NCBI GenBank assembly: GCA_025656675.1
Contig: JAHXHN010000004.1
Coordinates: 124,001-188,000, forward strand
From: Candidatus Thiodiazotropha sp. (ex Codakia rugifera)
GTDB taxonomy: Bacteria > Pseudomonadota > Gammaproteobacteria > Chromatiales > Chromatiaceae
Direction of reading: 5' to 3'
DNA: 64,000 nucleotides
The notes beneath the pieces were generated by a model. That model saw only the letters and a program-made list of their open reading frames with translations, was not told the origin of the DNA and did no database searches. Positions 1-64,000 of this stretch are shown here, one piece after another (position 1 is the stretch's first letter; each line of letters starts with the position of its first letter). Made by a program: the position numbers and the translations under genes.

Positions 1-252
1 AAAGTAGCGTCGATTGGCTGCAGCATATTGATTATTCTTGCCAAGGATATCCTGTTCGATCTGCACCATACGGGATTGAGTCATTCCCGGCGCATGGGCA
101 TGAGCCGGTCCATGGCCGTAATCATGTGTATGGCCATGGTGTTCACCATGATCATGTTGATGATCGTCATGGTGATGTTCTCCGTGATCATGTTGATGAT
201 CATGACCTTCGATCTGTGACTCGCCTTCACCACATCCACAAACTGTACACAT
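1..252 (-). CDS. hypB: HypB, hydrogenase nickel insertion GTPase (N-terminal part)
   Basis: Only the first 84 codons lie in the window; the gene continues past the left edge. The reading frame starts at 252 with MCTVCGCGEGE, the conserved N-terminal CxxCGC metal-binding motif of HypB. A long His/Asp-rich tract follows (HDHQHDHGEHHHDDH and further His pairs), as in nickel-storing HypB proteins of Rhizobium and Bradyrhizobium. The segment ends in MVQIEQDILGKNN, typical of the start of the GTPase domain. HypB is a cytoplasmic GTPase that works with HypA to insert Ni into the hydrogenase large subunit. It lies downstream of hypA on the same strand, and the GTPase motifs are outside the window. 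Confidence 0.93.
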   Translation of the reverse strand, partial: MCTVCGCGEGESQIEGHDHQHDHGEHHHDDHQHDHGEHHGHTHDYGHGPAHAHAPGMTQSRMVQIEQDILGKNNQYAAANRRYF

Positions 253-280
253 AACAACCTCGTAAATAATTCTGAATGTT

Positions 281-389
281 GAATTATGAATTATGAATTT
301 TGAATTAATGTGTGCGTGTAGTGGACTGCTTTAAAAATGATCGTGAGCAAAGCAAGCACCTTAATTCAAAATTCAAAACTCATAATTAA
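281..389. repeat. AT-rich imperfect inverted repeat between hypA and hypB
   Basis: The stretch at 281-308 and the stretch at 361-388 are reverse complements with about two mismatches, sharing TTAATTCAAAATTCA and CATAATT. They are separated by about 50 bases that hold no gene. The transcript could fold into a long AU-rich hairpin between hypA and hypB, or the element could be a small foldback (MITE/REP-like) insertion. Its function is unknown. It widens the hypA-hypB gap to 137 bases, whereas neighbouring genes overlap or nearly abut. Confidence 0.6.
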
Positions 390-731
390 TCAATCAACTT
401 CAAGTTCTTTAATCCGCATCTCCTCCCCCCCTGTCACATGCAGTTGATAACTGCCGCATTCAGGACACGCCTCATAACGGGCCGATACCTGAACAGACTG
501 ACTGCACTGCATACACCAGGCCTTACCAGGCAGATGAATGATCTCCAACCTCGCACCATCCGCAAGGCTCTTATTCATCACCACATCAAAACCAAAATGC
601 ATCGCCTCCGGTTCCACACCTGACAAAGCACCGATCTCCAGCCAGACGGTCTTGACTCTTTTATAGCCCTGACTGACGGCATTTTCCTCTAATGCGAGCA
701 GCACACCCTCACAAAGCGACATCTCATGCAT
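390..731 (-). CDS. hypA: HypA, hydrogenase nickel metallochaperone
   Basis: The protein has 113 residues and starts MHEMSLCEG. His2 is the N-terminal nickel ligand of HypA. Two CxxC pairs (CMQC and CPEC, around residues 73-92) form the structural zinc site, and the length is standard for the family. HypA delivers nickel together with HypB to the precursor of the hydrogenase large subunit in the cytoplasm. The start codon overlaps the stop of hupK as TGATG, showing translational coupling in a hupDFGHIJK-hypAB order like that of Rhizobium hup clusters. Confidence 0.96.
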   Translation of the reverse strand: MHEMSLCEGVLLALEENAVSQGYKRVKTVWLEIGALSGVEPEAMHFGFDVVMNKSLADGARLEIIHLPGKAWCMQCSQSVQVSARYEACPECGSYQLHVTGGEEMRIKELEVD

Positions 732-1912
732 CAGATAATCTCGAGTTTATAACCGACGCAAGGATCGACTGCATTGATGAAGAGATCTGCCTGTTGTCTT
801 AAAAACGATACATTTTCTGCAGGCAGTTTCTGTAATCCTCTGGCAACCACTCCACGCGGGTGAAAATTCCATTCGGTTGGCGCCAGAATTTGATAGCTTT
901 TAATAATCCCGTCCTGTTGTACCGCACGGTGTATGAGACGCCCTCTTGCAGCCTCAACCTCACCCAGTCCTTGTTGCTCAACCAACGCTGGAGCTGTTTT
1001 TTCAATACGCCCTTGCAAACCGGCCAATACCTGCACTTGACGGTATAAAGTTCCAGGAATTGAAGCCAGCTCCAACAATCTGGCCATCATGCGTGTCATC
1101 AGACCGAAACCGTAGTGTTGTACAAGCTGTTGGAGTAGTGGGTGAGAAGCCATCCGTGTCAATGGCGTAGTCTCATAATTATCGCCCTGCCAATCCGGCG
1201 TCGAAATAAAATAGTCGGCATCCGCCTGCGCCATACGCTGACTCATTATTTGAGCATCGATAGTGGGTAATGCGTACATCCCACCATCACCCAAGTGACC
1301 TGTTTGCTGATCTCTTAAGTCTTGGAGTAGTATTGATGACGGTGTTTTCGACATATCGAGCCAATGATCGAAACCATCTATGTCGGAGATGGCATACAAG
1401 ACAGACGGCTGTTCTGCAAAAATCGCATTGGATGCTGTATTTGCAATCTGTTCAATGATCGAAACAAATTTTTTTTCATCAAACTGAAGTGCAGGTTTGA
1501 GTGTAAATAGATCACGCTTCGCGAAACAGGCACTTTTCGCTGTTGGCATGAGTGATGAAAGCGAAGCGACCAACGGACGATCAATGGGCTTATTAGCAAA
1601 GGCCGACCAATCCATAAGAATCCGCCAGAGGTGCTCACGGGCTATCTCCACAGTCACCAGCATCTCCTCGGCCAAAGCAACCTGAGACGCCACATCCTGG
1701 TTCATCGCCTGACGACAGGCTTGGACAGCAGCACAGGCCTGAGCCGTACCACAGACGCTGTAGAGCATCGGCACCATACCTAGCAGTTCCGCTACCGGTT
1801 TGCCTTCGAACAGACGTGGTAACTGCAGTGGGCGACTCGACAGAATACGAACCTGGCTGATACGCTGTTCCTGACGATGCAGCTCAATCCGAAGTTCACC
1901 TTCCACGTTCAC
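731..1912 (-). CDS. hupK: HupK-like hydrogenase maturation scaffold
   Basis: A 393-aa protein distantly resembling the [NiFe]-hydrogenase large subunit. It has an N-terminal Cys-rich helix segment (VCGTAQACAAVQAC) and a degenerate C-terminal DPCVGYKLEII that replaces the catalytic DPCxxCxxH. This pattern is known for HupK/HoxV, a proposed scaffold on which the Fe(CN)2CO cofactor is assembled before transfer to HupL. The segment after residue 80 (EHLWRILMDW) matches the helix following the first cysteine pair in large subunits. It overlaps hupJ by 4 bases at its start and hypA by 1 base at its end. Confidence 0.88.
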   Translation of the reverse strand: MNVEGELRIELHRQEQRISQVRILSSRPLQLPRLFEGKPVAELLGMVPMLYSVCGTAQACAAVQACRQAMNQDVASQVALAEEMLVTVEIAREHLWRILMDWSAFANKPIDRPLVASLSSLMPTAKSACFAKRDLFTLKPALQFDEKKFVSIIEQIANTASNAIFAEQPSVLYAISDIDGFDHWLDMSKTPSSILLQDLRDQQTGHLGDGGMYALPTIDAQIMSQRMAQADADYFISTPDWQGDNYETTPLTRMASHPLLQQLVQHYGFGLMTRMMARLLELASIPGTLYRQVQVLAGLQGRIEKTAPALVEQQGLGEVEAARGRLIHRAVQQDGIIKSYQILAPTEWNFHPRGVVARGLQKLPAENVSFLRQQADLFINAVDPCVGYKLEII

Positions 1913-2502
1913 TGTTCAGTATCCTGTTGGAATTGACCACGCAACAGATCACGACGACTCAGTGGTTGCTCCAGGCGCCGACTCAGACCGGGGGCCTGAT
2001 CATTTCTGTCAGAGACCCCTTGCTGATTGCTCTTTTCATCGTCAGATTCTCCCAACCAGCGTCGGTTAATCTCACTTTCACAGGTCGAGATCGTATCACG
2101 ATGCGCTTCATTCATCAGTCCATCCATTGCCGCTTCGGCAGCCGCCACTGCTGTTGCCTGATCGCTGAATTCAAACATGGGTGAAAAGAGTGAACACATC
2201 TGATAACGACCGATGCCCTCCTCTTCACCCACAATAAATTCATAGGGACCCGACGGTAGCTGATGAAGCTGTTTGTCACCGATCTGCCTATCACTCCAGG
2301 CATCGCCCTCATCCGCCAAAAGCATCAGATTCATAAACCAAGGTGTAATCAGTACGCCGAGACAGCATCCGTTCCATTCACAAAAACCGACCGCTTCCAC
2401 CTGCAAGGCTTTATTGATTAACGGTAATCCCTGCATACGCTGCTTTTCGATAGTTCGAAACTGCAGCTCCAGGCCTTCAATGAGATAGTCAGGACAAATC
2501 AT
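1909..2502 (-). CDS. hupJ: HupJ/HybE-family hydrogenase assembly chaperone
   Basis: The protein has 197 residues. The first ~150 match the HybE/HupJ family: an N-terminal helix ending in LEAF-like spacing, a GVLITPWFMNLML segment (residues ~47-60), and GPYEFIVGEEEGIGRYQMCSLFSPMFEF, part of which is highly conserved. A low-complexity polar tail of about 45 residues follows. These chaperones bind the Tat-exported small subunit precursor and hold it until the large subunit is mature. It overlaps hupI and hupK by 4 bases each in the maturation operon. Confidence 0.88.
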   Translation of the reverse strand: MICPDYLIEGLELQFRTIEKQRMQGLPLINKALQVEAVGFCEWNGCCLGVLITPWFMNLMLLADEGDAWSDRQIGDKQLHQLPSGPYEFIVGEEEGIGRYQMCSLFSPMFEFSDQATAVAAAEAAMDGLMNEAHRDTISTCESEINRRWLGESDDEKSNQQGVSDRNDQAPGLSRRLEQPLSRRDLLRGQFQQDTEQ

Positions 2503-2726
2503 TGTGCTTCTCTCACTATCATGAAATCGTTTTTGTTAGCGTCACAATTGGGACAACTCCAATGTGCCGGCAGTTGCGAAAAAGGTGTCCCGGGCGGTAT
2601 TTGCCAATAGTCATCACCCGCTGCTGGATCATAGATATACCAACAGATTTTACATTCCAGACGACTCTCACGACTGAGCTTGTTGTCATCCCCTCCATAG
2701 GAGCCGGCAAAAAAAGGATCACTCAC
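2499..2726 (-). CDS. hupI: HupI rubredoxin
   Basis: A 75-aa rubredoxin with the two iron-binding knuckles CKIC (residues ~25-28) and CPNC (~58-61), and the conserved WYIYDPAAGD and GTPFSQLP segments. HupI-type rubredoxins of hup operons are slightly longer than free rubredoxins at the N terminus, as here. They help hydrogenase small-subunit Fe-S assembly or protection in air. The gene overlaps both neighbours by 4 bases. Confidence 0.94.
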   Translation of the reverse strand: MSDPFFAGSYGGDDNKLSRESRLECKICWYIYDPAAGDDYWQIPPGTPFSQLPAHWSCPNCDANKNDFMIVREAQ

Positions 2727-3592
2727 CGGTAGGCTTCCATGATCTCATCCAGTCGCTGGGCACTGTCCTGGATATCCTCTTTTGCTGCAGCAGCTACGGT
2801 GGGTACACCACCGATCTCGAGTGTGTTAAGAATATTTTTGTCCTGAGAGTTGAAATATTGCACCCACCAGACATTTTCAACAGCGGTACTGGTTATACGG
2901 CAGTTGCCATAGCCACGGGAGAGTATCGTCAACGGACCTTCACCCAGGCGTTCAATCAAAAAAGCCAGATCCTCTTCAGTCTGAGGCAATAGTGTCAGAT
3001 TGATAACATAAGACTCACTGCCGGGTCGGTATTCGGCAATTTTATCATTGATTTCGGCAAGTAATGGTGGCGCATTCAAAACACCTTGTGGAATCGAATC
3101 ACGATGAGTTTCAACACGGTGTGCGGCGTGGTTGAATACATTACGATGACAAAGTCTCGGCACGCTTGCCACCTCGATTGTATCGCTGGTCAGTTGATCT
3201 TGTTCATCGAAATATCTAACCCGCCAGATACCCGCCATAACCGACTCTTGTATGCAGGCACTGGATTGACTGCCCTGATAGACCATACTCACTTCACCTT
3301 CACCTAATACCTGATCGACCAGGGTCCGGTTCTCCTTATCCAAATGGGTAATATCGACAAACTCTGATTGCGAATCCTTGACCTTGGCCAGTTGTTGTAA
3401 AATCCCATCAAGTTGTGTTAAAGCAGACATACCTTCTTCATGACAAGCCAGCTGGTCCGCTTCAGGCATCTCCGGCAAAGCGAAGGTCGACATCTCATCA
3501 GGCAACTGCAAAATATCAAGGCTTGTCCCATCCTCTTCCGAAGGTTGCGAACCAGGACCACTGACAGAGACAGGCAGATTGATTTCGTACAT
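2723..3592 (-). CDS. hupH: HupH/HyaF hydrogenase maturation protein
   Basis: With the start at 3592 the product has 289 residues. A GGAG Shine-Dalgarno precedes this ATG, whereas the in-frame ATG 45 bases further upstream (3637) has none. The protein shows the duplicated HupH/HyaF architecture: two copies of a motif built around L(V)DQVLGEGEVS and LIERLGEGPLTI, each followed by a W-x-V-x-Y/F stretch (IWRVRYF and VWWVQYF). The family is needed for maturation of Tat-exported uptake hydrogenases, and the exact step is unsettled. It sits between hupG and hupI in the conserved order. Confidence 0.9.
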   Translation of the reverse strand: MYEINLPVSVSGPGSQPSEEDGTSLDILQLPDEMSTFALPEMPEADQLACHEEGMSALTQLDGILQQLAKVKDSQSEFVDITHLDKENRTLVDQVLGEGEVSMVYQGSQSSACIQESVMAGIWRVRYFDEQDQLTSDTIEVASVPRLCHRNVFNHAAHRVETHRDSIPQGVLNAPPLLAEINDKIAEYRPGSESYVINLTLLPQTEEDLAFLIERLGEGPLTILSRGYGNCRITSTAVENVWWVQYFNSQDKNILNTLEIGGVPTVAAAAKEDIQDSAQRLDEIMEAYR

Positions 3593-3649
3593 GTTATTCG
3601 TTTCTCCGCTTATATCATGGAATCCATGATTGAACACTGCGATAAAAGA

Positions 3650-4075
3650 TTACCGACAGTGGTTGTCTGCACTCACCACAGGAACCTTGAATCTGGGTGT
3701 TGAGGACGGCTCGGTTATCAGTAGACGCTCAACCTCAGCGAGGTAGACATCCCAGTCCTGCATACGGGATATCGCACCCACATATTCCCCATCCCTAAGC
3801 ATGACCAGCGCCGGCCAACCCTCGAAAGGAAAGCGAGCATGAAGCTGATGTTCACTGCGACGATCTACAACGGCTACCTGAAGACGATCAGCAAATGCTT
3901 CCATCAATAGAGGCAACACCACGGCCACATCATTACTCTCGGGAAACTGCAACGGGTTCTCCGTAAAAAAAAGCATGCTCTGATGATGAGATTGGGTGAA
4001 CCCTTCCAGGGTCTGTTCATCGATCAGGGCGACGCCTTTATTATCGATGAGGTCTCTGATCAGCGGTGAAGGCAT
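3650..4075 (-). CDS. hupG: HupG/HyaE thioredoxin-like chaperone
   Basis: A 141-aa protein of the HyaE/HupG family. It has a thioredoxin fold without the CxxC active site, recognisable from the WPALVMLRDGEYVGAI strand-turn-strand near residues 92-108 and the preceding VAVVDRRSEHQL segment. HyaE binds the Tat signal of the small subunit as a proofreading chaperone. It lies 12 bases downstream of hupF and upstream of hupH. Confidence 0.88.
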   Translation of the reverse strand: MPSPLIRDLIDNKGVALIDEQTLEGFTQSHHQSMLFFTENPLQFPESNDVAVVLPLLMEAFADRLQVAVVDRRSEHQLHARFPFEGWPALVMLRDGEYVGAISRMQDWDVYLAEVERLLITEPSSTPRFKVPVVSADNHCR

Positions 4076-4087
4076 AGGAGTCTCCTG

Positions 4088-4390
4088 CTACTTTGGCGCC
4101 CGAAGATGTATGGGCAGTTGTGGATCGCGATCCACCAGATCGGCAAAAAGGTGGTCTATATCTGTCTCACCATGGATGGCAAGGTCAAGGGCATCCAAGG
4201 CTTTACGAATCCGACTGGCCTGTTCCTCCGTCAATACCTCACGAGCAGCATTGAGAAATACCAGCAACCAGTCACCGACCTGTTGGTCACCCACTAACAG
4301 CGTATCCACAAGACGTTTTTCACCCATACCTGTACATACAGCAAAACCGGGCCCGGCGGTAATCACTTGCATCGGCACACCGATACACAT
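4088..4390 (-). CDS. hupF: HupF, HypC-family hydrogenase maturation chaperone
   Basis: A 100-aa HypC/HupF-family protein starting MCIGVPMQV. Cys2 is the essential residue that carries the Fe(CN)2CO moiety, and the GDWLLVFLNAAREVL segment is a standard OB-fold feature. HupF is the hup-operon paralogue of HypC and stabilises the hydrogenase large-subunit precursor, particularly in air. Its start overlaps the hupD stop by one base. Confidence 0.94.
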   Translation of the reverse strand: MCIGVPMQVITAGPGFAVCTGMGEKRLVDTLLVGDQQVGDWLLVFLNAAREVLTEEQASRIRKALDALDLAIHGETDIDHLFADLVDRDPQLPIHLRAPK

Positions 4391-5100
4391 TAGTTGTCCC
4401 GGTATTTATCAAGGTGCGCATCCACATCCACATGAATGGCATCCTCTTCGATCTGGACCGGTCTGTAGGCCAGATCGAACCGATCCGACTCCAGCACTCT
4501 GGCATCACCGACACGACAGGCATGTTGCTCTGATGGCCGCTCGGCTTCATAACGCTGTATGTCAGAGATCGAACCCTGCAATCCCGTATCCGGGCGCAAG
4601 GGTATTTCACGTCGTTTTGCCTGAATACCAAAATCTTGCAAATAGGTCAGGGCAATCTGAATCGCAGGTTCTATCTGAGCTCGAACCGGTTCCCTCAGAC
4701 TCCCCCCGTAATCTTCTATTTCAACGGGTTGTACACCTACCAACAAAATATGTTGTGGGTAGTTTCCAAGCATCTCAGACATGGCAAGCACTTCCTGAAA
4801 CCCGGTCTGGTGCAAGCTTACTTTCTTAGCACCCATAAACTTGGGGACTTCTTCACCCTCCACCTGTCTCAGGGTGCCTCCCGGGAGACCGTAGTCCACA
4901 GCATCGAAGACCACCAGAATCTGCGCCTCGCGAATATGCTGAACAAGGTAAATACCCTGAGTGCCTCCATCCACTAGACGCACATGGTCGGGAAGCTGAT
5001 ATTTACGCTGTAACACTTCCAGAGCGCGCACTCCAAATCCTTCGTCGGCCCAAAGAAGATTCCCGATTCCCAGAATCAACACATTGGGTGCTTCTGTCAT
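4390..5100 (-). CDS. hupD: HupD, hydrogenase maturation endopeptidase
   Basis: A 236-aa hydrogenase maturation protease (HyaD/HybD/HupD). It begins VLILGIGNLLWADEGFG with the nickel-sensing Glu, then FDAVDYG with the second acidic ligand, then SLHQTGF with the His ligand. It cleaves the C-terminal peptide of HupL after nickel insertion; the matching cleavage site is present in HupL at 17172-18968. The protein is about 40 residues longer than HyaD because of a charged C-terminal tail. It is the first gene of the maturation operon, and a sigma54 promoter lies about 50 bases upstream. Confidence 0.94.
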   Translation of the reverse strand: MTEAPNVLILGIGNLLWADEGFGVRALEVLQRKYQLPDHVRLVDGGTQGIYLVQHIREAQILVVFDAVDYGLPGGTLRQVEGEEVPKFMGAKKVSLHQTGFQEVLAMSEMLGNYPQHILLVGVQPVEIEDYGGSLREPVRAQIEPAIQIALTYLQDFGIQAKRREIPLRPDTGLQGSISDIQRYEAERPSEQHACRVGDARVLESDRFDLAYRPVQIEEDAIHVDVDAHLDKYRDN

Positions 5101-5146
5101 AATCCGGCTCCAGCATTAGGTATCTCTAACGGTTGGCAATATGCTG

Positions 5147-5162
5147 TGCAAACCACGCGCCA
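5147..5162 (-). promoter_or_regulatory. sigma54 (-24/-12) promoter of the hupD operon
   Basis: Read on the minus strand the site is TGGCGCGTGGTTTGCA. It fits the sigma54 consensus TGGCACG-N4-TTGCW with one substitution, and GG and GC are separated by exactly 10 bases. The expected start of transcription is near 5135, upstream of hupD (ATG at 5100). A canonical sigma54 element also precedes hupS, so both halves of the hydrogenase system would be under NtrC-type activators. Confidence 0.75.
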
Positions 5163-5174
5163 AGAATATGATGG

Positions 5175-5184
5175 GCTGCTTACC
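5175..5184 (-). promoter_or_regulatory. Motif shared with the hupS upstream palindrome
   Basis: The minus-strand decamer GGTAAGCAGC is identical to the left and central part of the 19-bp palindrome at 20227-20245 upstream of hupS. It lies only 13 bases upstream of the -24 element, closer than typical enhancers. It could be a low-affinity activator or repressor site. This rests on sequence identity alone. Confidence 0.4.
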
Positions 5185-5328
5185 TCCTGTTTTAATTAAT
5201 AATTATTTCGTATCAACAACAGATCTGATAGAGGTGCTGGATACTTAATTACCAATTATGATTGCAATTGGAATATTTCTATCCGAATTAGGTATATGAT
5301 ATCGCTTGATTGCGGTCGAGGAGAGGAT

Positions 5329-5370
5329 ATGAGCACTCAACTTTACGACATGCTCCTGATAGACAAGTGA
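5329..5370 (+). CDS. Possible 13-codon leader peptide or gene remnant
   Basis: A strong Shine-Dalgarno (GAGGAGAGG, 5318-5326) is followed two bases later by ATG and 13 codons (MSTQLYDMLLIDK) ending in TGA. The translation signal is better than those of several real genes nearby, but the peptide matches nothing I recognise. It may be the surviving 5' end of a deleted gene or a leader peptide for downstream hemerythrin. A 7-bp hairpin (CCATCTG/CAGATGG) follows at 5423-5443. Confidence 0.25.
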   Translation: MSTQLYDMLLIDK

Positions 5371-5715
5371 CTTTGCATATCAATCCAAAAGAAAGGCCTT
5401 TTAATTCCCAAACCCACCTTCCATCTGCGCTTTACAGATGGATATTCTCTTATCAGCGATGGGGGTGATTTTTTTTAAAAATAGATCATAATCCCTAAAT
5501 AGGGGTGTACTAGGGGATCTATTTTGCTTTAACAACAATAATATGATTCTTACCTGACCCATCCCCTTTACATCAAGCTAAAAACTGTCTGATGATAGGC
5601 AGTAAACCAGCTGGTTTATTAGTTTGCGCTTATACAGAATAAATCGTGGCACTGCAGATAAGCAATTCCACCTGGAAAGACTCAATAAGTATTTTCAACC
5701 AACAGAGAGAACAAT
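5371..5715. promoter_or_regulatory. Structured intergenic region upstream of bacteriohemerythrin
   Basis: No gene is visible here. The region carries a hairpin at 5423-5443 and a nested palindrome. The outer arms AAAATAGATC (5478-5487) and GATCTATTTT (5516-5525) are perfect reverse complements. Inside them lies CCCTA-AA-TAGGG (5493-5504). Such nested dyads usually mark regulator binding or a stable 5' leader. The hemerythrin gene begins 190 bases downstream. Confidence 0.5.
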
Positions 5716-6123
5716 ATGCCAATCGTTAACTGGTGCGATGAATATAGCGTGAATGTCAGCGAAATCGATATTCAACACCAGAAGATGCTTGAAATAGTCA
5801 ATAATCTTCACACTGCAGTAGAAGAGTGCCGTGATAAATCTATATTAAAGGGTCTATTGATTGAACTGGTCGATTTCACCCACATGCACTTCTCTACCGA
5901 AGAGCGGTATATGAATGAATATGACTTTCCCGGTAGTGAACGCCACAAGAATGAACACAAGGTTTTACTTCAACATCTAGATACTCTTGTAGCGGCTGTC
6001 TCAAGTGGCAGATATCCGACTTTCTGCTCCGATTACGATGTCTCATCCGATTGGTTTCTTTCCCATGTTTCCAACAGCGACAAAAACCTGGGAAACTATT
6101 TGAACACCAAGGGTGTTACTTAA
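5716..6123 (+). CDS. Bacteriohemerythrin
   Basis: A 135-aa bacteriohemerythrin. Diiron-site residues are visible in order: IDIQHQKML (His), FTHMHFSTEERYM (His, His, Glu), and ERHKNEHKVLL (His, His), followed by a C-terminal helix ending HVSNSDKNLGNYL. Soluble bacteriohemerythrins bind O2 at a non-haem diiron centre and serve in O2 sensing, storage or delivery to oxidases. A GAGAGAAC ribosome site precedes the ATG. It stands alone on the plus strand, convergent with the next gene, so an O2-buffering role is inferred from family only. Confidence 0.92.
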   Translation: MPIVNWCDEYSVNVSEIDIQHQKMLEIVNNLHTAVEECRDKSILKGLLIELVDFTHMHFSTEERYMNEYDFPGSERHKNEHKVLLQHLDTLVAAVSSGRYPTFCSDYDVSSDWFLSHVSNSDKNLGNYLNTKGVT

Positions 6124-6137
6124 AGCATGCTGAACAC

Positions 6138-6524
6138 TTAACGGCCTGAATTGTCTGCACGTGTATTTTCGCATTTGTCTGTTGTGGCAGGCTCACAATG
6201 ACCATAGCAACGTACACGTCCATGGCTATCGAGCAGGACAGCACCTCCAATCTCTGACGAACAGAAGAATTGGCCATCTAGTCCTTTTGCGCATTGGCCT
6301 TTGCCACAAAGTACCTGGCCATATAACGTAATCACTGCATCACCGTCATAGTAACGAGAGCACCAGACCCTACCCTTATTGTTGACTACGCAGTGTCCAG
6401 CACCACAGTAGATATCACCACCCGGATCACTCATGCAGTCTGCAGATAAAGGGGTTGATATGAGAAACAACACCGCAAGCGGCAACTTGCTGGTGAAAAT
6501 GCTTATAGATCCTGATTGAGTCAT
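6138..6524 (-). CDS. Small secreted cysteine-rich protein
   Basis: With the start at 6524 the product has 128 residues and an N-terminal signal peptide (hydrophobic stretch LPLAVLFLISTPLSA, cleavage near A-D-C). An AAGGTGG sequence lies upstream. The mature part repeats a short unit built around Cys-G-x-G-x-Cys and Y/F-x-x-x-V-x-C: CGAGHC, CGKGQC, and CYGHCEP. About ten cysteines suggest a disulfide-stabilised periplasmic or secreted protein. I do not recognise the family. It is convergent with hemerythrin and 117 bases downstream of a Rap1a-like gene. Confidence 0.7.
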   Translation of the reverse strand: MTQSGSISIFTSKLPLAVLFLISTPLSADCMSDPGGDIYCGAGHCVVNNKGRVWCSRYYDGDAVITLYGQVLCGKGQCAKGLDGQFFCSSEIGGAVLLDSHGRVRCYGHCEPATTDKCENTRADNSGR

Positions 6525-6640
6525 TCTGGTCAAACCACCTTCGGAAATTAGAAAAATAATTGTTCGGGCTGAATGGACCGGCAAGGTATGCGGGGAGTCT
6601 TAGGTTTTTGGTTATCCCCACCAGGGCTTGTGGATAACAT

Positions 6641-7003
6641 CTATCTGCTACAGGGAAACGCATTTTCGAGAGCAGGAACGACAGTCTGGATAGCGGGCTT
6701 TCTCAGTGCATCCTTGTGCGCTAGCGCATAGCCAATATAAACCTGTTTCAGACGCTGGGTAATAATCGCTGTCTCACCCGTCTCCGGTATACAGAACTTT
6801 GCTCCATTGAGGGCATCGGCTATCCCCTTTAAATAACCGAGGCAAAGACCGTAACGAACAGCAGCAGTGGGATTGCCCATTAATGCCTGCCGTTCACTCA
6901 AACAGGTACTCAGAATCTCTGCGCCGATCTCTTCCAGAGCACTGGACGGTGAGGATAATGCCAGTAGGCATATGGTTAGCCACAAGGATGGTTTGCGGTT
7001 CAT
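6641..7003 (-). CDS. Rap1a/Tai-like periplasmic protein
   Basis: A 120-aa protein with a clear signal peptide (LWLTICLLALSSPSSA). The mature part has four cysteines, a GLCLGYLKGIADAL segment and a C-terminal ENAFPC, the pattern of the Rap1a/Tai immunity family. Characterised members neutralise type VI amidase effectors in the periplasm, but many homologues occur away from effector genes and have no known job. No effector gene is adjacent here. Confidence 0.65.
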   Translation of the reverse strand: MNRKPSLWLTICLLALSSPSSALEEIGAEILSTCLSERQALMGNPTAAVRYGLCLGYLKGIADALNGAKFCIPETGETAIITQRLKQVYIGYALAHKDALRKPAIQTVVPALENAFPCSR

Positions 7004-7194
7004 AGCGCGCTCTCCTTGAGAGACTCTATAGTTCGAATTCGAATAGAAAATGGCGTGTTATCCACATGAATTATAAATCGAATTGCAAGATATCGCTGGA
7101 AGCGGTTGTCTCGACACAGAAACCATTGGAGGGTCATGACCCAGATGAATCAGCCCGCTCGCTGAAGAAGCGGGGATACTGAGAGAGCGGAGGA

Positions 7195-7353
7195 TTATTT
7201 AGTTAACTTTAGGGGATCGGCGCATGACTTTTTAAGCCCCTTCTTCCTCATGAAATACTTCATGCTACCAATATGGTTATTCTTTATGGCCTTTTTGATA
7301 AGTATATCAATCGCATAGTTATCGTTTATCGGGGCTGGAATTTTACTAAGCAT
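7195..7353 (-). CDS. Possible small basic protein, unknown
   Basis: A frame of 52 codons from the ATG at 7353 (or 65 from 7392) encodes MLSKIPAPINDNYAIDILIKK and then a Lys-rich tail. The composition is protein-like rather than a shadow, with amphipathic spacing and PINDNYAIDILIKKAI, but neither start has a good ribosome site. It lies in a 740-base gap between the Rap1a-like gene and phaB. The rest of that gap (7004-7194, 7354-7742) shows no gene I can support. Confidence 0.35.
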   Translation of the reverse strand: MLSKIPAPINDNYAIDILIKKAIKNNHIGSMKYFMRKKGLKKSCADPLKLTK

Positions 7354-7742
7354 GATGAAATATCCAAAAATTACATTTTGTCGCACCATCATTCAATCTT
7401 CACTCAATGCACTCCGCATAAAGATGAATGCGATGCAGTCGTTAGAACTATGGTTTGACCTATCGGTATTAAAAAACCTCACCAGAGCAATACTGTGGAG
7501 GAGTGATGTTCTAAATTTTAAAAAATGACGAATGCTTTATTTTTTATTTATCGTACACGACAATTATCCAAAACAGTGGGATGGCAGTCACCATTTCCCC
7601 CTAATTAACGACCAAATTTTAAGATATCGGTCAAGTTATGGCATAAGCCTCTCGTTTTTTGCCTGCATTTGCTCGATAACTGAGCGGAAACTCCCCAGGT
7701 CTGCAACTACGCAGACCCGGGAGTATTCATAAAACCAAACCA

Positions 7743-8465
7743 CTAATACATATGCTGTCCACCATTCACGGAGAGTGTCGAACCTGTGATGAAAGTGGCC
7801 TCGTCGGCAACGAGGAACAATACCGAACGCGCAATATCTTCCGGTTCACCAAGACGACCAACCGGTATAGTCTTGATGATTTTCTCCAATACCGCTTCAG
7901 GCACTGCTCGCACCATGTCGGTTGCCACATATCCGGGCGCGACGGCGTTGACCGTGATGCCTTTACTGGCACCCTCCAAAGCGAGTGCCTTGGTGAAGCC
8001 GTGGATACCCGATTTTGCCGCAGCATAATTTACCTGCCCGTACTGACCCGCCTGGCCATTGACAGATCCGATGTTGACGATACGGCCGAATCCCCGCTCA
8101 CGCATACCCCCAACAACCGCATGGCAGGCATTGAAACAGGAAGCCAGATTGGTCTGTATGACCTTGTCCCATTTCTCGAAGTTCATTTTATACATGGTGC
8201 CGTCACGGGTAATACCGGCATTGTTAACCAGCACTTCGATTGGACCAAACTCCCCCTCAATATTCGCTATACCGGCCTGGACGGCATCATAATCGCTGAC
8301 ATCGAATTTAAAGGCAGGAATGCCGGTGCGTCCGGTGAACTCCTGTGCCGCCTGGTCATTACCACCGTAATTCGCGATAACCGTATAACCCGCATCTTTC
8401 AGGGCTACACTGATAGCCTCGCCAATCCCGCGGGTTCCTCCAGTCACTAATGCAACACGTCCCAT
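7743..8465 (-). CDS. phaB: Acetoacetyl-CoA reductase PhaB
   Basis: A 240-aa short-chain dehydrogenase: GGTRGIGEA nucleotide-binding turn near residues 9-17, NNAGITRD, catalytic Ser in NIGSVNG and Tyr/Lys in QVNYAAAKSG (~150-155), and the PhaB-type C terminus SVNGGQHMY. It reduces acetoacetyl-CoA to (R)-3-hydroxybutyryl-CoA with NADPH for polyhydroxybutyrate synthesis. It follows phaA in the same transcript with 54 bases between them. No PHA synthase gene is in the window. Confidence 0.93.
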   Translation of the reverse strand: MGRVALVTGGTRGIGEAISVALKDAGYTVIANYGGNDQAAQEFTGRTGIPAFKFDVSDYDAVQAGIANIEGEFGPIEVLVNNAGITRDGTMYKMNFEKWDKVIQTNLASCFNACHAVVGGMRERGFGRIVNIGSVNGQAGQYGQVNYAAAKSGIHGFTKALALEGASKGITVNAVAPGYVATDMVRAVPEAVLEKIIKTIPVGRLGEPEDIARSVLFLVADEATFITGSTLSVNGGQHMY

Positions 8466-8519
8466 TGATAGTCTCCTCTTCTTGGTTGTTGGTATATTTG
8501 ATTCTGGATGAATACTTAT

Positions 8520-9707
8520 TTACATTCGCTCAAAAGCGGCTGCGATCCCCTGACCACCTCCGATACACATGGTGACCAGCGCAAAACGTCCACCGGTGCG
8601 GTGCAGCTCATGAAGTGCTTTGGTTGTAACAATCGACCCGGTTGCACCAATAGGATGTCCCAGCGAGATGCCGCTACCGTTAGGGTTGGTCTTATCCATA
8701 GGCAGATCAAGATCTCGAACGACTGCCAAGGCCTGGGCAGCAAACGCTTCATTGACCTCAAATAGATCGAAGTCACTTATCGACATACCGGTATCCTCAA
8801 GCAAACGCTTGACCGCGGGCACCGGACCTATACCCATATATTTTGGTTCACAACCCGCAAAAGCGTAGCCAACCAGTCGAGCCATTGGCTTGAGGCCATT
8901 CGCCTCAGCCGTCTCCGCTGCCGCCAGTACAATCGCAGATGCGGCATCATTGATTCCCGAGGCATTTGCGGCAGTTACCGTGCCATCTTTCTTGAAAATG
9001 GGACGAAGCTTGGCCATCCCCGCCATATCGGCATCGGCACGAAAATGCTCATCTTTTTCAAATAGTGTCGTGCCTTTGCGGGACCTGATCTCGATCGGCA
9101 CAATCTGTTCCTTAAAACGCCCCTCCTCCCATGCGGCGGCTGCACGTCTGTGGCTTTCAACCGCAAGCTGGTCCTGATCTTCCCGCGATATCCCCCATTT
9201 TTCGGCGATATTTTCTGCGGTAATACCCATATGCACACTCTCAAAGGGATCAGTCAGTGCACCCACCATCATATCTACCATAGCGCTATCACCCATGCGC
9301 GATCCCCAACGTTGGCTGGTTGATGTATAGCCAGAGCGGCTCATGCACTCAACACCGCCACCGACCGCAATATCACAGTGGCCGGTTTCAATCTGCTGGG
9401 TGGCGGAAACGATCGCCTGGAGACCACTGCCACATAGGCGATTCAGAGTAAATGCAGGGGTATCGACCGGGAGGCCTGCGTTTACCGATGCCACTCGAGA
9501 TACATACATATCCCGCGCTTCAGTATGAATAACGTTTCCCAATACCGTATGTCCGACGGTACCGGGATCGACACCGGCTCGTTGCACAGCCTCCCGTATT
9601 ACGGTTGCCGCCAACTCACAGGGTGCAATACTTTTTAGTGAACCGCCATAACCACCAACGGCTGTGCGTACCGAACTCAGTACCACTATGTCACGGGTTG
9701 TGCCCAT
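8520..9707 (-). CDS. phaA: Acetyl-CoA acetyltransferase PhaA
   Basis: The ATG at 9707 is preceded by GGAGGT with 5-base spacing, so it is preferred over an in-frame TTG at 9719. The 395-aa protein is a biosynthetic thiolase: nucleophilic Cys in NRLCGSGLQA (~residue 88), NEAFAAQA, GGHP-type GHPIGATGS His, and C-terminal CIGGGQGIA Cys. It condenses two acetyl-CoA into acetoacetyl-CoA, which PhaB then reduces. It is the first gene of a two-gene phaA-phaB operon storing carbon as polyhydroxybutyrate. Confidence 0.93.
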   Translation of the reverse strand: MGTTRDIVVLSSVRTAVGGYGGSLKSIAPCELAATVIREAVQRAGVDPGTVGHTVLGNVIHTEARDMYVSRVASVNAGLPVDTPAFTLNRLCGSGLQAIVSATQQIETGHCDIAVGGGVECMSRSGYTSTSQRWGSRMGDSAMVDMMVGALTDPFESVHMGITAENIAEKWGISREDQDQLAVESHRRAAAAWEEGRFKEQIVPIEIRSRKGTTLFEKDEHFRADADMAGMAKLRPIFKKDGTVTAANASGINDAASAIVLAAAETAEANGLKPMARLVGYAFAGCEPKYMGIGPVPAVKRLLEDTGMSISDFDLFEVNEAFAAQALAVVRDLDLPMDKTNPNGSGISLGHPIGATGSIVTTKALHELHRTGGRFALVTMCIGGGQGIAAAFERM

Positions 9708-10220
9708 CTCTACCTCCAAAGTGATAGCGCATTGTTAATATAGCGCTTAAAAAAATATGGTATTTTTTCAGCGACAGACGCCCTGATTTTTCAGCGTCGG
9801 ACCGCCAAACTATTAAATTTTTCTATCTGCGTATAACCATAGTAGCATGTAAATTTTATCTGGCATGAAATGAGCATGAACTGACAGCTTGAATCACTGT
9901 TATAAGGTGTGAAGAAAGGGTGGCTCAGCGTGCGGTGAAGTTGGATGAAAACCTCAAATTAACGGTCAATTGTGAGTATTTTCATCTCTAGGGATAGTCT
10001 CTATGAGGACTTTATTCATAGGAAGGCTTCGAAAAATGGCCATTTCGAGCATAGTGGGATGAAATCCAGAGAAACCCTGAGCAAGCCACCATGGACGGCA
10101 TCTTGTCGTAAATACCATCCACCTCTGTATTGCCGATCTCTGCAGTAGATGCGCTATTATCTTCGATTGATACCTTGCTGCGAAATCTTTTTGCCCACAA
10201 TCTGGCTCGTTCAGACTTGC
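9708..10220. other. Intergenic region upstream of phaA
   Basis: No convincing gene. An AT-rich dyad AAAAAATA-TGG-TATTTTTT lies at about 9750-9768, flanked by CGCT and AGCG, and may act as a bidirectional terminator or protein site. The minus-strand frame at 10012-10200 (62 codons) has no ribosome site or recognisable content and was not accepted. Confidence 0.4.
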
Positions 10221-11240
10221 TCAGATCTTCCCTAGTTTTTTACCGATCGTATCGGCTGCGGTTTGAATCACTGCCAACTCTTCAGGCAAAACAGCTTGGT
10301 TTTTCACATATTTGGAGATTGCAGTAAGGGTAAAAAATGCCTTTTCCGTGGACAATGCCTGCAATATTTTAACTGTGAGTAATCGCCCATTCCGATTATT
10401 CCGAACGCCCCAGTTATCGGCATAAAATTCGAACAGGACTCGCTCTTTATCCTGTAGCGGCAATCGCTCCATGACATCTTTTAATCCTGGATATAACGGC
10501 TCCATACCTAAAGGTCCCCAATCCCTGATAGAAATGAGGAAATGCAACAGAGCCTGTTCTGTGCCTTTCCGTTGAGACTTTATCGTTACCCACTCTTCCA
10601 GACGTTCAACCGCCTTGCTGTACACCTGTCGGTTACCACTGCCGATTTCAGACAAAGAGACAATCAACATGGCCAGCTCGGTATCTCTAATCGCTACCAC
10701 ATTATAGCTACTGTTTTTCGGTTCAATCATCCAGTACAGAGGGGCGAATTTCACCCTGACTATATGCTGATCCCACAGGACCTTAGCGGTTCCTTCGACA
10801 CCTTCGGCCAATCTGAGGCCAAAAGTCTCTTGAGGAGCGGGTGGTTCCAGACCCCAGTAATTGAAGCCTGTAATGACAGACACGCCCTCTCCATTGATAT
10901 CAATCCGACGCTCTCCAAGCCATTCAACCCTGCCTTCGATATGCGCCCAGGAGTGCCAGTCGAAAAATCTGAACGCAGCAGGTAAAAACTGATGATCTGC
11001 ATCCACAGCACCGACCTGGGACTTTTGCACATGAATGGGGAGATGAAGATAGGGTGTTTTGAAATTGACACTGAATCCGAGTCCTGCATTTCCCTCTGAA
11101 TCGAGAACCCTGATATCTGCAGTGATATGCCGGTAAAAAAAACGTAACAGAGGGATATTACCGAGAAATGATGTTCGATGAATAATCCATAACTCAAGCG
11201 ATAAGGCATGCTTACGAATCCAGTCGGAGACAGTCATCAT
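10221..11240 (-). CDS. Hypothetical protein, 339 aa
   Basis: I do not recognise a family. The protein is soluble-looking, without a signal peptide or membrane span beyond a moderately hydrophobic N-terminal helix (ELWIIHRTSFLGNIPLLRFFYRH, residues ~16-38). The central part is Trp/Phe-rich beta-like sequence (FRFFDWHSWAHIEGRVEWLGER). The C-terminal half is helical (residues ~180-339). The lack of a clear Shine-Dalgarno makes the start uncertain between the two adjacent ATG codons. It has no operon partner. Confidence 0.65.
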   Translation of the reverse strand: MMTVSDWIRKHALSLELWIIHRTSFLGNIPLLRFFYRHITADIRVLDSEGNAGLGFSVNFKTPYLHLPIHVQKSQVGAVDADHQFLPAAFRFFDWHSWAHIEGRVEWLGERRIDINGEGVSVITGFNYWGLEPPAPQETFGLRLAEGVEGTAKVLWDQHIVRVKFAPLYWMIEPKNSSYNVVAIRDTELAMLIVSLSEIGSGNRQVYSKAVERLEEWVTIKSQRKGTEQALLHFLISIRDWGPLGMEPLYPGLKDVMERLPLQDKERVLFEFYADNWGVRNNRNGRLLTVKILQALSTEKAFFTLTAISKYVKNQAVLPEELAVIQTAADTIGKKLGKI

Positions 11241-11282
11241 GGGTTTCTATTTCGGTAAGACGATACAACGCAACATAAGCCG

Positions 11283-11520
11283 TTATTCATAGGAAATGGT
11301 CTGATTGCAGTCTCCGGATTGAAGCATCTCAGAGATCTTCTCTGATATTTGTGGCCTGCTGAAAAGATAGCCTTGAACAAATTCACAGCCTTGCGAGGCA
11401 ACTCGAAAGTACTAAAGACATATTTAATATGCCATCGGGGTCGGTCACCATCCCTGATACAGCACTTTGCTCTACCACTTGAGACAATACCGACTCAACA
11501 TCGAGCCTCGATCCAACACA
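11283..11520 (-). pseudogene. Remnant of a PAS...EAL signalling protein
   Basis: Minus-strand translation gives two collapsed pieces in different frames. The first (about 11520-11400) reads SVLSQVVEQSAVSGMVTDPD, like the start of a PAS domain. The second (11405-11283) reads ASQGCEFVQGYLFSRPQISE and ends in a stop at 11283, which is the typical C-terminal end of an EAL phosphodiesterase domain. The middle (PAS remainder, GGDEF, most of EAL) is missing, so this is a scar of an internal deletion. A 40-60 residue relic cannot be functional. Confidence 0.75.
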
Positions 11521-11619
11521 GTTAGGTATAGATAATAATAATCCAAGTTAGGTGGTTAACCTATATGCTGTTCACCATCATCACCCATAACGCCATGGCT
11601 GCGTTTCATAGTGGCTGTG

Positions 11620-12069
11620 TCAGGATAAGATATGCTCCAGTTCCTCTTCCGAATAGCCTGCATCCTCCCCGAATTTCTCTCTAAGATCCTTGTCTGCCAG
11701 GTTTCGAGCAGTCGTCTTATCTTTTCCACTCTCCATATGGTATTCGTATCGATGGCGTAGAAATCCGTGCTGCCTCCAGGCATCCCTTTGTGCAATACCG
11801 ACTCGGGTTGATTGTTGTGCCAACAGCAGTTTTGTAGCACCTTTTCCACCCTTTTGCCGCTTCCCTTTCCTGCTTTTCTTATTTTCTACATCCCTGATCT
11901 GATCTTTCAGATCATCAATTTTTCTTTCACGGCGTTTAAGCTCTGATTCCAGTTTTTTAATCTTCTGCTTCAAATCACGGATACTGGATTCCTGCCCTAA
12001 GGCACCTGATGCCTTAAGCTTCTCCTTCTTCTTTAGCTTTTTCTTTTGTTTCTTATCTCTCTTTTTCAT
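11620..12069 (-). CDS. Highly charged coiled-coil protein, unknown
   Basis: A 149-aa protein with a Lys-rich N terminus (KKRDKKQKKKLKKKEKLK), a predicted coiled coil at residues ~28-65 (DLKQKIKKLESELKRRERKIDDL), a basic linker, and a C-terminal segment GYSEEELEHILS. No domain is recognised. The basic start could bind nucleic acid, which is inference only. It stands alone between a pseudogene and the diguanylate cyclase. Confidence 0.6.
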   Translation of the reverse strand: MKKRDKKQKKKLKKKEKLKASGALGQESSIRDLKQKIKKLESELKRRERKIDDLKDQIRDVENKKSRKGKRQKGGKGATKLLLAQQSTRVGIAQRDAWRQHGFLRHRYEYHMESGKDKTTARNLADKDLREKFGEDAGYSEEELEHILS

Positions 12070-12426
12070 CGGCTACTCAATGGAATTAGTAAGTGTCTGA
12101 ATCCCGGCCTGTACCCACTACTGAGCGAAACAAGTGAGCACCATTGGCCTGGCGGCTAAGGCAGCGTCTCTGTTTAGTCACAATAAGTCAAGGATGAGAC
12201 TTAAACACACAACTTACGGTGGGACCCAGCCCCACCCATTTTCTTATGAATATGACAAAGACAATTTGGGCTTGGCGGTTAAGTTGCAGACAGTCTTATC
12301 AGATGATAGGTAAAAACCAAAATAAGGGTCCGTAAAATACATTTCGGACGGTAGCGTGCCTGCACCGGGATGACGTCTGTTTGTAAATATCTGGTAAATG
12401 ATGGCAAATCTAACTATTGCCACCGA
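12070..12426. other. Intergenic region without a supported gene
   Basis: The only structure seen is a small dyad GGTGGG (12228-12233)/CCCACC (12241-12246). It is not followed by a T-run on either strand, so a terminator call is not supported. No gene is visible. Confidence 0.4.
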
Positions 12427-13545
12427 CTAAGCAAAAGAGTAGTTATTCTTACCTCTATTTTTAACAGTGTACATCGCCTTGTCGGCTTTCCGTTTGAGCG
12501 CTTCACCATCTGTACCATGATCTGGAAACAGGGATATCCCGATACTCGCACCAACAGTAAAGATATGCTCTCGCCAGGAGATGGGCTTTGATAAATTATC
12601 TATTAACGACCGTGCCAGTGTTGCAACACTGTTGAGATCGGCCAGGTTTTCAACAATTATGAGAAATTCATCGCCACCAATTCTGGCAACCGTATCCTCA
12701 GCCCGAACATTACTTAACAGTCGATCGCTTATAATTCGCAAACAATGGTCACCGGCATCATGACCAAAGGTATCATTAACCTTCTTGAAATCATCCAGAT
12801 CAACAAACAGTATGGCTGCTTTTTGATTTGACCTCTGCGCACGATACAGTGCCATTTGTAACCGGTCATTTGCCAAACGTTGTGTTGGTAATCGGGTCAA
12901 CTCATCATGATTCGCCAATTGTGTAATTTCATCACGCTGACCTTCCAACGTGTTCACCAGGTCAACAACCGTTGACCGGTAACCGACAATTGTCATTATG
13001 GTTGTCAGTAAAAAAATTGCCATACTGATACCGTAGACAATCCAATGGCTGGAAGTCATCATTAACTCATCAGCGCTCGCCACCATCTGCAGCTTTCCCG
13101 TAATGAAACCACTGGCGATAAAGGTCAAATAGATCAGTGAAATAATGACAAACGTCATCAGCATCCATCGATTGTAAAACAGCGCCAGGATGACGCCGGC
13201 AATCGGTAAAAAGAATACACCCGCCGCTATCATACCCAGGGAGTGGTATCCAATCATCGCAATAATCAGATTGACTGCGACTAAGATGATCGCTTTGATG
13301 TGCGAGGAGAGTTGTTGACGCAGTAAGGTAATTACCACAATACCGCTGTAAAGTACGATGTGAAATGTATACAGATTGAGCCATCCGGTGGTGCTTGCGC
13401 GCAGCATTGAAAATATCAATGCTACAGAACCTACCAGTGCAAACATGACCAGTATTCGGTCTACCAGCCTGTTAAGCAGTTCATTTTCCAATGGTAAGTG
13501 GGGTGACCAAGTGAAATGATGCAATGCTGACATCTGCACAGGCAT
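12427..13545 (-). CDS. Membrane diguanylate cyclase (GGDEF)
   Basis: A 372-aa protein with five to six predicted membrane helices in residues ~25-195 and a short coiled linker (VVDLVNTLEGQRDEITQLAN). A GGDEF domain follows with DDFKKVNDTFGHDAGD and the intact active-site RIGGDEFLII (about residue 290). It should make cyclic di-GMP from two GTP at the inner membrane. No RxxD inhibitory site is obvious five residues before GGDEF. The input domain is membrane-embedded and of unknown ligand. It has no operon partner. Confidence 0.88.
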   Translation of the reverse strand: MPVQMSALHHFTWSPHLPLENELLNRLVDRILVMFALVGSVALIFSMLRASTTGWLNLYTFHIVLYSGIVVITLLRQQLSSHIKAIILVAVNLIIAMIGYHSLGMIAAGVFFLPIAGVILALFYNRWMLMTFVIISLIYLTFIASGFITGKLQMVASADELMMTSSHWIVYGISMAIFLLTTIMTIVGYRSTVVDLVNTLEGQRDEITQLANHDELTRLPTQRLANDRLQMALYRAQRSNQKAAILFVDLDDFKKVNDTFGHDAGDHCLRIISDRLLSNVRAEDTVARIGGDEFLIIVENLADLNSVATLARSLIDNLSKPISWREHIFTVGASIGISLFPDHGTDGEALKRKADKAMYTVKNRGKNNYSFA

Positions 13546-14024
13546 TTCTGCTGTCCTCGAGATAGACGCTTTTATCGTAGGTGCTGACTAGATTAAAAGA
13601 TTTCCATTCATCTGCAACCACGATGCCTGTGATTGGTTATAACTGACATATGCAAGAATAACCAAACAGATCCTATTGAGAATAATGCAGCGCTTCATTG
13701 CACAATCAGCTATTCAGATCGACTAACAACAACACATGATAATTGGTAAGATCAGATTAATATTATTATAGATTAAAGTAGGTTGACTATATACCACAAA
13801 TTGTGAATGCATCAGCTCCATTCCATCAATTTAACAACAATATCCGACCTGTGATTCCGGAGGCAAAAAGGGTTTGGCCAACCGGTTCCCGTCCAGAAAC
13901 GACACGACGCATCATTTCGATGAAGTACAGCATCCTATCGGGCGTCGTATCCTCTGAATCCCGGCCTTCACCCGGATGAGATGGCATGACTTTTTTTACT
14001 ACCTAGTGTAACAACAGAAACCAA
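13546..14024. other. Intergenic region without a supported gene
   Basis: AT-rich sequence between the cyclase start and the acuI stop. I see no open frame with a ribosome site, no repeat and no convincing terminator. The T-run at 13989-13995 (CTTTTTTTAC) is not preceded by a clean stem. Confidence 0.4.
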
Positions 14025-15020
14025 TCAACTATCTGGGATTTTAACTACTGTACGACCGCGTACACGTCCAGCAAGGATCGCTTCAGCTGCCTTTGGCAGA
14101 TCGCTAAAAGGGGTTTCCACTGTCATGGTTTCTAACAGATCAAGGTCTAGATCCTTGCTTAGTCGTTCCCATGCCTGTTGGCGCTTTTCAATAGGTGCCA
14201 TCACTGAATCGATCCCATAGAGGGTGACACTGCGGAGGATGAAGGGTGCCACTGATGTAGGGAGATCCATTGACTCGGCCAGACCACAGGCGGCGACGGC
14301 ACCCCCATAGTTGATCTGACTCAGAACATTCGCCAGGGTATTGCCCCCGGCCACATCGATGGCCCCGGCCCAGCGCTCTTTAGCTATCGCCCGGGCCTTA
14401 CCACTCAGCTCATTCCGATCGAGGATATCCTTAGCACCTATGCCGAGCAGGTAGTCCCGTTCAGCAGGTCTTCCTGTCGCAGCAATCACGCGATAGCCCA
14501 AACGCGAGAGGAGCGAAACTGCAACGCTGCCAACGCCACCCGCAGCACCTGTCACCAGAATCGCTCCATCATCCGCAGCCACACCATGTTGCTCCAGCGC
14601 CATCACACAGAGCATAGCCGTGTAACCTGCGGTACCGATTGCCATTGCCTGACGCGTTGTAAATCCCTGCGGCAGGGGAACCAGCCAGTCTCCATTAACG
14701 CGGGCCATACCGGCGAACCCCCCCGAATGGACCTCGCCAACACCAAATCCATTTAATACAACCTGATCGCCCTCCTTGAATCTCCCATGATTTGAGCTCA
14801 CGACACGACCGGCAAAGTCGATACCAGGTACCAGAGGAAAGCGTCTCACTACCGGTGCTTTACCCGTCAGTGCAAGTCCATCCTTGTAGTTGAGGGCAGA
14901 ATAGTCCACCTTGACCGTCACGTCGCCATCCATCAGATCATCCAATGTAATCTCTGTTAATTCAGTTAGTTGGCCACTGTCTGTTTTTGAAACCAGGTAA
15001 GCAGGGAAGGTCTTGGACAT
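14025..15020 (-). CDS. acuI: Acrylyl-CoA reductase AcuI/YhdH (MDR family)
   Basis: The start is at 15020: GGAGG lies 8 bases upstream of this ATG, and the 19 residues encoded further upstream overlap the operator. The 331-aa protein is an NADPH-dependent medium-chain reductase of the YhdH/AcuI family: [54 protein letters not shown], and C-terminal [11 protein letters not shown]. The family reduces toxic acrylyl-CoA to propionyl-CoA, for example during DMSP or 3-hydroxypropionate metabolism. It is divergent from a GntR regulator, with a perfect palindrome between them. Confidence 0.88.
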
Positions 15021-15051
15021 CGCATATCCTCCAATAAATTTGTGCTTTATG

Positions 15052-15070
15052 CTATTTGTCTGACAAATAG
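15052..15070. promoter_or_regulatory. Perfect 19-bp palindrome, likely GntR/FadR-type operator
   Basis: CTATTTGTC-T-GACAAATAG is a perfect 9+1+9 dyad in the 110-base gap between acuI (minus) and the GntR gene (plus). The core TTGTC-N-GACAA matches the general form of FCD-subfamily GntR operators. Its position, close upstream of the acuI ribosome site, suits repression of acuI and autoregulation by the neighbouring protein. Confidence 0.8.
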
Positions 15071-15130
15071 AAGTCAAACATTATAATTTCATGTTAGGAT
15101 AACCCTATTCCACGAGATGTGAGTAGAACC

Positions 15131-15865
15131 ATGCAGGAACAGGCAATCATTAAAAGCAGTATTTCTAAACAGATTGCTGAACAGTTACGAAACGCCATAG
15201 TATCGGGTCGTTTCAAATCTGGAGAAAGACTGCCCACAGAAGATGAACTGGCAACCCGTTATGGTGTCTCCCGCGCTACTGTTCGCGAAGCCCTTAAGCG
15301 TCTGGCAGCACAAAACCTGGTACGTTCCCGACGTGGTCCTGCTGGAGGAAACTTTGTTAATCAACCGACCCATGCGGAACTGGCGGAATCTCTCAGTGGC
15401 GCTGCCACGCTTCTGGTCGGTCTAGGTGCTTTGGATATAGAAGAGATTGTTGAAGCCAGGCGAACCCTGCAAGGTGGTTGTCTTAAGTTGGCTGTTGCAA
15501 ATGCCTCTCAGGAGCAGATCCAGGATGTGGAAACCGCACTGCAGCTTCAAAAAGACCCCACACTTTCCGATGAAGCCTTTTGTGATGCTGATGTTGCTTT
15601 TCATCGCGGGCTGGTGGATGCATCGAACAATGGCATGGTCCGGTTTGTTATGTACAGCATCATAGAAGCATTGGTGCCGATAACCAATATGGTCGTCTCG
15701 TATGTGAAAGACCGACGCGAGATTATTGCCTTTCATGAAGGGCTGTATTCGGCATTAGAACAGAGAAACGAAGAGGCACTTGAGTCGGCACTGGATGCCC
15801 TGCTCGATTATCTTATGGAACGATTCTCTGTGGCTCAGGCACAAAGAAAACAGCATGCAAGCTAA
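15131..15865 (+). CDS. GntR/FadR-family transcriptional regulator (FCD domain)
   Basis: From the ATG at 15131 the product has 244 residues; a GTG at 15119 would add four. An N-terminal winged helix-turn-helix (residues ~10-75: SGERLPTEDELATRYGVSRAT, VREALKRL) is followed by an all-helical FCD effector domain. That domain has the metal/acid-binding residues D-x3-H (DADVAFHRGL) and the late FHEGLYSAL His. Such repressors respond to small organic acids or CoA thioesters. Its divergent partner acuI and the intervening palindrome suggest it controls acuI; the ligand is unknown. Confidence 0.88.
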   Translation: MQEQAIIKSSISKQIAEQLRNAIVSGRFKSGERLPTEDELATRYGVSRATVREALKRLAAQNLVRSRRGPAGGNFVNQPTHAELAESLSGAATLLVGLGALDIEEIVEARRTLQGGCLKLAVANASQEQIQDVETALQLQKDPTLSDEAFCDADVAFHRGLVDASNNGMVRFVMYSIIEALVPITNMVVSYVKDRREIIAFHEGLYSALEQRNEEALESALDALLDYLMERFSVAQAQRKQHAS

Positions 15866-15970
15866 GCCAGTACAATCTCTTATACTACAAACTTCATTGC
15901 TTTAATTTGATCTACAGGCAGAAACGGATAACGAGTAACCAACACATCGCCAGCTATTTTTGCGAAAAAA

Positions 15971-15998
15971 AAAAGCGCGGAGGAGGCCGCACTTTTAA
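15971..15998. terminator. Bidirectional rho-independent terminator
   Basis: A 10-bp stem AAAAGCGCGG (15971-15980)/CCGCACTTTT (15987-15996), with one mismatch and loop AGGAGG, is preceded by an A-run and followed by T residues. It lies between the convergent ends of the GntR gene (15865, plus) and the hydrogenase cytochrome b gene (16058, minus), so it can stop transcription from both sides. Confidence 0.8.
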
Positions 15999-16057
15999 AA
16001 GTTGGCGTACAGAAACCATCCCTGGTAACGCCAGAGGAAATGAATAGCTACGCCTGA

Positions 16058-16741
16058 TCAGGGCCTGTCATCCTTGAACATACGCCAACCACTGATCATG
16101 GTACTGATCAGGCTTTGACGTGAAACTATATCCTCACGGATAGCGACATAGACATGAATAATCACGAATACAACGATGATCCACATACCCCAGTGGTGCC
16201 ATAAGCGTACATCCTGACTCTGTCCAACCAAAGGGATTAACCAACCAAAGAGCTGATCCTGCCAGCTTCCCAGTCCCGTCTGTTCCGCATACAGGGAAAA
16301 ACCGGTCAAAACCATGGCTATTCCCCCAATCGTGATAATCGCAACCATGGTGAGATGGGCCAAAGGGTTATGGCCTTCATATTTCTTCGGCTCACTCTCC
16401 ATAAAGCTGTACCAACGTACCTCATGTAACAGCTCTTTCCAAAATGAGAGACGATAGAAAGGCAGATGAAACAACTCTCTTGAATGCTCATTACCTACAA
16501 AGGCCCAATAGATCCGACCGATAAATCCCACTGTAAAGATATAAGCAGCCGCAAAATGGGCAAAGCGCATATAACCCATGAGGAAATGGTCACTCGCCTC
16601 ACCTGGCAGAGTCGGTAAAGGGTTAGCTACGAAATAACCTGTCACCGCGAGTACGGTTATCGCCAACGCATTGACCCAATGCCATAGCCTGACAGGCGCC
16701 TCGTAGACATAGACAGCAGTTCGTTTAATGGTTGTCTGCAT
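16058..16741 (-). CDS. hupC: Hydrogenase b-type cytochrome subunit (HupC/HyaC)
   Basis: With the start at 16741 (AGGAGAG upstream) the protein has 227 residues, standard for the family; the frame extends upstream but overlaps the preceding gene. Four membrane helices carry the haem-b histidines (RLWHWVN, MRFAHFAAAY, LWHHWGMW, IIHVYVAIRED). It anchors HupSL to the periplasmic face of the inner membrane and passes electrons from the small subunit to quinone. It is the last gene of the structural operon and ends at a bidirectional terminator. The same protein is called HupZ in some hup clusters. Confidence 0.93.
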   Translation of the reverse strand: MQTTIKRTAVYVYEAPVRLWHWVNALAITVLAVTGYFVANPLPTLPGEASDHFLMGYMRFAHFAAAYIFTVGFIGRIYWAFVGNEHSRELFHLPFYRLSFWKELLHEVRWYSFMESEPKKYEGHNPLAHLTMVAIITIGGIAMVLTGFSLYAEQTGLGSWQDQLFGWLIPLVGQSQDVRLWHHWGMWIIVVFVIIHVYVAIREDIVSRQSLISTMISGWRMFKDDRP

Positions 16742-16859
16742 AAGAGTCTCTCCTAAGTAGACCATGCTCGACCTTTGCATGGGATTAGGTGAAATGAATG
16801 CCGTTCCATAGGGTGCGACCCTGTCGCACCAATCGGGATTTAAGCCACTATTGTCAGGT

Positions 16860-17057
16860 TCAGGTACGGAACAGCCGCTTGAGGGCCAGGATGCCCATGA
16901 CGGCACTTAGCAATGCCAACAGATAACCATGTTCTGCCAACAGGTGCACGATAGCGGAGAACCATCCCGTCTGAGTATGATCACCCACATGTGCCAACAG
17001 CGAACAGCTTGCCAATAAACCAGTTAATCCACTCAATCCCATCACGATGTTTTTCAT
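16860..17057 (-). CDS. Small membrane protein in the hydrogenase operon
   Basis: A 65-aa protein with two predicted membrane helices (residues ~3-23 and ~44-60), joined by a periplasmic-looking loop with two histidines (AHVGDHTQTGW). It lies between hupL and the cytochrome b gene on the same strand. I do not recognise a named family. The position suggests a small accessory subunit or a stabiliser of the membrane-bound complex. Confidence 0.7.
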   Translation of the reverse strand: MKNIVMGLSGLTGLLASCSLLAHVGDHTQTGWFSAIVHLLAEHGYLLALLSAVMGILALKRLFRT

Positions 17058-17171
17058 TTCAAATCCTCACCATCATTCTCTCTACTCATAACGCATCCGT
17101 ATTTGAATTTTACTCATGCGTTAATCGCAAAAAATAAAAACTAAAAAAACCAGCCACTCAAAACACTATAA

Positions 17172-18968
17172 TCACCGTATTTTCACCTTGGCCAATTCCC
17201 TCCCCTCCTCGCTCATTACATGGGTGGAGCAGGCAAGACAAGGATCGAAACTGTGCAGCGTTCGTAGTATTTCAACCGGTTCTTCTGCACGTTCCACCTT
17301 GGTATTCATCAAAGAGGCCTCGAAGGCGCCAATGTTGCCCTCACTGTCACGGGGCGAGCCGTTCCAGGTAGTTGGCACCACGCACTGGTAGTTGTCGATA
17401 CGGGTATCTTTGATACGAATCCAATGTCCCAAGGCACCACGGGGTGCTTCGCTGAATCCAACCCCCTTGGCCTCTTTCGGCCAAGTGGTGGGATCCCAGT
17501 TATCCACATTGGCGGTGGCGGAGTCTCCGGCCTTGATGTTGGCCATCAGCTTATCCATGAAGTAACGCATCTTGTCTGCGGCCCAGTCGGCTTCCAGACC
17601 CCGTGCTGCGGTTCGACCCAGGGTCGAAAATAGCGCTGTAACCGGCACATCCAGTGTCTTGAGTACGAAGTTGATCTGTTCTGTAATGGCTTCGTGACCG
17701 CTTGCATAGCCAACGATGTAACGCGCGAGGGGACCGACCTCCATGGGGTGACCGCGCCAGCGTGGCGCTTTGATCCAGGAATACTTGGCGTCCTCGTCGA
17801 TCTGTTCGATGTTGGTCTTGCTGCCCTTTGCGTTAGGACCCAGTTTGAAGTTTGGCTCGGTCACACCGTCCCAGGGATGCAGTCCTTTGATCCCATCCGG
17901 GTAGTTGTACCAGGAGTGTGGAACGAACTCCTGAATCTCCTCAGGGTTGCGCAGGTCGACTTCGTGCACTTCCTTGAGATTGCCGTTGATGATAGCGCCT
18001 CTGGGCATCATCAGATTGGCTGTAGAGTAATCGTTGGCCCGGTCGGGAATATCGCCATAGGAGAGCACATTGGTACTCGAAAGACCGCCACCATAAAGCC
18101 AGCCTTTATAGAACTGCCCAACCGCTAGAATATCCGGGATATAGACATTCTTGATGAACTCCCTGGTGCTGTCGATAATTGAGGAGATCTGGTTCAGGTT
18201 CACCATATTCAGTGCCCCCACCGAACCGACACCATCCACATTGATCGGACAAGGCACGCCACCCACCAGCCAGTTGGGATGAGGATCCTTGCCACCGAAT
18301 ATGGTACGAATCTTCATGATCTCTTTTTGAAAATCGAGGGCCTCCAGATAGTGGGTCACCGCCATCAGGTCCGCTTCCGGTGGCAACAGGTAGGCGGGGT
18401 TGGTCCAATAACCGTTTTTGAACGGTCCCAGTTGTCCGCTCTCGACAAACTTCTTCAAACGATTCTGGATGTCGCGGAAATAACCGGGTGACGATTTGGC
18501 ATGCTTCGGGGAAACCTGTTGCTGCAGTTCAGATGTCGCCTTGGGATCGGCCTTCAGTGCATTCACCGGATTGACCCAATCCAATGCGTGCAGATGGTAG
18601 AAATGCACCAGATGATCATGGGCCTGCAGGGTCAGTTGCATGATGTTACGGATCGAGTTGGCATTCTCCGGTATCTCGATCCCCAGTGCATCCTCCACTG
18701 CGCGTACCGAAGTCAAAGCATGGGTACCGGTACAGACACCGCAGATACGCTGGGTAAAGGCCCAGGCATCCCGGGGATCGCGGCCTTTGAGAATCACCTC
18801 CAGTCCGCGCCACATGGTGCCGGTGGAAACCGCATTACGGATGATATTTTCTTCATCCACATTCACTTCACAGCGCATATGACCTTCAATACGCGTCACT
18901 GGATCGACAACGACACGTTGACCGGAATCGTCCAGCTTATAACCGTTAGGCGTTGTCTTGATGCTCAT
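17172..18968 (-). CDS. hupL: Uptake [NiFe]-hydrogenase large subunit HupL
   Basis: A 598-aa catalytic subunit. The nickel-binding pairs are [11 protein letters not shown] (Cys76/Cys79) and DPCLACSTH (Cys577/Cys580). The sequence continues 15 residues past His583 ([15 protein letters not shown]), which is the C-terminal peptide removed by HupD. It splits H2 in the periplasm after export with the Tat-signalled small subunit. Its start overlaps the hupS stop by 4 bases. Length and motifs fit membrane-bound group 1 hydrogenases. Confidence 0.97.
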
Positions 18969-20044
18969 TGATCCTGGTCTCCTTTCTTCTGCGCATTCTT
19001 GAGGGCAGTGACAGCAGCATGGGCGGCGGCCGTTGCACCGACGATGCCTGCAGCCGCCAGGCCGACCTTATCGGCATTGGCCTCGACACCGAACTGATGG
19101 GTATCGGTGACATGTTGGTAGAAGGACCCCTTATCCCAGAAGCCGTCCTCTGAACAACCGATACAGCCGTGACCGGCCTGGATAGGAAATGAGAGCCCTC
19201 CGTTCCAGCGAACGGTTGAACAGGCGTTGTAGGTGGTCGGTCCCTTACATCCCATCTTGTAGAGGCAGTATCCCTTGCGTGCGGAATCGTCATCCCAGGC
19301 CTCGACAAACTGCCCGGCGTCGAAATGGGGACGGCGATAACACTTGTCATGGATACGCTGGCTGTAGAACATCTTCGGTCGCCCTTGACGATCAAGTTCA
19401 GGAAACTTCTCAAAAGTCAGAATGTAGGTAACCACCGCTGTCATCACCTCAGCGATAGGCGGACAGCCCGGCACTTTAATAATCGGCTTGTTAGCCAATC
19501 CCGGAACCTTGTGAACCGGTGTTGCTCGGGTCGGATTGGGACGGGCTGCCTGAACACAACCCCAGGATGCGCAGGAACCCCATGAGATGATCGCCTTGCA
19601 GTGTTCTGCCGCCATCTTCAGCTGTTCGACAAAGGGCTTGCCGCCAATGATGCAGTACATGCCATCTTCATCGAGCGGGGGATTGCCTTCCACGGCAAGG
19701 ATGAAATTGCCGTCATATTTTTCGATTGTCTCTTCGATGATCGCTTCCGCCTGATGACCGGCAGCAGCCATAATGGTGTCGTCATAATCGAGAGAGATCA
19801 TCGACAGCACCACATCCTTTGCCAGCGGATGAGCGGAGCGAATGAATGACTCTGAACAACAAGTACACTCAAGACCGTGTAACCAGAGTACCGGGATACG
19901 GGGTTTGGTCTCCATCGCATCGGCTATGCGCGGTACCATGGCGGGTCCCAACCCCAAAGCGGAGGCCGTGAGGCTGCAGAATTTCAGAAAACTGCGACGT
20001 GTGATCCCCTGTCGCCGCATCACGTCATAAAAGGTTTCGGTCAT
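18965..20044 (-). CDS. hupS: Uptake [NiFe]-hydrogenase small subunit HupS (O2-tolerant type)
   Basis: The start is at 20044, with GGAGGAG upstream. The 359-aa precursor has a Tat signal ([20 protein letters not shown]). The proximal cluster motif is ECTCCSESF, not CTGCS, and a second extra Cys lies in [15 protein letters not shown]. Together these six Cys are the signature of the [4Fe-3S] cluster in O2-tolerant group 1d enzymes such as E. coli Hyd-1. Medial and distal cluster cysteines ([30 protein letters not shown]) are present, plus a C-terminal membrane helix ([22 protein letters not shown]). It transfers electrons to cytochrome b. Confidence 0.97.
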
Positions 20045-20116
20045 CACCGTGCTCCTCCAGGTCGAACAAGCCAGATGTGCGATGGATCTATGTCGTTTCG
20101 CACTTATCACCTAGAC

Positions 20117-20132
20117 AGCAACAGTCATGCCA
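20117..20132 (-). promoter_or_regulatory. sigma54 (-24/-12) promoter of hupSLC
   Basis: The minus-strand sequence TGGCATGACTGTTGCT matches TGGCACG-N4-TTGCW, with exactly 10 bases between GG and GC. Predicted transcription starts near 20105, about 60 bases before the hupS ATG. Many hup operons are driven by sigma54 and the NtrC-type regulator HupR, and an NtrC-type gene ends 170 bases upstream. Confidence 0.85.
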
Positions 20133-20226
20133 TACTATTTTATTCTTTTATTTCATTGAGTTATCTAAATACGTGATGTAAGCAAGAAAGCAAATGTGTA
20201 GTAAAGTCTTCATGCAGAAGACTCAA

Positions 20227-20245
20227 CTGGTAAGCAGCTTACCAG
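20227..20245. promoter_or_regulatory. 19-bp palindrome, likely upstream activating site for hupS
   Basis: CTGGTAAGC-A-GCTTACCAG is a perfect 9+1+9 dyad centred about 130 bases upstream of the predicted hupS start, the usual enhancer distance for NtrC-type activators. Ten bases of it recur in front of the hupD promoter (5175-5184). It also lies 60 bases past the stop of the upstream regulator gene. It could therefore form an RNA hairpin, but without a T-run a terminator is less likely. Confidence 0.65.
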
Positions 20246-20304
20246 TCACTGAAGGGGTATGAGGGTAAATTTTGGATTGTCAGTCAGCTAGTAAAATAAT
20301 CCCT

Positions 20305-21705
20305 TTAGGCATCTTCATTCATTTCACTATCGACCTCTACATCATTATGTGAGATCAATCCATACTGACGAATAAGCCGTCGCAACCTTGGCCTGGAAAC
20401 ACCCAGTATTTCGCAAGCCTGACCTTTATGCCAGCCGGTTGCTTCCAGAACACGTTTGACATGCACCCGCTCGATATCTTCAAGGCTCTGCTCAGTCAAA
20501 GGCTTATTCTTTAGGTGCTGATTTGAGTAGAGCGTTTTTTCTGCTCTCAAGGGCTCCGGAAGTTGATCCCTGGTCAAAGAGTCACCTTGGGATAAGGCAA
20601 TACTCTTCATCAAAACATTTTCCAATTCACGTACATTGCCAGGCCATTCATAGTATTTAAACGCTTCTAAAACCTCCTTGGAAATATGTGTGATATTACG
20701 ATGCAGTTCCTTATTGATACGACCCAATAGCGTCTGTATGAGATCCATCAAGTCCTCTTTGCGCTCACGCAAGGGCGGGAGATGGATATTGACAACCTGC
20801 AACCGATAAAAAAGATCTTCGCGAAAGGTCCTTTCGTTGACCTTCTCCGCAAGATCCACATTGGTAGCCGTGATCAACCTGGCATTGGTTGTTTGCGTCT
20901 GCTTGGCTCCCAGAGGAGTGAAATCCTTATATTGAATAACTCGCAAGAGCTTGGCCTGCATACTGGGTGACAGCTCGCCTACCTCATCAAGAAAGATGGT
21001 GCCACCGCGCGCTAATGAGAACTTCCCCTCTTGTCTGACCACTGCACCGGTAAAGGCACCCTTTTCATGGCCAAACATATCCGATTCAAGCAATGTCTCT
21101 ACCAATGCTGCACAGTTGACAGCGACAAACGGACCATTGGGATTTTGGCTGGACCGGTGAATGGCTCTCGCCACCAACTCTTTGCCTGTGCCCGACTCAC
21201 CAGTAATCAAAACTGTCGCCGGGCTCTTAGCGACCAAGCCGATTGTTTTGAATATCTCTTTCATGGCACGACTACGTCCAACCATGCTCAAGGTATCGCT
21301 GATATTTTCAGAGTTTGTTGAGATAAACAGGTTTTCCGATTCACCTGTAGTGGTTAACAGCCGGGAAATAGATGTATCCAGCTCATCAATATCGATCGGT
21401 TTATGAATATAATCCTCTGCACCTAGCTGCATGGCTTCAATTGTACTTTCCATATCATGAAATGCCGTAATCATGATCACATGCAAACTAGGCAGTAACT
21501 TCTTAAAGTCTGGGAGTCCTTCAAGTCCTGAACGACCGGGCATGCGTATATCAAGAATAAGCAAATCAGGATGGTATGAATCTGCTACTGCCAAACCTTC
21601 ATCAACACTACCGCAAATTTCTACATCATAATTCTGGCTTCGCAAATGAAACTGCAGGGTTCGGCAACTGGCATCATCATCGTCAACTATCAGTATCTTA
21701 CTCAT
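20305..21705 (-). CDS. NtrC-family sigma54-dependent response regulator
   Basis: The protein has 466 residues. A receiver domain carries the phospho-acceptor Asp in LLILDIRMPG (about 53). An AAA+ domain has Walker A GESGTGKE, the sigma54-contacting GAFTGA loop and Walker B TIFLDEVGE. A Fis-type DNA-binding helix-turn-helix lies at the end (GQACEILGVSRPRLRRLIRQ). It overlaps its kinase gene by 4 bases. Its position before hupS recalls HupR, but it is the last gene of the long HEAT/UspA/radical SAM operon. The sigma54 promoter of the divergent CydA-like operon is an equally good target. Confidence 0.92.
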   Translation of the reverse strand: MSKILIVDDDDASCRTLQFHLRSQNYDVEICGSVDEGLAVADSYHPDLLILDIRMPGRSGLEGLPDFKKLLPSLHVIMITAFHDMESTIEAMQLGAEDYIHKPIDIDELDTSISRLLTTTGESENLFISTNSENISDTLSMVGRSRAMKEIFKTIGLVAKSPATVLITGESGTGKELVARAIHRSSQNPNGPFVAVNCAALVETLLESDMFGHEKGAFTGAVVRQEGKFSLARGGTIFLDEVGELSPSMQAKLLRVIQYKDFTPLGAKQTQTTNARLITATNVDLAEKVNERTFREDLFYRLQVVNIHLPPLRERKEDLMDLIQTLLGRINKELHRNITHISKEVLEAFKYYEWPGNVRELENVLMKSIALSQGDSLTRDQLPEPLRAEKTLYSNQHLKNKPLTEQSLEDIERVHVKRVLEATGWHKGQACEILGVSRPRLRRLIRQYGLISHNDVEVDSEMNEDA

Positions 21706-24314
21706 GAGACACGCTCCTGTACTATCTCGGTATTCTCATCGATGGTGACTTGATGCCTGACTGGTACCACTACGGTTACACAGCTACCGGCCGGTGTATT
21801 TTCAGTGACGGATATTTTTGCCTGGTGTTGATCAAGAATACGCTTGACTATAGCCAGCCCAAGCCCTGTACCCTTTGCCCGCGTAGTAAAAAACGGTTCA
21901 AATATTTTCTCCCTTTCCGCTTTACTGATACCACATCCGTTATCACAGATCTCGATCCGGATTGCAGTACCCGCCATACCAAGCTCCAACATCACATCGA
22001 TCACTACCATTGGACTATCATTCGATTTTGTCGCCTGGGCTGCATTGGATATTAGATTGGAAAATACCTGCCTCAGCTTGGTAGCATCGGCATACAGGGT
22101 TGGTAAACCCGGATGATAGTGGGTAATCAATTTTATTTTGTATTCATCAATACTACGCTGGGAAAGACTGATCGCCATATCAATGATCTTATCGATTGTC
22201 AGCCATTCCAGTTTCAGCGCGTCTGGTCGTGAATAGGTAAGCATATCCGAGAGGATCTCTTCCATATAGCGGATCTGCTCAAGCGAAGTATCACAAAGTT
22301 CTTTTACTTCGGTATCTACACGCTTATCCAATTGCTTTCCCAGAATCTGTAGTGTCATTTTTACCGATGAGAGTGGATTACGAAGATCATGGGCAATCAT
22401 ACTTGCCATCCTGCCCATCGCAGCCAACACTTCAGAGCGTGCAAGATCTCGATGTTGTTGCTCAACTTCTGCCTCAAGCCGCTTTCTTTCAGAAATATCT
22501 TCCTTAACGGCAAGGAAGTGGGTTATTTGCCCCTCTGCGTTTCTAATGCCGGTGATAGTGGCCCCTTCCCAGTAAAGCTCACCATTTTTTCTACGATTAT
22601 GAAATTCACCACGCCACTCTCCCCCATTGATGACAGTACTCCATAGATCCTTATATTCAGCCTGGCTAGTTTCACCCGATTTCAAAATGCGTGGGTTTTG
22701 ACCTAGAACCTCTTTTGGCTCGTAGCCGGATACTTCTGTAAATTTTGGATTGACATACTCAATCAAACCTTGATCATTCGTAATAATCACAACACTTGGA
22801 CTTTGTTCCACGGCTTGGTAGAGCTTTAATAAATCTGTTTCCGCTCTCCGCTTATCGGTAATGTCTTCACCAATGCCTGTAACACCGATTACATTGTTAT
22901 CGGTGTCAAAAGAGAGTGTATTGTTCCAGGCAATTAATCTTAATCCACCGCTTTTATCCTTGACCTGATTCTCAAAGCGCAGCGGAAAGCGTTCAGGATC
23001 ATTCATCTGATGAATAATGCCACTGACTTCTGTCGTCAGCTCATCAGGAACAAACTGCCGTAACCAATTCTGACCAATAACCTCGTTTTTCTCCCATCCG
23101 GTAATCTTGAGAAAATAGTCGTTGCAGAAAGTCACTTCACCTTTCAGATTGAGCGTTACTGCAGCCAATTCGATATTCTCCAAGGTATACCGAAAACGTT
23201 GCTCATAATCTCTTTGTGCCATTGCTGCTCGACGATGTTGTTGTGAATACGCCAGCAGCCATGCCACACCCGTAACCAACAGTAACATTGCAAGATAGAG
23301 GGCATAGTGATTCTGAATAAAAAACGGAAGCGTGGCAGAGAGTTCCCGGGACGAAACACGGGAGACGATTTTCCAATAGTTTCCTGTCCCGTGTAGGATG
23401 CCTATTCTATCCTTCACCGAGACTGTGGTTCCCATTGTAGAGACAAGCGGATGAATGGTCGTAAAGGTAAACAGGCCATTCTCTGTCTGTATTTGATCCT
23501 TATCAATCTCAATAATTTTTAACCACTCACCGCTATTTTTATTCTGAAAGCGGGCATCATGCCCTAGCATAAATCCCCACTCGTCTTCATGACTCGGACT
23601 GCTCAGCCAATAACCATCATCATTCACCAGTTCAATATGGTCAGCGATATTGGCAGCGGCGCTGGTGAAGTTTTGAATCAGCCGATCACCTAAATAATTC
23701 AATAGGACAATCCCGCGTTTCTCTCCATAACTGTCAAATACCGGCGTGCCAAAACGAATAACTGGTTTTAACGGTAATTCTATCTTCCCCTCCTCCATGT
23801 TTAGATCAAATGAAGAAAGGTATATATACCCACGGTCCAGGGCCAGTGCTTCTTTAAAATAGTATCGGTTACTTTTGTTTTGCAGCTTTGGCTCTGGTAC
23901 AACTTTACTCTCACCCTGTGAGTAATTGACACGCACCACTTCCATACCTGAATTATCAATGTAACGAATCTGGTCATAGAATCCTTTGTTTTTTGCGAAC
24001 ACCTTGAACTCTTCGGAGATTCTCTGTTCTCTGGCCCAGGGTAATGCTTCCGGTAATCCCCGCCGTTCAATATGCTCCGCGAGAAACAGCAAATCACTGA
24101 CCACATCGGCAATATCCTTTTCAATCATCCGTTTGGCCAGATCGACGTTGAGCAACTCTCTCGACTCTATCGAAGAGCGCTTTGTTGTATAGAAGGTGTA
24201 GTAGTGCATGGCTCCGATAATCATCAACACCAGGCACATGGGTAAAAAAATTACCATGAAGCCCTTCAACAGCCCCAAACGGGTAACCGGTGGTGGTGGG
24301 TGTGTTATCGGCAT
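21702..24314 (-). CDS. Membrane sensor histidine kinase with two PAS domains
   Basis: The protein has 870 residues. A first membrane helix (~17-38) and a second (~340-360) bracket a large periplasmic dCache-like sensor region. A first PAS domain (~380-490) and a second (~505-620) follow, each with downstream PAC sequence. Then come HisKA with MIAHDLRNPLSS (phospho-His) and HATPase with LISNAAQA, DNGCGIS, GTGLGLAIVKRIL. It overlaps the response regulator by 4 bases and the preceding small-protein gene by 10. The periplasmic signal is unknown; PAS domains may sense redox state. Confidence 0.92.
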   Translation of the reverse strand: MPITHPPPPVTRLGLLKGFMVIFLPMCLVLMIIGAMHYYTFYTTKRSSIESRELLNVDLAKRMIEKDIADVVSDLLFLAEHIERRGLPEALPWAREQRISEEFKVFAKNKGFYDQIRYIDNSGMEVVRVNYSQGESKVVPEPKLQNKSNRYYFKEALALDRGYIYLSSFDLNMEEGKIELPLKPVIRFGTPVFDSYGEKRGIVLLNYLGDRLIQNFTSAAANIADHIELVNDDGYWLSSPSHEDEWGFMLGHDARFQNKNSGEWLKIIEIDKDQIQTENGLFTFTTIHPLVSTMGTTVSVKDRIGILHGTGNYWKIVSRVSSRELSATLPFFIQNHYALYLAMLLLVTGVAWLLAYSQQHRRAAMAQRDYEQRFRYTLENIELAAVTLNLKGEVTFCNDYFLKITGWEKNEVIGQNWLRQFVPDELTTEVSGIIHQMNDPERFPLRFENQVKDKSGGLRLIAWNNTLSFDTDNNVIGVTGIGEDITDKRRAETDLLKLYQAVEQSPSVVIITNDQGLIEYVNPKFTEVSGYEPKEVLGQNPRILKSGETSQAEYKDLWSTVINGGEWRGEFHNRRKNGELYWEGATITGIRNAEGQITHFLAVKEDISERKRLEAEVEQQHRDLARSEVLAAMGRMASMIAHDLRNPLSSVKMTLQILGKQLDKRVDTEVKELCDTSLEQIRYMEEILSDMLTYSRPDALKLEWLTIDKIIDMAISLSQRSIDEYKIKLITHYHPGLPTLYADATKLRQVFSNLISNAAQATKSNDSPMVVIDVMLELGMAGTAIRIEICDNGCGISKAEREKIFEPFFTTRAKGTGLGLAIVKRILDQHQAKISVTENTPAGSCVTVVVPVRHQVTIDENTEIVQERVS

Positions 24315-24637
24315 TGTTTTTCGATATGCTGTTGTAGTCTCAAGATATAGTCATCTTGGGCCTCATTGCTATAACGAGGCACCAGAAACATCAATCTGGC
24401 GGCGATAATATAGGGTTTGCGATCACCTTCACCTGCTGGTTGTTTTTCATTCAACACTTTTTGCACCCGCCCGATCACATCACCTGGATACTGGCAATAT
24501 CTTGGCATGGTGATATTCATGCCATACCATTGCGCTAGCATGGAGATCGATAGCAGGATCAGCAGGATAACCAGGATCAATCTGACAGGTCGAAACGGTG
24601 TCTTATTCCCTGTAAGTGAATGTTCTCTACTCTCCAT
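24305..24637 (-). CDS. Small membrane-anchored protein, unknown
   Basis: A 110-aa protein with one membrane helix (residues ~20-36, LILVILLILLSISMLAQWYG), then a periplasmic domain with two cysteines (RYCQYPGDVI and the final EKQCR). The conserved-looking part is PYIIAARLMFLVPRYSNEAQDDY. No family is recognised. It lies between the PPO-like gene and the kinase, overlapping the kinase by 10 bases. It may be a periplasmic partner of the sensor. Confidence 0.75.
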   Translation of the reverse strand: MESREHSLTGNKTPFRPVRLILVILLILLSISMLAQWYGMNITMPRYCQYPGDVIGRVQKVLNEKQPAGEGDRKPYIIAARLMFLVPRYSNEAQDDYILRLQQHIEKQCR

Positions 24638-24649
24638 CGGTACTGCTAG

Positions 24650-26056
24650 TTACCTAGCCAATGCAAGCGATGGCTCCTGCGCTAAAAATCGCTCTCCTGA
24701 TTTAAGTTTAACAGCTATTTTTTGAGCCACCTGTCGACCTTCAAATATTCTTTCTCTTACTGAAACACCCCGTTGGTAATTCCCGTTGAGGTACAGACCT
24801 GGCAATACCCTCAAACGGTTTTCAATCATCTCTAAGCGTGCCTGGTATTGGCCGTGATAGAGCGGTAATCCCATGCTGTGCCGATCAACCCTGACATAAT
24901 TGGGTGATCCTGATATACCGAGCAGTGGTCTTAGTCCAGACAGGACAATCTCTGTTAACTTTTCATCGCTATGGTCTATCTGTTCTGGATGGCGGACACC
25001 ACCCAGATAAGTTGTCAGCAACATTTTGTCACTTGGTGCTCTTTCCGGGAATAGTCGGCTCATCCAGAGGTTACCGTTGAATGCCATTTCATTTTCACGA
25101 GAAACAAGAAAGCCGGTGCCATCCAATGGATGATTTATTCTGCTGCTTTCGAGTCCAACGTGTAAAACAACAACCGGTGCATACTCAATCTCAGACAGCA
25201 GCTGTCCCAAGGGCGGGTCTTCCGGTGTCAAAAGATGGGAACAGATGTCAGCCGGGGCGCTCATCACCAGGTGGGGCACAGATATCTGATGTTGCATACC
25301 TCCTTTACTGGCTTTTACCTGCCAATAGTCTTGAACTTTAGTCACAGATGCCACACGCATACCGCAACGCAACGTCACTCCAGGTGTGCGTGCCAATTCC
25401 TCTATAAGCTCAGTCATCCCACCTGCAAAAGAGAAGGTATCCGCTTTGTTTGCCCTACGACGCTTCAGCAGACGATTGATCAGCATACCCATGGTCAGGC
25501 TGCCATAGCGTTGTTCCAACAGCTTGAGTCTGGGGAGTACCGAACGAGCCTCGGCCAAATCCGGATCGGATGCCAGGGTTCCCGAAACAAACGGGTCCAT
25601 TGCGGTGTCGAGAATTTCCTTACCCAGGCGGCGTTCAATAAATGACGAGACAGTCTCATCATCTTGATGCCCCCTCGGCATCAAGATTTCAGTCATTAGA
25701 CGCAGTTTGGCAGAGAAGCTCCAGAGTGGTGACGCGATCAGTGCGGGCATTAGCATTGGCACTTGGGCCAATTCACCTCTGTGCACCAGATAGCGGTTAA
25801 GGGACTGATCCCGCACTCGTTTACGATGGGTTAATCCGGTCTGCTGAATCAGCTGATCAATTTCATTTCTGAAATTCACCAGCAATCCGGCAGCCCGTTC
25901 CGTGGTATAGCCAGCCTCGCGGGTAGTGCGAATTTTCCCACCGGGTCGCTCATCCGCCTCCCAGACTTCAACAGTGATCCCCTGTTGTGCCAGCCACCAG
26001 GCTGTTGAGAGACCCGATATACCGCCACCGACAATCAGTACCGAAGTCTCACTCAT
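24650..26056 (-). CDS. Protoporphyrinogen/coproporphyrinogen oxidase-like flavoprotein
   Basis: A 468-aa FAD amine-oxidase-superfamily protein of the HemY/CgoX group. The dinucleotide fold is VLIVGGGISGLSTAWWLAQQ, with E-x-DERPGGKIRT, a central DPFVSGTLASDPDLAEARSVLP segment typical of PPO enzymes, and a C-terminal GLYLNGNYQRGVSV FAD-closing motif. HemY/CgoX oxidise (copro/proto)porphyrinogen in haem synthesis. Here the gene overlaps a radical SAM gene by 4 bases inside a redox operon, so a dedicated tetrapyrrole modification is more likely than housekeeping haem synthesis. That is inference. Confidence 0.82.
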   Translation of the reverse strand: MSETSVLIVGGGISGLSTAWWLAQQGITVEVWEADERPGGKIRTTREAGYTTERAAGLLVNFRNEIDQLIQQTGLTHRKRVRDQSLNRYLVHRGELAQVPMLMPALIASPLWSFSAKLRLMTEILMPRGHQDDETVSSFIERRLGKEILDTAMDPFVSGTLASDPDLAEARSVLPRLKLLEQRYGSLTMGMLINRLLKRRRANKADTFSFAGGMTELIEELARTPGVTLRCGMRVASVTKVQDYWQVKASKGGMQHQISVPHLVMSAPADICSHLLTPEDPPLGQLLSEIEYAPVVVLHVGLESSRINHPLDGTGFLVSRENEMAFNGNLWMSRLFPERAPSDKMLLTTYLGGVRHPEQIDHSDEKLTEIVLSGLRPLLGISGSPNYVRVDRHSMGLPLYHGQYQARLEMIENRLRVLPGLYLNGNYQRGVSVRERIFEGRQVAQKIAVKLKSGERFLAQEPSLALAR

Positions 26057-28092
26057 TTTCGCCGCAACTCCGCCTTCATCTTTTCGAGCAGTTCCCTATC
26101 TAACAGACCGAGTCCTCCGCCATCCGGTGCCTGTTTGGATTCCACATAGTGTCTAATCTCTGCAAAACGTTTCTCCGCCTGACTATTTTCCTTCAATCGC
26201 GGTACACGCTGTTTGGCAATGGTAAAGGCATCGAAATTCAGCTCTTGCATACCAAAACCCTTCATTCGGCGTACCGCTTTCATCATTGCCCGGTTACGAA
26301 ATCGGGTCAGGTCATTCGAAGTGATACGCGCCAGTCCCTCACGACGCGCACTGAATTCAGCCGCTTTTTTTATTCCCCCACGGACAAACTCGGGTGCCGA
26401 CTCAACACGCTCAAGTGCATCACTCTCCCACGCCACACCAGCTAATCCGGTCTGTAGAATATTTTTTACATCTTCAACGGAAACAACAATGGCATCCCGT
26501 CGCTTTGCCTCTCTTTCGGCAGCGGCTTCCATGGTCGGTTTAACAAACAGTTGAACCTGTGACGGTCGATCTTGTAGAGACGTCTGCAGAAGGATTTCGG
26601 CTGACTGCTCCCATGGAAGATTACGGCCAGTTGCATCCTCATCCTCCAGACGATGGAGGAGTTTGATATTCACTTCCAGACGACCTTCATCGCGTGCAAC
26701 ATCTTCAGCAACTGCGAAGACCCCTTCACGCAGAAAACCAGGCAGTTCATCCAGATAGGCTTTTGCCTCCTGGGTCCAGGCCAAACCACTGGTTGAAAAC
26801 TCCGCGAATGTCTCTGATTCCTCACCGTTGAAGGAGATGGATCGCGTACCTGGAAACTTATCGCCAAAACGTTTTGCAGCCAAAGTGGCCATATGCTCTG
26901 TGGTGACAGTTGGTTCACCCAGTTCGCGAACATAGGACTCGGCACGTTTACGCACCATTTTACGTAGGAAACCCGGTACACGTAACAGACGTTGCTCCGC
27001 TTCCGCACTCCAGGCAACAACCCCGTCAGGCTTATCATCAAGTGGTTCGATAATTGATTCACCCGAGGGATAGTGATTACACCAGGGATCGGCATCCATC
27101 AAGGTACCCCCCATGGCTAGCGGTCTTGCCCGACAGCCGCCACACAGCTTCTGAAATTCACACTGACCACACTTACCCTTGAGTTCAGGATTGCGAAGAA
27201 GCTCAAAAGTTGGGGTTTGATCCCATATCTCCCAGAAGTTGCGCTCCCGGATCGAGCCTTCCTCATCCGGAATATAGGGACAGGCTGTAACAGCCCCTTC
27301 CGGCGTAACCCGACAATAGTGAATACCAGCCAGGCAACCACCACCCTCATAACCCTGAGCCCGGGTCATAGTGGATTCGGGATTTGTCTGGTAGGCCACC
27401 CGTTTGAAATGGGGAGCGCAACGGGCTCGCACAATCAGGTCAGATGTCTCTTCCTGGGCCCGTACCAATTGGGAAAGCACCTGCTCATATCGGGCAGGCG
27501 TAATATCCGACATCGACTCTCCCCTGCCGGTGCAGACCAAAAAAAAGATATTCAACACATGTGCGCCAACCGCTTTCGCAAAGTCGATCATCGACTCGAC
27601 TTCATGGGCATTCTGTTCTGTGACCGAGAAGTGAACTTGAAACGGGAGGCACTGCTTGCGACAGTGGTCCATACCGGCAAGGGTCTTTTCCCAACTGCCT
27701 GAACAGCCTCGAAAGGTGTCATGAGTCAGCGGATCAAGCGAGTCCAGACTGATCCCCATTCCCATGGTACCTGCCTGTTTCAGTGTCGCGACCCTATCTT
27801 CATCGAGTAACACACCATTTGTACCCACAACCATCGACAGTCCCAATCCATTGCCATGTGCAATCAACTGCTCCAGGTCTCTACGCAACAGCGGTTCTCC
27901 ACCGGTTAAAACCACCATCGTTTCTTGGCTGCGCGAAGCGATCTCATTCAGAAGTTGCTTGACCTCTTCCGTATTCAGCTCATCATTTCCACCACCCTGA
28001 CGTGTTTCTGCATCCATATAGCAGTGTGAGCAGGCAAGATTACATCGACGTGTCAGGTTAACGGCTAGCAGAAACAGATCGTTGCCGCTCAT
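26053..28092 (-). CDS. Radical SAM/SPASM protein with C-terminal PCP_red-like repeats
   Basis: The protein has 679 residues. The N-terminal radical SAM domain has the cluster motif CNLACSHC (CxxxCxxC, residues ~17-24) and TGGEPLLR. A SPASM-type auxiliary cluster region follows (CLAGIHYC, ACPYIPDEEG, CGQCEFQKLCGGC). The rest (~350-679) holds at least three ~45-residue segments starting with Trp and containing P-x-F-(V/L)-R (WSAEAEQRLLRVPGFLRKM, WTQEAKAYLDELPGFLREG, WESDALERVESAPEFVRGG). They resemble the PCP_red domain of light-independent protochlorophyllide reductase. NirJ/AhbD-type haem-modifying radical SAM enzymes are the nearest comparison. Confidence 0.85.
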   Translation of the reverse strand: MSGNDLFLLAVNLTRRCNLACSHCYMDAETRQGGGNDELNTEEVKQLLNEIASRSQETMVVLTGGEPLLRRDLEQLIAHGNGLGLSMVVGTNGVLLDEDRVATLKQAGTMGMGISLDSLDPLTHDTFRGCSGSWEKTLAGMDHCRKQCLPFQVHFSVTEQNAHEVESMIDFAKAVGAHVLNIFFLVCTGRGESMSDITPARYEQVLSQLVRAQEETSDLIVRARCAPHFKRVAYQTNPESTMTRAQGYEGGGCLAGIHYCRVTPEGAVTACPYIPDEEGSIRERNFWEIWDQTPTFELLRNPELKGKCGQCEFQKLCGGCRARPLAMGGTLMDADPWCNHYPSGESIIEPLDDKPDGVVAWSAEAEQRLLRVPGFLRKMVRKRAESYVRELGEPTVTTEHMATLAAKRFGDKFPGTRSISFNGEESETFAEFSTSGLAWTQEAKAYLDELPGFLREGVFAVAEDVARDEGRLEVNIKLLHRLEDEDATGRNLPWEQSAEILLQTSLQDRPSQVQLFVKPTMEAAAEREAKRRDAIVVSVEDVKNILQTGLAGVAWESDALERVESAPEFVRGGIKKAAEFSARREGLARITSNDLTRFRNRAMMKAVRRMKGFGMQELNFDAFTIAKQRVPRLKENSQAEKRFAEIRHYVESKQAPDGGGLGLLDRELLEKMKAELRRK

Positions 28093-30368
28093 TGGTTATG
28101 ATCCGTATTGGCATCATCCATTTCCGGCTGTCCTGATTGACTATCTGTGGTCCCGTGTGTTTGGCTTCTGGGATCAGAGGGGTCAAGATGGAACACGCCT
28201 CGCTGCTGCCACGCTGCCTTGACCGCATCCAGTGCATCCAATTCTATCGATAACTTACCCTCTCTGACTGCCCATCCCTCTATTTCACGTATCAACATAC
28301 CTCGTACAAAATCGGGAACCTTTTGCAATCGTAACCTCGCCTCATCACTCCATTGCATGGCAGTTTCGACAGCTGCCGATCCGTTCTTGATGGTATCGAG
28401 TACCTGGGACAGAAAGGCTTCATCAACTGCATCAACCCCATTGTGTCGGGCTATCGATTCTGCGGCATTGATGGTCATATCACGGCAGAAACCGATCGGT
28501 ACCCCCTGCAGCATGCCCTTGGCCCCGGTCGTCCAAGTCGGTGTATTGGGTGTGCTTGTTTCATCACTGTCTGCAGAGGCTGTATTGAGACTGGAAAGGG
28601 GACATCTACCGGCATTCTCTCTCCTTGACGATTCGGTCTGCTGGTCACTCTGCATGTTTTGCATCGCTTGACGGGCCTCTGCCAGGCCCGCCTCAGCCAG
28701 ATGAAGCGTGATCTCAGAAACACCCTGCTGTTGTGCATACGATTCTATGCGTTGTCTGGAGCTGTCACGCATGAAACCCTGTGGCACTCGCATCAAGCAA
28801 GCAAGTGCAGAGGCATGCCAATGGAAATTAGGCGGGGAGACGCCCTTTTCATCCTGGGGGGTCAGGAATGGTTGGGTCGTTACAACAGACGCCTCCCCTT
28901 TTACCGGCTTGTCATCATCGAGAAAACTTTGAATATGTACCGCTTCAACCTGATGGCCACCTGCAGCACGGGCTTTTTTCTCAGCTCGCATACTGAGATT
29001 GCCGCGCAAGCTGAGATCATCGATGCTCAATAGCAGTTTTGTAGCGGCATCACTCCAGCGTATTACATCGGGTTTGCGTTTTAACTCACCACGATCATAG
29101 GCTTCAACTATCGCTGACATCGCCTGTTCTGCATGTCCAGGCATGAGCTGTGCCGTAGCCTCTTCCACAATACTTTCAGTGATGACCGTATGCCCTTTCT
29201 CCTGGGCGTAACGCAATATGGCCATACGCGCCATACTGCGAACAAATGAGGGAACACGCTCCATGCGCATTTCAGCTTCCTGGGTCCAGGCTGTAGATAC
29301 CGAAGCGAGGCGATCGATCTGAGGTTGATGTTCTCGCTGACTCAGTAATACGGCGCATGGGGCATCATTCAGCAGATACTCGCTATTACCGCCGATATCC
29401 AACTCGTTGTCTGCATGAATACCCGTAGTACCCACAACCAGTAGTGATGGTTTCACACCAGAAAGATAGCGATTGATGACTTCGTGGGGCTTGCCATCGA
29501 GGAGTACTGTTTCAATCTCCATTCCCTGATCATTGGCAATCGACTGTGCCACGGCTAAGTGTCCTTGATAGATCTTCGCTAACCCGGAGTCGATGATCTC
29601 TTCATGAAGTTTTTCCTGTTCCTTGAATTTAAACACCTCTCCTGCCTCATCCGACAGGACGCTGGCAATTCGATTGAAGGCAACATAGTGATAGTAGGGA
29701 TCGAAGGCAGATACCACATTCACACCAACACCCCATGCCTTCGCCATTGAAATTGCAGTCAACAGCCCACCATAAGATTTGGCTGAACCATCAACACCCA
29801 CTACGATAGGACCATCTTTTATCGATTGGGTAGGATCCTTGATAACGAGTGTGTCGATCTGGGAACGACGCGAAACTCTTTGACAGACAGTACCCAGACG
29901 ACTGCCATTTACAGCCCCCAGACCCAAGGCCCCCATCACCAGCAGGTCGTATTGACCACTGTTGGCCTCATTCACCAGTTGACGGTAGTTTTTTCCTTCC
30001 AGGGAGCATCGGGTGACGGCAATGGACTCATTTTCAGCGGTACAATCCACATGATCCAGATAAGCGTCTGTAATGATGGAGAGTCCGCGAGTAATCAAAT
30101 CATCGTGTACATCCCGCTGCCGTTCCAACTCCTGCTCTTCGCGAAACTGTTCCGGCAGCCCGCCTTCCATTTGGCGAAACCGCAGGTCATGCAATTTTGC
30201 GGCATAAACATGAGCAGCAGTGAGACGACTCTTGAACCGGCTGGCCAGTTCGACAGCTTCAATGACACCTCGATTGGAGTGATCAGAAGAATCAACCGCC
30301 AAAAGAATCGATTCATAGTCGGGGAGTAAATCAGACGCTTGCTTCTCTGTACAAACCTGTGCGCTCAA
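28089..30368 (-). CDS. Double UspA protein with five PCP_red-like repeats
   Basis: The protein has 759 residues. The TTG start at 30368 is supported by AGAGAGG eight bases upstream; no ATG fits before the first domain. Two universal-stress domains lie at ~19-170 (ILLAVDSSDHS ... VMGALGLGAVNGSRLGTVCQRVS) and ~180-345 (PIVVGVDGSAKSYGG ... VVGTTGIHADNELDIGGNSEYLL). The last half carries about five Trp-initiated PCP_red-like segments (for example WTQEAEMRMERVPSFVRSM and WSDEARLRLQKVPDFVRGM). It overlaps the radical SAM gene by 4 bases, and the shared repeats suggest the two proteins bind each other or a common tetrapyrrole partner. Confidence 0.83.
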   Translation of the reverse strand: MSAQVCTEKQASDLLPDYESILLAVDSSDHSNRGVIEAVELASRFKSRLTAAHVYAAKLHDLRFRQMEGGLPEQFREEQELERQRDVHDDLITRGLSIITDAYLDHVDCTAENESIAVTRCSLEGKNYRQLVNEANSGQYDLLVMGALGLGAVNGSRLGTVCQRVSRRSQIDTLVIKDPTQSIKDGPIVVGVDGSAKSYGGLLTAISMAKAWGVGVNVVSAFDPYYHYVAFNRIASVLSDEAGEVFKFKEQEKLHEEIIDSGLAKIYQGHLAVAQSIANDQGMEIETVLLDGKPHEVINRYLSGVKPSLLVVGTTGIHADNELDIGGNSEYLLNDAPCAVLLSQREHQPQIDRLASVSTAWTQEAEMRMERVPSFVRSMARMAILRYAQEKGHTVITESIVEEATAQLMPGHAEQAMSAIVEAYDRGELKRKPDVIRWSDAATKLLLSIDDLSLRGNLSMRAEKKARAAGGHQVEAVHIQSFLDDDKPVKGEASVVTTQPFLTPQDEKGVSPPNFHWHASALACLMRVPQGFMRDSSRQRIESYAQQQGVSEITLHLAEAGLAEARQAMQNMQSDQQTESSRRENAGRCPLSSLNTASADSDETSTPNTPTWTTGAKGMLQGVPIGFCRDMTINAAESIARHNGVDAVDEAFLSQVLDTIKNGSAAVETAMQWSDEARLRLQKVPDFVRGMLIREIEGWAVREGKLSIELDALDAVKAAWQQRGVFHLDPSDPRSQTHGTTDSQSGQPEMDDANTDHNQ

Positions 30369-30427
30369 GGTAAATGCCTCTCTCGATCAGACCGGGATGA
30401 GCATCAGCTCATCCCGCTTGGGTCGGA

Positions 30428-30559
30428 TTACTGCAAAAACCAGTAGCCAACGATGAACCCGATCACCAACATATTGATGATACCGGCGAGCAAAGCCATA
30501 TAATCCATCAGGCTCAGTCGACGCACTCTCTTATCGGTCATGGCAGGATTAGAATTCAT
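30428..30559 (-). CDS. 43-aa single-span membrane peptide
   Basis: A short frame begins with ATG at 30559, four bases from the stop of the preceding cupredoxin-like gene, and encodes MNSNPAMTDKRVRRLSLMDY followed by one hydrophobic helix ending GYWFLQ. A basic N terminus and a C-terminal span predict an N-in membrane peptide. It is too short for usual gene callers. Tight spacing in the operon and membrane-like content support it. It may be a small subunit of the CydA-like complex, comparable in kind to CydX. Confidence 0.72.
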   Translation of the reverse strand: MNSNPAMTDKRVRRLSLMDYMALLAGIINMLVIGFIVGYWFLQ

Positions 30560-30562
30560 CGC

Positions 30563-31306
30563 TTACTTGAATGTGAAATCGACGCTTGCAGTACCGCCTG
30601 TATCAACCTTCACCTTTGCCTTCTGATTCTTCAGCATGCCATGCCATGCTTTGATGGTGTATGAACCAGGCGGTACATCGTTGATACTGAAACTACCGTC
30701 TTCAGCCACCATAGCGAAATAAGGATTCTTGGCTACAAAAACAAAACCATGCATAAAATCATGGGCATCACACTCCACCTTAATGGCGGGCCCTTTTTTC
30801 ATTTTAATGGTATTGGTAACAGTACCTGGGTCAGGCTGACTGATATTTGTCAGGGTCTTTTTCGGACCCTTGGCATCACCCCGAATCAATTCATAAGTAT
30901 GGATATTATGCAAAACAGGATCAGTGTTAATCGCTGATAGTTTGCTTTTGTTTTTCATGACCTGCAGAAAAGGGCTGAACTCACACCCCTTTTGATTAAT
31001 GCTGGCATCGCCAACATCTGATTGAAAGGGTTTTCCCTCCTTCACTTTTACCAGATAGACAACCGTATCCATCAAGTGACCGTTATTGACACGTACGTAA
31101 TCGATTTCTCTCTTTCCTGTGCCGCAAACATCGTTGTCTTTTGTGATGCTGTATACTTTTGGAGCCTTATCCTTACCGGCAAATTTCACACTGCCTGTAA
31201 TAGTACCCCCGTTGCTCACCGCACCCTCTTTATAGGCAGCGGCATAACCCACAGACGACAAGGTACAAAGACTTGCCAGGCTGAGGTAAACGAGTAACTT
31301 CTTCAT
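30563..31306 (-). CDS. Secreted cupredoxin-like protein
   Basis: A 247-aa protein with a signal peptide (LLVYLSLASLCTLSSVGYAAA). Copper-type ligands can be picked out: NTDPVLHNIHTYEL (His) and, near residue 180, VECDAHDFMHGFV (Cys-x2-His-x2-Met order). The C terminus is a beta domain of carboxypeptidase-regulatory type (DGSFSINDVPPGSYTIKAWHG). It is probably a periplasmic electron carrier or copper-binding protein. It is the second gene of the operon after the HEAT protein and is transcribed divergently from the cytochrome operon that contains SCO1. Confidence 0.8.
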   Translation of the reverse strand: MKKLLVYLSLASLCTLSSVGYAAAYKEGAVSNGGTITGSVKFAGKDKAPKVYSITKDNDVCGTGKREIDYVRVNNGHLMDTVVYLVKVKEGKPFQSDVGDASINQKGCEFSPFLQVMKNKSKLSAINTDPVLHNIHTYELIRGDAKGPKKTLTNISQPDPGTVTNTIKMKKGPAIKVECDAHDFMHGFVFVAKNPYFAMVAEDGSFSINDVPPGSYTIKAWHGMLKNQKAKVKVDTGGTASVDFTFK

Positions 31307-31335
31307 ACATTATTCTCCTGGTTTCGATCCTGCTG

Positions 31336-33816
31336 TCAGGCTGCTTGCTCGGGCTGCGCCTGATCTGGGTTGAGTATCTCTTCAATCATTTCGATAAACA
31401 CACTGCGTTTTACACTGTTTTCTGCGGTTTTAAGTTGGATCAGTATTGCCTGGTTACTCAAGGATTCATCAAATGCTCGTAACGCTTGCCCAATCAAGCG
31501 TGATTCTTCACCCGTAAATTCACTGACACTGGCCACAATCCGTTCAACTGCCCGTTGCGTTAAGGTTTCGTCACCTGTAAGGGGTAACACTTTCGATAGC
31601 CCCTTGGTAGCGGCTACCCGAACGCCGATATTGTCATCATCGAGACACGCCAGCAGCGTTCGAGCCACACTGGATGAGGGCATGTCCCGTACAACCATGT
31701 GTCCCGATTGTGTCGGGTCCAGGCTATCGCTGGAGAGTCTGGCAAGACTATGAACAACTTCTATCCGAACATTGGCATGTTTATCATTCAGCGCTTCCAT
31801 CAATGGCACCAACGCCGAGCGATTACCGAGAAAACTTAAACTGCGAGCTGATACAATCTTCTGTTCCATGTCACCCACAGCGAGATGAGTGATAAGTGTT
31901 CCCACTGCATCCATCAACTTTGGATTGTCCCGACAGCGCTGCGCAATTTCACCGATTGCCTCTGCCGCTTCCCGGCGAATCAGATCATCCTGGTCGTTCA
32001 ATGCCAGAAGCAGTGCCTCAATTGCCTTATCGTCATTGGCGGTCGCCAATACTCTGGTGCCAAGTCGGCGTACATCCTGATTAGGTGTTATGCGCTTACT
32101 GGAACGGATTCGTTTCATCTCCGCCTTATTCGCCTCTACAACATCAAGATACTCCTGTGTTGCCTCATCAATCTCGGGCATTGTTTGCTGCAGTTTGTCC
32201 TGATCAAGCACAGACTCGACATTTTCCATGGCGATGGCATCTAACGTTGACATGGCAGGTGATACATCACCCACTTCAACTATCTGGGTTGGACCATCGG
32301 GCAATGTAATTGTTTCGGCAATCTCCTGAGGTACAGGATTATCGGTCATCCCCGAATCATTTGATGTTTCTGGAAAACTTTTTCCCACCTCTGTTTCAAA
32401 TTCCACAACAACACCATTTTGAATATCAGCCGCATTGGCACTATCAGGTGCCTGTTGTAGATTCCCAATATCCTCTGGCTCAACTGCCGATGCTGCTTTA
32501 TCGGGGACATGTATGGAACCTTGAACCGCATCGATAATGATTGAAAGCGGTCTGGGTGGTGTTTGTTTATCTTGTGTCAACTCATCCGTTTCAATATGTT
32601 GTTTATCCAAAGACATCAGTGCTGTCAGTGCAGCCAGTCTGACCGGTTGTTGTGAATCACCCACAGCATTCATCAGTACTTCGATAATCTCATCGGAAAT
32701 TTCACCAAACCGTCCAATCGACAAAATGGCTTCACGACGAACCATGGGATGCCCATCCTGGTTTCTGGCATGCTCAAGCAGTGTGGATATTGCATCTGAA
32801 TTTCCATTCTCGCCGAGTAACCGACATGCGGCCGCAGCAGTTTCTGCACTGGTATCAAAACTACTGGAAATGACGACTTTGTAATGCTCGTTCGAGAGTG
32901 GATTGTTCACAACGACCGGAACAAGTACATTTAGCAGGGTGGCTCTTACCCGACTGCTTGGGTCGTTCAACATCGGCAAAAGTGTCTCCTGCAAATCAGT
33001 GGATTCACTGACCTGTCCTGCCAATTGCGTCACTGCTTTTATAGCGGCATCACGCACTTCACCGCTCTGATCACGCAACATCAATAGCAGCGCACTGAGA
33101 TAACGTTCAGCATTTTTATTTGCCAAAGCCAGCGTGGCCTCGGCTCTCACCTCGGGATCTGCATCCTGCAGCGAACGACCTAAGATCCGGGTGGCGCTGG
33201 GTGAGTGAGATCCTGCCAGTGCGCGTACGGCCCGCCGGCGACTCAGTGGTTTGGTTGTCGTGTCCTGCACTCGCTCAATCACCTGATCGAGACCGACTCC
33301 GGAAATCGATACAAGTGCGTTCAATACCTCATTTTCAATATCCTGTTGGGCATCGTCGTTAATGAAGGCGACCAAACTATCCACAGCCTTCACTGCACCA
33401 GCTGCTCCCAAAGCTTTCACAGCTTCCAGCTGAATATCCCACCAGGTATCCCAATCGCCGTCCCATTCCAGTCCTTCCGGACGTTCCGTAAGAACAGTCA
33501 GAAGCAGGTCCACGCATTCAGCACTGGCAATCTTTCCCAATGCCTCCGTGACCATTGAACAGACTTCCCCGCTGGTGTCGTTCTGCAGAGAATCAGTCAA
33601 TGCCGGAACTGCCGCTTCGTCACCGATTCTCCCAAGGGCTTCTGCCGCATCGATGCAGACATCAACATCTTCATCCTTGAGCCTCTTGATAAGAAAGGGA
33701 ACTGCGATGTTGCTGCGAAGAACACCCAGTGTACGTGCCGCATAACAGCGATCTGCCTCATCGCCTGTTTCAAGCAACTCACACAAAACATCGACTGTTT
33801 CGTTTCGAAGGCTCAT
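31336..33816 (-). CDS. Large HEAT-repeat (PBS lyase-type) protein
   Basis: The ATG at 33816 gives 826 residues; an in-frame GTG at 33855 is less likely. Two blocks of HEAT/PBS-lyase repeats are visible: residues ~5-430 and ~590-826. The pattern recurs as L-x-D-x-D-x2-VR-x2-A-x2-(A/S)L (DPEVRAEATLALANK, DSSRVRATLLNVL, DDLIRREAAEAIGEIA, NDKHANVRIEVVHSL). They are separated by an acidic, low-complexity linker (~430-590). There is no signal peptide, so it is a cytoplasmic scaffold. Related repeats occur in bilin lyases and partner-binding proteins. It is the first gene of the operon divergent from the CydA-like genes. Confidence 0.85.
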   Translation of the reverse strand: MSLRNETVDVLCELLETGDEADRCYAARTLGVLRSNIAVPFLIKRLKDEDVDVCIDAAEALGRIGDEAAVPALTDSLQNDTSGEVCSMVTEALGKIASAECVDLLLTVLTERPEGLEWDGDWDTWWDIQLEAVKALGAAGAVKAVDSLVAFINDDAQQDIENEVLNALVSISGVGLDQVIERVQDTTTKPLSRRRAVRALAGSHSPSATRILGRSLQDADPEVRAEATLALANKNAERYLSALLLMLRDQSGEVRDAAIKAVTQLAGQVSESTDLQETLLPMLNDPSSRVRATLLNVLVPVVVNNPLSNEHYKVVISSSFDTSAETAAAACRLLGENGNSDAISTLLEHARNQDGHPMVRREAILSIGRFGEISDEIIEVLMNAVGDSQQPVRLAALTALMSLDKQHIETDELTQDKQTPPRPLSIIIDAVQGSIHVPDKAASAVEPEDIGNLQQAPDSANAADIQNGVVVEFETEVGKSFPETSNDSGMTDNPVPQEIAETITLPDGPTQIVEVGDVSPAMSTLDAIAMENVESVLDQDKLQQTMPEIDEATQEYLDVVEANKAEMKRIRSSKRITPNQDVRRLGTRVLATANDDKAIEALLLALNDQDDLIRREAAEAIGEIAQRCRDNPKLMDAVGTLITHLAVGDMEQKIVSARSLSFLGNRSALVPLMEALNDKHANVRIEVVHSLARLSSDSLDPTQSGHMVVRDMPSSSVARTLLACLDDDNIGVRVAATKGLSKVLPLTGDETLTQRAVERIVASVSEFTGEESRLIGQALRAFDESLSNQAILIQLKTAENSVKRSVFIEMIEEILNPDQAQPEQAA

Positions 33817-34364
33817 TGTTTCTTTGTTTCTCTTATTTGATACCGGGTCAATCACTGTAAGCAGTTTCTGTACCAGCTCGAAAAAAAATGTTTTGCCCTA
33901 GATCCAAGACGTTAGCCTGCCTGCTCCCCAATAAAATTGAATGAATCGTTCAAAGACCCGATGACAGTTGATGGATGAAGAACGATATGTTCAACGACTG
34001 TAGAATCTTTTCAAACCACCCCGTTATTCATAATGGGTATTGCCACTTGAATACCGGGGATTGAATTGAACATTTAGTTTATTGTGAAGCGCCATCTTGA
34101 ACAGATCGTTCAGGGTCATTTGGGAAATAATTAGATCTGATGACTTGTCATCGATCCTATCGATCATCCTCTGTTGATTCTATTTGATCTTTGTTAACTA
34201 CAGAGCCCTACTACAGTTTTTCACTCAAGATAAACAGAGATCAATTTCAGTATCACCACCCAATCACCAATCCCCTGAACGTGGCCCGAATATTGCCTTT
34301 CTTGCTGGACTAGACGCCTCAAAACAATAGGTCTGGAATAACAGAAGGCGAACTGGAGAGAGGT
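33817..34364. promoter_or_regulatory. Divergent regulatory region between HEAT operon and CydA-like operon
   Basis: No gene is present. Visible dyads include GATGAC-TT-GTCATC (34139-34152), adjacent ATCGAT-CCT-ATCGAT (about 34151-34165) and GGTATT-N8-AATACC (about 34037-34056). The first lies about 140 bases upstream of the sigma54 element at 34282-34297, a normal enhancer distance. I found no sigma54 element for the HEAT direction. Confidence 0.5.
34282..34297 (+). promoter_or_regulatory. sigma54 (-24/-12) promoter of the CydA-like operon
   Basis: TGGCCCGAATATTGCC fits TGGCACG-N4-TTGCW, with GG and GC separated by exactly 10 bases. Transcription would start near 34309, about 55 bases before the first micropeptide gene. 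An NtrC-type regulator is encoded in the divergent operon (20305-21705), giving a plausible local circuit. Confidence 0.75.
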
Positions 34365-34520
34365 ATGAATAACACGCCCGATGATGATCAAATCAAATCA
34401 CCCGAACCTAAAAGTCGCTCCTGGGGATCCAAGCTCTTTATTGCCGTACTGGTTGTAATCCTGGCCTTTTTTTATTGGTTGCTGATCTACTCAGGTGGTG
34501 TCACTGTCCATCACGGCTAA
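34365..34520 (+). CDS. 51-aa membrane peptide, first gene of CydA-like operon
   Basis: An ATG at 34365 after a strong GGAGAGAGG opens a 51-codon frame: a polar N terminus (MNNTPDDDQIKSPEPKSRSW), one membrane helix (LFIAVLVVILAFFYWLLIY), and a short end TVHHG. No family is recognised. It is followed by a second micropeptide and the CydA-like gene on the same strand, which makes a small-subunit role reasonable. Confidence 0.75.
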   Translation: MNNTPDDDQIKSPEPKSRSWGSKLFIAVLVVILAFFYWLLIYSGGVTVHHG

Positions 34521-34536
34521 TACAAGGCGATCTTCT

Positions 34537-34689
34537 ATGCAAACAAACGATAACAACAGCGTGCTCTCCATGCTGATTTCGATCATAGTCTCTTTTGTGA
34601 TCGCACTGACTTTCTTTTATGGCCTTGATCACCTCGTGATGAGTATGCAGGGACTACCTCTGAATCCTGACTTGTCACCCGCCGGTTGA
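34537..34689 (+). CDS. 50-aa membrane peptide, second gene of CydA-like operon
   Basis: The ATG at 34537 is 16 bases after the previous stop. The product is MQTNDNNSVLSMLISIIVSF then a continued single hydrophobic span and a periplasmic-looking tail GLPLNPDLSPAG. The same frame extends upstream to 34495 but that part overlaps the previous gene. It ends 16 bases before the CydA-like gene. Unknown family; likely a membrane micro-subunit or assembly factor. Confidence 0.72.
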   Translation: MQTNDNNSVLSMLISIIVSFVIALTFFYGLDHLVMSMQGLPLNPDLSPAG

Positions 34690-34705
34690 CCGGTGTGCAC
34701 GGATA

Positions 34706-36610
34706 ATGGTCATGAATGATAAACGCCCTTCAAATCAGCCTGAACGACCATCCACACAGATACGATGGGGACGCCTATTGTGGTTCGCTTTAAGCATGCT
34801 GTTGCTTGTATCCGGATTGGCGCAAGCTGCGGAACAAGACACTACCCTTGACCGAATCACCCCCATTGGGATGGTGCAGGCGACAGGTGAGCCACTGACT
34901 ACAAAAACCACACCCGACATAGCAGATGTCGATACAGCAGAACCCATAGCTGCCCCAAGACCATCAAGGAGCGACTACCCTGACATTGGTGTCAGCAGCC
35001 GTGCCATTGTCTGGATACTTGCTCAACTGCATCTGTTTTTTGCCGCCTTGGTGTTGGCTGTCCCTCTGTTTGTATTGACGATTGAACTGCTGGGTGTTTA
35101 CACCGGCGATGACCGCTATGACAACATGGCCTATGAGTTCATGAAAATCAGCCTCACCGGGTTTTCCATCACCGCAATTTTTGGTGGTTCACTGGCATTG
35201 GCGCTGTTTTTACTCTATCCCGATTTCATGGGTTATATGATGCATGTATTCGGTGCTCAGGTTTTGGTGTATGCGATTCTGTTTTTTCTTGAGAGTTTTT
35301 TCCTCTACACCTACTACTACGGCTGGAACGCTTTCCGTTATGGCAACCTGAAGTGGGTGCATCTGTCGCTGGGTCTGATGCTGAACGCAGCCGGTCTTAC
35401 CATCATGGTAGTAGCCAACTCCTGGGCCACATTCATGATGGCACCCTCCGGAGTCAACGAAGTCGGTGCTGTGGTAGGCAATATCTGGGAGATCATGAAA
35501 GGCCCTCTGTGGAACCCGATTAATCTGCATCGTTTTATTGCCAATATTGCGTTTGGTGGCGCCGTGGTCGGCGCCTATGCGGCATTCAAATTTCTCAGTA
35601 CCACCGATCCTGATAAAAGAGCCCACTATGACTGGATGGGTTACACCTCAAACTTCATCGCTATACTTGCCTTCCTGCCACTCCCCTTCGCCGGCTACTG
35701 GCTGATGGCTGAGATCTATGCCTACTCCCAGCAGATGGGCATCACCGCCATGGGCGGTATTCTCGCCTGGCTGTTTATTGTGCAGGCGGTATTGATCGGC
35801 ACTATTCTGCTTGCCGGTAACTTTTATCTCTGGGCGGGAATGTCACGTACAGATGGGTCCGACCGTTACAAAGGCCTGATCAAGTATATTGCAGTGACGC
35901 TGGTGGTTTGCTTTCTGATCTGGGTAACCCCTCACACCCTGATCCTCTCCGCTTCTGAGATCTCTCTGCTGGGTGGCAGCCACCACCATATCCTCGGCCC
36001 ATTGGGTATCATGCCGGCCAAGAATGTGGCCGTTAATCTGATGCTGGTGGTCACCTTTCTCTCCTTCCAGCTCTATCGCCGGTCAGACAAAGTGGCCACT
36101 GTGAGTTGGGCACCAATGGGTAATGCTCTGATGGTGGCCATCTATGTTGTGGCCATCGTCAATATCATCTTTCTGGGTGTCTATTACGGCTACTTCACCA
36201 ACACCGTCTACAAAGTGGGTTCATCTGTCGCGCAGGTAGCCTCAACCCTCGTTGTGATCATTGCAGGCATCGTTATCGATACCCTGATGTTCAGAAATGC
36301 CAAGACACTCCCCTCTCACTGGGGGCGGATTCCCGACCGTGCACAATACGCTCTTTTCGCTTTGCCGATTGCTTTTACCTGGCTGATGGGACTGATGGGT
36401 TATGTCCGATCTTCAGTCAAGACCCACTGGCATGTCTATACGGTGATGAAAGACAACTCACCTGATAATTTTATACCGACCATTGCCTATGCCGGCAATA
36501 TGATCACTATTGTCACCGTGTTGTTCCTGCTCTGCGTACTGTTCATGTTCTGGGTGGCTAATCTGAGCTCCACTCGACAGGCCAAACCTGCAGCGGGAGG
36601 TGCTGTATGA
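34706..36610 (+). CDS. CydA-like (cytochrome bd superfamily) membrane protein, atypical
   Basis: A 634-aa protein with a signal-like N-terminal helix (~22-41), a periplasmic linker of about 50 residues, then about 13 membrane helices. The first half aligns with cytochrome bd subunit I. His109 (LAQLHLFF) matches the haem-b595 His19, FFLES (Glu196) matches Glu107, and His275 (INLHRFIANIAFGG) matches His186. The residue matching Glu99 is not acidic (Val188/Tyr189), and the quinol-binding loop with its Lys/Glu is not seen. Such relatives are grouped with cytochrome c partners rather than quinol. It is cotranscribed with two cytochromes c. No CydB gene is present. Confidence 0.82.
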   Translation: MVMNDKRPSNQPERPSTQIRWGRLLWFALSMLLLVSGLAQAAEQDTTLDRITPIGMVQATGEPLTTKTTPDIADVDTAEPIAAPRPSRSDYPDIGVSSRAIVWILAQLHLFFAALVLAVPLFVLTIELLGVYTGDDRYDNMAYEFMKISLTGFSITAIFGGSLALALFLLYPDFMGYMMHVFGAQVLVYAILFFLESFFLYTYYYGWNAFRYGNLKWVHLSLGLMLNAAGLTIMVVANSWATFMMAPSGVNEVGAVVGNIWEIMKGPLWNPINLHRFIANIAFGGAVVGAYAAFKFLSTTDPDKRAHYDWMGYTSNFIAILAFLPLPFAGYWLMAEIYAYSQQMGITAMGGILAWLFIVQAVLIGTILLAGNFYLWAGMSRTDGSDRYKGLIKYIAVTLVVCFLIWVTPHTLILSASEISLLGGSHHHILGPLGIMPAKNVAVNLMLVVTFLSFQLYRRSDKVATVSWAPMGNALMVAIYVVAIVNIIFLGVYYGYFTNTVYKVGSSVAQVASTLVVIIAGIVIDTLMFRNAKTLPSHWGRIPDRAQYALFALPIAFTWLMGLMGYVRSSVKTHWHVYTVMKDNSPDNFIPTIAYAGNMITIVTVLFLLCVLFMFWVANLSSTRQAKPAAGGAV

Positions 36611-37440
36611 AGGTATTGTTGAAGACGCTCGGATTCAGTTTAGCGCTGACACTGCTCTTCACCTTTGTCACCTACCTGCTGCCCCAGGTGGAAGGCGAGG
36701 CTCCGGTTGAAAAAGTGGTGGATCTAAGCTCCCTCACCATGGATGATTTTATCGCCCTGGGAGAGGATCTTTTCAACACCAAGGGTACCTGCACACTCTG
36801 TCATAAACCCGCCCCACTCGGCCGCGCACCGGATATTCAGGGTATGAATACGGTTGCCTTGAGCAATGAACGACTCGCTGATGAACGCTATCAGGGAGAG
36901 GCCAAGGATGCAGCAGGCTATATACTTGAATCGATGCTTGATCCGAGCCGTTACGTGGTTGCCACATGGGGTAAAAAAGGCACAAACGATAGCGAATCGC
37001 CAATGCCTGCCATCGATAAACCTCCGATAGAACTTTCTGCGATTGAGATGGATGCCATCATCGCTTACCTGCAAGCCAAAGATGGCAATGATGTCACTGT
37101 GGTTCTGCCGTCACCGGAGGATGCAGCATCAGTAGCCAGTACAGATAAGAAAGCCTCTGATGCCACCGCGCTGCCAGCACCGGCAACAACTGTCGAAGAG
37201 GCACTCGGCAAGTATGCCTGTACTGCCTGCCATGCAATGGACAGTAGTGACACACTCGTCGGACCGGGACTGGTCGATATCGGCACACGTCTGAGTATGG
37301 AGGATATCCGGCAAAGTATTGTCGATCCTAATGCTGTTATAGCTGAAGGCTTTGCTGCCGCCATGCCAGCCGATTTCGCAACCAAGATGACTGTCAAAGA
37401 GCTGGATATGATCGTTGCCTATCTGGTGGAGAAGAAATAA
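36607..37440 (+). CDS. Membrane-anchored dihaem cytochrome c
   Basis: A 277-aa protein with an N-terminal signal anchor (LGFSLALTLLFTFVTYLL). Two cytochrome c domains follow, each with one CxxCH (CTLCH near residue 64, CTACH near residue 205) and a later Met ligand candidate (SPMPAIDKPP, AAMPADF). A Ser/Ala/Pro-rich linker joins them. It overlaps the CydA-like gene by 4 bases (ATGA) and the next cytochrome by one base. It would pass electrons between the large cytochrome and the membrane haem protein at the periplasmic face. Confidence 0.88.
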   Translation: MKVLLKTLGFSLALTLLFTFVTYLLPQVEGEAPVEKVVDLSSLTMDDFIALGEDLFNTKGTCTLCHKPAPLGRAPDIQGMNTVALSNERLADERYQGEAKDAAGYILESMLDPSRYVVATWGKKGTNDSESPMPAIDKPPIELSAIEMDAIIAYLQAKDGNDVTVVLPSPEDAASVASTDKKASDATALPAPATTVEEALGKYACTACHAMDSSDTLVGPGLVDIGTRLSMEDIRQSIVDPNAVIAEGFAAAMPADFATKMTVKELDMIVAYLVEKK

Positions 37441-39854
37441 TGAAAGGCTTTAAGATTCCGGCATTCTGGCAAGCGGTTATTGTTGCTATTGTCGCTTATC
37501 TTGTGTTTGCCAATGCCTTCCCGCCTGTACTGCCAAAGACCCTGATGGTGCAGTACATGATAATAACTTTGATTGGTATTTTACTCTATTTTGCTTTTGA
37601 CGATGAGAAATGGAGGGAATTCCAGTCACCGATTCTTGCCACCCTGCGTGATGACAACAAGGCAGTTGTTCGATGGGCCTTTCTTATCATCATCCCACTG
37701 ATCGTTGGCTACACCACATACGGCAGCGTAAAGCCTAGCAACGATGCTCCGGTAGAACTCAGACAGGTACACCCGGCTCCACCTGCATCATTGAAAATAT
37801 TTGGCAATACCTATGATCTGGCAACACTTGAAAATCCAGTCCGAGAGGAGATACTGACGACCCTGATGGAAGATGAGCAGGCAGGTTGGGAGAAGTATGA
37901 TGAGGTTGTCCTGGCCGGTCGTGACATCTATTACCAGAACTGCTTCTACTGTCATGGTGACCTGCTCGATGGCCAAGGGCACTATGGACAGGGATTCAAT
38001 CCACAACCCATCAACTTCCAGGATCCAACCATTATCCCGCAACTTCAGGAAGCCTTTCTTTTTTGGCGCATCGCCACGGGTGGGCCCGGACTACCTAAAG
38101 AGGGCACACCCTGGAATTCTGCCATGCCAGTCTGGCATGAGTTGTTGTCCGAAGAAGAGATCTGGAACGTCATCACCTTTATCTTTGACTACAACGGCCA
38201 GGTACCCCGTATTTGGGATCCTGAGGTATCCAGGCGGGTAACCGGCATGAAGGAACAAGTACTGGCAAAACGCAAAAGTATGCAGGGTAAGGATCTCTAT
38301 AAATTCCGTTGCGAAGTCTGTCATGGTGAAACCGGCGCCGGTGATGGCATTGCCGTGGATCTCATGTACCCCAAACCACGGGATTTCTCCCTTGGCCTGT
38401 TTAAATACAAGACATCGCCCGGCACTCTGCTACCCCGAGATGAGGATCTGTTCAATACCATCAAACAGGGTCTACCCGGTACCGCCATGCCGGGCTGGGG
38501 AATCAAAGGTCGGGCACTGTTGACTGATGATCAGATCCGCAGTCTGGTGCCCGTTATCAAAGGCTTTGATATCACCCAGGCATGGCCACCGGAATCTGCG
38601 GAAGAGGAAGATTTCGACGATGATGGCTTCTACACCAAAACCGATTATCAAATCATCTCCGACATTGAACCGCTGAATGGTCAGATCCCCTACAGCGACG
38701 AGTCAGTCGCCAGGGGAAAAGAGGCATTCAAAAAATCATGTAAAGAGTGTCATGGTGTAGCAGGCCGTGGCAATATCACCTCCGGTAAAAAACTTGAAGA
38801 TGACTGGGGCAACCGTATCTGGCCAAGGGATCTGACCAAGCCCTGGACCTGGCGTGCGACGCAATCCTCGGCCTTGGCTGAACAAGAACAGGATGAAACG
38901 ATCAAGGCAATCTATACTCGCCTGTCGATCGGCATACCCGGCACACCTATGCCTGCACACCGAGCCATTGAAGAGGGCAATAAAGATCCTGTTACGCTTG
39001 AGGATCGTTGGCATATCGCCAACTATGTCTACAGCCTGCGCTTAAACACGACTCAACCGGAGGATGGTCCGGTGGTCACCGGTCTAAAAGTGGAAGATTC
39101 ACTACCCGATTCAATCAGCGACCATCGCTGGGAACAGGCGCCAGCCACTACCCTGCATCTGGTGCCGAACATTATTAAGGATGAGCGCTTGTTCACACCG
39201 TTGACTGATGCCATCACAGTACGCGTACTCTACAATCAGAACGAGATTGCCTTCCTTCTCGAGATAAACGACCGGACCGAAAGCCGGCCCGGTATCGATT
39301 ATTTTACCGATCTGCAGGATGAAAATCTTGAGATGTACCCGGATGCTGTCGCCATTCAGTTTCCCTATCAGGATGATTACATGTCGGCACCCATGGTAGA
39401 GAAACCGCTCTATCGACATGGCGACAACAAACACAACACCACGATCTGGTACTGGAATGCAGGCGGGGTTGATCCCGCCAGAGAACCGGCAGGGGCACTC
39501 CTCGATGGCAGTGGTCCGGACAAAAAGCTGGCAATGCGGATGGATGACAACAGTCTGTCTGCAAATGGCACCTGGAAAGAAGGTCAGTGGCGGATTATGA
39601 TGAAACGTCCCCGTAATCCCGGTAATGGCGATGTGGTCTTTAGCGAAGGTACCTTTATTCCCATATCTTTCGCCAATTTGGATGGCAGCAACGGAGAGAT
39701 GGGTTCCAAACATACCCTTAGCACCTGGTATTGGCTTGTTCTGCCGCCTGAAATCAATATGATAAAGGTCTATGGACTGCCGGCAGGTATCACGCTGTTG
39801 GTGTTTATGCTTGGGTTGATGCTCGTGAGCAATCAACGTAGAAAGAACCACTGA
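37440..39854 (+). CDS. Large triheme cytochrome c with ethylbenzene-dehydrogenase-like haem domain
   Basis: The protein has 804 residues. Three N-terminal membrane helices lie within residues ~1-100. Three cytochrome c domains carry CFYCH, CEVCH and CKECH. A C-terminal beta domain (~560-770) resembles the haem-binding gamma subunit fold of ethylbenzene dehydrogenase/DMSO reductase-type enzymes, with Met/Lys-type ligand candidates around LAMRMDDN. A last membrane helix ends the protein. The combination makes a multi-haem electron wire docked to the membrane. It starts in TAATG overlap with the previous gene, so the three proteins are probably one complex. Confidence 0.82.
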   Translation: MKGFKIPAFWQAVIVAIVAYLVFANAFPPVLPKTLMVQYMIITLIGILLYFAFDDEKWREFQSPILATLRDDNKAVVRWAFLIIIPLIVGYTTYGSVKPSNDAPVELRQVHPAPPASLKIFGNTYDLATLENPVREEILTTLMEDEQAGWEKYDEVVLAGRDIYYQNCFYCHGDLLDGQGHYGQGFNPQPINFQDPTIIPQLQEAFLFWRIATGGPGLPKEGTPWNSAMPVWHELLSEEEIWNVITFIFDYNGQVPRIWDPEVSRRVTGMKEQVLAKRKSMQGKDLYKFRCEVCHGETGAGDGIAVDLMYPKPRDFSLGLFKYKTSPGTLLPRDEDLFNTIKQGLPGTAMPGWGIKGRALLTDDQIRSLVPVIKGFDITQAWPPESAEEEDFDDDGFYTKTDYQIISDIEPLNGQIPYSDESVARGKEAFKKSCKECHGVAGRGNITSGKKLEDDWGNRIWPRDLTKPWTWRATQSSALAEQEQDETIKAIYTRLSIGIPGTPMPAHRAIEEGNKDPVTLEDRWHIANYVYSLRLNTTQPEDGPVVTGLKVEDSLPDSISDHRWEQAPATTLHLVPNIIKDERLFTPLTDAITVRVLYNQNEIAFLLEINDRTESRPGIDYFTDLQDENLEMYPDAVAIQFPYQDDYMSAPMVEKPLYRHGDNKHNTTIWYWNAGGVDPAREPAGALLDGSGPDKKLAMRMDDNSLSANGTWKEGQWRIMMKRPRNPGNGDVVFSEGTFIPISFANLDGSNGEMGSKHTLSTWYWLVLPPEINMIKVYGLPAGITLLVFMLGLMLVSNQRRKNH

Positions 39855-39860
39855 GGCACT

Positions 39861-40454
39861 ATGTTTCGGATAACCCTGTTCGTCTTTACACTACTCATCA
39901 CATTATCATCCACGGCATCGGATGAGGTTTCTCAGCAAGATGAGATTCTTGATCTCAGTGGCACACAACTGGGTGGAGATTTCACCTTGTATTCGAGTCA
40001 AGGTGAGTTCTCGTTGGAGCAACTGAGGGGGAAAGTGGTTCTACTCTACTTCGGTTATACCAAGTGCCCTGATGTCTGCCCTACCTCCCTCGCATTTCTG
40101 ACCCAGGCCCTCAACGAGCTGAGCGATGATGAATTGAAAGCTGTCCAAGGCGTTTTTATCAGTGTCGATCCTAAACGGGACAATTTTCAAGTACTGGATG
40201 ACTATGTCAGCTATTTTCACCCCAACCTGCTGGGTGTAACCGGTAGTGACAGTGAGATTGCGAAGGTTGCAAAACTCTATGGTGCACAATACTACGAAGT
40301 GGCCCTTGAGGAATCTGCCTTCGGCTACGCAGTCAATCACTCAGCGGTAACCTACCTGATTACACCTGAGGGGGAACTGCGCTTCGTATTCCCTCATCAA
40401 ACACCCTCATCCGTCATCCTGGAAGCCATCCAATACGTGCTGTCGGGGAATTGA
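39861..40454 (+). CDS. SCO1/SenC family copper chaperone-like protein
   Basis: The protein has 197 residues. A signal peptide (LFVFTLLITLSSTAS) precedes a thioredoxin-like SCO domain. The copper site is CPDVCPTS (CxxxC) near residue 71 and the conserved distal His lies in YAVNHSAVTYL. SCO proteins deliver copper or reduce thiols for oxidase assembly. It follows the large cytochrome by 6 bases. Since CydA relatives do not use copper, its client may be the cupredoxin-like protein in the divergent operon. Confidence 0.9.
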   Translation: MFRITLFVFTLLITLSSTASDEVSQQDEILDLSGTQLGGDFTLYSSQGEFSLEQLRGKVVLLYFGYTKCPDVCPTSLAFLTQALNELSDDELKAVQGVFISVDPKRDNFQVLDDYVSYFHPNLLGVTGSDSEIAKVAKLYGAQYYEVALEESAFGYAVNHSAVTYLITPEGELRFVFPHQTPSSVILEAIQYVLSGN

Positions 40455-40569
40455 TAACCCACATGATTCTATAGGCTCCCATGAGCCCTCATGGCTGTTC
40501 AACTGAACAAAATCGCATAATTAAAAAGCCGCATTGGAACGATCTATTCAATTGATTCACAGCTTGCAA

Positions 40570-40583
40570 TTGATCCTGATCAT
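40570..40583. promoter_or_regulatory. FNR/DNR-type binding site upstream of the idr-like operon
   Basis: TTGATCCTGATCAT matches the consensus TTGAT-N4-ATCAA in 9 of 10 defined bases. A TTATAA at 40607-40612 sits where the -10 box of a class II FNR promoter is expected, about 30 bases beyond the site centre. The operon's first start codon is at 40755. This suggests induction under low oxygen. Confidence 0.65.
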
Positions 40584-40636
40584 TAAACCTTTTGTAACAT
40601 ACGGTTTTATAAAGAATAAAAAAACAACGACTAAAC

Positions 40637-40652
40637 TGGCCTACTTCATGCA
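40637..40652 (+). promoter_or_regulatory. sigma54-like element upstream of the idr-like operon
   Basis: TGGCCTACTTCATGCA has the invariant GG and GC with a 10-base gap and keeps TGGC and TGCA, though the middle positions are off consensus. Related aio operons are driven by sigma54 and AioR. An AioXSR-like trio lies at 58830-62573 in this window, so the element may be real, but it competes with the FNR-type promoter 30-60 bases upstream. Confidence 0.45.
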
Positions 40653-40754
40653 GTGATTAAAAGGGTTCAGGCCGCTTATGAATAAGCAAGTTACAGCGAT
40701 CTGAATCGTCTTTCGGAACACCGATTAAGTAAAATCTGACCTGGAGGAAATCCA

Positions 40755-41861
40755 ATGGGTGTACGAGTCACTACAGGGCGTACACTCCTTGCCGCCGTCA
40801 TGGGGTTTGGAGTCGCGCTTAGCGCTCAAGCTGCAGAATATCCGGCTATCGGAAAATTACCGCAGCTTAAAATAAATAATGCAAAAGCAGAATTGGGGAA
40901 ACGCCTGTTCTTTGATAAACGTCTCTCTGGTGATGCTGCCGTATCATGCGCCACATGTCATGTACCGGATAAGGGGTATGCCAGTAAAGAGGCTCTATCT
41001 CCCGGCTATCCCGGCAACGGTCATTTCCGCAATGCCTCTTCACTGATCAACGTCGCACATAAAAAAGTTTGGAACTGGGATGGCCGAATCGGCACCAACC
41101 TGAATGACATGACCCGTGAAATGCTCACTGAAGATTACACCATGAACATGGACATGCGGATCATGCAGGAGCGTATAAAACAGGATCCGGTCTATGTACA
41201 GATGTTCAAGGATGCCGGCTACGGCGAACCCTCAAACGGTTCTGTGCGAAAAGCGATCCCTGAATATATGAAGACGCTGACTTCAGCCAACTCACCCTTT
41301 GACAAAGGCAAAATGTCTGCCTCCGCAAAAAATGGCATGAAGCTTTTCAAAGGTAAGGCCGGTTGCATCCAATGCCACAACGGTCCATTGCTGACTGATC
41401 AAAAAGCCCACAACACCGGTGTTCCCGAGAACTTCGATGTCTTTCTCGACCCGATGAATCATCAGGCATTTATTGCGTTCACCATGTTCCAGGGCATCCC
41501 CAACTACATGAATCTGAAACGTGATCCGGGATACTACAACATTACGCTTTTAGACGAAGACATGGGTAAGTTCGTAACGCCATCATTGCGTGAACTGAAA
41601 TACTCAGCACCCTATATGCACAACGGCATGATCAAAACACTTGCAGACGTCGTTAATTTCTACAACCAGGGTGGCGGCAAGGACAGCAAAAAGAGTGATC
41701 TGCTGAAGCCCTTAAAATTAAGCGGTAAAGAGAAGAAAGACCTTGTGGCCTTTCTGGAAGCGCTTTCCGGTAACAAGCTGACCAGTGATAAACATGTCTG
41801 GAAGCAGCCTTACCCGGCAGAGTATGAAGCCATCGCAAACTGGACGGAAGTCCCTAACTAA
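40755..41861 (+). CDS. idrP1: Dihaem cytochrome c peroxidase, IdrP-like (first)
   Basis: A 368-aa MauG/CcpA-family protein with a signal peptide (LLAAVMGFGVALSAQAA). The two haem sites are CATCHVPDKG (~residue 72) and CIQCHNGP (~209). The C-terminal peroxidase signature PSLRELKYSAPYMHNG carries a Met/His ligand region. GGAGGAA precedes the ATG. Iodate reductase clusters encode exactly two such peroxidases (IdrP1, IdrP2), thought to remove H2O2 or reduced iodine intermediates in the periplasm. Which of the two numbers applies is assigned here by position only. Confidence 0.82.
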   Translation: MGVRVTTGRTLLAAVMGFGVALSAQAAEYPAIGKLPQLKINNAKAELGKRLFFDKRLSGDAAVSCATCHVPDKGYASKEALSPGYPGNGHFRNASSLINVAHKKVWNWDGRIGTNLNDMTREMLTEDYTMNMDMRIMQERIKQDPVYVQMFKDAGYGEPSNGSVRKAIPEYMKTLTSANSPFDKGKMSASAKNGMKLFKGKAGCIQCHNGPLLTDQKAHNTGVPENFDVFLDPMNHQAFIAFTMFQGIPNYMNLKRDPGYYNITLLDEDMGKFVTPSLRELKYSAPYMHNGMIKTLADVVNFYNQGGGKDSKKSDLLKPLKLSGKEKKDLVAFLEALSGNKLTSDKHVWKQPYPAEYEAIANWTEVPN

Positions 41862-41875
41862 TGGAGGTAATGACC

Positions 41876-43120
41876 ATGCGTATGAAGAAACTTACTCTTA
41901 CTCTGGTTGCTGCCGCCGTTGCGGCTCTGTTTGCTGGTTGCCAAGCCACAGCTGCCAAACAGGAAAGTGCTACAGCACCAGCCAAGATGTCAGCTGCCAA
42001 AATGGCCATGAAAGCAGCAGGGCCTGCCCCGCTGGCACCACTTGGCAAAGCACCCATCCCACCCGATAACAAATTAACGCCTGAGAAAGTGGAACTCGGC
42101 AAGCTGTTATTTTTCGATCCCCGTGTCGGTGGTGATGCATCAACCGGATGCTCCACCTGCCATGAACCCGAACAGGGCTGGGCCTGGGCAGAAGATTTCT
42201 CCCGTGGCTATCCTGGCACGGTTCACTGGCGTAACAGTCAGTCCATTATCAACAGCGCCTACTTCCCCCGCCAGTTCTGGGCAGGTTCTGCTTCATCGAA
42301 TGAAAAGCAGGCCAAATCAGCGGCCAAGGGCGGTGTCGCCGGTAATGGTGAAGATGACATCATGGAAGCCCGTCTGGCACTCATTCCAGAGTACAAGAAG
42401 CGTTTCAAAGCGGTATTCGGAACAGAATGGCCGATTATCGATGATGTCTGGCATGCCATCTCAGCCTTCGAACGCACCATGAATACGACCGGTGAGTACG
42501 AAGTGCCACTCGATAAATATCTAAAGGGTGACAAGAGTGCATTGAACGAAGAGCAGACTCGCGGTATGGCCCTGTTCAACGGCAAGGCTGGTTGCATCAA
42601 TTGCCACAACGGTGAACTGACGACGGATCTCGATTTCCACAATATCGGTGTACCACCGAATAAACGTTGGGAAGAAGACGGCCTCGCCCAGATCACATTC
42701 CGCTTTGAGCAATATGCCAAAGGTCAGACTGAAAAAGGCTACCGTGCAGCAAAATCTGACTGGGGGTTTTATTACCGTTCAAAGAATAAATGGGACAAAG
42801 GCAAGTTCCGTACCGCTCCCCTGCGTTACATCGCTTACACCGCACCCTATATGCACAACGGTGTCTTCTACACCCTTGAAGAGGTTGTCGACTTCTATAA
42901 TCGCGGTGGCATTGATGAAGAAGGACGCACCACGCTGTTCCCTGAAAACAAGAGCCCACTGATCAAGCCTCTCGGTCTGACCGATCAGGAGAAGGAAGAT
43001 CTAGTGGCATTTCTTGAGGCATTCTCCGGTCCCGAGATCATGATGGAGAAGCCTGAACAGCCACCTTATGCTCCTCTGTTTAACATGGCTGAGCTGAAAG
43101 CCGCTCAGGAGGCAAAGTAA
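41876..43120 (+). CDS. idrP2: Dihaem cytochrome c peroxidase lipoprotein, IdrP-like (second)
   Basis: The ATG at 41876, eight bases after GGAGGT, gives 414 residues with a lipobox LFAGC at ~18-22, so the protein is an anchored lipoprotein. Haem motifs are CSTCHEPEQGW and CINCHNGE, and the late signature is APLRYIAYTAPYMHNG. It shares the domain order of the upstream peroxidase but has an extra ~45 residues and a different mid-region (SASSNEKQAKSAAKGG). It overlaps the Rieske gene as TAATG. The two peroxidases are paralogues from a duplication or separate recruitment. Confidence 0.82.
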   Translation: MRMKKLTLTLVAAAVAALFAGCQATAAKQESATAPAKMSAAKMAMKAAGPAPLAPLGKAPIPPDNKLTPEKVELGKLLFFDPRVGGDASTGCSTCHEPEQGWAWAEDFSRGYPGTVHWRNSQSIINSAYFPRQFWAGSASSNEKQAKSAAKGGVAGNGEDDIMEARLALIPEYKKRFKAVFGTEWPIIDDVWHAISAFERTMNTTGEYEVPLDKYLKGDKSALNEEQTRGMALFNGKAGCINCHNGELTTDLDFHNIGVPPNKRWEEDGLAQITFRFEQYAKGQTEKGYRAAKSDWGFYYRSKNKWDKGKFRTAPLRYIAYTAPYMHNGVFYTLEEVVDFYNRGGIDEEGRTTLFPENKSPLIKPLGLTDQEKEDLVAFLEAFSGPEIMMEKPEQPPYAPLFNMAELKAAQEAK

Positions 43121-43695
43121 TGACTGATCTGAAGAAAAAAGATGAGACAGCGGCCGAGCATGGCAAATGCATGTTGAATCGTCGTCAGTTCCTGATGTAT
43201 TCAGGTTCTGCTGCGGCTGCCGCAAGCACAATTTCAATCAGCCTGTTTCCTGGCCAAGCCCAGGCAAAGGCACGTGTTGTCGGCTATCCACGCAAATTGG
43301 TTGCCAAACTGAGCCAACTCAAAGAGAACAAGCCACTGGACTTCAACTATCCGGATGATGGTCCAAACACCAGTTGCTTCGTGGTGAAGATGGATGGTGC
43401 AAAAGCAGGTGGTGGTATCGGATCTCAACGTGATGTGGTGGGATTCAGTTACCTCTGCACACACCAGGGTGGCTACCTCACGGGTAAATACCAGGCCGTT
43501 GGTGAGCATCGTGTACTGGGTCAATGCCCACTCCACCTGTCCACCTACGATCTGACCCGTCATGGCATTATCGTTTCAGGTCAAGCCTACCAGAGCATTC
43601 CTCAGGTTCTGCTCGAACTGGACGGTGATGACATCTACGCTGTCGGTATGATGGGCCTCATTTTCGGCCGTAACGAAAACCTGATGGAAGGCTAG
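43120..43695 (+). CDS. idrB: Rieske [2Fe-2S] subunit, IdrB/AioB-like
   Basis: A 191-aa protein with a twin-arginine signal (NRRQFLMYSGSAAAAAS). The Rieske ligands are CTHQGG and CPLHLSTYD. The extra disulfide cysteines of bc1-type Rieske proteins (CTHxGC, CPCH) are absent, as in some AioB proteins. It is the small subunit of an arsenite/iodate-type molybdoenzyme and probably carries the signal-less large subunit through Tat. It is 13 bases upstream of idrA. Confidence 0.88.
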   Translation: MTDLKKKDETAAEHGKCMLNRRQFLMYSGSAAAAASTISISLFPGQAQAKARVVGYPRKLVAKLSQLKENKPLDFNYPDDGPNTSCFVVKMDGAKAGGGIGSQRDVVGFSYLCTHQGGYLTGKYQAVGEHRVLGQCPLHLSTYDLTRHGIIVSGQAYQSIPQVLLELDGDDIYAVGMMGLIFGRNENLMEG

Positions 43696-43708
43696 GAGGA
43701 GATAAACA

Positions 43709-46402
43709 ATGGCAACAAAATATTACCTTCCCGAAGACAAATCACCACTGCCGCCGAAGAGCGCTGAAGTCCTCACTACTTGCTGCGACTACTGTATCGT
43801 TGCTTGTGGTTACAAGGTCTATCGCTGGCCGGTCAGTACACCTGATGGCGGCATGAAGGCATCTGAGAATGCCTTTGGGATCGACTTCCCCAGTGGTCCA
43901 CTGCAGGCATGGGTAGCACCCACTCAACACAATGTCGTGATGCATAAGGGGCATCCGCACAACGTCATTGTCATTCCTGACAAAGACTCAAAGGTTGTGA
44001 ACATCAATGGTGACTCCTCCATACGTGGCGGCACTATTGCCCAGAAGTGCTACAACCCGGACAAACCCACCAACGACCGTTTGATGTCGCCGATGATCCG
44101 TATCAACGGTACGCTACAACCGGTCTCCTGGGAAATGGCACTGGATGTGGCGACTGACTTGATGAAGTACACCGTTAAACAATACGGTGCCAATGCCTAT
44201 GGTATGAAGATCTACTCCTATCAGTTTGTTGAAAATACCTATGCCGGTTCCAAGTTCGCTCGTCGTTCCATGAAGACAGCCAACTGGACCATGCATGACA
44301 CACCGGCGAATGTGACTTCAACACCGGGTTTCAGGGATGCAGGTTTCGATAATTTCGGTCCAGCCTATAAAGACTGGGGGGATGCCGAGGTACTGATGAT
44401 CTGTGGTACCGACCCCTACGAAACCAAGACCATGATCTTCAACCAGTTCATCAAGCCCGCCATCGATGGCGGCCAGAAGACGATCTGGTTGAATGTACGT
44501 GAAACTGCCGGTATCGCCTATGCCAAGAACCGGGGTAATGCCCTGTTCATCCAGCTTGATCCTGGTACCGACACACCTGTTTTGGGTGCGATCGCCAGAG
44601 TCATTATGGAAAACGGTTGGGAAGATAGCGAGTGGATCAAAAAGTGGGTCAACAATAAGTGGGAGTCAAGCTCCGGTTTTGGTCAGGGTACCCGTAATAC
44701 GCCCTGGCAATGGCGTACAACCTGGGGAAAATTCCAGACCAAGGGTTTTGAGGACTATAAGAAATGGAACCTGTCTCAGGATGAGTTCGATCCAAAAAAT
44801 GCAGCCAAGATTGCCAATATCCCTGTTGAGCAGATCTATCAGGCCGCAGAATGGATGGCCAAGCCCAAAGGTGACGGCACCCGTCCAAAAACTTCACTGG
44901 GTATAGAAAAGGGCTTCTACTGGTCCAACAATACTGGCAATACCAATGCCGTTAGCTCACTGGCCACCATCTGTGGTGCCGGTGGTCGACCCGGTCAGGT
45001 TGTCGGCCGCTTCGGTGGACATCAGCGTGGCGGCACCAGTGGTGGCGGTTATCCACGAAATAAGTCTGCCCAGAAACGCCCGGGCCGCCGTCGCCAGGCA
45101 CTGGATTGTGATCGTTACTTCTACTCCGGTAATACCCGCTTCGCCCATGTGGTCGGCACCACCTGGATTCAATCCATGTGTGGATCAGGCGGGTTGAATG
45201 CCAAGTTCGAAGAATTGGTCAGCAACAATCCGCATCAGGTACGCTCGTTTGACAAAGCGGAGATCGTCGAAACGCTGAAGAAGCGCATGGACTCTGGTGG
45301 TACCGTGGTACTCAACCAGGAAATCTATCTGCGTGATCCCATCGGTTCCAGATTTGCCGACATCGTACTGCCGGCTGCAACCTGGGGTGAGGAGGACTTC
45401 GTCCGCGCGAATGGCGAGCGTCGTATCCGTCTCTACTCCAAGTTCTATGATGCACCTGGCGACTCCAAGCCTGATTGGTGGATCTTTGCCCAACTGGGTA
45501 AAAAGATGGGCTTTGACGGTTTCGACTGGAAGAACTCGAACGAGGTCTGTGAAGAATCCTCTCGATTCAGCCGCGGTAACCGCAAGGCGTACCACATGAT
45601 CAAGGTCGCAGCCCATAAAGAGGGTAAGACCCTGCATGAGAAGTTGCGTGAACTCGGCACCGAGGGTATCCAGGGACCCGCCTTCTACAACTATAAGACG
45701 GGTGAACTGCTCGGTACCGTGCGTCTGCACGATACCACAATGTCTCATGATCAGATGGTGGCTGAGGGTCGAACCCAAGGCGCCAACATGGTCAACAAGA
45801 AAGGCACTCACTTCAATTCACAAACCGGCAAGGTGAATATCCAGAAACATCCCTGGAGCCTGTTTTCCGACTACTGGGCGTGGATGAAACCCAAGGACGA
45901 TGAGCTGTGGCACACCAATGGCCGTATCAACGAAATCTGGCAGTCCGGTTTCGACGATGTGGATCGTCGTGCCTACATCTCCCAGCGTTGGCCTGAGAAT
46001 TGGACTGAAATCCATCCGGACGACGCCGCCAAGCGTGGTATCGAATCGGGCGATCAGGTACTGCTCTACTCCGACCGTGTTCCTAACTTCAAGCAGACCA
46101 TCAAAGGTGTGCACGGAAAGGACTTCAACTTCGCTGAATTGTTGAAGAACGATTGGATCAAGTTGGATAAGGCAGCGGTAACAGCTGTGGCAATCGTCAC
46201 ACCGCATGTGAAGAAAGGCACCATGTATTCTTACTTCATCAATACCGCTCAGCCATCCAACGCTCTGCAGGGCCGGGTGCCTGACCAGATCAGTGGTAAC
46301 TACAACTACAAGATGGGTGTGGCTCGGGTGAAGAAGATCGGTGAATCGAAATACAAGAGTGAATTCCGCTCCATGTCTTTCGCACCACGTAATGTGGTCT
46401 GA
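43709..46402 (+). CDS. idrA: AioA/IdrA-family molybdoenzyme, probable iodate reductase catalytic subunit
   Basis: An 897-aa molybdopterin oxidoreductase without a signal peptide. The N terminus has the AioA-family [3Fe-4S] motif CDYCIVACGYKVYRW (C26-x2-C29-x3-C33). RGGTIAQKCYNPDKPTNDRL follows where classical enzymes place their fourth cluster cysteine. The protein is longer than usual AioA (~825 aa) and close to IdrA. Flanking genes decide the call: a Rieske partner plus two dihaem peroxidases is the idrABP1P2 set of iodate-respiring Pseudomonas and Denitromonas. The order is reversed here (P-P-B-A). Arsenite oxidase remains the alternative. A strong terminator follows. Confidence 0.78.
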   Translation: MATKYYLPEDKSPLPPKSAEVLTTCCDYCIVACGYKVYRWPVSTPDGGMKASENAFGIDFPSGPLQAWVAPTQHNVVMHKGHPHNVIVIPDKDSKVVNINGDSSIRGGTIAQKCYNPDKPTNDRLMSPMIRINGTLQPVSWEMALDVATDLMKYTVKQYGANAYGMKIYSYQFVENTYAGSKFARRSMKTANWTMHDTPANVTSTPGFRDAGFDNFGPAYKDWGDAEVLMICGTDPYETKTMIFNQFIKPAIDGGQKTIWLNVRETAGIAYAKNRGNALFIQLDPGTDTPVLGAIARVIMENGWEDSEWIKKWVNNKWESSSGFGQGTRNTPWQWRTTWGKFQTKGFEDYKKWNLSQDEFDPKNAAKIANIPVEQIYQAAEWMAKPKGDGTRPKTSLGIEKGFYWSNNTGNTNAVSSLATICGAGGRPGQVVGRFGGHQRGGTSGGGYPRNKSAQKRPGRRRQALDCDRYFYSGNTRFAHVVGTTWIQSMCGSGGLNAKFEELVSNNPHQVRSFDKAEIVETLKKRMDSGGTVVLNQEIYLRDPIGSRFADIVLPAATWGEEDFVRANGERRIRLYSKFYDAPGDSKPDWWIFAQLGKKMGFDGFDWKNSNEVCEESSRFSRGNRKAYHMIKVAAHKEGKTLHEKLRELGTEGIQGPAFYNYKTGELLGTVRLHDTTMSHDQMVAEGRTQGANMVNKKGTHFNSQTGKVNIQKHPWSLFSDYWAWMKPKDDELWHTNGRINEIWQSGFDDVDRRAYISQRWPENWTEIHPDDAAKRGIESGDQVLLYSDRVPNFKQTIKGVHGKDFNFAELLKNDWIKLDKAAVTAVAIVTPHVKKGTMYSYFINTAQPSNALQGRVPDQISGNYNYKMGVARVKKIGESKYKSEFRSMSFAPRNVV

Positions 46403-46431
46403 TCCACAAACACATTAGTCTTGTCAATTTG

Positions 46432-46455
46432 GGGTGGCCTCGGCCACCCTTTTTT
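46432..46455 (+). terminator. Rho-independent terminator after the idr-like operon
   Basis: Stem GGGTGGCC (46432-46439)/GGCCACCC (46442-46449) is followed by TTTTTT. It lies 30 bases after the idrA stop and ends the four-gene operon. Confidence 0.92.
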
Positions 46456-46526
46456 ATGGCTCCTCCCCTTATCGATTGGGTGAGAATGGACATGCTTAGC
46501 GGTTTTCTTCAACAGCTCAGTCGAGT

Positions 46527-46712
46527 GTCCGCAAATGAACGGGAATCAACGCAAATGTTTCAATGACCTCTCGTTACGGTGTTCAAGTCGCGTGTCATAC
46601 CGACAATAAGAGACACTGTAAACAATCATGGTTTAACCTGGAGTCCGTAGCTGAACAGGGATTTGAGATAATCCCTATCCCTATTTGCGTGCATTCGCGT
46701 TCATTTGCGGAC
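46527..46712. repeat. Foldback element with 30-bp inverted repeats
   Basis: The arms 46527-46556 (starting GTCCGCAAATGAACG) and 46683-46712 (ending CGTTCATTTGCGGAC) are reverse complements with about four mismatches, separated by 126 bases without a gene. The arrangement resembles a small nonautonomous mobile element or REP-like structure inserted downstream of the idr-like operon. No transposase is seen. The rest of the 46403-46847 gap holds only the terminator. Confidence 0.65.
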
Positions 46713-46847
46713 AAATCCCATAAACCGTGGGAGATACTTGTTGTGGTTTGCATGGCTTACCCACCCTATCAGGTGAAGCACCTTTTTTTATTTTTTGATA
46801 TCTAGCCTGTTAAATCTCTGAGATCAGAGCGTATGCATAACATTGCA

Positions 46848-47819
46848 TTACTTTTCACCTAACATGGCCTTGACTACCGCATTCCATCCCAATGCCAAAT
46901 TGGTCCGGTTATAACCACCTCCCCCAAGCGCTATAAAACGCCCACCACAAAATTCATCGGCAATTTTGCTTAGCTGACGGGCAGCATATTCGTGGGCGCC
47001 AGGCGTAAAAGCCATGTGTGTTATCGGGTCACCCTGAATACTGTCTGCACCGGCCTGTAATATGATCAACTCAGGCTTTCCCTGGCGAATGAAGTCCTCC
47101 ACAGATGGCCAGACCTTATGGAAGTCAGTGTCATTTGCATAGGGCGGTAGAGGAACATTGAGCTTGGTGCCCCTGGCCTGACCTTTACCCGTCTCTTCAA
47201 TTGCACCAGTACCAGGATAGAGATAACGCCCATCTTCGTGGATATCGGCAAAGATCAGATCAGGGTCTGACTCGAATGCATAAAAGACCCCATCCCCATG
47301 ATGCGCATCGATGTCAACATAGGCGATACGGCGCACTCCATGATGGGCCCGCAAATTCTCGATCACCACACCTGCATCATTGAAGACACAAAAACCGGCG
47401 GCTGAATTGCGTCGGGCATGGTGCAGACCGGCAATGGGAACAAAAACTTTTGGATGCTGACCTGTAAGGATGTGATGCATACCATCCAGCACCGATCCAG
47501 TCACAGTACAAGCAGCTTCATACACCCCTTGAAAAGCCGGTGTATCTCCACCATCCAGGTATCCGGTCCCACTATGAGACTGGCTTTTAACCCGCTCGAT
47601 ATACTCCTGAGTATGAAAAGCCATCAACGCCTGTTCATCACAAATCTGCGGGGTAGCAACCAATACCTTCTTATCCAGTCCCTGTTTGACTGTTTCCTGC
47701 CAGAAAGCCTGTATGCGGTCCGGCCCGAATGGATGCCCATCCCCAAAACCGTAACGGCCCAGCGCCTCACCAAAATAGATACTGACTGGCCTTTCAATTA
47801 TCGAACGTTGTGTATTCAT
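46848..47819 (-). CDS. Histone deacetylase-family amidohydrolase (AcuC/acetylpolyamine type)
   Basis: A 323-aa class II-like deacetylase. The catalytic His pair is in LHHARRNSAAGFC, the zinc ligands are in DIDAHHGDG and later AGADSIQGDP, and the C terminus is LGGGGYNRTNLALGW. Bacterial members remove acetyl groups from small amines, acetoin-related or protein lysine substrates. It stands alone on the minus strand with no functional link to the upstream operon. Confidence 0.9.
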   Translation of the reverse strand: MNTQRSIIERPVSIYFGEALGRYGFGDGHPFGPDRIQAFWQETVKQGLDKKVLVATPQICDEQALMAFHTQEYIERVKSQSHSGTGYLDGGDTPAFQGVYEAACTVTGSVLDGMHHILTGQHPKVFVPIAGLHHARRNSAAGFCVFNDAGVVIENLRAHHGVRRIAYVDIDAHHGDGVFYAFESDPDLIFADIHEDGRYLYPGTGAIEETGKGQARGTKLNVPLPPYANDTDFHKVWPSVEDFIRQGKPELIILQAGADSIQGDPITHMAFTPGAHEYAARQLSKIADEFCGGRFIALGGGGYNRTNLALGWNAVVKAMLGEK

Positions 47820-47966
47820 AGGACTCCTCCTAAGCTGGTATCATAGCCTGGAATTGTCTGATAGACCGTGGGAATCAGTGAAAACTGTATAGCGCATTTT
47901 AATCTGCTCCAGGTGTGCATTCTCTGTATCAGCGTTATTCCGAATAGGCATATGTAGCTGCCTTGT

Positions 47967-48935
47967 CTAGGTTTCTGGCATGACTTCGATGACAACGATT
48001 CCAGCCTTCTGCTCTGTTTCCACATAGCGATATGCATCAGCAATGTCGCGTAGGAGATATTTTCGATCGATGACAGCATGGAACTCACCCGCCTCGATGC
48101 GTGCCTTCAGGAATTCGACAATAGACTGGCTACTGTGTGGGGTCGGGAATACAACTCGTCCACTTCCGGTTAATGATGACCAGATTGCCAGGATGGGTAT
48201 GTGCCACCAAAGCCCCAGATCCGTTGCGGCAAATACCCCTTCCGGTTTTAAAAGTTGACGGCACTGGAAGAATGATGTTTTCCCGACAGCGTCCAGAACA
48301 AAATCAAAGGATTCATCTATCTGCACGAAATCTTCAGCCGTATAGTCAATGACGTGATCAGCCCCGAGGTGCCTTGCGAGTTCTAGATGAGGTGTCGACA
48401 CGACGGCGGTTACTTCGGCACCATAGAATTTCGAAAGTTGTACGGCTGAGGTTCCGATGGCGCCAGATGCGCCGTAAATCAGAATTTTATGACCGGGTTT
48501 GAGATTAAACTTCTTCAGATATGTGTCTGCGTACCAGGCACCCTCGCATACCACGACTTCATGAAATGGCTTTCCAGACGGCATGGCGGAGACTGCGCCG
48601 TTTTCGGACAGGCAAACGTATTCGGCATGGGCGCCATATCCGCCCGGCGTCAATCCGAAAACACGATCCCCCTGGGTAAACTTGCTAACGTCTTTACCGA
48701 CAGCCTCTATCGTTCCCGCAAAATCGAGGCCGAGAACTGTTCGTTTAGGGCGTAACAAGCCAGTATAAGGCCTCACAAAAAATGGATGTGCCCGAAGTGC
48801 ACAACTATCCGTACGTCCGACTGTCGTCGCATGAACTTTAATCAGGATCTCACCAGGATTCGGTTTTGGTGCAGCTATTTCCCGGATATCCAGGATGTCT
48901 GGCGATCCATAGCGTTCATTAACCACTGCTTTCAT
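47967..48935 (-). CDS. Zinc-independent MDR oxidoreductase (quinone oxidoreductase-like)
   Basis: A 322-aa medium-chain dehydrogenase/reductase lacking the structural zinc cysteines. It has an N-terminal VNERYGSPDILDIREI, GLDFAGTIEAVGKDV, and the nucleotide-binding IYGASGAIGTSAVQLSKFYG. The family reduces quinones or enoyl-like substrates with NADPH; the substrate is not deducible. The next gene upstream (49038-50009) is a paralogue with about one third identity by eye, so the pair probably arose by tandem duplication. Confidence 0.85.
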   Translation of the reverse strand: MKAVVNERYGSPDILDIREIAAPKPNPGEILIKVHATTVGRTDSCALRAHPFFVRPYTGLLRPKRTVLGLDFAGTIEAVGKDVSKFTQGDRVFGLTPGGYGAHAEYVCLSENGAVSAMPSGKPFHEVVVCEGAWYADTYLKKFNLKPGHKILIYGASGAIGTSAVQLSKFYGAEVTAVVSTPHLELARHLGADHVIDYTAEDFVQIDESFDFVLDAVGKTSFFQCRQLLKPEGVFAATDLGLWWHIPILAIWSSLTGSGRVVFPTPHSSQSIVEFLKARIEAGEFHAVIDRKYLLRDIADAYRYVETEQKAGIVVIEVMPET

Positions 48936-49037
48936 TATGACTCCTGATCTCCCACACGCTATGCAAGCTGTGGGATTGCCGTGTCCATAATTCAGATCGT
49001 TTTATTCGCCAGCCCTTCCAGCTCACGCTCACGGGTG

Positions 49038-50009
49038 TTAGTTTTTTATGGTGATCACGATTTTTCCTTTGTGATGCCCTTCTCCGAATCGGCGCAACGC
49101 ATCTGGTACTTCTTCCAATGGGTAGGTTCTGTCAATAACAGGCACAATCTTACCAACTTCGATAAGCCCCTTCAGTTCCGTCAGTCCCTTGTTTGGTCCC
49201 TCCGCTACCAAACAGAATTTCCTGCTCTCGCCGGTAAGTGATGCAAGGAAACTCTGTATGAGGAGTGGGACAATTCTTGAACCACCGACCATGGCATAGG
49301 TTCCCCCGGGCCTTAATGCGCGCTTATAGTCGGACATTGACCGGTTACTCTGACAATCGACAATCAGGTCGTACTGTTCTCCTGAATTTGTAAAATCCTG
49401 TTGTGTGTAATCAATAACATGATCTGCTCCAATTGAGCTCACAACAGGCAATTTATGGGGAATATCAACACCTGTCACTTCCGTACCGGAAAGCTTTGCA
49501 AGTTGAACTGCGAATGTACCCACACCACCACCAGCTCCATTAATTAACACCCTATGTCCTGGCTGCAAGTGTCCGGCTTTACGAATTCCTTGCAGAGCCA
49601 AGACACCGGCCTGAGGTACGGCAGCGGCATCTTCAAACGTCGAATTGACGGGCTTCTGCTCCATGGCGGTCTCATGCGCACAGGCGTATTCCGCAAAACC
49701 GCCCCAGTTATCCCAAAGATCGCCAAATACTTCATCACCTGGCTGAAATCGTGTTACCTGCCTACCAACGGCCTCGACCGTTCCGGCTATGTCGGCTCCA
49801 AGTATTCGCTTCCCCGGCTTTGGTTGTAGAAGTCCGAACATGAGGCGGTTAATAAAGGGTGTGCCGTTGAGGAATTCCCAGTCCCAGGAATTGATGGAAG
49901 AGGCGTGAACACGTATCAGTAATTCATCATCCTTCGGCACAGGTTTGGGGACATCTTTTTGTTCAAGACTATCCGGCGATCCATATTGTGTAAACACAAT
50001 CGCTTTCAT
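49038..50009 (-). CDS. Zinc-independent MDR oxidoreductase, tandem paralogue
   Basis: A 323-aa medium-chain reductase with VFTQYGSPDSLEQKDV, GADIAGTVEAVGRQV and INGAGGGVGTFAVQLAKLSG. Like its neighbour it has no catalytic or structural zinc motif. The NADPH-type GxGxxG region matches NAD(P)H:quinone reductases. It is 102 bases upstream of the other MDR gene on the same strand, so the two may be cotranscribed. The physiological substrate is unknown. Confidence 0.85.
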   Translation of the reverse strand: MKAIVFTQYGSPDSLEQKDVPKPVPKDDELLIRVHASSINSWDWEFLNGTPFINRLMFGLLQPKPGKRILGADIAGTVEAVGRQVTRFQPGDEVFGDLWDNWGGFAEYACAHETAMEQKPVNSTFEDAAAVPQAGVLALQGIRKAGHLQPGHRVLINGAGGGVGTFAVQLAKLSGTEVTGVDIPHKLPVVSSIGADHVIDYTQQDFTNSGEQYDLIVDCQSNRSMSDYKRALRPGGTYAMVGGSRIVPLLIQSFLASLTGESRKFCLVAEGPNKGLTELKGLIEVGKIVPVIDRTYPLEEVPDALRRFGEGHHKGKIVITIKN

Positions 50010-50237
50010 GAATATCCTTCCTCCATGAACATCAACCGTAGCTGGGAGAAGTGCTGATCAACTCTGGGCGAGTCAGATTATGAGCCCTAAAACTTTCGCA
50101 TCAAGGCGTCAATTGTTTGCAGGTCATGTCGAATAACTGACGCTATTTCACAAGTTACTGCTTCGACCCATATGTTTTGTTTATGTGGAAGTTACGGTCT
50201 AGTTAGACCTTATCTGAAATTGACCCATTCATATCCT

Positions 50238-50897
50238 TCATGATTCGACGGGTAAACCCTCCAACTTCCACTCTGGGAGTCCGCCCTCCAAGCGCCGGGC
50301 AGTCATACCCCTCTCACGCAATTTGAATACGGCATCAAAAGCCAGTACGCAATGGGGACCACGACAGTAAGCAACAACTTCACGATCAGGATCCAATTCA
50401 TCCAGATGCATTTCAAGTTCTTGCAGTGGAATATTGATAGCGCCAGGTAGATGTCCCGATACATACTCTTCCACTGGTCGTACATCCAGAACGGTAACAA
50501 GACCTTCCCTGGCTCTCTCAAGCAATTCGCTGGCAGGTATGGGTTCCAGACTATCCTTCACTTTGAGGTAGTCATCCACAAGCCGGTCCACGTCCGCCAG
50601 ATAGCGCTCTGCTACATCCCTTATAGATCCGAGTAGCGAAGAAACATCCATCCCACTCAGTCGGTAGTAGACCTTGTGTCCCTCTTTGCGGTTACCCACC
50701 AGACCCGCCTGCTTAAGCTGCTGAAGATGTTGCGAGGTATTGGCCAGGGTCAGGCCTGATGCTTGTGCCAGCGCATCCACGCTGCGCTCTCCCTGTGCCA
50801 GGAATTCCAACAGTTCCAGCCGGTAGCCGTTACTCATCGCTTTAGCAACCCGTGCAAACTCGTTGAAAAGATCATGCTTGAAATGAGCAGTTGACAT
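50238..50897 (-). CDS. ArsR-family regulator fused to a rhodanese domain
   Basis: The start is at 50897 (AGGA six bases upstream). The 219-aa protein has an N-terminal ArsR winged helix (~10-95: ERSVDALAQASGLTLANTSQ, HLQQLKQAGLV) and a C-terminal rhodanese domain (~115-215) with VLDVRPVEEYVSGHLPGAINIP and an active-site loop CRGPHC. The fusion is known in regulators that may sense persulfide sulfur through the rhodanese cysteine. No metal-binding Cys is seen in the ArsR part. It is divergent from a hydroxylase gene, with a palindrome in between. Confidence 0.9.
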   Translation of the reverse strand: MSTAHFKHDLFNEFARVAKAMSNGYRLELLEFLAQGERSVDALAQASGLTLANTSQHLQQLKQAGLVGNRKEGHKVYYRLSGMDVSSLLGSIRDVAERYLADVDRLVDDYLKVKDSLEPIPASELLERAREGLVTVLDVRPVEEYVSGHLPGAINIPLQELEMHLDELDPDREVVAYCRGPHCVLAFDAVFKLRERGMTARRLEGGLPEWKLEGLPVES

Positions 50898-50929
50898 ATT
50901 GGTCCTATTCAACTTCAATTATTCTAGAA

Positions 50930-50947
50930 ATCTATTGAATAATAGAT
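50930..50947. promoter_or_regulatory. Palindrome between ArsR-rhodanese and hydroxylase genes
   Basis: ATCTATT-GAAT-AATAGAT is a perfect 7+4+7 dyad in the 96-base divergent gap, 33 bases upstream of the regulator start and 47 bases before the hydroxylase ATG. Form and position fit an ArsR-type operator controlling both directions. Confidence 0.6.
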
Positions 50948-50993
50948 AATTAAAAAATATTATAGCAGAAAAGTCTTTGGAGAAAAGTACGCA

Positions 50994-51836
50994 ATGAGTT
51001 GGAATGACTGGATTCTTGGCAACGAACTGCCCGTTCGCCTGAGCTTTTTTTTCGGTATATTCGCCATTATGACGCTATGGGAAATCATCTCACCCCGTCG
51101 TAAGCTCTCAGTTTCCAAAGGACTTCGCTGGATAAATAATCTGGGCCTGACCTTTATCAACACTTTAATTCTGCGTTTACTTTTTCCAACCGCTGCGGTA
51201 GGTGTGGCCGTCCTTGCACAGCAACAAGGCTGGGGGCTGCTCCACTATTACGAACTGCCATTTGCATTGTCTGTCGTAATTGCCGTAGTCACGATGGATT
51301 TCGTGATCTACCTGCAACACGTAATGGTCCACGCCATACCGCTTCTGTGGCGTCTACACCGGGTACACCATGCCGACCTTGATTATGATGTCACGACAGG
51401 TGCCCGTTTCCATACCATCGAAATCATCTTCTCCATGTTGATTAAATTCGCCACTATTATACTGTTGGGCCCACCTGTAGTCGCGGTAGTGATCTTCGAG
51501 GTGCTGCTCAATGCCACCGCCATGTTCAATCATGGCAACATATACATACCGGAAAAGATCGACCGGATACTGCGACTCTTCGTCGTGACGCCTGACATGC
51601 ATCGGGTCCATCATTCAGTCCATGCCCCACTGACCAATTCCAATTTTGGCTTCAATCTACCTTGGTGGGATCGTCTCTTCGGCACATACGTGGATCAACC
51701 TCCGGAAGGTCATACTGCGATGGATATCGGCCTTAATGAGTTCCGTGATCCAAAACAGGTGGACAGGCTCCCCGGTATGCTGATGCTGCCTTTTGTCCGT
51801 CAGTTGGGTGAGTACACCATCAATCGGCGCTGGTGA
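50994..51836 (+). CDS. Fatty acid hydroxylase/sterol desaturase superfamily membrane protein
   Basis: A 280-aa protein with about four membrane helices. The diiron histidine boxes are HVMVHAIPLLWRLHRVHH (HxxxH and HxxHH), ARFHTIE, FNHGN and DMHRVHHS, ordered as in the family. These enzymes hydroxylate or desaturate lipid substrates with O2; the substrate is unknown here. It overlaps the next gene by 4 bases and is probably regulated by the divergent ArsR-rhodanese protein. Confidence 0.9.
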   Translation: MSWNDWILGNELPVRLSFFFGIFAIMTLWEIISPRRKLSVSKGLRWINNLGLTFINTLILRLLFPTAAVGVAVLAQQQGWGLLHYYELPFALSVVIAVVTMDFVIYLQHVMVHAIPLLWRLHRVHHADLDYDVTTGARFHTIEIIFSMLIKFATIILLGPPVVAVVIFEVLLNATAMFNHGNIYIPEKIDRILRLFVVTPDMHRVHHSVHAPLTNSNFGFNLPWWDRLFGTYVDQPPEGHTAMDIGLNEFRDPKQVDRLPGMLMLPFVRQLGEYTINRRW

Positions 51837-52471
51837 TCGTGAAAGAGAGAAAACACCGCTTACGTATCACTACAATTTTTTGGCTCATTGCAATTTCGTC
51901 TAACTCAGTGCATGGCTGTGGCTGGTGGGGTGACGGAGAAGTCAATCGACACAATGATCTTGTGCTTACTGATCAGGATAGACAGCCAGTACCCCAGACA
52001 CTCACCTACAAAACATCAAAGCTACCGGGAAGAATGGGGTACGGTATTGCTGTTCCAGACCCAGGCCAGGCCATTCCCTATTTACAGGCAACCGGCGGCC
52101 GTCCATTGAATCGCATTGCCGAACTGAAGATCTTCGGATTTGAAACTGTCATCGATCTCGGAACACCCGAGAAAGCCGCCCGCTTACATCAACTTGAAAC
52201 TGAAGCAGTGGGTATGCGCTATATCCACATCCTGGTAGATGACACAGTACCCAGTCGGGATCAGGTAAGTGACTTCACTCAGCATGTTATCAATGCCAGT
52301 AAAGACATGCTGTTAGTCTACGCACCAAACTCAAGGCTACTAGGTACCATGTGGGCAGCTTATAGAATCAACCTGGGTGCGCCCATCGAATATGCTCTCA
52401 ATCAGGGCGCAAAATTAGGTATGGGTCCAGATCAGGAAGCCATCCTTCGTAGCCGAATAGCAACCGAGTAA
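51833..52471 (+). CDS. Exported dual-specificity-phosphatase-like protein without catalytic Cys
   Basis: A 212-aa protein with an N-terminal signal or anchor (ITTIFWLIAISSNSVHGC, possibly a lipid-type Cys). The fold signature is that of the DSP/DUF442 type: ELKIFGFETVIDLGTPE and MRYIHILVDDTVPSRDQV. Where the P-loop Cys should be, the sequence reads LLVYAPNSRLLGTMW, keeping the Arg but not the Cys. It is therefore probably a binding protein or pseudoenzyme. It is cotranscribed with the hydroxylase. Confidence 0.65.
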   Translation: MIVKERKHRLRITTIFWLIAISSNSVHGCGWWGDGEVNRHNDLVLTDQDRQPVPQTLTYKTSKLPGRMGYGIAVPDPGQAIPYLQATGGRPLNRIAELKIFGFETVIDLGTPEKAARLHQLETEAVGMRYIHILVDDTVPSRDQVSDFTQHVINASKDMLLVYAPNSRLLGTMWAAYRINLGAPIEYALNQGAKLGMGPDQEAILRSRIATE

Positions 52472-52537
52472 GCTTGTTTTTTTCCACCCTGCCAGAATAA
52501 TTTGTGGACAGCCCTGAACAATAAAAATCATTACCCA

Positions 52538-53191
52538 TTAAGCAGCTGTATCGGTTGCAACGCTCTGCCGTTCGAACGCCATATATTGCTTAGTCAACTC
52601 AGCCATAGCCCGATAGAAGGGTATTTCAGCTTGATGCACGACTGCATCACAGAATTGATCTACCCAGCAGAATAAATGTTGATCAAGAAATTTGCCTTGT
52701 ACTGTCAGGCAGTATTCTGCACGCTTGCGATATTGCTGATGCCACATGTCGGCTTCCCACTCAGTCAGCTTCTGCATAAACTCAAGTTCAACGCTAATAT
52801 GATCAGGAAGACCAGTAAAGTCTTTCCCATAATCAAGGCCTGTAGTCTCGATAAATTTTTTCACTTCAACGGTCTTTACACCCCATAGGCCACTCATGTC
52901 GCCATCCATCTCGCTGAAGATCGATTCATGTGCCGAGATATGCGGACCAGGACCAATGAACAAGCGGGTATACTCTATTGCCAACTCTTCCATCACCTTG
53001 GATTCAAGGTCAGTATAGAATCGCTCACCTAACTCAACGCCCAAGTCTGCGAAGATCTCCGACAAATGAGGACTTCTCATATCCCTGATGAGATCCCCAC
53101 TGGGCTCCTCCCGAAAAACAGTACTCATTAGCCCATAAATATCACTTCTGGACTTGGCGTTATTGGCCAGCTCTTTCCAGTTAATTCCCAT
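52538..53191 (-). CDS. TorD/DmsD-family molybdoenzyme chaperone
   Basis: The start at 53191 is preceded by GGAGG. The 217-aa protein is all-helical, with LAIEYTRLFIGPGPHISAHES, the E-x-x-x-x-F/Y-P hallmark region of TorD proteins. Such chaperones bind the Tat signal of the catalytic subunit and assist cofactor insertion in the cytoplasm. It follows the catalytic subunit gene, separated by a hairpin (53233-53253). Confidence 0.88.
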   Translation of the reverse strand: MGINWKELANNAKSRSDIYGLMSTVFREEPSGDLIRDMRSPHLSEIFADLGVELGERFYTDLESKVMEELAIEYTRLFIGPGPHISAHESIFSEMDGDMSGLWGVKTVEVKKFIETTGLDYGKDFTGLPDHISVELEFMQKLTEWEADMWHQQYRKRAEYCLTVQGKFLDQHLFCWVDQFCDAVVHQAEIPFYRAMAELTKQYMAFERQSVATDTAA

Positions 53192-53232
53192 TTCAATCCT
53201 CCACTCACACTCAATCATTCGTAGTGATTCAA

Positions 53233-53253
53233 CAGCCCCTCCTTTTGGGGCTG
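53233..53253 (-). other. Intercistronic hairpin
   Basis: Stem CAGCCCC/GGGGCTG (7 bp, 7-base loop) lies between the catalytic subunit stop and torD start on the minus strand. There is no T-run, so it may be a partial attenuator or an RNA stabiliser that lowers chaperone expression relative to the enzyme. Confidence 0.6.
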
Positions 53254-53272
53254 CTGAATGGTCACTGTCAAT

Positions 53273-55795
53273 CTACGCTTTGGCGACTCTTACTACGGTA
53301 TCCATCCACCTTTGTCCGCCGCTGATCGGGTCTGAACTGTTCGGAATGATCGAATTGGGATGTATGCCGTGTTTATCCCACCACATGTTCTTGGCATCCG
53401 GGTCTGCCGTTGCACCACCGGGTGTAGGAGAACTTTTGCCCGATCCGTAGATACCGGAATGCTGACGCCCAAAATGGTGTGAAATGGCGATGATGCCAGG
53501 GATGATACCTTCAGTGACATGGGCCGTAGTGGTTATCTCACCGATGTCACTGGCCACCTTAATGCGGTCGCCATCCTTGATGCCTCGATCGGCAGCGGTC
53601 TTGCTGTTGATCCAGGCAGGATTGTCGTGTTTGATCTCAGAGAGCCACTTACAATGGGCAGTGCGAGAGTGGGTATGGACGGCAACCTTGTAGGTCGTCA
53701 AATGTAAATCATCCTTACCCATCTTCTGATGCTCAGGTATCGGTGTATAGGTCGGGAACGGTGGGAAGCCCTTAGCCGCAAAGTTATCGGAGTAGAAGTC
53801 TAGCAAGCCGGATTTTACGAACGATGTGTTCGGTGGATAGGCTTTGCGTGGCGTTCCCTCAATATTCTGCGCAACATAGGCATCCTTGGCCCCTTCTACG
53901 CCCAGATAACCTTTACTCCTGGCTTCGGCCTCACTGACCCCCGCCTTCTTGTAGTTCCAGTAGACGCCTGTTTTTTCATCGAGAATTACACCATCGCCGG
54001 AAACATCAACCTTGGCTTCATAAAAACCGAAATTGGGTTTGGCATTCTTGTCGTGCCAGACACCATGCTTCTTCATGTATTCGAAACCACCGGCCTCCCT
54101 GACGCCTGGTGTCATTTCGCAGGCCTGGCGGACATACTCCTCCTTGGTCGTATAAGCCAGTTCGATACCCAACCGTTTCGCTAAACCGGCAAAGATTTCA
54201 CCCTGATCCCGCGACTCACCCAATGGTTTAATGAGGGGTTGTCGGATGTAAAACTCGGCAATACCGGTCGGCGATACCATATCTTCAGTATCCCACCGTT
54301 CCAGATAGGTGACATCCGGCAGGATTAGGTCGGCGTATTGTGAAGACTCGTCATAAACAATGTTTGAATTCACATAGAAGGGGATCAAGCTCTCATCCTT
54401 CAATACCGCTTCAGCCTCTTTATTGTTTCCGTTGATGAAGGCTTGGTTGTTACAGCTCGACCAGTAGACTTTGGGTCTGCCATTTTGACCGTCCTTGATC
54501 ATAGGAAGGTTCTGCTGGCTTACTTGATGCGTGGGAAAAGCCGCTTCACCGGGAAAACCATTCACGATATCCAGACCCTTTTGTATTTTGGCTTTAGGTG
54601 AGTGGGGTGTCTTCCAACCAGCACCGACGCCCATAACCCGTCCACCTTTTCTATCGAGGTTATTTGTGATCGCCGACAGCAACATCGCTGCACGTTCCTG
54701 ATCTGCACCGTGATAATGCATAACAGTGCCACGATAACCGATCAAACAGGCCGATTTAGCCTTGGCGTAGCCACGCGCAATCTGCTTGATCTTGTCTGCC
54801 GGCACACCACTTTCCTTTTCAGCAAACTCTGGTGTGAACTTAGCAACATGCTCCTTGATAGCGGCGATTTTTTCATCATCAGATGCATGATAATCCGGTG
54901 ATACACGCATATATTTAAGGTGATCTTTACGGAACAAATTTTCATTCATAATGACGTTGACCATGGAAAGCATCACAAGACCATCCATACCAACATTGAT
55001 GGGGATCCACTCGGTTGACTTGGCAGCCGTGTTGGAAAGACGCACATCGAAAGTGTATAGCGGGACGTTGCGGTCAACCATTGCCCGAATCAGACGCTGT
55101 GAAGTTGGAATGTGGTTGGTATGCGTCTCGAACTGGTTTGAACCAAAGTTGACCACGAAATCGGTATGATCGTAATCCCAGTTATCGTACATCCCTCCCC
55201 ACAAGCTCTCCTGACCAACCCATTTTGGTCCCTCACAGACCGATGTGTGGGTACCAATGGTATGAGAACCGAAGGCATCCATAAAATCGTGCATGATTGA
55301 GGACTGGCTACCTTTGTGGCGACCGTACTGGTACATAAACAGCTCTGGTGTGCCGGCATCAAGAAGCGGCTTGAGCTTGGAAGCCATAAGATCCAGCGCC
55401 TCATCCCAGGAGACTCTCTTCCATTTATGTTCACCACGCTTGCCCACCCGTAACATCGGATAGAGAATACGATCCGGAAAGTAGACATGGTTGACGCCGG
55501 CTTGCCCCTTGGCGCAAAGCTTGCCGAGGGTACGGATAGAGTCCGGGTGCCCTTCCAGTTTTACCAGACGTCCATCCTCGACATAACCCATCATGGCATC
55601 ACGGGTCACACACTGCCAACATGCAGTGGGGATTGCCTGCAACGCCTTCTTCGTGGTTGGAGAAAAATCACGGCCACCCTCCTGCAGCTTGATCGATCCG
55701 GCCAATGCACCTTGACTGAAACCCAACCCGGCAGCCAATGCACTGCTGCCACCTGCTGCCAATTTCAAAAAATTACGACGATTTAATTTTTTCAT
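53273..55795 (-). CDS. Tat-exported molybdopterin oxidoreductase catalytic subunit, substrate unknown
   Basis: An 840-aa DMSO-reductase-superfamily enzyme with a Tat signal (LNRRNFLKLAAGGSSALAAG). The N-terminal cluster motif reads C-WQ-C-VTR-D ... x27-C: the third ligand is Asp rather than Cys. A Cys in TSVCEGPKW is the likely Mo ligand. The overall layout is closest to ArrA/PsrA/TtrA-type respiratory oxyanion or sulfur reductases. Partners are a four-cluster ferredoxin and a dodecahaem cytochrome instead of a NrfD-type anchor. Substrate candidates (arsenate, selenate, tetrathionate, polysulfide) cannot be separated from sequence alone. Confidence 0.82.
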   Translation of the reverse strand: MKKLNRRNFLKLAAGGSSALAAGLGFSQGALAGSIKLQEGGRDFSPTTKKALQAIPTACWQCVTRDAMMGYVEDGRLVKLEGHPDSIRTLGKLCAKGQAGVNHVYFPDRILYPMLRVGKRGEHKWKRVSWDEALDLMASKLKPLLDAGTPELFMYQYGRHKGSQSSIMHDFMDAFGSHTIGTHTSVCEGPKWVGQESLWGGMYDNWDYDHTDFVVNFGSNQFETHTNHIPTSQRLIRAMVDRNVPLYTFDVRLSNTAAKSTEWIPINVGMDGLVMLSMVNVIMNENLFRKDHLKYMRVSPDYHASDDEKIAAIKEHVAKFTPEFAEKESGVPADKIKQIARGYAKAKSACLIGYRGTVMHYHGADQERAAMLLSAITNNLDRKGGRVMGVGAGWKTPHSPKAKIQKGLDIVNGFPGEAAFPTHQVSQQNLPMIKDGQNGRPKVYWSSCNNQAFINGNNKEAEAVLKDESLIPFYVNSNIVYDESSQYADLILPDVTYLERWDTEDMVSPTGIAEFYIRQPLIKPLGESRDQGEIFAGLAKRLGIELAYTTKEEYVRQACEMTPGVREAGGFEYMKKHGVWHDKNAKPNFGFYEAKVDVSGDGVILDEKTGVYWNYKKAGVSEAEARSKGYLGVEGAKDAYVAQNIEGTPRKAYPPNTSFVKSGLLDFYSDNFAAKGFPPFPTYTPIPEHQKMGKDDLHLTTYKVAVHTHSRTAHCKWLSEIKHDNPAWINSKTAADRGIKDGDRIKVASDIGEITTTAHVTEGIIPGIIAISHHFGRQHSGIYGSGKSSPTPGGATADPDAKNMWWDKHGIHPNSIIPNSSDPISGGQRWMDTVVRVAKA

Positions 55796-55827
55796 AACAA
55801 TTCCTCTCTAATACATGCCGCCAGGGA

Positions 55828-56679
55828 CTAGACAATCTGATCCACGAAGTGGTCAAGCTTGCCCTTCTTCCGCTGTGTATAGAGGGTCTTTAAGATGTTA
55901 TCCGGATCGATATAGAACACATGCGGCTTGGTTCCCTCCTCTGCAAGCAGCACATGATCGGGTGTGGCAAGATTGTGCTCTTTCACAAGTTTCGAGACAT
56001 GACTGTTTGGATCGTTAAGATCACCGAAAATACGCGCACGTCCCTGACAGGTATTGACACAGGATGGCTCTACACCGTTATCAACTCTGTGTGCGCACAT
56101 ATCGCACTTATCCGCGGCCTGCTTGGTGGGATCACCACCGGCCTTGACAAAAGGGTCGAACGAACGAACGCCATAAGGACAGGCATCAATACATTTGCCA
56201 CAGCCGATACACTTCTCTTTATCGATCAGGATCATACCGTCCGGTCGTTTGTATGTGGCACCAACACGATAACGTATTGTCTTGCCATCAGCAGTCTTGA
56301 ACTTGGCGCGTTCACCAGGGAATTCGGGACAGGCTTTCACACAAGGTGGAACACCATCCTCTTTGTTTCCTTCACAGTGATTACACATCAAAGGCAGAAA
56401 CATCTTCTTGGTATTCGGGAAAGTACCCATGGTCTTCTCTTGTATAACTGCCCTGAATCGGCCAAGCGATACCCTGTTCTCCGATTTGCATGCCACCGTA
56501 CAGGCTCTGCAGCCTATACATCGCCTGAGATCCATGACCATTGCCCAGCGCGGAGCTTTCGATTGCGCCGCCTCAAGGTTTACTGCAGGCGTCACCAGTG
56601 CAGCAGCACCAACAGCTGTGGTACCGATACCACCTAGAAATTTACGACGACTGATTTCCGGTTGTTTCTGATCACTCAT
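55828..56679 (-). CDS. Four-cluster [4Fe-4S] ferredoxin subunit with Tat signal
   Basis: A 283-aa protein with SRRKFLGGIGTTAVGAAAL as a Tat-like start. Four cysteine groups follow: CIGCRACTVAC, CNHCEGNKEDGVPPCVKAC, CIGCGKCIDACPYG and CDMCAHRVDNGVEPSCVNTC. This is the DmsB/PsrB/TtrB architecture, and the protein passes electrons to the catalytic subunit in the periplasm. It lies 32 bases upstream of the catalytic gene and follows the multihaem cytochrome gene. Confidence 0.93.
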   Translation of the reverse strand: MSDQKQPEISRRKFLGGIGTTAVGAAALVTPAVNLEAAQSKAPRWAMVMDLRRCIGCRACTVACKSENRVSLGRFRAVIQEKTMGTFPNTKKMFLPLMCNHCEGNKEDGVPPCVKACPEFPGERAKFKTADGKTIRYRVGATYKRPDGMILIDKEKCIGCGKCIDACPYGVRSFDPFVKAGGDPTKQAADKCDMCAHRVDNGVEPSCVNTCQGRARIFGDLNDPNSHVSKLVKEHNLATPDHVLLAEEGTKPHVFYIDPDNILKTLYTQRKKGKLDHFVDQIV

Positions 56680-56732
56680 AGTGTTCTCTCCTCATCCTCC
56701 ACGAAAATTGTTGACGCTACTGCTCTAACGCC

Positions 56733-58346
56733 TTATTCATCTGTTCTTGTGCCTTCAAGCAGTTCAATAGTGTCTTCGAAATTCCCGAAGGCGCCATCGA
56801 GAATAGAGATTGCGTATTTCTTGTTGTGAACGCCGTTACCGACACGCACTATATTCAACAGCTTTTTACCCTTGGCCATCATCGCCTTCACCTGATCCAA
56901 CTGCTCCTTATCCAAATTCGCTCTCAATTCAGCAAGGAGATTAATCGCCTCCGCTTCAACCTCTTCTGCGCCCGCAACCTCTTTGCCTAGTAACGCCTTC
57001 CAGTCATCAAGCATTTGTATATGCTGATCCGTGTGACAAGCTGCACAGGTATCGCCGGATGCAGTTCTTACATCATGCCCCCTGCTCAATGTCTTCTTTA
57101 AATGGCAGGCCATACAGTTGGTATTGACTTCATACATCAGATGCGGAGTACCTGAAGTCTCCCCATCAACAGGAATTCCGGCGAGCAGCAGCTTTTGATA
57201 TTTGTGCTGATCGACATGGCAGAGTTGACAATCGTTACGTACAAAGTCGAGATGATCGGTTCTGTTCTTGTGTTCGATGACACTATGACAATCGAAGCAG
57301 TCCGCCTTGTCAGGCACATGTTTGTCATGCATCAACGTCTTATCACCTGCTGTGGCTAGCAGGGTCTGACTTCTGTTGTGGCAGGTCAGACATCCATTCG
57401 ATACCACGTTTCCAGTATCAATCTCTCCCCCGCCTTTCACCACCTCAAAATGGCAGCTCTCACAGGCCACATTCGATTCCTGTATAGTCTGATGAGTAAT
57501 CGGTTTCTTGGTTGTTGTCTCATCACCGACCTGCAACTGACTTTGCAATGATGTGACTGGGATCGTGTGACAGATATCGCAACGGGAGGCGCCTTGGTTG
57601 AAATCTATGGCTGGCCTGCTTGCAAAGGTGATTTTCTGAACATCACTGTTGCTACAGCACTCACTCATCTCCGCCCTATCAAGGGTGGGTTTTTCCAGCT
57701 TCAAATGACACAGATAGCAGATCTCCGTGGGAACCTCGAAATGCTTTTCCTCTGTTGTCTTGAAGTGGCAGGTATCGCAGGTAATTCGGTGGCCATTGAG
57801 CGCCTGATCACTAAAGTGAACCTCGTGTTTGAAGCGAACCTTCTCTGTGTACTCAATTTCCACCCGCCCAAGCTTCTCCCGGTTATGGCAACCAGCCTGC
57901 AGACAGGCGCCATCCTCGATGATCGGGCGTATGGGTAATGGTGCATTCGGGTTATATAGATAGGCAGCCAGATGACGCAACCCCTCATACTTAGCTTTTA
58001 GAGAATGCTTGTCACCAGGTAGAAAGTGGCAATCCACACAGTCTGCCTGCATTCCATCAGGGTTGTTGTTCTTATGGTGGTAGTTAGACTTCCAGGCCTC
58101 ATACTGTTCTGTCATGGTATGGCAACTACCACCACAAAATGATGATTGTGCGGTGTAGTATTCAAGACCACCCCAGGCCGTTAATAGAAACAGAATTGCT
58201 GCAGCGAAAAGTATCGTTGCCAGTCGCCAGGTAACTCTAATCCCTCCACCGCTGTTCATTATCCTTGTCTGCTCCCATACCCATCGATGCTTTATTTGCA
58301 GTTGTGAATAAAAGCCTTTCAGAACAAAAGGCAAGAGTCGCGCCAT
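56733..58346 (-). CDS. NapC/NirT-type dodecahaem cytochrome c
   Basis: The ATG at 58346 gives 537 residues; a TTG at 58370 is possible. One membrane anchor (~40-58, LATILFAAAILFLLTAWGG) precedes the haem region. Ten CxxCH sites (CVDCH, CDTCH, CYLCH, CDICH, CESCH, CLTCH, CFDCH, CQLCH, CMACH, CAACH) plus one CX3CH (CGGSCH) and one CX4CH (CLQAGCH) suggest up to twelve haems. It would take electrons from the quinol pool like NapC, or give them back to it, and exchange them with the ferredoxin subunit. It is the first gene of the operon. Confidence 0.85.
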   Translation of the reverse strand: MARLLPFVLKGFYSQLQIKHRWVWEQTRIMNSGGGIRVTWRLATILFAAAILFLLTAWGGLEYYTAQSSFCGGSCHTMTEQYEAWKSNYHHKNNNPDGMQADCVDCHFLPGDKHSLKAKYEGLRHLAAYLYNPNAPLPIRPIIEDGACLQAGCHNREKLGRVEIEYTEKVRFKHEVHFSDQALNGHRITCDTCHFKTTEEKHFEVPTEICYLCHLKLEKPTLDRAEMSECCSNSDVQKITFASRPAIDFNQGASRCDICHTIPVTSLQSQLQVGDETTTKKPITHQTIQESNVACESCHFEVVKGGGEIDTGNVVSNGCLTCHNRSQTLLATAGDKTLMHDKHVPDKADCFDCHSVIEHKNRTDHLDFVRNDCQLCHVDQHKYQKLLLAGIPVDGETSGTPHLMYEVNTNCMACHLKKTLSRGHDVRTASGDTCAACHTDQHIQMLDDWKALLGKEVAGAEEVEAEAINLLAELRANLDKEQLDQVKAMMAKGKKLLNIVRVGNGVHNKKYAISILDGAFGNFEDTIELLEGTRTDE

Positions 58347-58407
58347 ATTTCTATCTACTTGAAATATCAAGAGTAAAAATAATTCTGGAGAGGTTGAGCT
58401 GAAAACT

Positions 58408-58514
58408 TGTTACCTGGCGGTAACATGAACAAAAAACAGGTAACCAGCAGACTAATACTTTAATTTCATATTGTTAGATAAATAGTACATAGCAATCGGT
58501 TACCAACAGGTAAC
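58408..58514. promoter_or_regulatory. Repeated GTTACC-N4-GGTAAC dyads upstream of the dodecahaem operon
   Basis: Two perfect dyads, GTTACC-TGGC-GGTAAC (58409-58424, arms extend one base) and GTTACC-AACA-GGTAAC (58499-58514), lie 90 bases apart with a half-site GGTAAC at 58439-58444. Duplicated dyads in front of a respiratory operon next to an NtrC-type regulator gene are the pattern of upstream activating sites. No clean sigma54 box was found in the minus direction. Confidence 0.7.
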
Positions 58515-58625
58515 ATGCCGAAAAAAAGAACCGCTCTCTGGATAACGTCTCATCCTGCTGTAATAGGCACTAATACTTATTATCAGATTGACCACAATGC
58601 ACTTACTAACCCGAACATAGGTTAG

Positions 58626-58639
58626 TGGATCAATATCAA
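58626..58639 (-). promoter_or_regulatory. Possible FNR-type site in the divergent region
   Basis: Minus-strand TTGATATTGATCCA matches TTGAT-N4-ATCAA in 9 of 10 defined bases. It lies between the dodecahaem operon and the AioX-like gene. Apart from this box and the dyads, the 58347-58829 gap shows no gene. Confidence 0.4.
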
Positions 58640-58829
58640 TACGACGATATCCAGAATAATAAAGTGGTTGTTTTTTGCTATCCTTGCCAGGATAGGGATT
58701 TACAGATACAGGCAGTTAGCGTCATAGACAGCTTTTGCAGCTCACAAATAGAACATGATACGTATTGCTGCATAGGGTCATGACACTTTTTAATCCAACC
58801 CTGAATAGCTATTTTAGTGAGGAATCCCA

Positions 58830-59699
58830 GTGCGACTGATCTGTTTATTACTGCTTTTCTGGGTCTACCCGACTTTTGCTAGTGAAACAGAGCCACCCAT
58901 CCGTTTTGGGTTGACGGCTGTAGTACTCACTGAAAACCTCAGGTTTCTAGACCAGTGGAGCCAATACCTGGGTCAAAAGATGGACCGTAAGATAGAATTC
59001 GTGCTCCGAAAATCTTATCAAGATGTCATGGATCTATTGGATTCAGGTGGTATCGAATTCGCCTGGATCTGCGGTTACCCTTATGTCCAAACAAGAAAAC
59101 CTGAATCGCTTCAACTCCTGACAGTACCTATCTACCGAGGAGCGCCCCGTTATCACTCTTATATCATCGTTCACCGTAACAGCACACATCAACACTTGAG
59201 CGATCTGAAAGGGAAGGTATTTGCCTTCTCTGACCCTGATTCTAATTCAGGATTCCTCTATCCTCTTACCTTGATGATGGATCAAGGCGAAAAACCTGAA
59301 ACCTTTTTCCGCCAGACATTTTTCACTTTTAATCATGCTGAAACGGTTCAGGCTGTTTCCGAGCAAGTTGCAGATGGTGGTGCCGTTGATTCCTACATAT
59401 GGGAATATCTTGCTATCTTCAGATCGGACATCACTGAGAAAACTCGAATCATAAAAACATCACCAAGCTTTGGCTTTCCACCTATCGTTTCCCGTATAGG
59501 CGTCAATGACACTACAGTCAGTTTAATGAAGAGTACCCTTGAGAATATGGATGAGGATTCAGCTGGCAAGGAGCTTCTCGAACGACTCAAACTGGATGGC
59601 TTTGGCCATTTTTCTGATTCACTGTTCAACGAAATCCGCACTATGGCCTACAAAACCCACAGAGCCGATCCCATTTACTCCATGCTACCAACTGACTAA
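58830..59699 (+). CDS. PhnD/AioX-like periplasmic binding protein (sensor component)
   Basis: A GTG start follows TGAGGAAT. The 289-aa protein has a signal peptide (LICLLLLFWVYPTFAS) and the PhnD-type periplasmic binding fold (IRFGLTAVV ... FAWICGYPYVQTRKP ... GKVFAFSDPDSNSGFLYP). The only Cys in the mature part is Cys81 in the AWICGYPY loop, a place where oxyanion-binding AioX/ArrX relatives use cysteine chemistry. It is followed by a histidine kinase and NtrC-type regulator in the order of aioXSR/arrXSR. The ligand is probably an inorganic oxyanion. Confidence 0.8.
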   Translation: MRLICLLLLFWVYPTFASETEPPIRFGLTAVVLTENLRFLDQWSQYLGQKMDRKIEFVLRKSYQDVMDLLDSGGIEFAWICGYPYVQTRKPESLQLLTVPIYRGAPRYHSYIIVHRNSTHQHLSDLKGKVFAFSDPDSNSGFLYPLTLMMDQGEKPETFFRQTFFTFNHAETVQAVSEQVADGGAVDSYIWEYLAIFRSDITEKTRIIKTSPSFGFPPIVSRIGVNDTTVSLMKSTLENMDEDSAGKELLERLKLDGFGHFSDSLFNEIRTMAYKTHRADPIYSMLPTD

Positions 59700-59712
59700 G
59701 TGTAGAAAATCG

Positions 59713-61188
59713 ATGCCGATACTTAGCCCAAAATCCTGGTCATTGGCGATTAAGCTATCACTTACAATTACAGCTGTTGTGGCTGCTGTAGGCTTCATGA
59801 TCGGTGCAGTAATCGTGGCGCAGGACTGGAAACGTTTTCAGGATGAATTAGGCGCCAAAGCCCTTCTGCTATCTGAATTCGTCGCCATAACAACACCCAA
59901 GGCAATGCTGCGCAAAGACTACTGGCAACTCTATCTAAGCCTGAAAAACATGGCATCCAGAAGATCAGATACAACAGGAGGTCATGAAGTCATCACCGCA
60001 ATGATACTTGATGCAGAAGGCAAGGTTATGGCACACCTTCATCCTGCAGAAAACAAAATGGACCTACCATTTTCACCTGGTAACAGGATTGAAGAGGAGC
60101 TGTTCCAACAAGCCATGAGTACAAGATCCACCATTGTGTTGAGCAGTGGTGGATTTTCAAAGAGAGGTTTTCAGGAAGGTGTCGTTCCTATCTTCTCTGA
60201 TCAAAAATATATGGGTGTTGTGCGCGTTCGATTATCTGTCGCGCAGTTATACGAAAAAGCCAAAGATAGCGCAATGATAGTTCTTGCCTTGGTATTTTGC
60301 TTCGTTATTATCGGTAGCGGATTGGGTACAATTGTGTCCCGACGTATGGTCAGGCCCCTCACTGCAGTCACCCAGGGTCTGGAAGCGGTCGGCCGAGGTG
60401 AAATGACGGATTTTACACCTATTCCTATCAACGAGAGGGATGAGATCGGCCACCTCAGTGTAACCTTCAACCAAATAATGGCTGAACTGGCTGAGAAAAA
60501 GATGCTTGAAGAGGAGATCGCAATGAGTGAAAAACTGGTTGCTCTCGGCCGTATAACTGCAGGTGTTGCGCATGAAGTAAACAACCCCCTTGCTGGACTT
60601 CTGAACTGTATCGATACGTTGCGCAAGCACCCAGATGATAAAAAACTGATTAACCGTTACTTACCGGTCATAGATCAGGGACTGCACAGAATCAAAGATA
60701 TCGTTCACAGCCTTTTGGTGGGACTTAAGATTGAAGAGAGCCATGAAACAATGAGTATTCAGCACATTGATAAACTTCATGATCTCATTAAGGCTGAGGT
60801 TGGAGAGAGGAATATTGACATCATCTGGGAAAACCGCACCAATAAAGATCTTTATATACCGGGAAAAATCGAGCAGATTGTCTGTAACCTGCTAAAGAAT
60901 GCAGTGGATATACTTCCGCAAGGCGGCAAGGTGGTTTTCTGCATGCATCAGAAAGGACCACAGCTGGTTATTGAGGTCAGTGATAACGGTCCAGGTATAC
61001 CGTCCAACATAAGGAACCAACTGTTTGATCCATTTTTTACTACCAAGACAAATGGTACAGGGCTGGGTCTATGGGTAGTCTATCGCCTGGTTCAGAGTAT
61101 GGAGGGCATCATTGAAGTGATGAGTGATGAAGGTCAAGGCACAACATTCCATGTATCGGTACCGGTTATTACAATGAAGGCAGCCTGA
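59713..61188 (+). CDS. Sensor histidine kinase, AioS-like
   Basis: The start at 59713 gives 491 residues; the frame extends upstream into the binding-protein gene and that part is not used. Two membrane helices (~17-37 and ~180-205) enclose a periplasmic domain. HAMP, HisKA (ALGRITAGVAHEVNNPLAG) and HATPase (LLKNAVDIL, DNGPGIP, GTGLGLWVVY) follow. It would read the ligand state of the upstream periplasmic protein and phosphorylate the next gene product. The two genes overlap by one base (TGATG). Confidence 0.9.
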   Translation: MPILSPKSWSLAIKLSLTITAVVAAVGFMIGAVIVAQDWKRFQDELGAKALLLSEFVAITTPKAMLRKDYWQLYLSLKNMASRRSDTTGGHEVITAMILDAEGKVMAHLHPAENKMDLPFSPGNRIEEELFQQAMSTRSTIVLSSGGFSKRGFQEGVVPIFSDQKYMGVVRVRLSVAQLYEKAKDSAMIVLALVFCFVIIGSGLGTIVSRRMVRPLTAVTQGLEAVGRGEMTDFTPIPINERDEIGHLSVTFNQIMAELAEKKMLEEEIAMSEKLVALGRITAGVAHEVNNPLAGLLNCIDTLRKHPDDKKLINRYLPVIDQGLHRIKDIVHSLLVGLKIEESHETMSIQHIDKLHDLIKAEVGERNIDIIWENRTNKDLYIPGKIEQIVCNLLKNAVDILPQGGKVVFCMHQKGPQLVIEVSDNGPGIPSNIRNQLFDPFFTTKTNGTGLGLWVVYRLVQSMEGIIEVMSDEGQGTTFHVSVPVITMKAA

Positions 61189-62573
61189 TGCAGAGTAAGA
61201 TAGAACATATACCCGACAGCAATGCATTCAGTGACTACTGTGTACTGCTGGTTGAGGATGATGAAATCATGCGTCTGTCACTCGAGGACAGATTAAACCT
61301 TGAACAGATTCCTGTACGTGCCGTGAGTGACACAGCTAGTGCCAGACAGGCACTAGAGGAAGGTGATATCGACCTGGTTGTAACAGATATTCGTTTATCA
61401 GATGGTACAGGCATTGAACTGTTTGGTGATATTGCCCTCCACTTTCCAGGCGTTCCGGTAATCCTTATGACAGCTTACGGCGACGTATCGGATGCAGTTA
61501 CCCTGGTTAAAGCCGGGGCACTCGATTATCTGACCAAACCCTTCGATATTAATGACCTTATTGACAAGATAGAACACCACCTCTCCTGGAGAGCCGATAG
61601 ACGATTGACACTCAACCAGTCAGATGTTGAAGACCGCTTCAAACCGGGTAGTGGATTCCTTGGCAAGAGTTCCGCCATGCGTAAAATTGAACGACTGGTT
61701 GCCCGCCTCGGTGAGAGTGACAGCTCAGTCTTGCTCACGGGTGAATCCGGGGTTGGTAAAGAGGTGGTAGCTACCCTGATTCATCATAATAGTCTCCGGT
61801 GCCATGGCCCCATGATCAAGGTCAACTGTGCCGCACTTTCATCCAGCCTGATTGAAAGTGAACTTTTCGGCCATGAAAAAGGGGCATTTACCGGCGCAAC
61901 ACAACAACGTATCGGACGCTTTGAGCAAGCGCAGGGGGGAACTATCTTTCTCGATGAGATTGCAGAAGTATCACCTGACATACAGGTCAAACTACTGCGT
62001 ATCCTACAGGAACGTGAATTCGAGCGTGTGGGTGGGACTGAATCAATCACGTTGGATGCCAGAGTCATTGCGGCAACCCAGGTAGCTTTAGCAGAGTCTA
62101 TCAAGAGAAATGAATTTAGATCTGATCTCTACTGGCGCCTCAATGTCATTCACATAGAAATCCCCCCATTACGGGAACGAAGAGAAGACATTGTCTATCT
62201 TGCCAGGTTGTTCGTCTCAGAATATGTCAATAAATCCGGAAACAATATTAAAGGTCTATCAAAGGAGATGGAGTTACACCTGCAATCCATGACCTTTCCA
62301 GGAAACGTCCGTGAACTGAAAAATATTATTGAAAGAGCGGTCACCTTGTGTGATGCCCCATGGATCGGCATCAATGACTTACTGACCCAGGATAGTGAAA
62401 GCAACAACAATGGTACGACAACGCTTAGGCAATCAATTGAAGAAGCGGAACGCAAGGCGATCAATAGGGCATTAGCCGAAAATGAAGGCAAAATAAGTCA
62501 GGCGGCGGATGCACTTGGAATATCACGTAAAAATCTTTGGGAAAAGATGAAGCGCCACGGAATTGAAAGATAA
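61188..62573 (+). CDS. NtrC-family response regulator, AioR-like
   Basis: The protein has 461 residues. The receiver carries the acceptor Asp in LVVTDIRLSDG (about 65). The AAA+ domain has GESGVGKE, GAFTGA and TIFLDEIAE. The C-terminal Fis-type helix-turn-helix is ISQAADALGISRKNLWEKMK. It is the third gene of the sensor trio. Likely targets are the divergent dodecahaem/molybdoenzyme operon with its GTTACC dyads, and possibly the idr-like operon. No autoregulatory site is evident. Confidence 0.92.
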   Translation: MQSKIEHIPDSNAFSDYCVLLVEDDEIMRLSLEDRLNLEQIPVRAVSDTASARQALEEGDIDLVVTDIRLSDGTGIELFGDIALHFPGVPVILMTAYGDVSDAVTLVKAGALDYLTKPFDINDLIDKIEHHLSWRADRRLTLNQSDVEDRFKPGSGFLGKSSAMRKIERLVARLGESDSSVLLTGESGVGKEVVATLIHHNSLRCHGPMIKVNCAALSSSLIESELFGHEKGAFTGATQQRIGRFEQAQGGTIFLDEIAEVSPDIQVKLLRILQEREFERVGGTESITLDARVIAATQVALAESIKRNEFRSDLYWRLNVIHIEIPPLRERREDIVYLARLFVSEYVNKSGNNIKGLSKEMELHLQSMTFPGNVRELKNIIERAVTLCDAPWIGINDLLTQDSESNNNGTTTLRQSIEEAERKAINRALAENEGKISQAADALGISRKNLWEKMKRHGIER

Positions 62574-62606
62574 GCTGAGCGTTATTCTTACGATACCACT
62601 AGCTAT

Positions 62607-63284
62607 CTAAACGACACGCTTGGCAAACCAGATAATGTGCCGTGCACCCTTCGAACCCCGTGCGCGCACTCGTACCTCTTCGACCTCGAAACCCACCTTT
62701 CGCAGCCGCTGATGAAATACCCGGTCTGGACTGGCCGACCACACGGCTAACACCCCATGAGGGCGCAAAGCAGCATAGGCCGAATTTAATCCACTCATGC
62801 TGTACAGCCAATCGTTCTCTTTACGAGTGAGCCCCTCCGGACCATTATCCACATCCAGTAAGATCGCATCGAACGCCTGCTGTTCTGCCTTGAGTATACG
62901 GGCAACATCCACCTCTCGCACAGACACGCGTGGATCTTGCAGTGGATGACCGGCATGCGCACCGAGTGGTCCCCTATTCCATGCCACGACTGCCGGCACT
63001 AGTTCAGCCACCATGACCTTTGCCTGGTCACCTGCGGTACGGAGCGCCGCAGCCAAAGTAAACCCCATACCCAGTCCACCAATGAGTAGTCTCGGTTTAA
63101 CACAATTTTTCAGTCGGGCACAGGTCTGCTCCGCCAGTGCATCCTCAGAGCCATGGACACGGGTACTCATCAGTTCACCATGGCCTGCTATTTTGATCGA
63201 GAAATCATCGTCCCGCTGATATAGACGCAGTTCCCCACCATTTCCAGGCACTTGCGTACTATCAAGTAAAATCCAAGGATTCAT
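62607..63284 (-). CDS. Spermidine synthase-like methyltransferase-fold protein
   Basis: From the ATG at 63284 the product has 225 residues; an upstream TTG is possible since no good ribosome site is seen. It has the Rossmann-type core of the polyamine synthase family: LLIGGLGMGFTLAAAL (aminopropyl-donor loop), VAELVPAVVAWNR, and AILLDVDNGPEG. It is shorter than SpeE and lacks its full N-terminal beta domain, so the substrate is uncertain. It is convergent with the regulator gene and stands alone. Confidence 0.8.
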   Translation of the reverse strand: MNPWILLDSTQVPGNGGELRLYQRDDDFSIKIAGHGELMSTRVHGSEDALAEQTCARLKNCVKPRLLIGGLGMGFTLAAALRTAGDQAKVMVAELVPAVVAWNRGPLGAHAGHPLQDPRVSVREVDVARILKAEQQAFDAILLDVDNGPEGLTRKENDWLYSMSGLNSAYAALRPHGVLAVWSASPDRVFHQRLRKVGFEVEEVRVRARGSKGARHIIWFAKRVV

Positions 63285-63531
63285 ACGATTCAAAACACTG
63301 ACCTCGAGTTTTGCAAATACAAACCTTCCACCTTCCCTCTTGCCCAAGGTGTTTTATTCAGGATTTTCAGGCTGGATTTGATACTAGGGCCTGTTAACAC
63401 AAATTTGATCACCACTGCCATAGTGATTCACAAAATGATTGAGAATAGATTCCAATGTCATACCATGCAGGGGAATATTGATATTGAAATCACTCAATTT
63501 ATCACCCTGCTTCGACCATTATTGGGGTTAA
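63285..63531. other. Intergenic region between RRM and spermidine-synthase-like genes
   Basis: About 250 bases with no supported gene and no clear terminator. Confidence 0.4.
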
Positions 63532-63816
63532 TCATTTATCTGAAGCATCTGGATTTTTTTCTATGGCGCTTTGGTCGCGCTTTTCTGCTTTTTTCACACG
63601 AATTTTATTGCCACCGATATCCCTGGCATTAAGGCCTTTGATAGCGGCCTTAGCCTCACCTGCACGGGGCATTTCAACGAAACCGAAGCCCTTGGATTTT
63701 CCTGTTTCTTTATCCATTACAATTTTACAATACTGAACATTCCCATACTCCTTGAACAAAGTATGCAACTCAGCTTCCGTCGTATCCCGAGTCAAGTTAC
63801 GTAATAAAATTTTCAT
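63532..63816 (-). CDS. RRM-family RNA-binding protein
   Basis: A 94-aa protein with one RNA recognition motif: RNP2 ILLRNL (residues ~3-8) and RNP1 KSKGFGFVEM (~42-51), followed by a basic tail (IRVKKAEKRDQ). Small bacterial RRM proteins bind single-stranded RNA and often rise in cold. The ATG at 63816 is preferred over an upstream TTG at 63840, which would lie inside the hairpin. A 13-bp hairpin lies 20 bases upstream of the start. Confidence 0.92.
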   Translation of the reverse strand: MKILLRNLTRDTTEAELHTLFKEYGNVQYCKIVMDKETGKSKGFGFVEMPRAGEAKAAIKGLNARDIGGNKIRVKKAEKRDQSAIEKNPDASDK

Positions 63817-63835
63817 GTATGTACCAAACAATGAG

Positions 63836-63865
63836 TTCAAGCTGAATCTGCGGATTCAGCTTGAA
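63836..63865 (-). promoter_or_regulatory. Strong 5' leader hairpin before the RRM gene
   Basis: TTCAAGCTGAATC/GATTCAGCTTGAA is a perfect 13-bp stem with a TGCG loop, ending 19 bases from the start codon. It has no flanking T-run, so a terminator is unlikely. It may be a translational control element, for example bound by the RNA-binding protein itself. Confidence 0.7.
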
Positions 63866-64000
63866 GTGAGTGTATATATTAACCCGGCAACCGAATATGT
63901 CGTATTCAGGGCTTCAAGAATGCCCTCTAAAGAAGTGGATGGCCTTCCGGTAGCTGTTTTGCGTACCAGATAGCTAGTTTGTGTTTCATGGTTTGCTGTG

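Follow-up and report, generated by a model that had tools for sequence, protein, structure and literature searches.

The OR-N and OR-C relatives of cytochrome bd were reportedly defined by Murali in 2021, and we know of no cofactor for any OR-N enzyme. The OR-N oxidases are thought to be the terminal oxidases of the nitrite oxidisers Nitrospira and Nitrospina, and in the accessible portions of the literature neither their subunits nor their function had been confirmed by experiment (PMC10839748, PMC12342949, PMC3578206). According to the available text of one of these papers, most Nitrospinota CydA proteins are classed as OR-N1 or OR-N2 (PMC10839748). A related gene neighbourhood was described in 2013, when a bd-like oxidase was reported beside a diheme cytochrome c, a cupredoxin and NxrC in Nitrospina, Nitrospira and Kuenenia; in the part of that paper available, the Nitrospina homologues are said to lack the quinol-binding loop (PMC3578206). 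A preliminary description of the locus studied here had stated that no characterised system of this composition was known; this remains accurate as regards biochemical characterization but needs qualification in view of the neighbourhood described in 2013. We consider it fairly probable that the locus encodes an O2 reductase that is fed with periplasmic electrons, is built on an OR-N-type CydA homologue and is served by dedicated machinery making or delivering its tetrapyrrole cofactor.

The window is a stretch of 64,000 nucleotides from Candidatus Thiodiazotropha, a sulfur-oxidising symbiont of clams. Pfam searches and an ORF check agreed gene for gene with the earlier gene list of both operons, every reading frame being recovered at its listed position, and the minus-strand genes do overlap or nearly abut as had been claimed, with gaps of -4, -10, 12, -4, -4, 59, 3 and 29 nt from the regulator gene to the HEAT gene. 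On the plus strand, the gaps from the first micropeptide gene to SCO1 are -26, 16, -4, -1 and 6 nt. The HEAT-repeat protein (31336..33855, minus strand; Pfam), whose true start probably lies near 33816 judging from the position of the promoter, is weakly similar to bilin lyase HEAT proteins. It is followed by an exported blue-copper-like protein with a C-terminal carboxypeptidase-regulatory-like region (30563..31306, minus strand). The label 'cupredoxin-like' formerly given to the latter finds no cupredoxin Pfam match, but the type-1 copper motif CXXHXXM, with a histidine upstream, is present in the window protein, and the motif recurs in 35 of 35 clustered orthologues. Four short ORFs, of 43 aa (30428..30559, minus strand), 51 aa (34365..34520, plus strand), 64 aa (34495..34689, plus strand; true start perhaps at 34537) and 110 aa (m110; 24305..24637, minus strand), each encode one strongly hydrophobic segment and have counterparts among the ORFs of other loci, those of the 43-aa peptide being matched in Gammaproteobacteria only, with the proviso that such short queries are easily missed. 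In several Alphaproteobacteria the conserved m110 gene precedes cydA in the same orientation. The last gene of the plus operon encodes a SCO1/SenC copper chaperone (39861..40454, plus strand; Pfam), which was found in 11 of the 80 loci of our locus comparison, these being the best 80 of at least 566 relatives. As the gene set recurs across many bacteria, its assembly exceeds chance, and its order is rearranged between bacterial classes.

The CydA-like membrane protein (34706..36610, plus strand) is the only PF01654 protein in the window genome, and its match (E 1.3e-22) covers only positions 2-251 of the 418 in the profile. With H19, E107 and E99 as the heme ligand numbering of E. coli CydA, the equivalents of H19 and E107 are H109 and E196, invariant in 71 of 71 sequences, and the position of E99 is held by an invariant tyrosine, Y189 in the window protein. 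Residues after about 350 align neither with PF01654 nor with E. coli CydA, so that quinol residues cannot be placed. Because of this tyrosine and the unalignable C-terminal half, the O2 chemistry of bd oxidase cannot simply be transferred to this protein. The protein does not fit a canonical CydAB quinol oxidase, which would call for a full-length CydA match with E99, as it has Y189 and the profile match ends at 251 of 418. An AF2 model (mean pLDDT 81, pTM 0.81) retrieved CydA chains as all of its top ten Foldseek matches in the PDB, with loose superpositions (rmsd 17-25 A), and PDB profile matches likewise support the N-terminal core. The CydA-like profile detects CydAs in 72 of the 77 Nitrospinota genomes, with many scores around 700 bits; a search of the plasmid collection gave no CydA match. 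In a quick joint tree with SH-aLRT support only, two E. coli sequences as outgroup and no OR-C sequence, the window protein falls among the Nitrospinota CydAs. Its kinship with these proteins thus suggests that it belongs, as a CydA homologue, to the OR-N group within the cytochrome bd superfamily.

Downstream of cydA lie genes for a diheme cytochrome c bearing a hydrophobic segment at its N-terminal end (36607..37440, plus strand; Pfam, two CXXCH motifs) and for a fusion of a triheme cytochrome c with an EB_dh domain of the heme b, NxrC-like type (37440..39854, plus strand; Pfam, three CXXCH motifs). Electrons could be supplied on the periplasmic side by cytochrome c, the blue copper protein or both, and would enter through the diheme and EB_dh/triheme cytochromes to reach the hemes of the CydA-like protein, with O2 as the presumed acceptor. 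Alternatively, the complex might be a conduit between membrane and periplasm rather than a terminal oxidase, feeding an iodate-reductase-like enzyme or reverse electron flow. Some 300 nt beyond the plus operon follow four co-oriented genes (40755..46402, plus strand; Pfam and locus comparison) for two MauG-like proteins, a Rieske protein and an AioA/IdrA-like molybdoenzyme, a synteny resembling idrABP1P2. Compared with plasmid homologues, the AioA-like protein reaches 66% identity with one from a Vibrio plasmid, 48% with two more and 26-29% with the other 22 plasmid matches listed. An AioA-like gene occurs in 23 of the best 80 loci from at least 566 relatives, and in 17 of the 34 with full flanks, and in three Alphaproteobacteria the module is embedded between oxidase and maturation genes; moreover, reverse electron flow has been considered for Nitrospina, and the accessible parts of Luecker 2013 raise an ACIII-like role (PMC3578206). 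However, many of the same 80 loci are without the module, the Nitrospinota loci examined contain no AioA-like gene, and upstream of the module in the window there is no TGAAC-N5-GTTCA dyad within 1 mismatch. O2 reduction is also the function favoured for OR-N relatives, likewise without proof, in the available text of recent papers (PMC10839748, PMC12342949). We therefore regard a conduit as unlikely.

The CydA gene and the radical SAM gene of the minus operon are linked across genomes. The preliminary description had named rare joint occurrence of the two operons as evidence against its interpretation; instead, the association holds in close relatives, in the class and in Nitrospinota. In 56 close relatives, for which nearly all radical SAM candidates were scored, the radical SAM gene is present in 11 of 11 CydA-positive and 0 of 45 CydA-negative genomes. 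Class searches, which scored at most 5 or 3 first-look candidates per genome and make single absences less sure, found it in 11 of 13 CydA-positive genomes against 0 of 308 others among 321 Gammaproteobacteria. Among 77 Nitrospinota it is present in 58 of 72 against 0 of 5, there without adjacency. CydA was counted at E <= 1e-30 in Gammaproteobacteria and at E <= 1e-8 in Nitrospinota, fragments included (as in G295, a gammaproteobacterium with CydA as two fragments only), whereas Nitrospinota radical SAMs were counted only if the match, in some cases partial, extended into the PCP_red section of the model. Two of the genome sets overlap. A further genome check covered 49 of the 80 loci: of the 45 with no radical SAM match on the locus, 37 were included, and of the 35 carrying one, 12; with L096 omitted, this gave 48 genomes. 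The two gammaproteobacterial exceptions, G175 and G275, have neither radical SAM nor PCP_red in these searches. In G175 the cupredoxin gene is directly followed by m110 on a single contig (locus L160), which makes its lack of the Usp, radical SAM and PPO genes look real. The 14 CydA-positive Nitrospinota without a detected radical SAM are draft genomes, one of which (G093) has a broken copy, and in the Nitrospinota loci examined neither PPO nor Usp genes lie beside the radical SAM. That the operons adjoin merely by chance or shared ancestry is scarcely credible: long syntenic blocks are indeed common to close relatives and Fisher tests ignore relatedness, but the presence pattern in the 56 relatives is identical, the radical SAM and CydA genes are both kept on different contigs in G032 and co-occur without adjacency in Nitrospinota, gene orders are rearranged across classes, and the promoter region is shared.

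What the minus operon might contribute is indicated by three tetrapyrrole-linked families, whose joint presence makes tetrapyrrole maturation the leading reading: an AhbD/NirJ-like radical SAM/SPASM protein with three PCP_red domains (26053..28092, minus strand; Pfam, NCBIfam and cysteine motifs), a protoporphyrinogen-oxidase (PPO)-family flavoprotein (24650..26056, minus strand) and the PCP_red domains themselves, four of which also accompany a double Usp in a further protein (28089..30368, minus strand; Pfam), both families being found in 12 of 12 aligned orthologues. The CX3CX2C motif of the radical SAM is invariant, as are, in 13 sequences, all eight cysteines of its SPASM motif CX27CX17CX36CX2CX5CX2CX17C, with the spacing of the complete pattern reported for AhbD. 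Its best NCBIfam scores are 316 bits for NirJ2 (TIGR04055) and 303.9 for AhbD (TIGR04545), with cut-offs of 500 each; five other members of the CydA-linked family score 271-347 with TIGR04545, and NirJ (TIGR04051, cut-off 515) gives 158. An identification as AhbD or NirJ was rejected, since these scores lie under the cut-offs and true AhbD (two genes over cut-off, in G404 and G082) and NirJ (one) are separate genes in some carrier genomes; in a quick tree with a very long outgroup branch, the AhbC/AhbD/NirJ paralogues also cluster with one another (SH-aLRT 89), and the CydA-linked family stands separately. The PPO-family protein passes TIGR00562 (259.6 bits, cut-off 97.85), as do six of six orthologues scanned (177-270 bits). 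The PCP_red domains match structures of DPOR subunit B, in which this region may lie over the substrate. PCP_red is rare elsewhere, occurring in 20 of the 321 Gammaproteobacteria, 11 of these being the genomes with CydA and radical SAM. A photosynthetic context was rejected, as BchB models match the Usp protein over PCP_red only.

SPASM enzymes often mature small peptides, and the radical SAM might accordingly modify a micropeptide of the cluster, which has several, or the CydA-like protein itself, whose conserved loop 572-579 is predicted with low confidence in the AF2 model. We hold this to be very unlikely, because the enzyme scores far higher with NirJ2 and AhbD than with the listed peptide maturases (GeoRSP 160, WgkB 132 and PqqE 126 bits; TIGR04053, of unknown function, 252), has PCP_red and PPO partners, and, as noted, the 43-aa peptide was matched in Gammaproteobacteria only. 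The association by itself cannot name the product of tetrapyrrole maturation, and a PPO with an AhbD-like enzyme could simply yield heme b along a route of the coproporphyrin type. In such a scheme, which would supply ordinary heme b under low O2 or stress and no new heme, PPO would oxidise coproporphyrinogen, the housekeeping ferrochelatase would add iron and the AhbD-like enzyme would decarboxylate coproheme; a coproporphyrin route closed by AhbD exists in some organisms, according to the accessible text of PMC7242693. The AhbD-type SPASM cysteines, the PPO family membership and a profile search that found no HemJ in the window genome agree with this scheme, and the cluster PPO may be the general PPO of that genome. 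Yet of the 16 genomes checked, 15 have ferrochelatase (HemH) and 11 have HemJ above its cut-off, so that an ordinary pathway to heme b exists in most carriers as well, and G404 and G082 already carry true AhbD. The radical SAM is, furthermore, strictly tied to OR-N CydA and well under the AhbD cut-off, and PCP_red was absent from the two AhbDs scanned. Supply of ordinary heme b thus appears rather unlikely to us. The earlier idea of a modified tetrapyrrole for the CydA-like protein gains support in its maturation part, with modification and delivery remaining conditional: in the cytoplasm, the radical SAM and the PPO-family flavoenzyme would alter the side chains, the oxidation state or both of a porphyrin or iron porphyrin, the PCP_red domains of the radical SAM and Usp proteins would bind the altered porphyrin, and its insertion or the assembly of the complex may be aided by the HEAT protein together with the small membrane proteins. 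The product would probably be a non-standard heme, and we regard this reading as plausible overall.

Regulation of the two operons may be joint. The minus operon also encodes an NtrC-type response regulator with receiver, sigma-54 activator and Fis HTH domains (20305..21705, minus strand; Pfam, with orthologues in clusters) and a membrane histidine kinase with a PF21623 sensor domain and two PAS domains (21702..24314, minus strand; Pfam). The sigma-54 consensus at -24/-12 is TGGYAYN5TTGCW. In the intergenic region, a sigma-54-like element with 1 mismatch faces the minus operon (33860..33875, minus strand), a weak one with 2 mismatches faces the cydA operon (34282..34297, plus strand), and between them lie four TGAAC-N5-GTTCA-like dyads (33938..34112; starts 33938, 33979, 34067 and 34098), one exact and three with 1 mismatch, a pattern initially noticed on visual inspection of the window. 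At 2 mismatches the sigma-54 pattern occurs 45 times in the whole window against 39.6 expected, no better than chance, and the sites are informative only by comparison at 1 mismatch. Among 31 other loci, which are mutually related and for which position limits were set after the window sites had been seen, the minus-facing element recurs in the same place in all 31, the cydA-facing element with at most 1 mismatch in 29, sites facing both operons in 29, and a dyad between the operons in 29. These conserved sites facing both operons are a new finding beyond the preliminary description and lend support to its proposal that the kinase/regulator pair controls the cluster. The dyads are candidate enhancer sites of the NtrC-type regulator, which, on a signal sensed by the kinase, would bind them and turn on both operons through the sigma-54 promoters.

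A little-known cytochrome bd relative with its own heme-remodelling-type enzymes may thus carry an undescribed heme. As a more tentative proposal, to which we give somewhat less than even weight, a PCP_red-tagged AhbD-like radical SAM and a PPO-family enzyme would make a new side-chain-modified heme for OR-N bd-like oxidases from sulfur to nitrite oxidisers; if true, heme a and heme d would be joined by a third heme type dedicated to oxidases. The co-occurring gene set in Pseudomonadota and Nitrospinota provides a direct handle on OR-N oxidases: it names likely maturation enzymes, predicts a non-standard heme and supplies a candidate regulatory circuit. Any failure to express OR-N oxidases in standard hosts would be explained by dedicated maturation, and bench work on the system is within reach through named carriers, for example Sedimenticola hydrogenitrophicus (L039, L071).

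With canonical CydAB the locus shares the N-terminal core, the H19 and E107 equivalents and a bd-like fold, but it differs in Y189 for E99, the unalignable C-terminal half, the c-type cytochromes and the lack of a CydB Pfam match in the operon. The radical SAM resembles AhbD and NirJ in its core, and AhbD also in the complete SPASM cysteine motif, but falls under all three family cut-offs, bears C-terminal PCP_red and is tied to OR-N CydA. PCP_red is shared with DPOR subunit B (BchB/ChlB), whereas here no nitrogenase-like catalytic domain was found and the PCP_red domains occur in fusion with radical SAM and with Usp. The neighbouring iodate-reductase-like module groups two di-heme peroxidases, a Rieske protein and an AioA-like subunit as in iodate reductase idrABP1P2, but in the order P-P-B-A along transcription, common to a Vibrio plasmid, and beside a CydA system. 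The accessible portions of the open-access papers on OR-N oxidases contain no mention of adjacent maturation or regulator genes (PMC10839748, PMC12342949, PMC3578206), and the open-access papers retrieved for PCP_red concern, judging by their titles, other subjects. Like the OR-N CydAA' of Nitrospinota and Nitrospirales, the window system combines the N-terminal core of CydA and a large number of TM helices with c-type partners, has blue-copper-like and NxrC-like (EB_dh) proteins close by and shows strong sequence similarity to Nitrospinota CydAs; unlike the CydA/CydA' pair, it has a single PF01654 protein in its genome, a fused EB_dh-triheme cytochrome c and, directly adjacent, the radical SAM, PPO, Usp-PCP_red, HEAT and kinase/regulator genes.

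The divergent super-cluster, in which a plus-strand operon for a CydA-like, probable oxidase faces away from a minus-strand operon of proposed maturation genes, is real in its composition, conserved and functionally linked. An ORF check of the window recovered in place every gene named in the preliminary description, whose domain assignments agree with the Pfam and NCBIfam results. The expectation that the CydA-like and radical SAM-PCP_red genes co-occur was also borne out, as the radical SAM gene is present in 11/11 CydA-positive relatives versus 0/45 others, in 11/13 CydA-positive Gammaproteobacteria, and in 58/72 CydA-positive versus 0/5 CydA-negative Nitrospinota (Fisher 7e-12, 1e-18 and 6e-4, respectively, values that ignore kinship among the genomes). 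Among the 56 relatives, the 11 genomes with the CydA-like gene are identical to those with a radical SAM match of at least 543 bits, the two genes lying on separate contigs in one of them (G032); matches in the remaining 45 reach no higher than ~143 bits and are perhaps NirJ. Across 321 evenly drawn Gammaproteobacteria, the CydA-like gene was found in 13, the radical SAM gene in 11 and both in 11, on one contig in 10 of these. Even with a loose threshold, no radical SAM match in the two CydA-positive genomes left unpaired (G175 and G275) exceeded 75 bits. G175 is a real exception to the pairing: its locus L160 (G175:C348 1-8813) has the order m110 (the 110-aa membrane protein), cupredoxin, HEAT, CydA. 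Genes for Usp, radical SAM and PPO are absent from between these, and the locus could reveal whether the oxidase can do without the maturation set. For the 77 Nitrospinota, CydA was present in 72 and a radical SAM match reaching the PCP_red tail in 58, every one CydA-positive; the two genes were not adjacent in the regions examined. In a set of 48 genomes with cluster loci, weighted toward loci without a radical SAM match on the locus itself, a match of at least 480 bits was present in 39 (interrupted by stop codons in G080, G083, G086 and G092), a contig-edge or broken piece in four more (G059, G072, G081 and G093) and no match in five (G060, G061, G071, G075 and G077).

The PCP_red domain occurs in 20/321 Gammaproteobacteria, 11 of which are the genomes with both CydA and radical SAM genes. 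Five others look like BchB/BchN phototrophs, judging from ORF size, and the last four have ORFs of 72–209 aa, one under the cut-off. Small PCP_red ORFs (72–96 aa) were seen in three Gammaproteobacteria negative in the CydA search (G293, G344 and G394).

Gene neighbourhoods were compared in the best 80 of at least 566 loci (tblastn, at least 60 bits). On the oxidase side, these contain diheme cytochrome c (78), EB_dh/triheme cytochrome (74) and SCO1 (11) genes; on the maturation side, where many loci are cut off before the minus operon is complete, they contain cupredoxin (42), Usp (41), HEAT (39), radical SAM (35), PPO (35), m110 (25), kinase (6) and regulator (4) genes, and AioA-like genes occur in 23. 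Of the 34 full-flank loci among these 80, 24 contain one or more of the radical SAM, Usp and PPO genes. A second full-length CydA paralogue was found in nine of the best 80 (L101-L108 and L110), where each paralogue is followed by separate diheme c and EB_dh genes; these loci possibly represent a heteromeric CydAA' form. In addition, tblastn placed a further second CydA in L096 and L100. The EB_dh/triheme gene is seemingly split in two in many of the nine. In several Alphaproteobacteria, ferrochelatase-like and Crp/FNR-like regulator genes, recognised by eye, lie upstream of the CydA operon (L079 7155-8910 and L084 7265-9013, minus strand) and are perhaps another heme link.

The CydA system in the window adjoins a MauG-MauG-Rieske-AioA/IdrA-like operon (40755-46402, plus strand) that probably encodes an iodate reductase. 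Its gene order is identical to that of a Vibrio plasmid homologue, at 66% identity; identity to 22 of the 25 plasmid matches listed, mostly annotated arsenate reductase (azurin), is 26–29%. Adjoining peroxidases have been used to tell iodate reductases from arsenite oxidases (2021 study, PMC8692401). Three Alphaproteobacteria (L073/L207, L081/L209 and L091/L210) share one gene order, namely CydA, cytochromes, MauG, MauG, Rieske, AioA-like, HEAT, cupredoxin, Usp, radical SAM and PPO; therefore, the module is part of a long array there. It is also embedded, rearranged, in the CydA system of a Thiotrichaceae genome (L214). Two further respiratory genes of the window lie near the cluster (53273-58370, minus strand): one encodes another molybdopterin oxidoreductase, of 840 aa, and the other a 545-aa NapC/NirT-plus-multiheme cytochrome.

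HEAT and cydA are divergent in 31 of the best 80 of at least 566 loci. A -24/-12-like element (at most one mismatch, within 150 nt) faces HEAT in 31/31 of these and cydA in 29/31; both-facing elements in 29/31 compare with 0.08 expected from Markov-simulated sequences. The exact TGAAC-N5-GTTCA dyad is present in 20/31 loci (0 expected), and with at most one mismatch in 29/31 (1.0 expected); random windows drawn from these loci yielded 0.45 (both sites) and 4.0 (dyads). With stricter settings, 13/31 loci matched (0.36 in shuffles) and no match fell in the window, where the minus-facing site has one mismatch and the plus-facing site two, with four dyads between. These conserved sites and dyads, together with the NtrC-type regulator gene in the minus operon, indicate, at the level of sequence, that the oxidase and maturation genes may be under joint control. 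TGGCATGACTGTTGCT (20117-20132, minus strand) fits TGGYAYN5TTGCW and lies immediately upstream of hyaA/hyaB (17172-20110), which encode a [NiFe] hydrogenase; L015, L018 and L020 likewise have the hydrogenase beside the cluster.

The PF01654 match in the CydA-like protein is confined to its N-terminal part and is the only one in the 4.65-Mb genome. Alignment of 71 sequences showed that H109 and E196, corresponding to E. coli H19 and E107, are invariant, as are H219, H275, H307, H427, H576 and Y189, a tyrosine at the position of E. coli E99; H410 is kept in 70/71. The AlphaFold model (mean pLDDT 81, pTM 0.81) has only CydA chains as its ten best PDB matches, superposed loosely (TM by target at most 0.57, rmsd 17–25 Å). 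Residues 572–579 (gene at 34706-36610, plus strand) form a conserved loop, KTHWHVYT, with W575 and H576 invariant and pLDDT below 50, as if it were shaped by a cofactor or partner.

Among the clustered proteins, CXXHXXM is present in 35/35 cupredoxin-like proteins and PCP_red in 12/12 aligned Usp proteins. The PPO-like protein scored 259.6 against TIGR00562 (curated cut-off 97.85), which 6/6 other cluster PPOs also passed. Ferrochelatase was found in 15 of 16 genomes checked and HemJ above cut-off in 11 of 16; HemJ was not above cut-off in the window genome. The radical SAM protein contains CX3CX2C and is nearest to NirJ2 (316) and AhbD (304), both under the NCBIfam cut-off of 500. A further cysteine motif, CX27CX17CX36CX2CX5CX2CX17C as spaced in the window protein, is present in 13/13 aligned orthologues and fits the full SPASM pattern reported for AhbD, which has two auxiliary clusters (CX20-33CX17CX36-37CX2CX5CX2CX17-35C, PMC10452713); in contrast to AhbD (0/2 scanned), PCP_red is present in 5/5 CydA-linked radical SAM proteins scanned. 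Separate AhbD genes (L191 in G404, L194 in G082) and a NirJ gene (L200 in G090), each above its cut-off, occur in genomes that also carry the CydA-linked enzyme. The dedicated enzymes might merely supply heme b; however, the radical SAM family scores under the cut-offs for both AhbD and NirJ, is found in genomes that also have these enzymes, and follows the OR-N CydA (the bd-superfamily branch of the Nitrospina and Nitrospira oxidase), which together weigh against this. The most economical account is that a cytochrome c or copper protein would feed the oxidase, whose tetrapyrrole would be made and inserted by the dedicated gene set. PPO-family enzymes oxidise porphyrinogens. The porphyrin propionates are the site of action of AhbD (PMC7242693) and NirJ (PMC12505453). 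Given these activities, a propionate-modified heme would, by analogy, be the natural prediction for the product.

The CydA-like gene is accessory in the host genus, as only 7 of its 22 genomes in the set carry it. In a lucinid study (PMC6712303), these symbionts are reported to have cbb3 and aa3 oxidases, and one Thiodiazotropha-like lineage to have a "cytochrome bd ubiquinol oxidase". The statement that no characterised system has this composition holds in part: no description of the dedicated maturation set or its promoter logic was found in the open-access literature searched, but the oxidase is a member of a known, biochemically uncharacterised branch. In profile search and tree, it is close to Nitrospinota CydAs, most of which are classed as OR-N and are probably cytochrome c oxidising (PMC10839748). 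The Nitrospina/Nitrospira/Kuenenia protein has been described as an "enigmatic" bd-like oxidase without quinol-binding residues, and its gene region also contains diheme c, NxrC and cupredoxin genes (PMC3578206).
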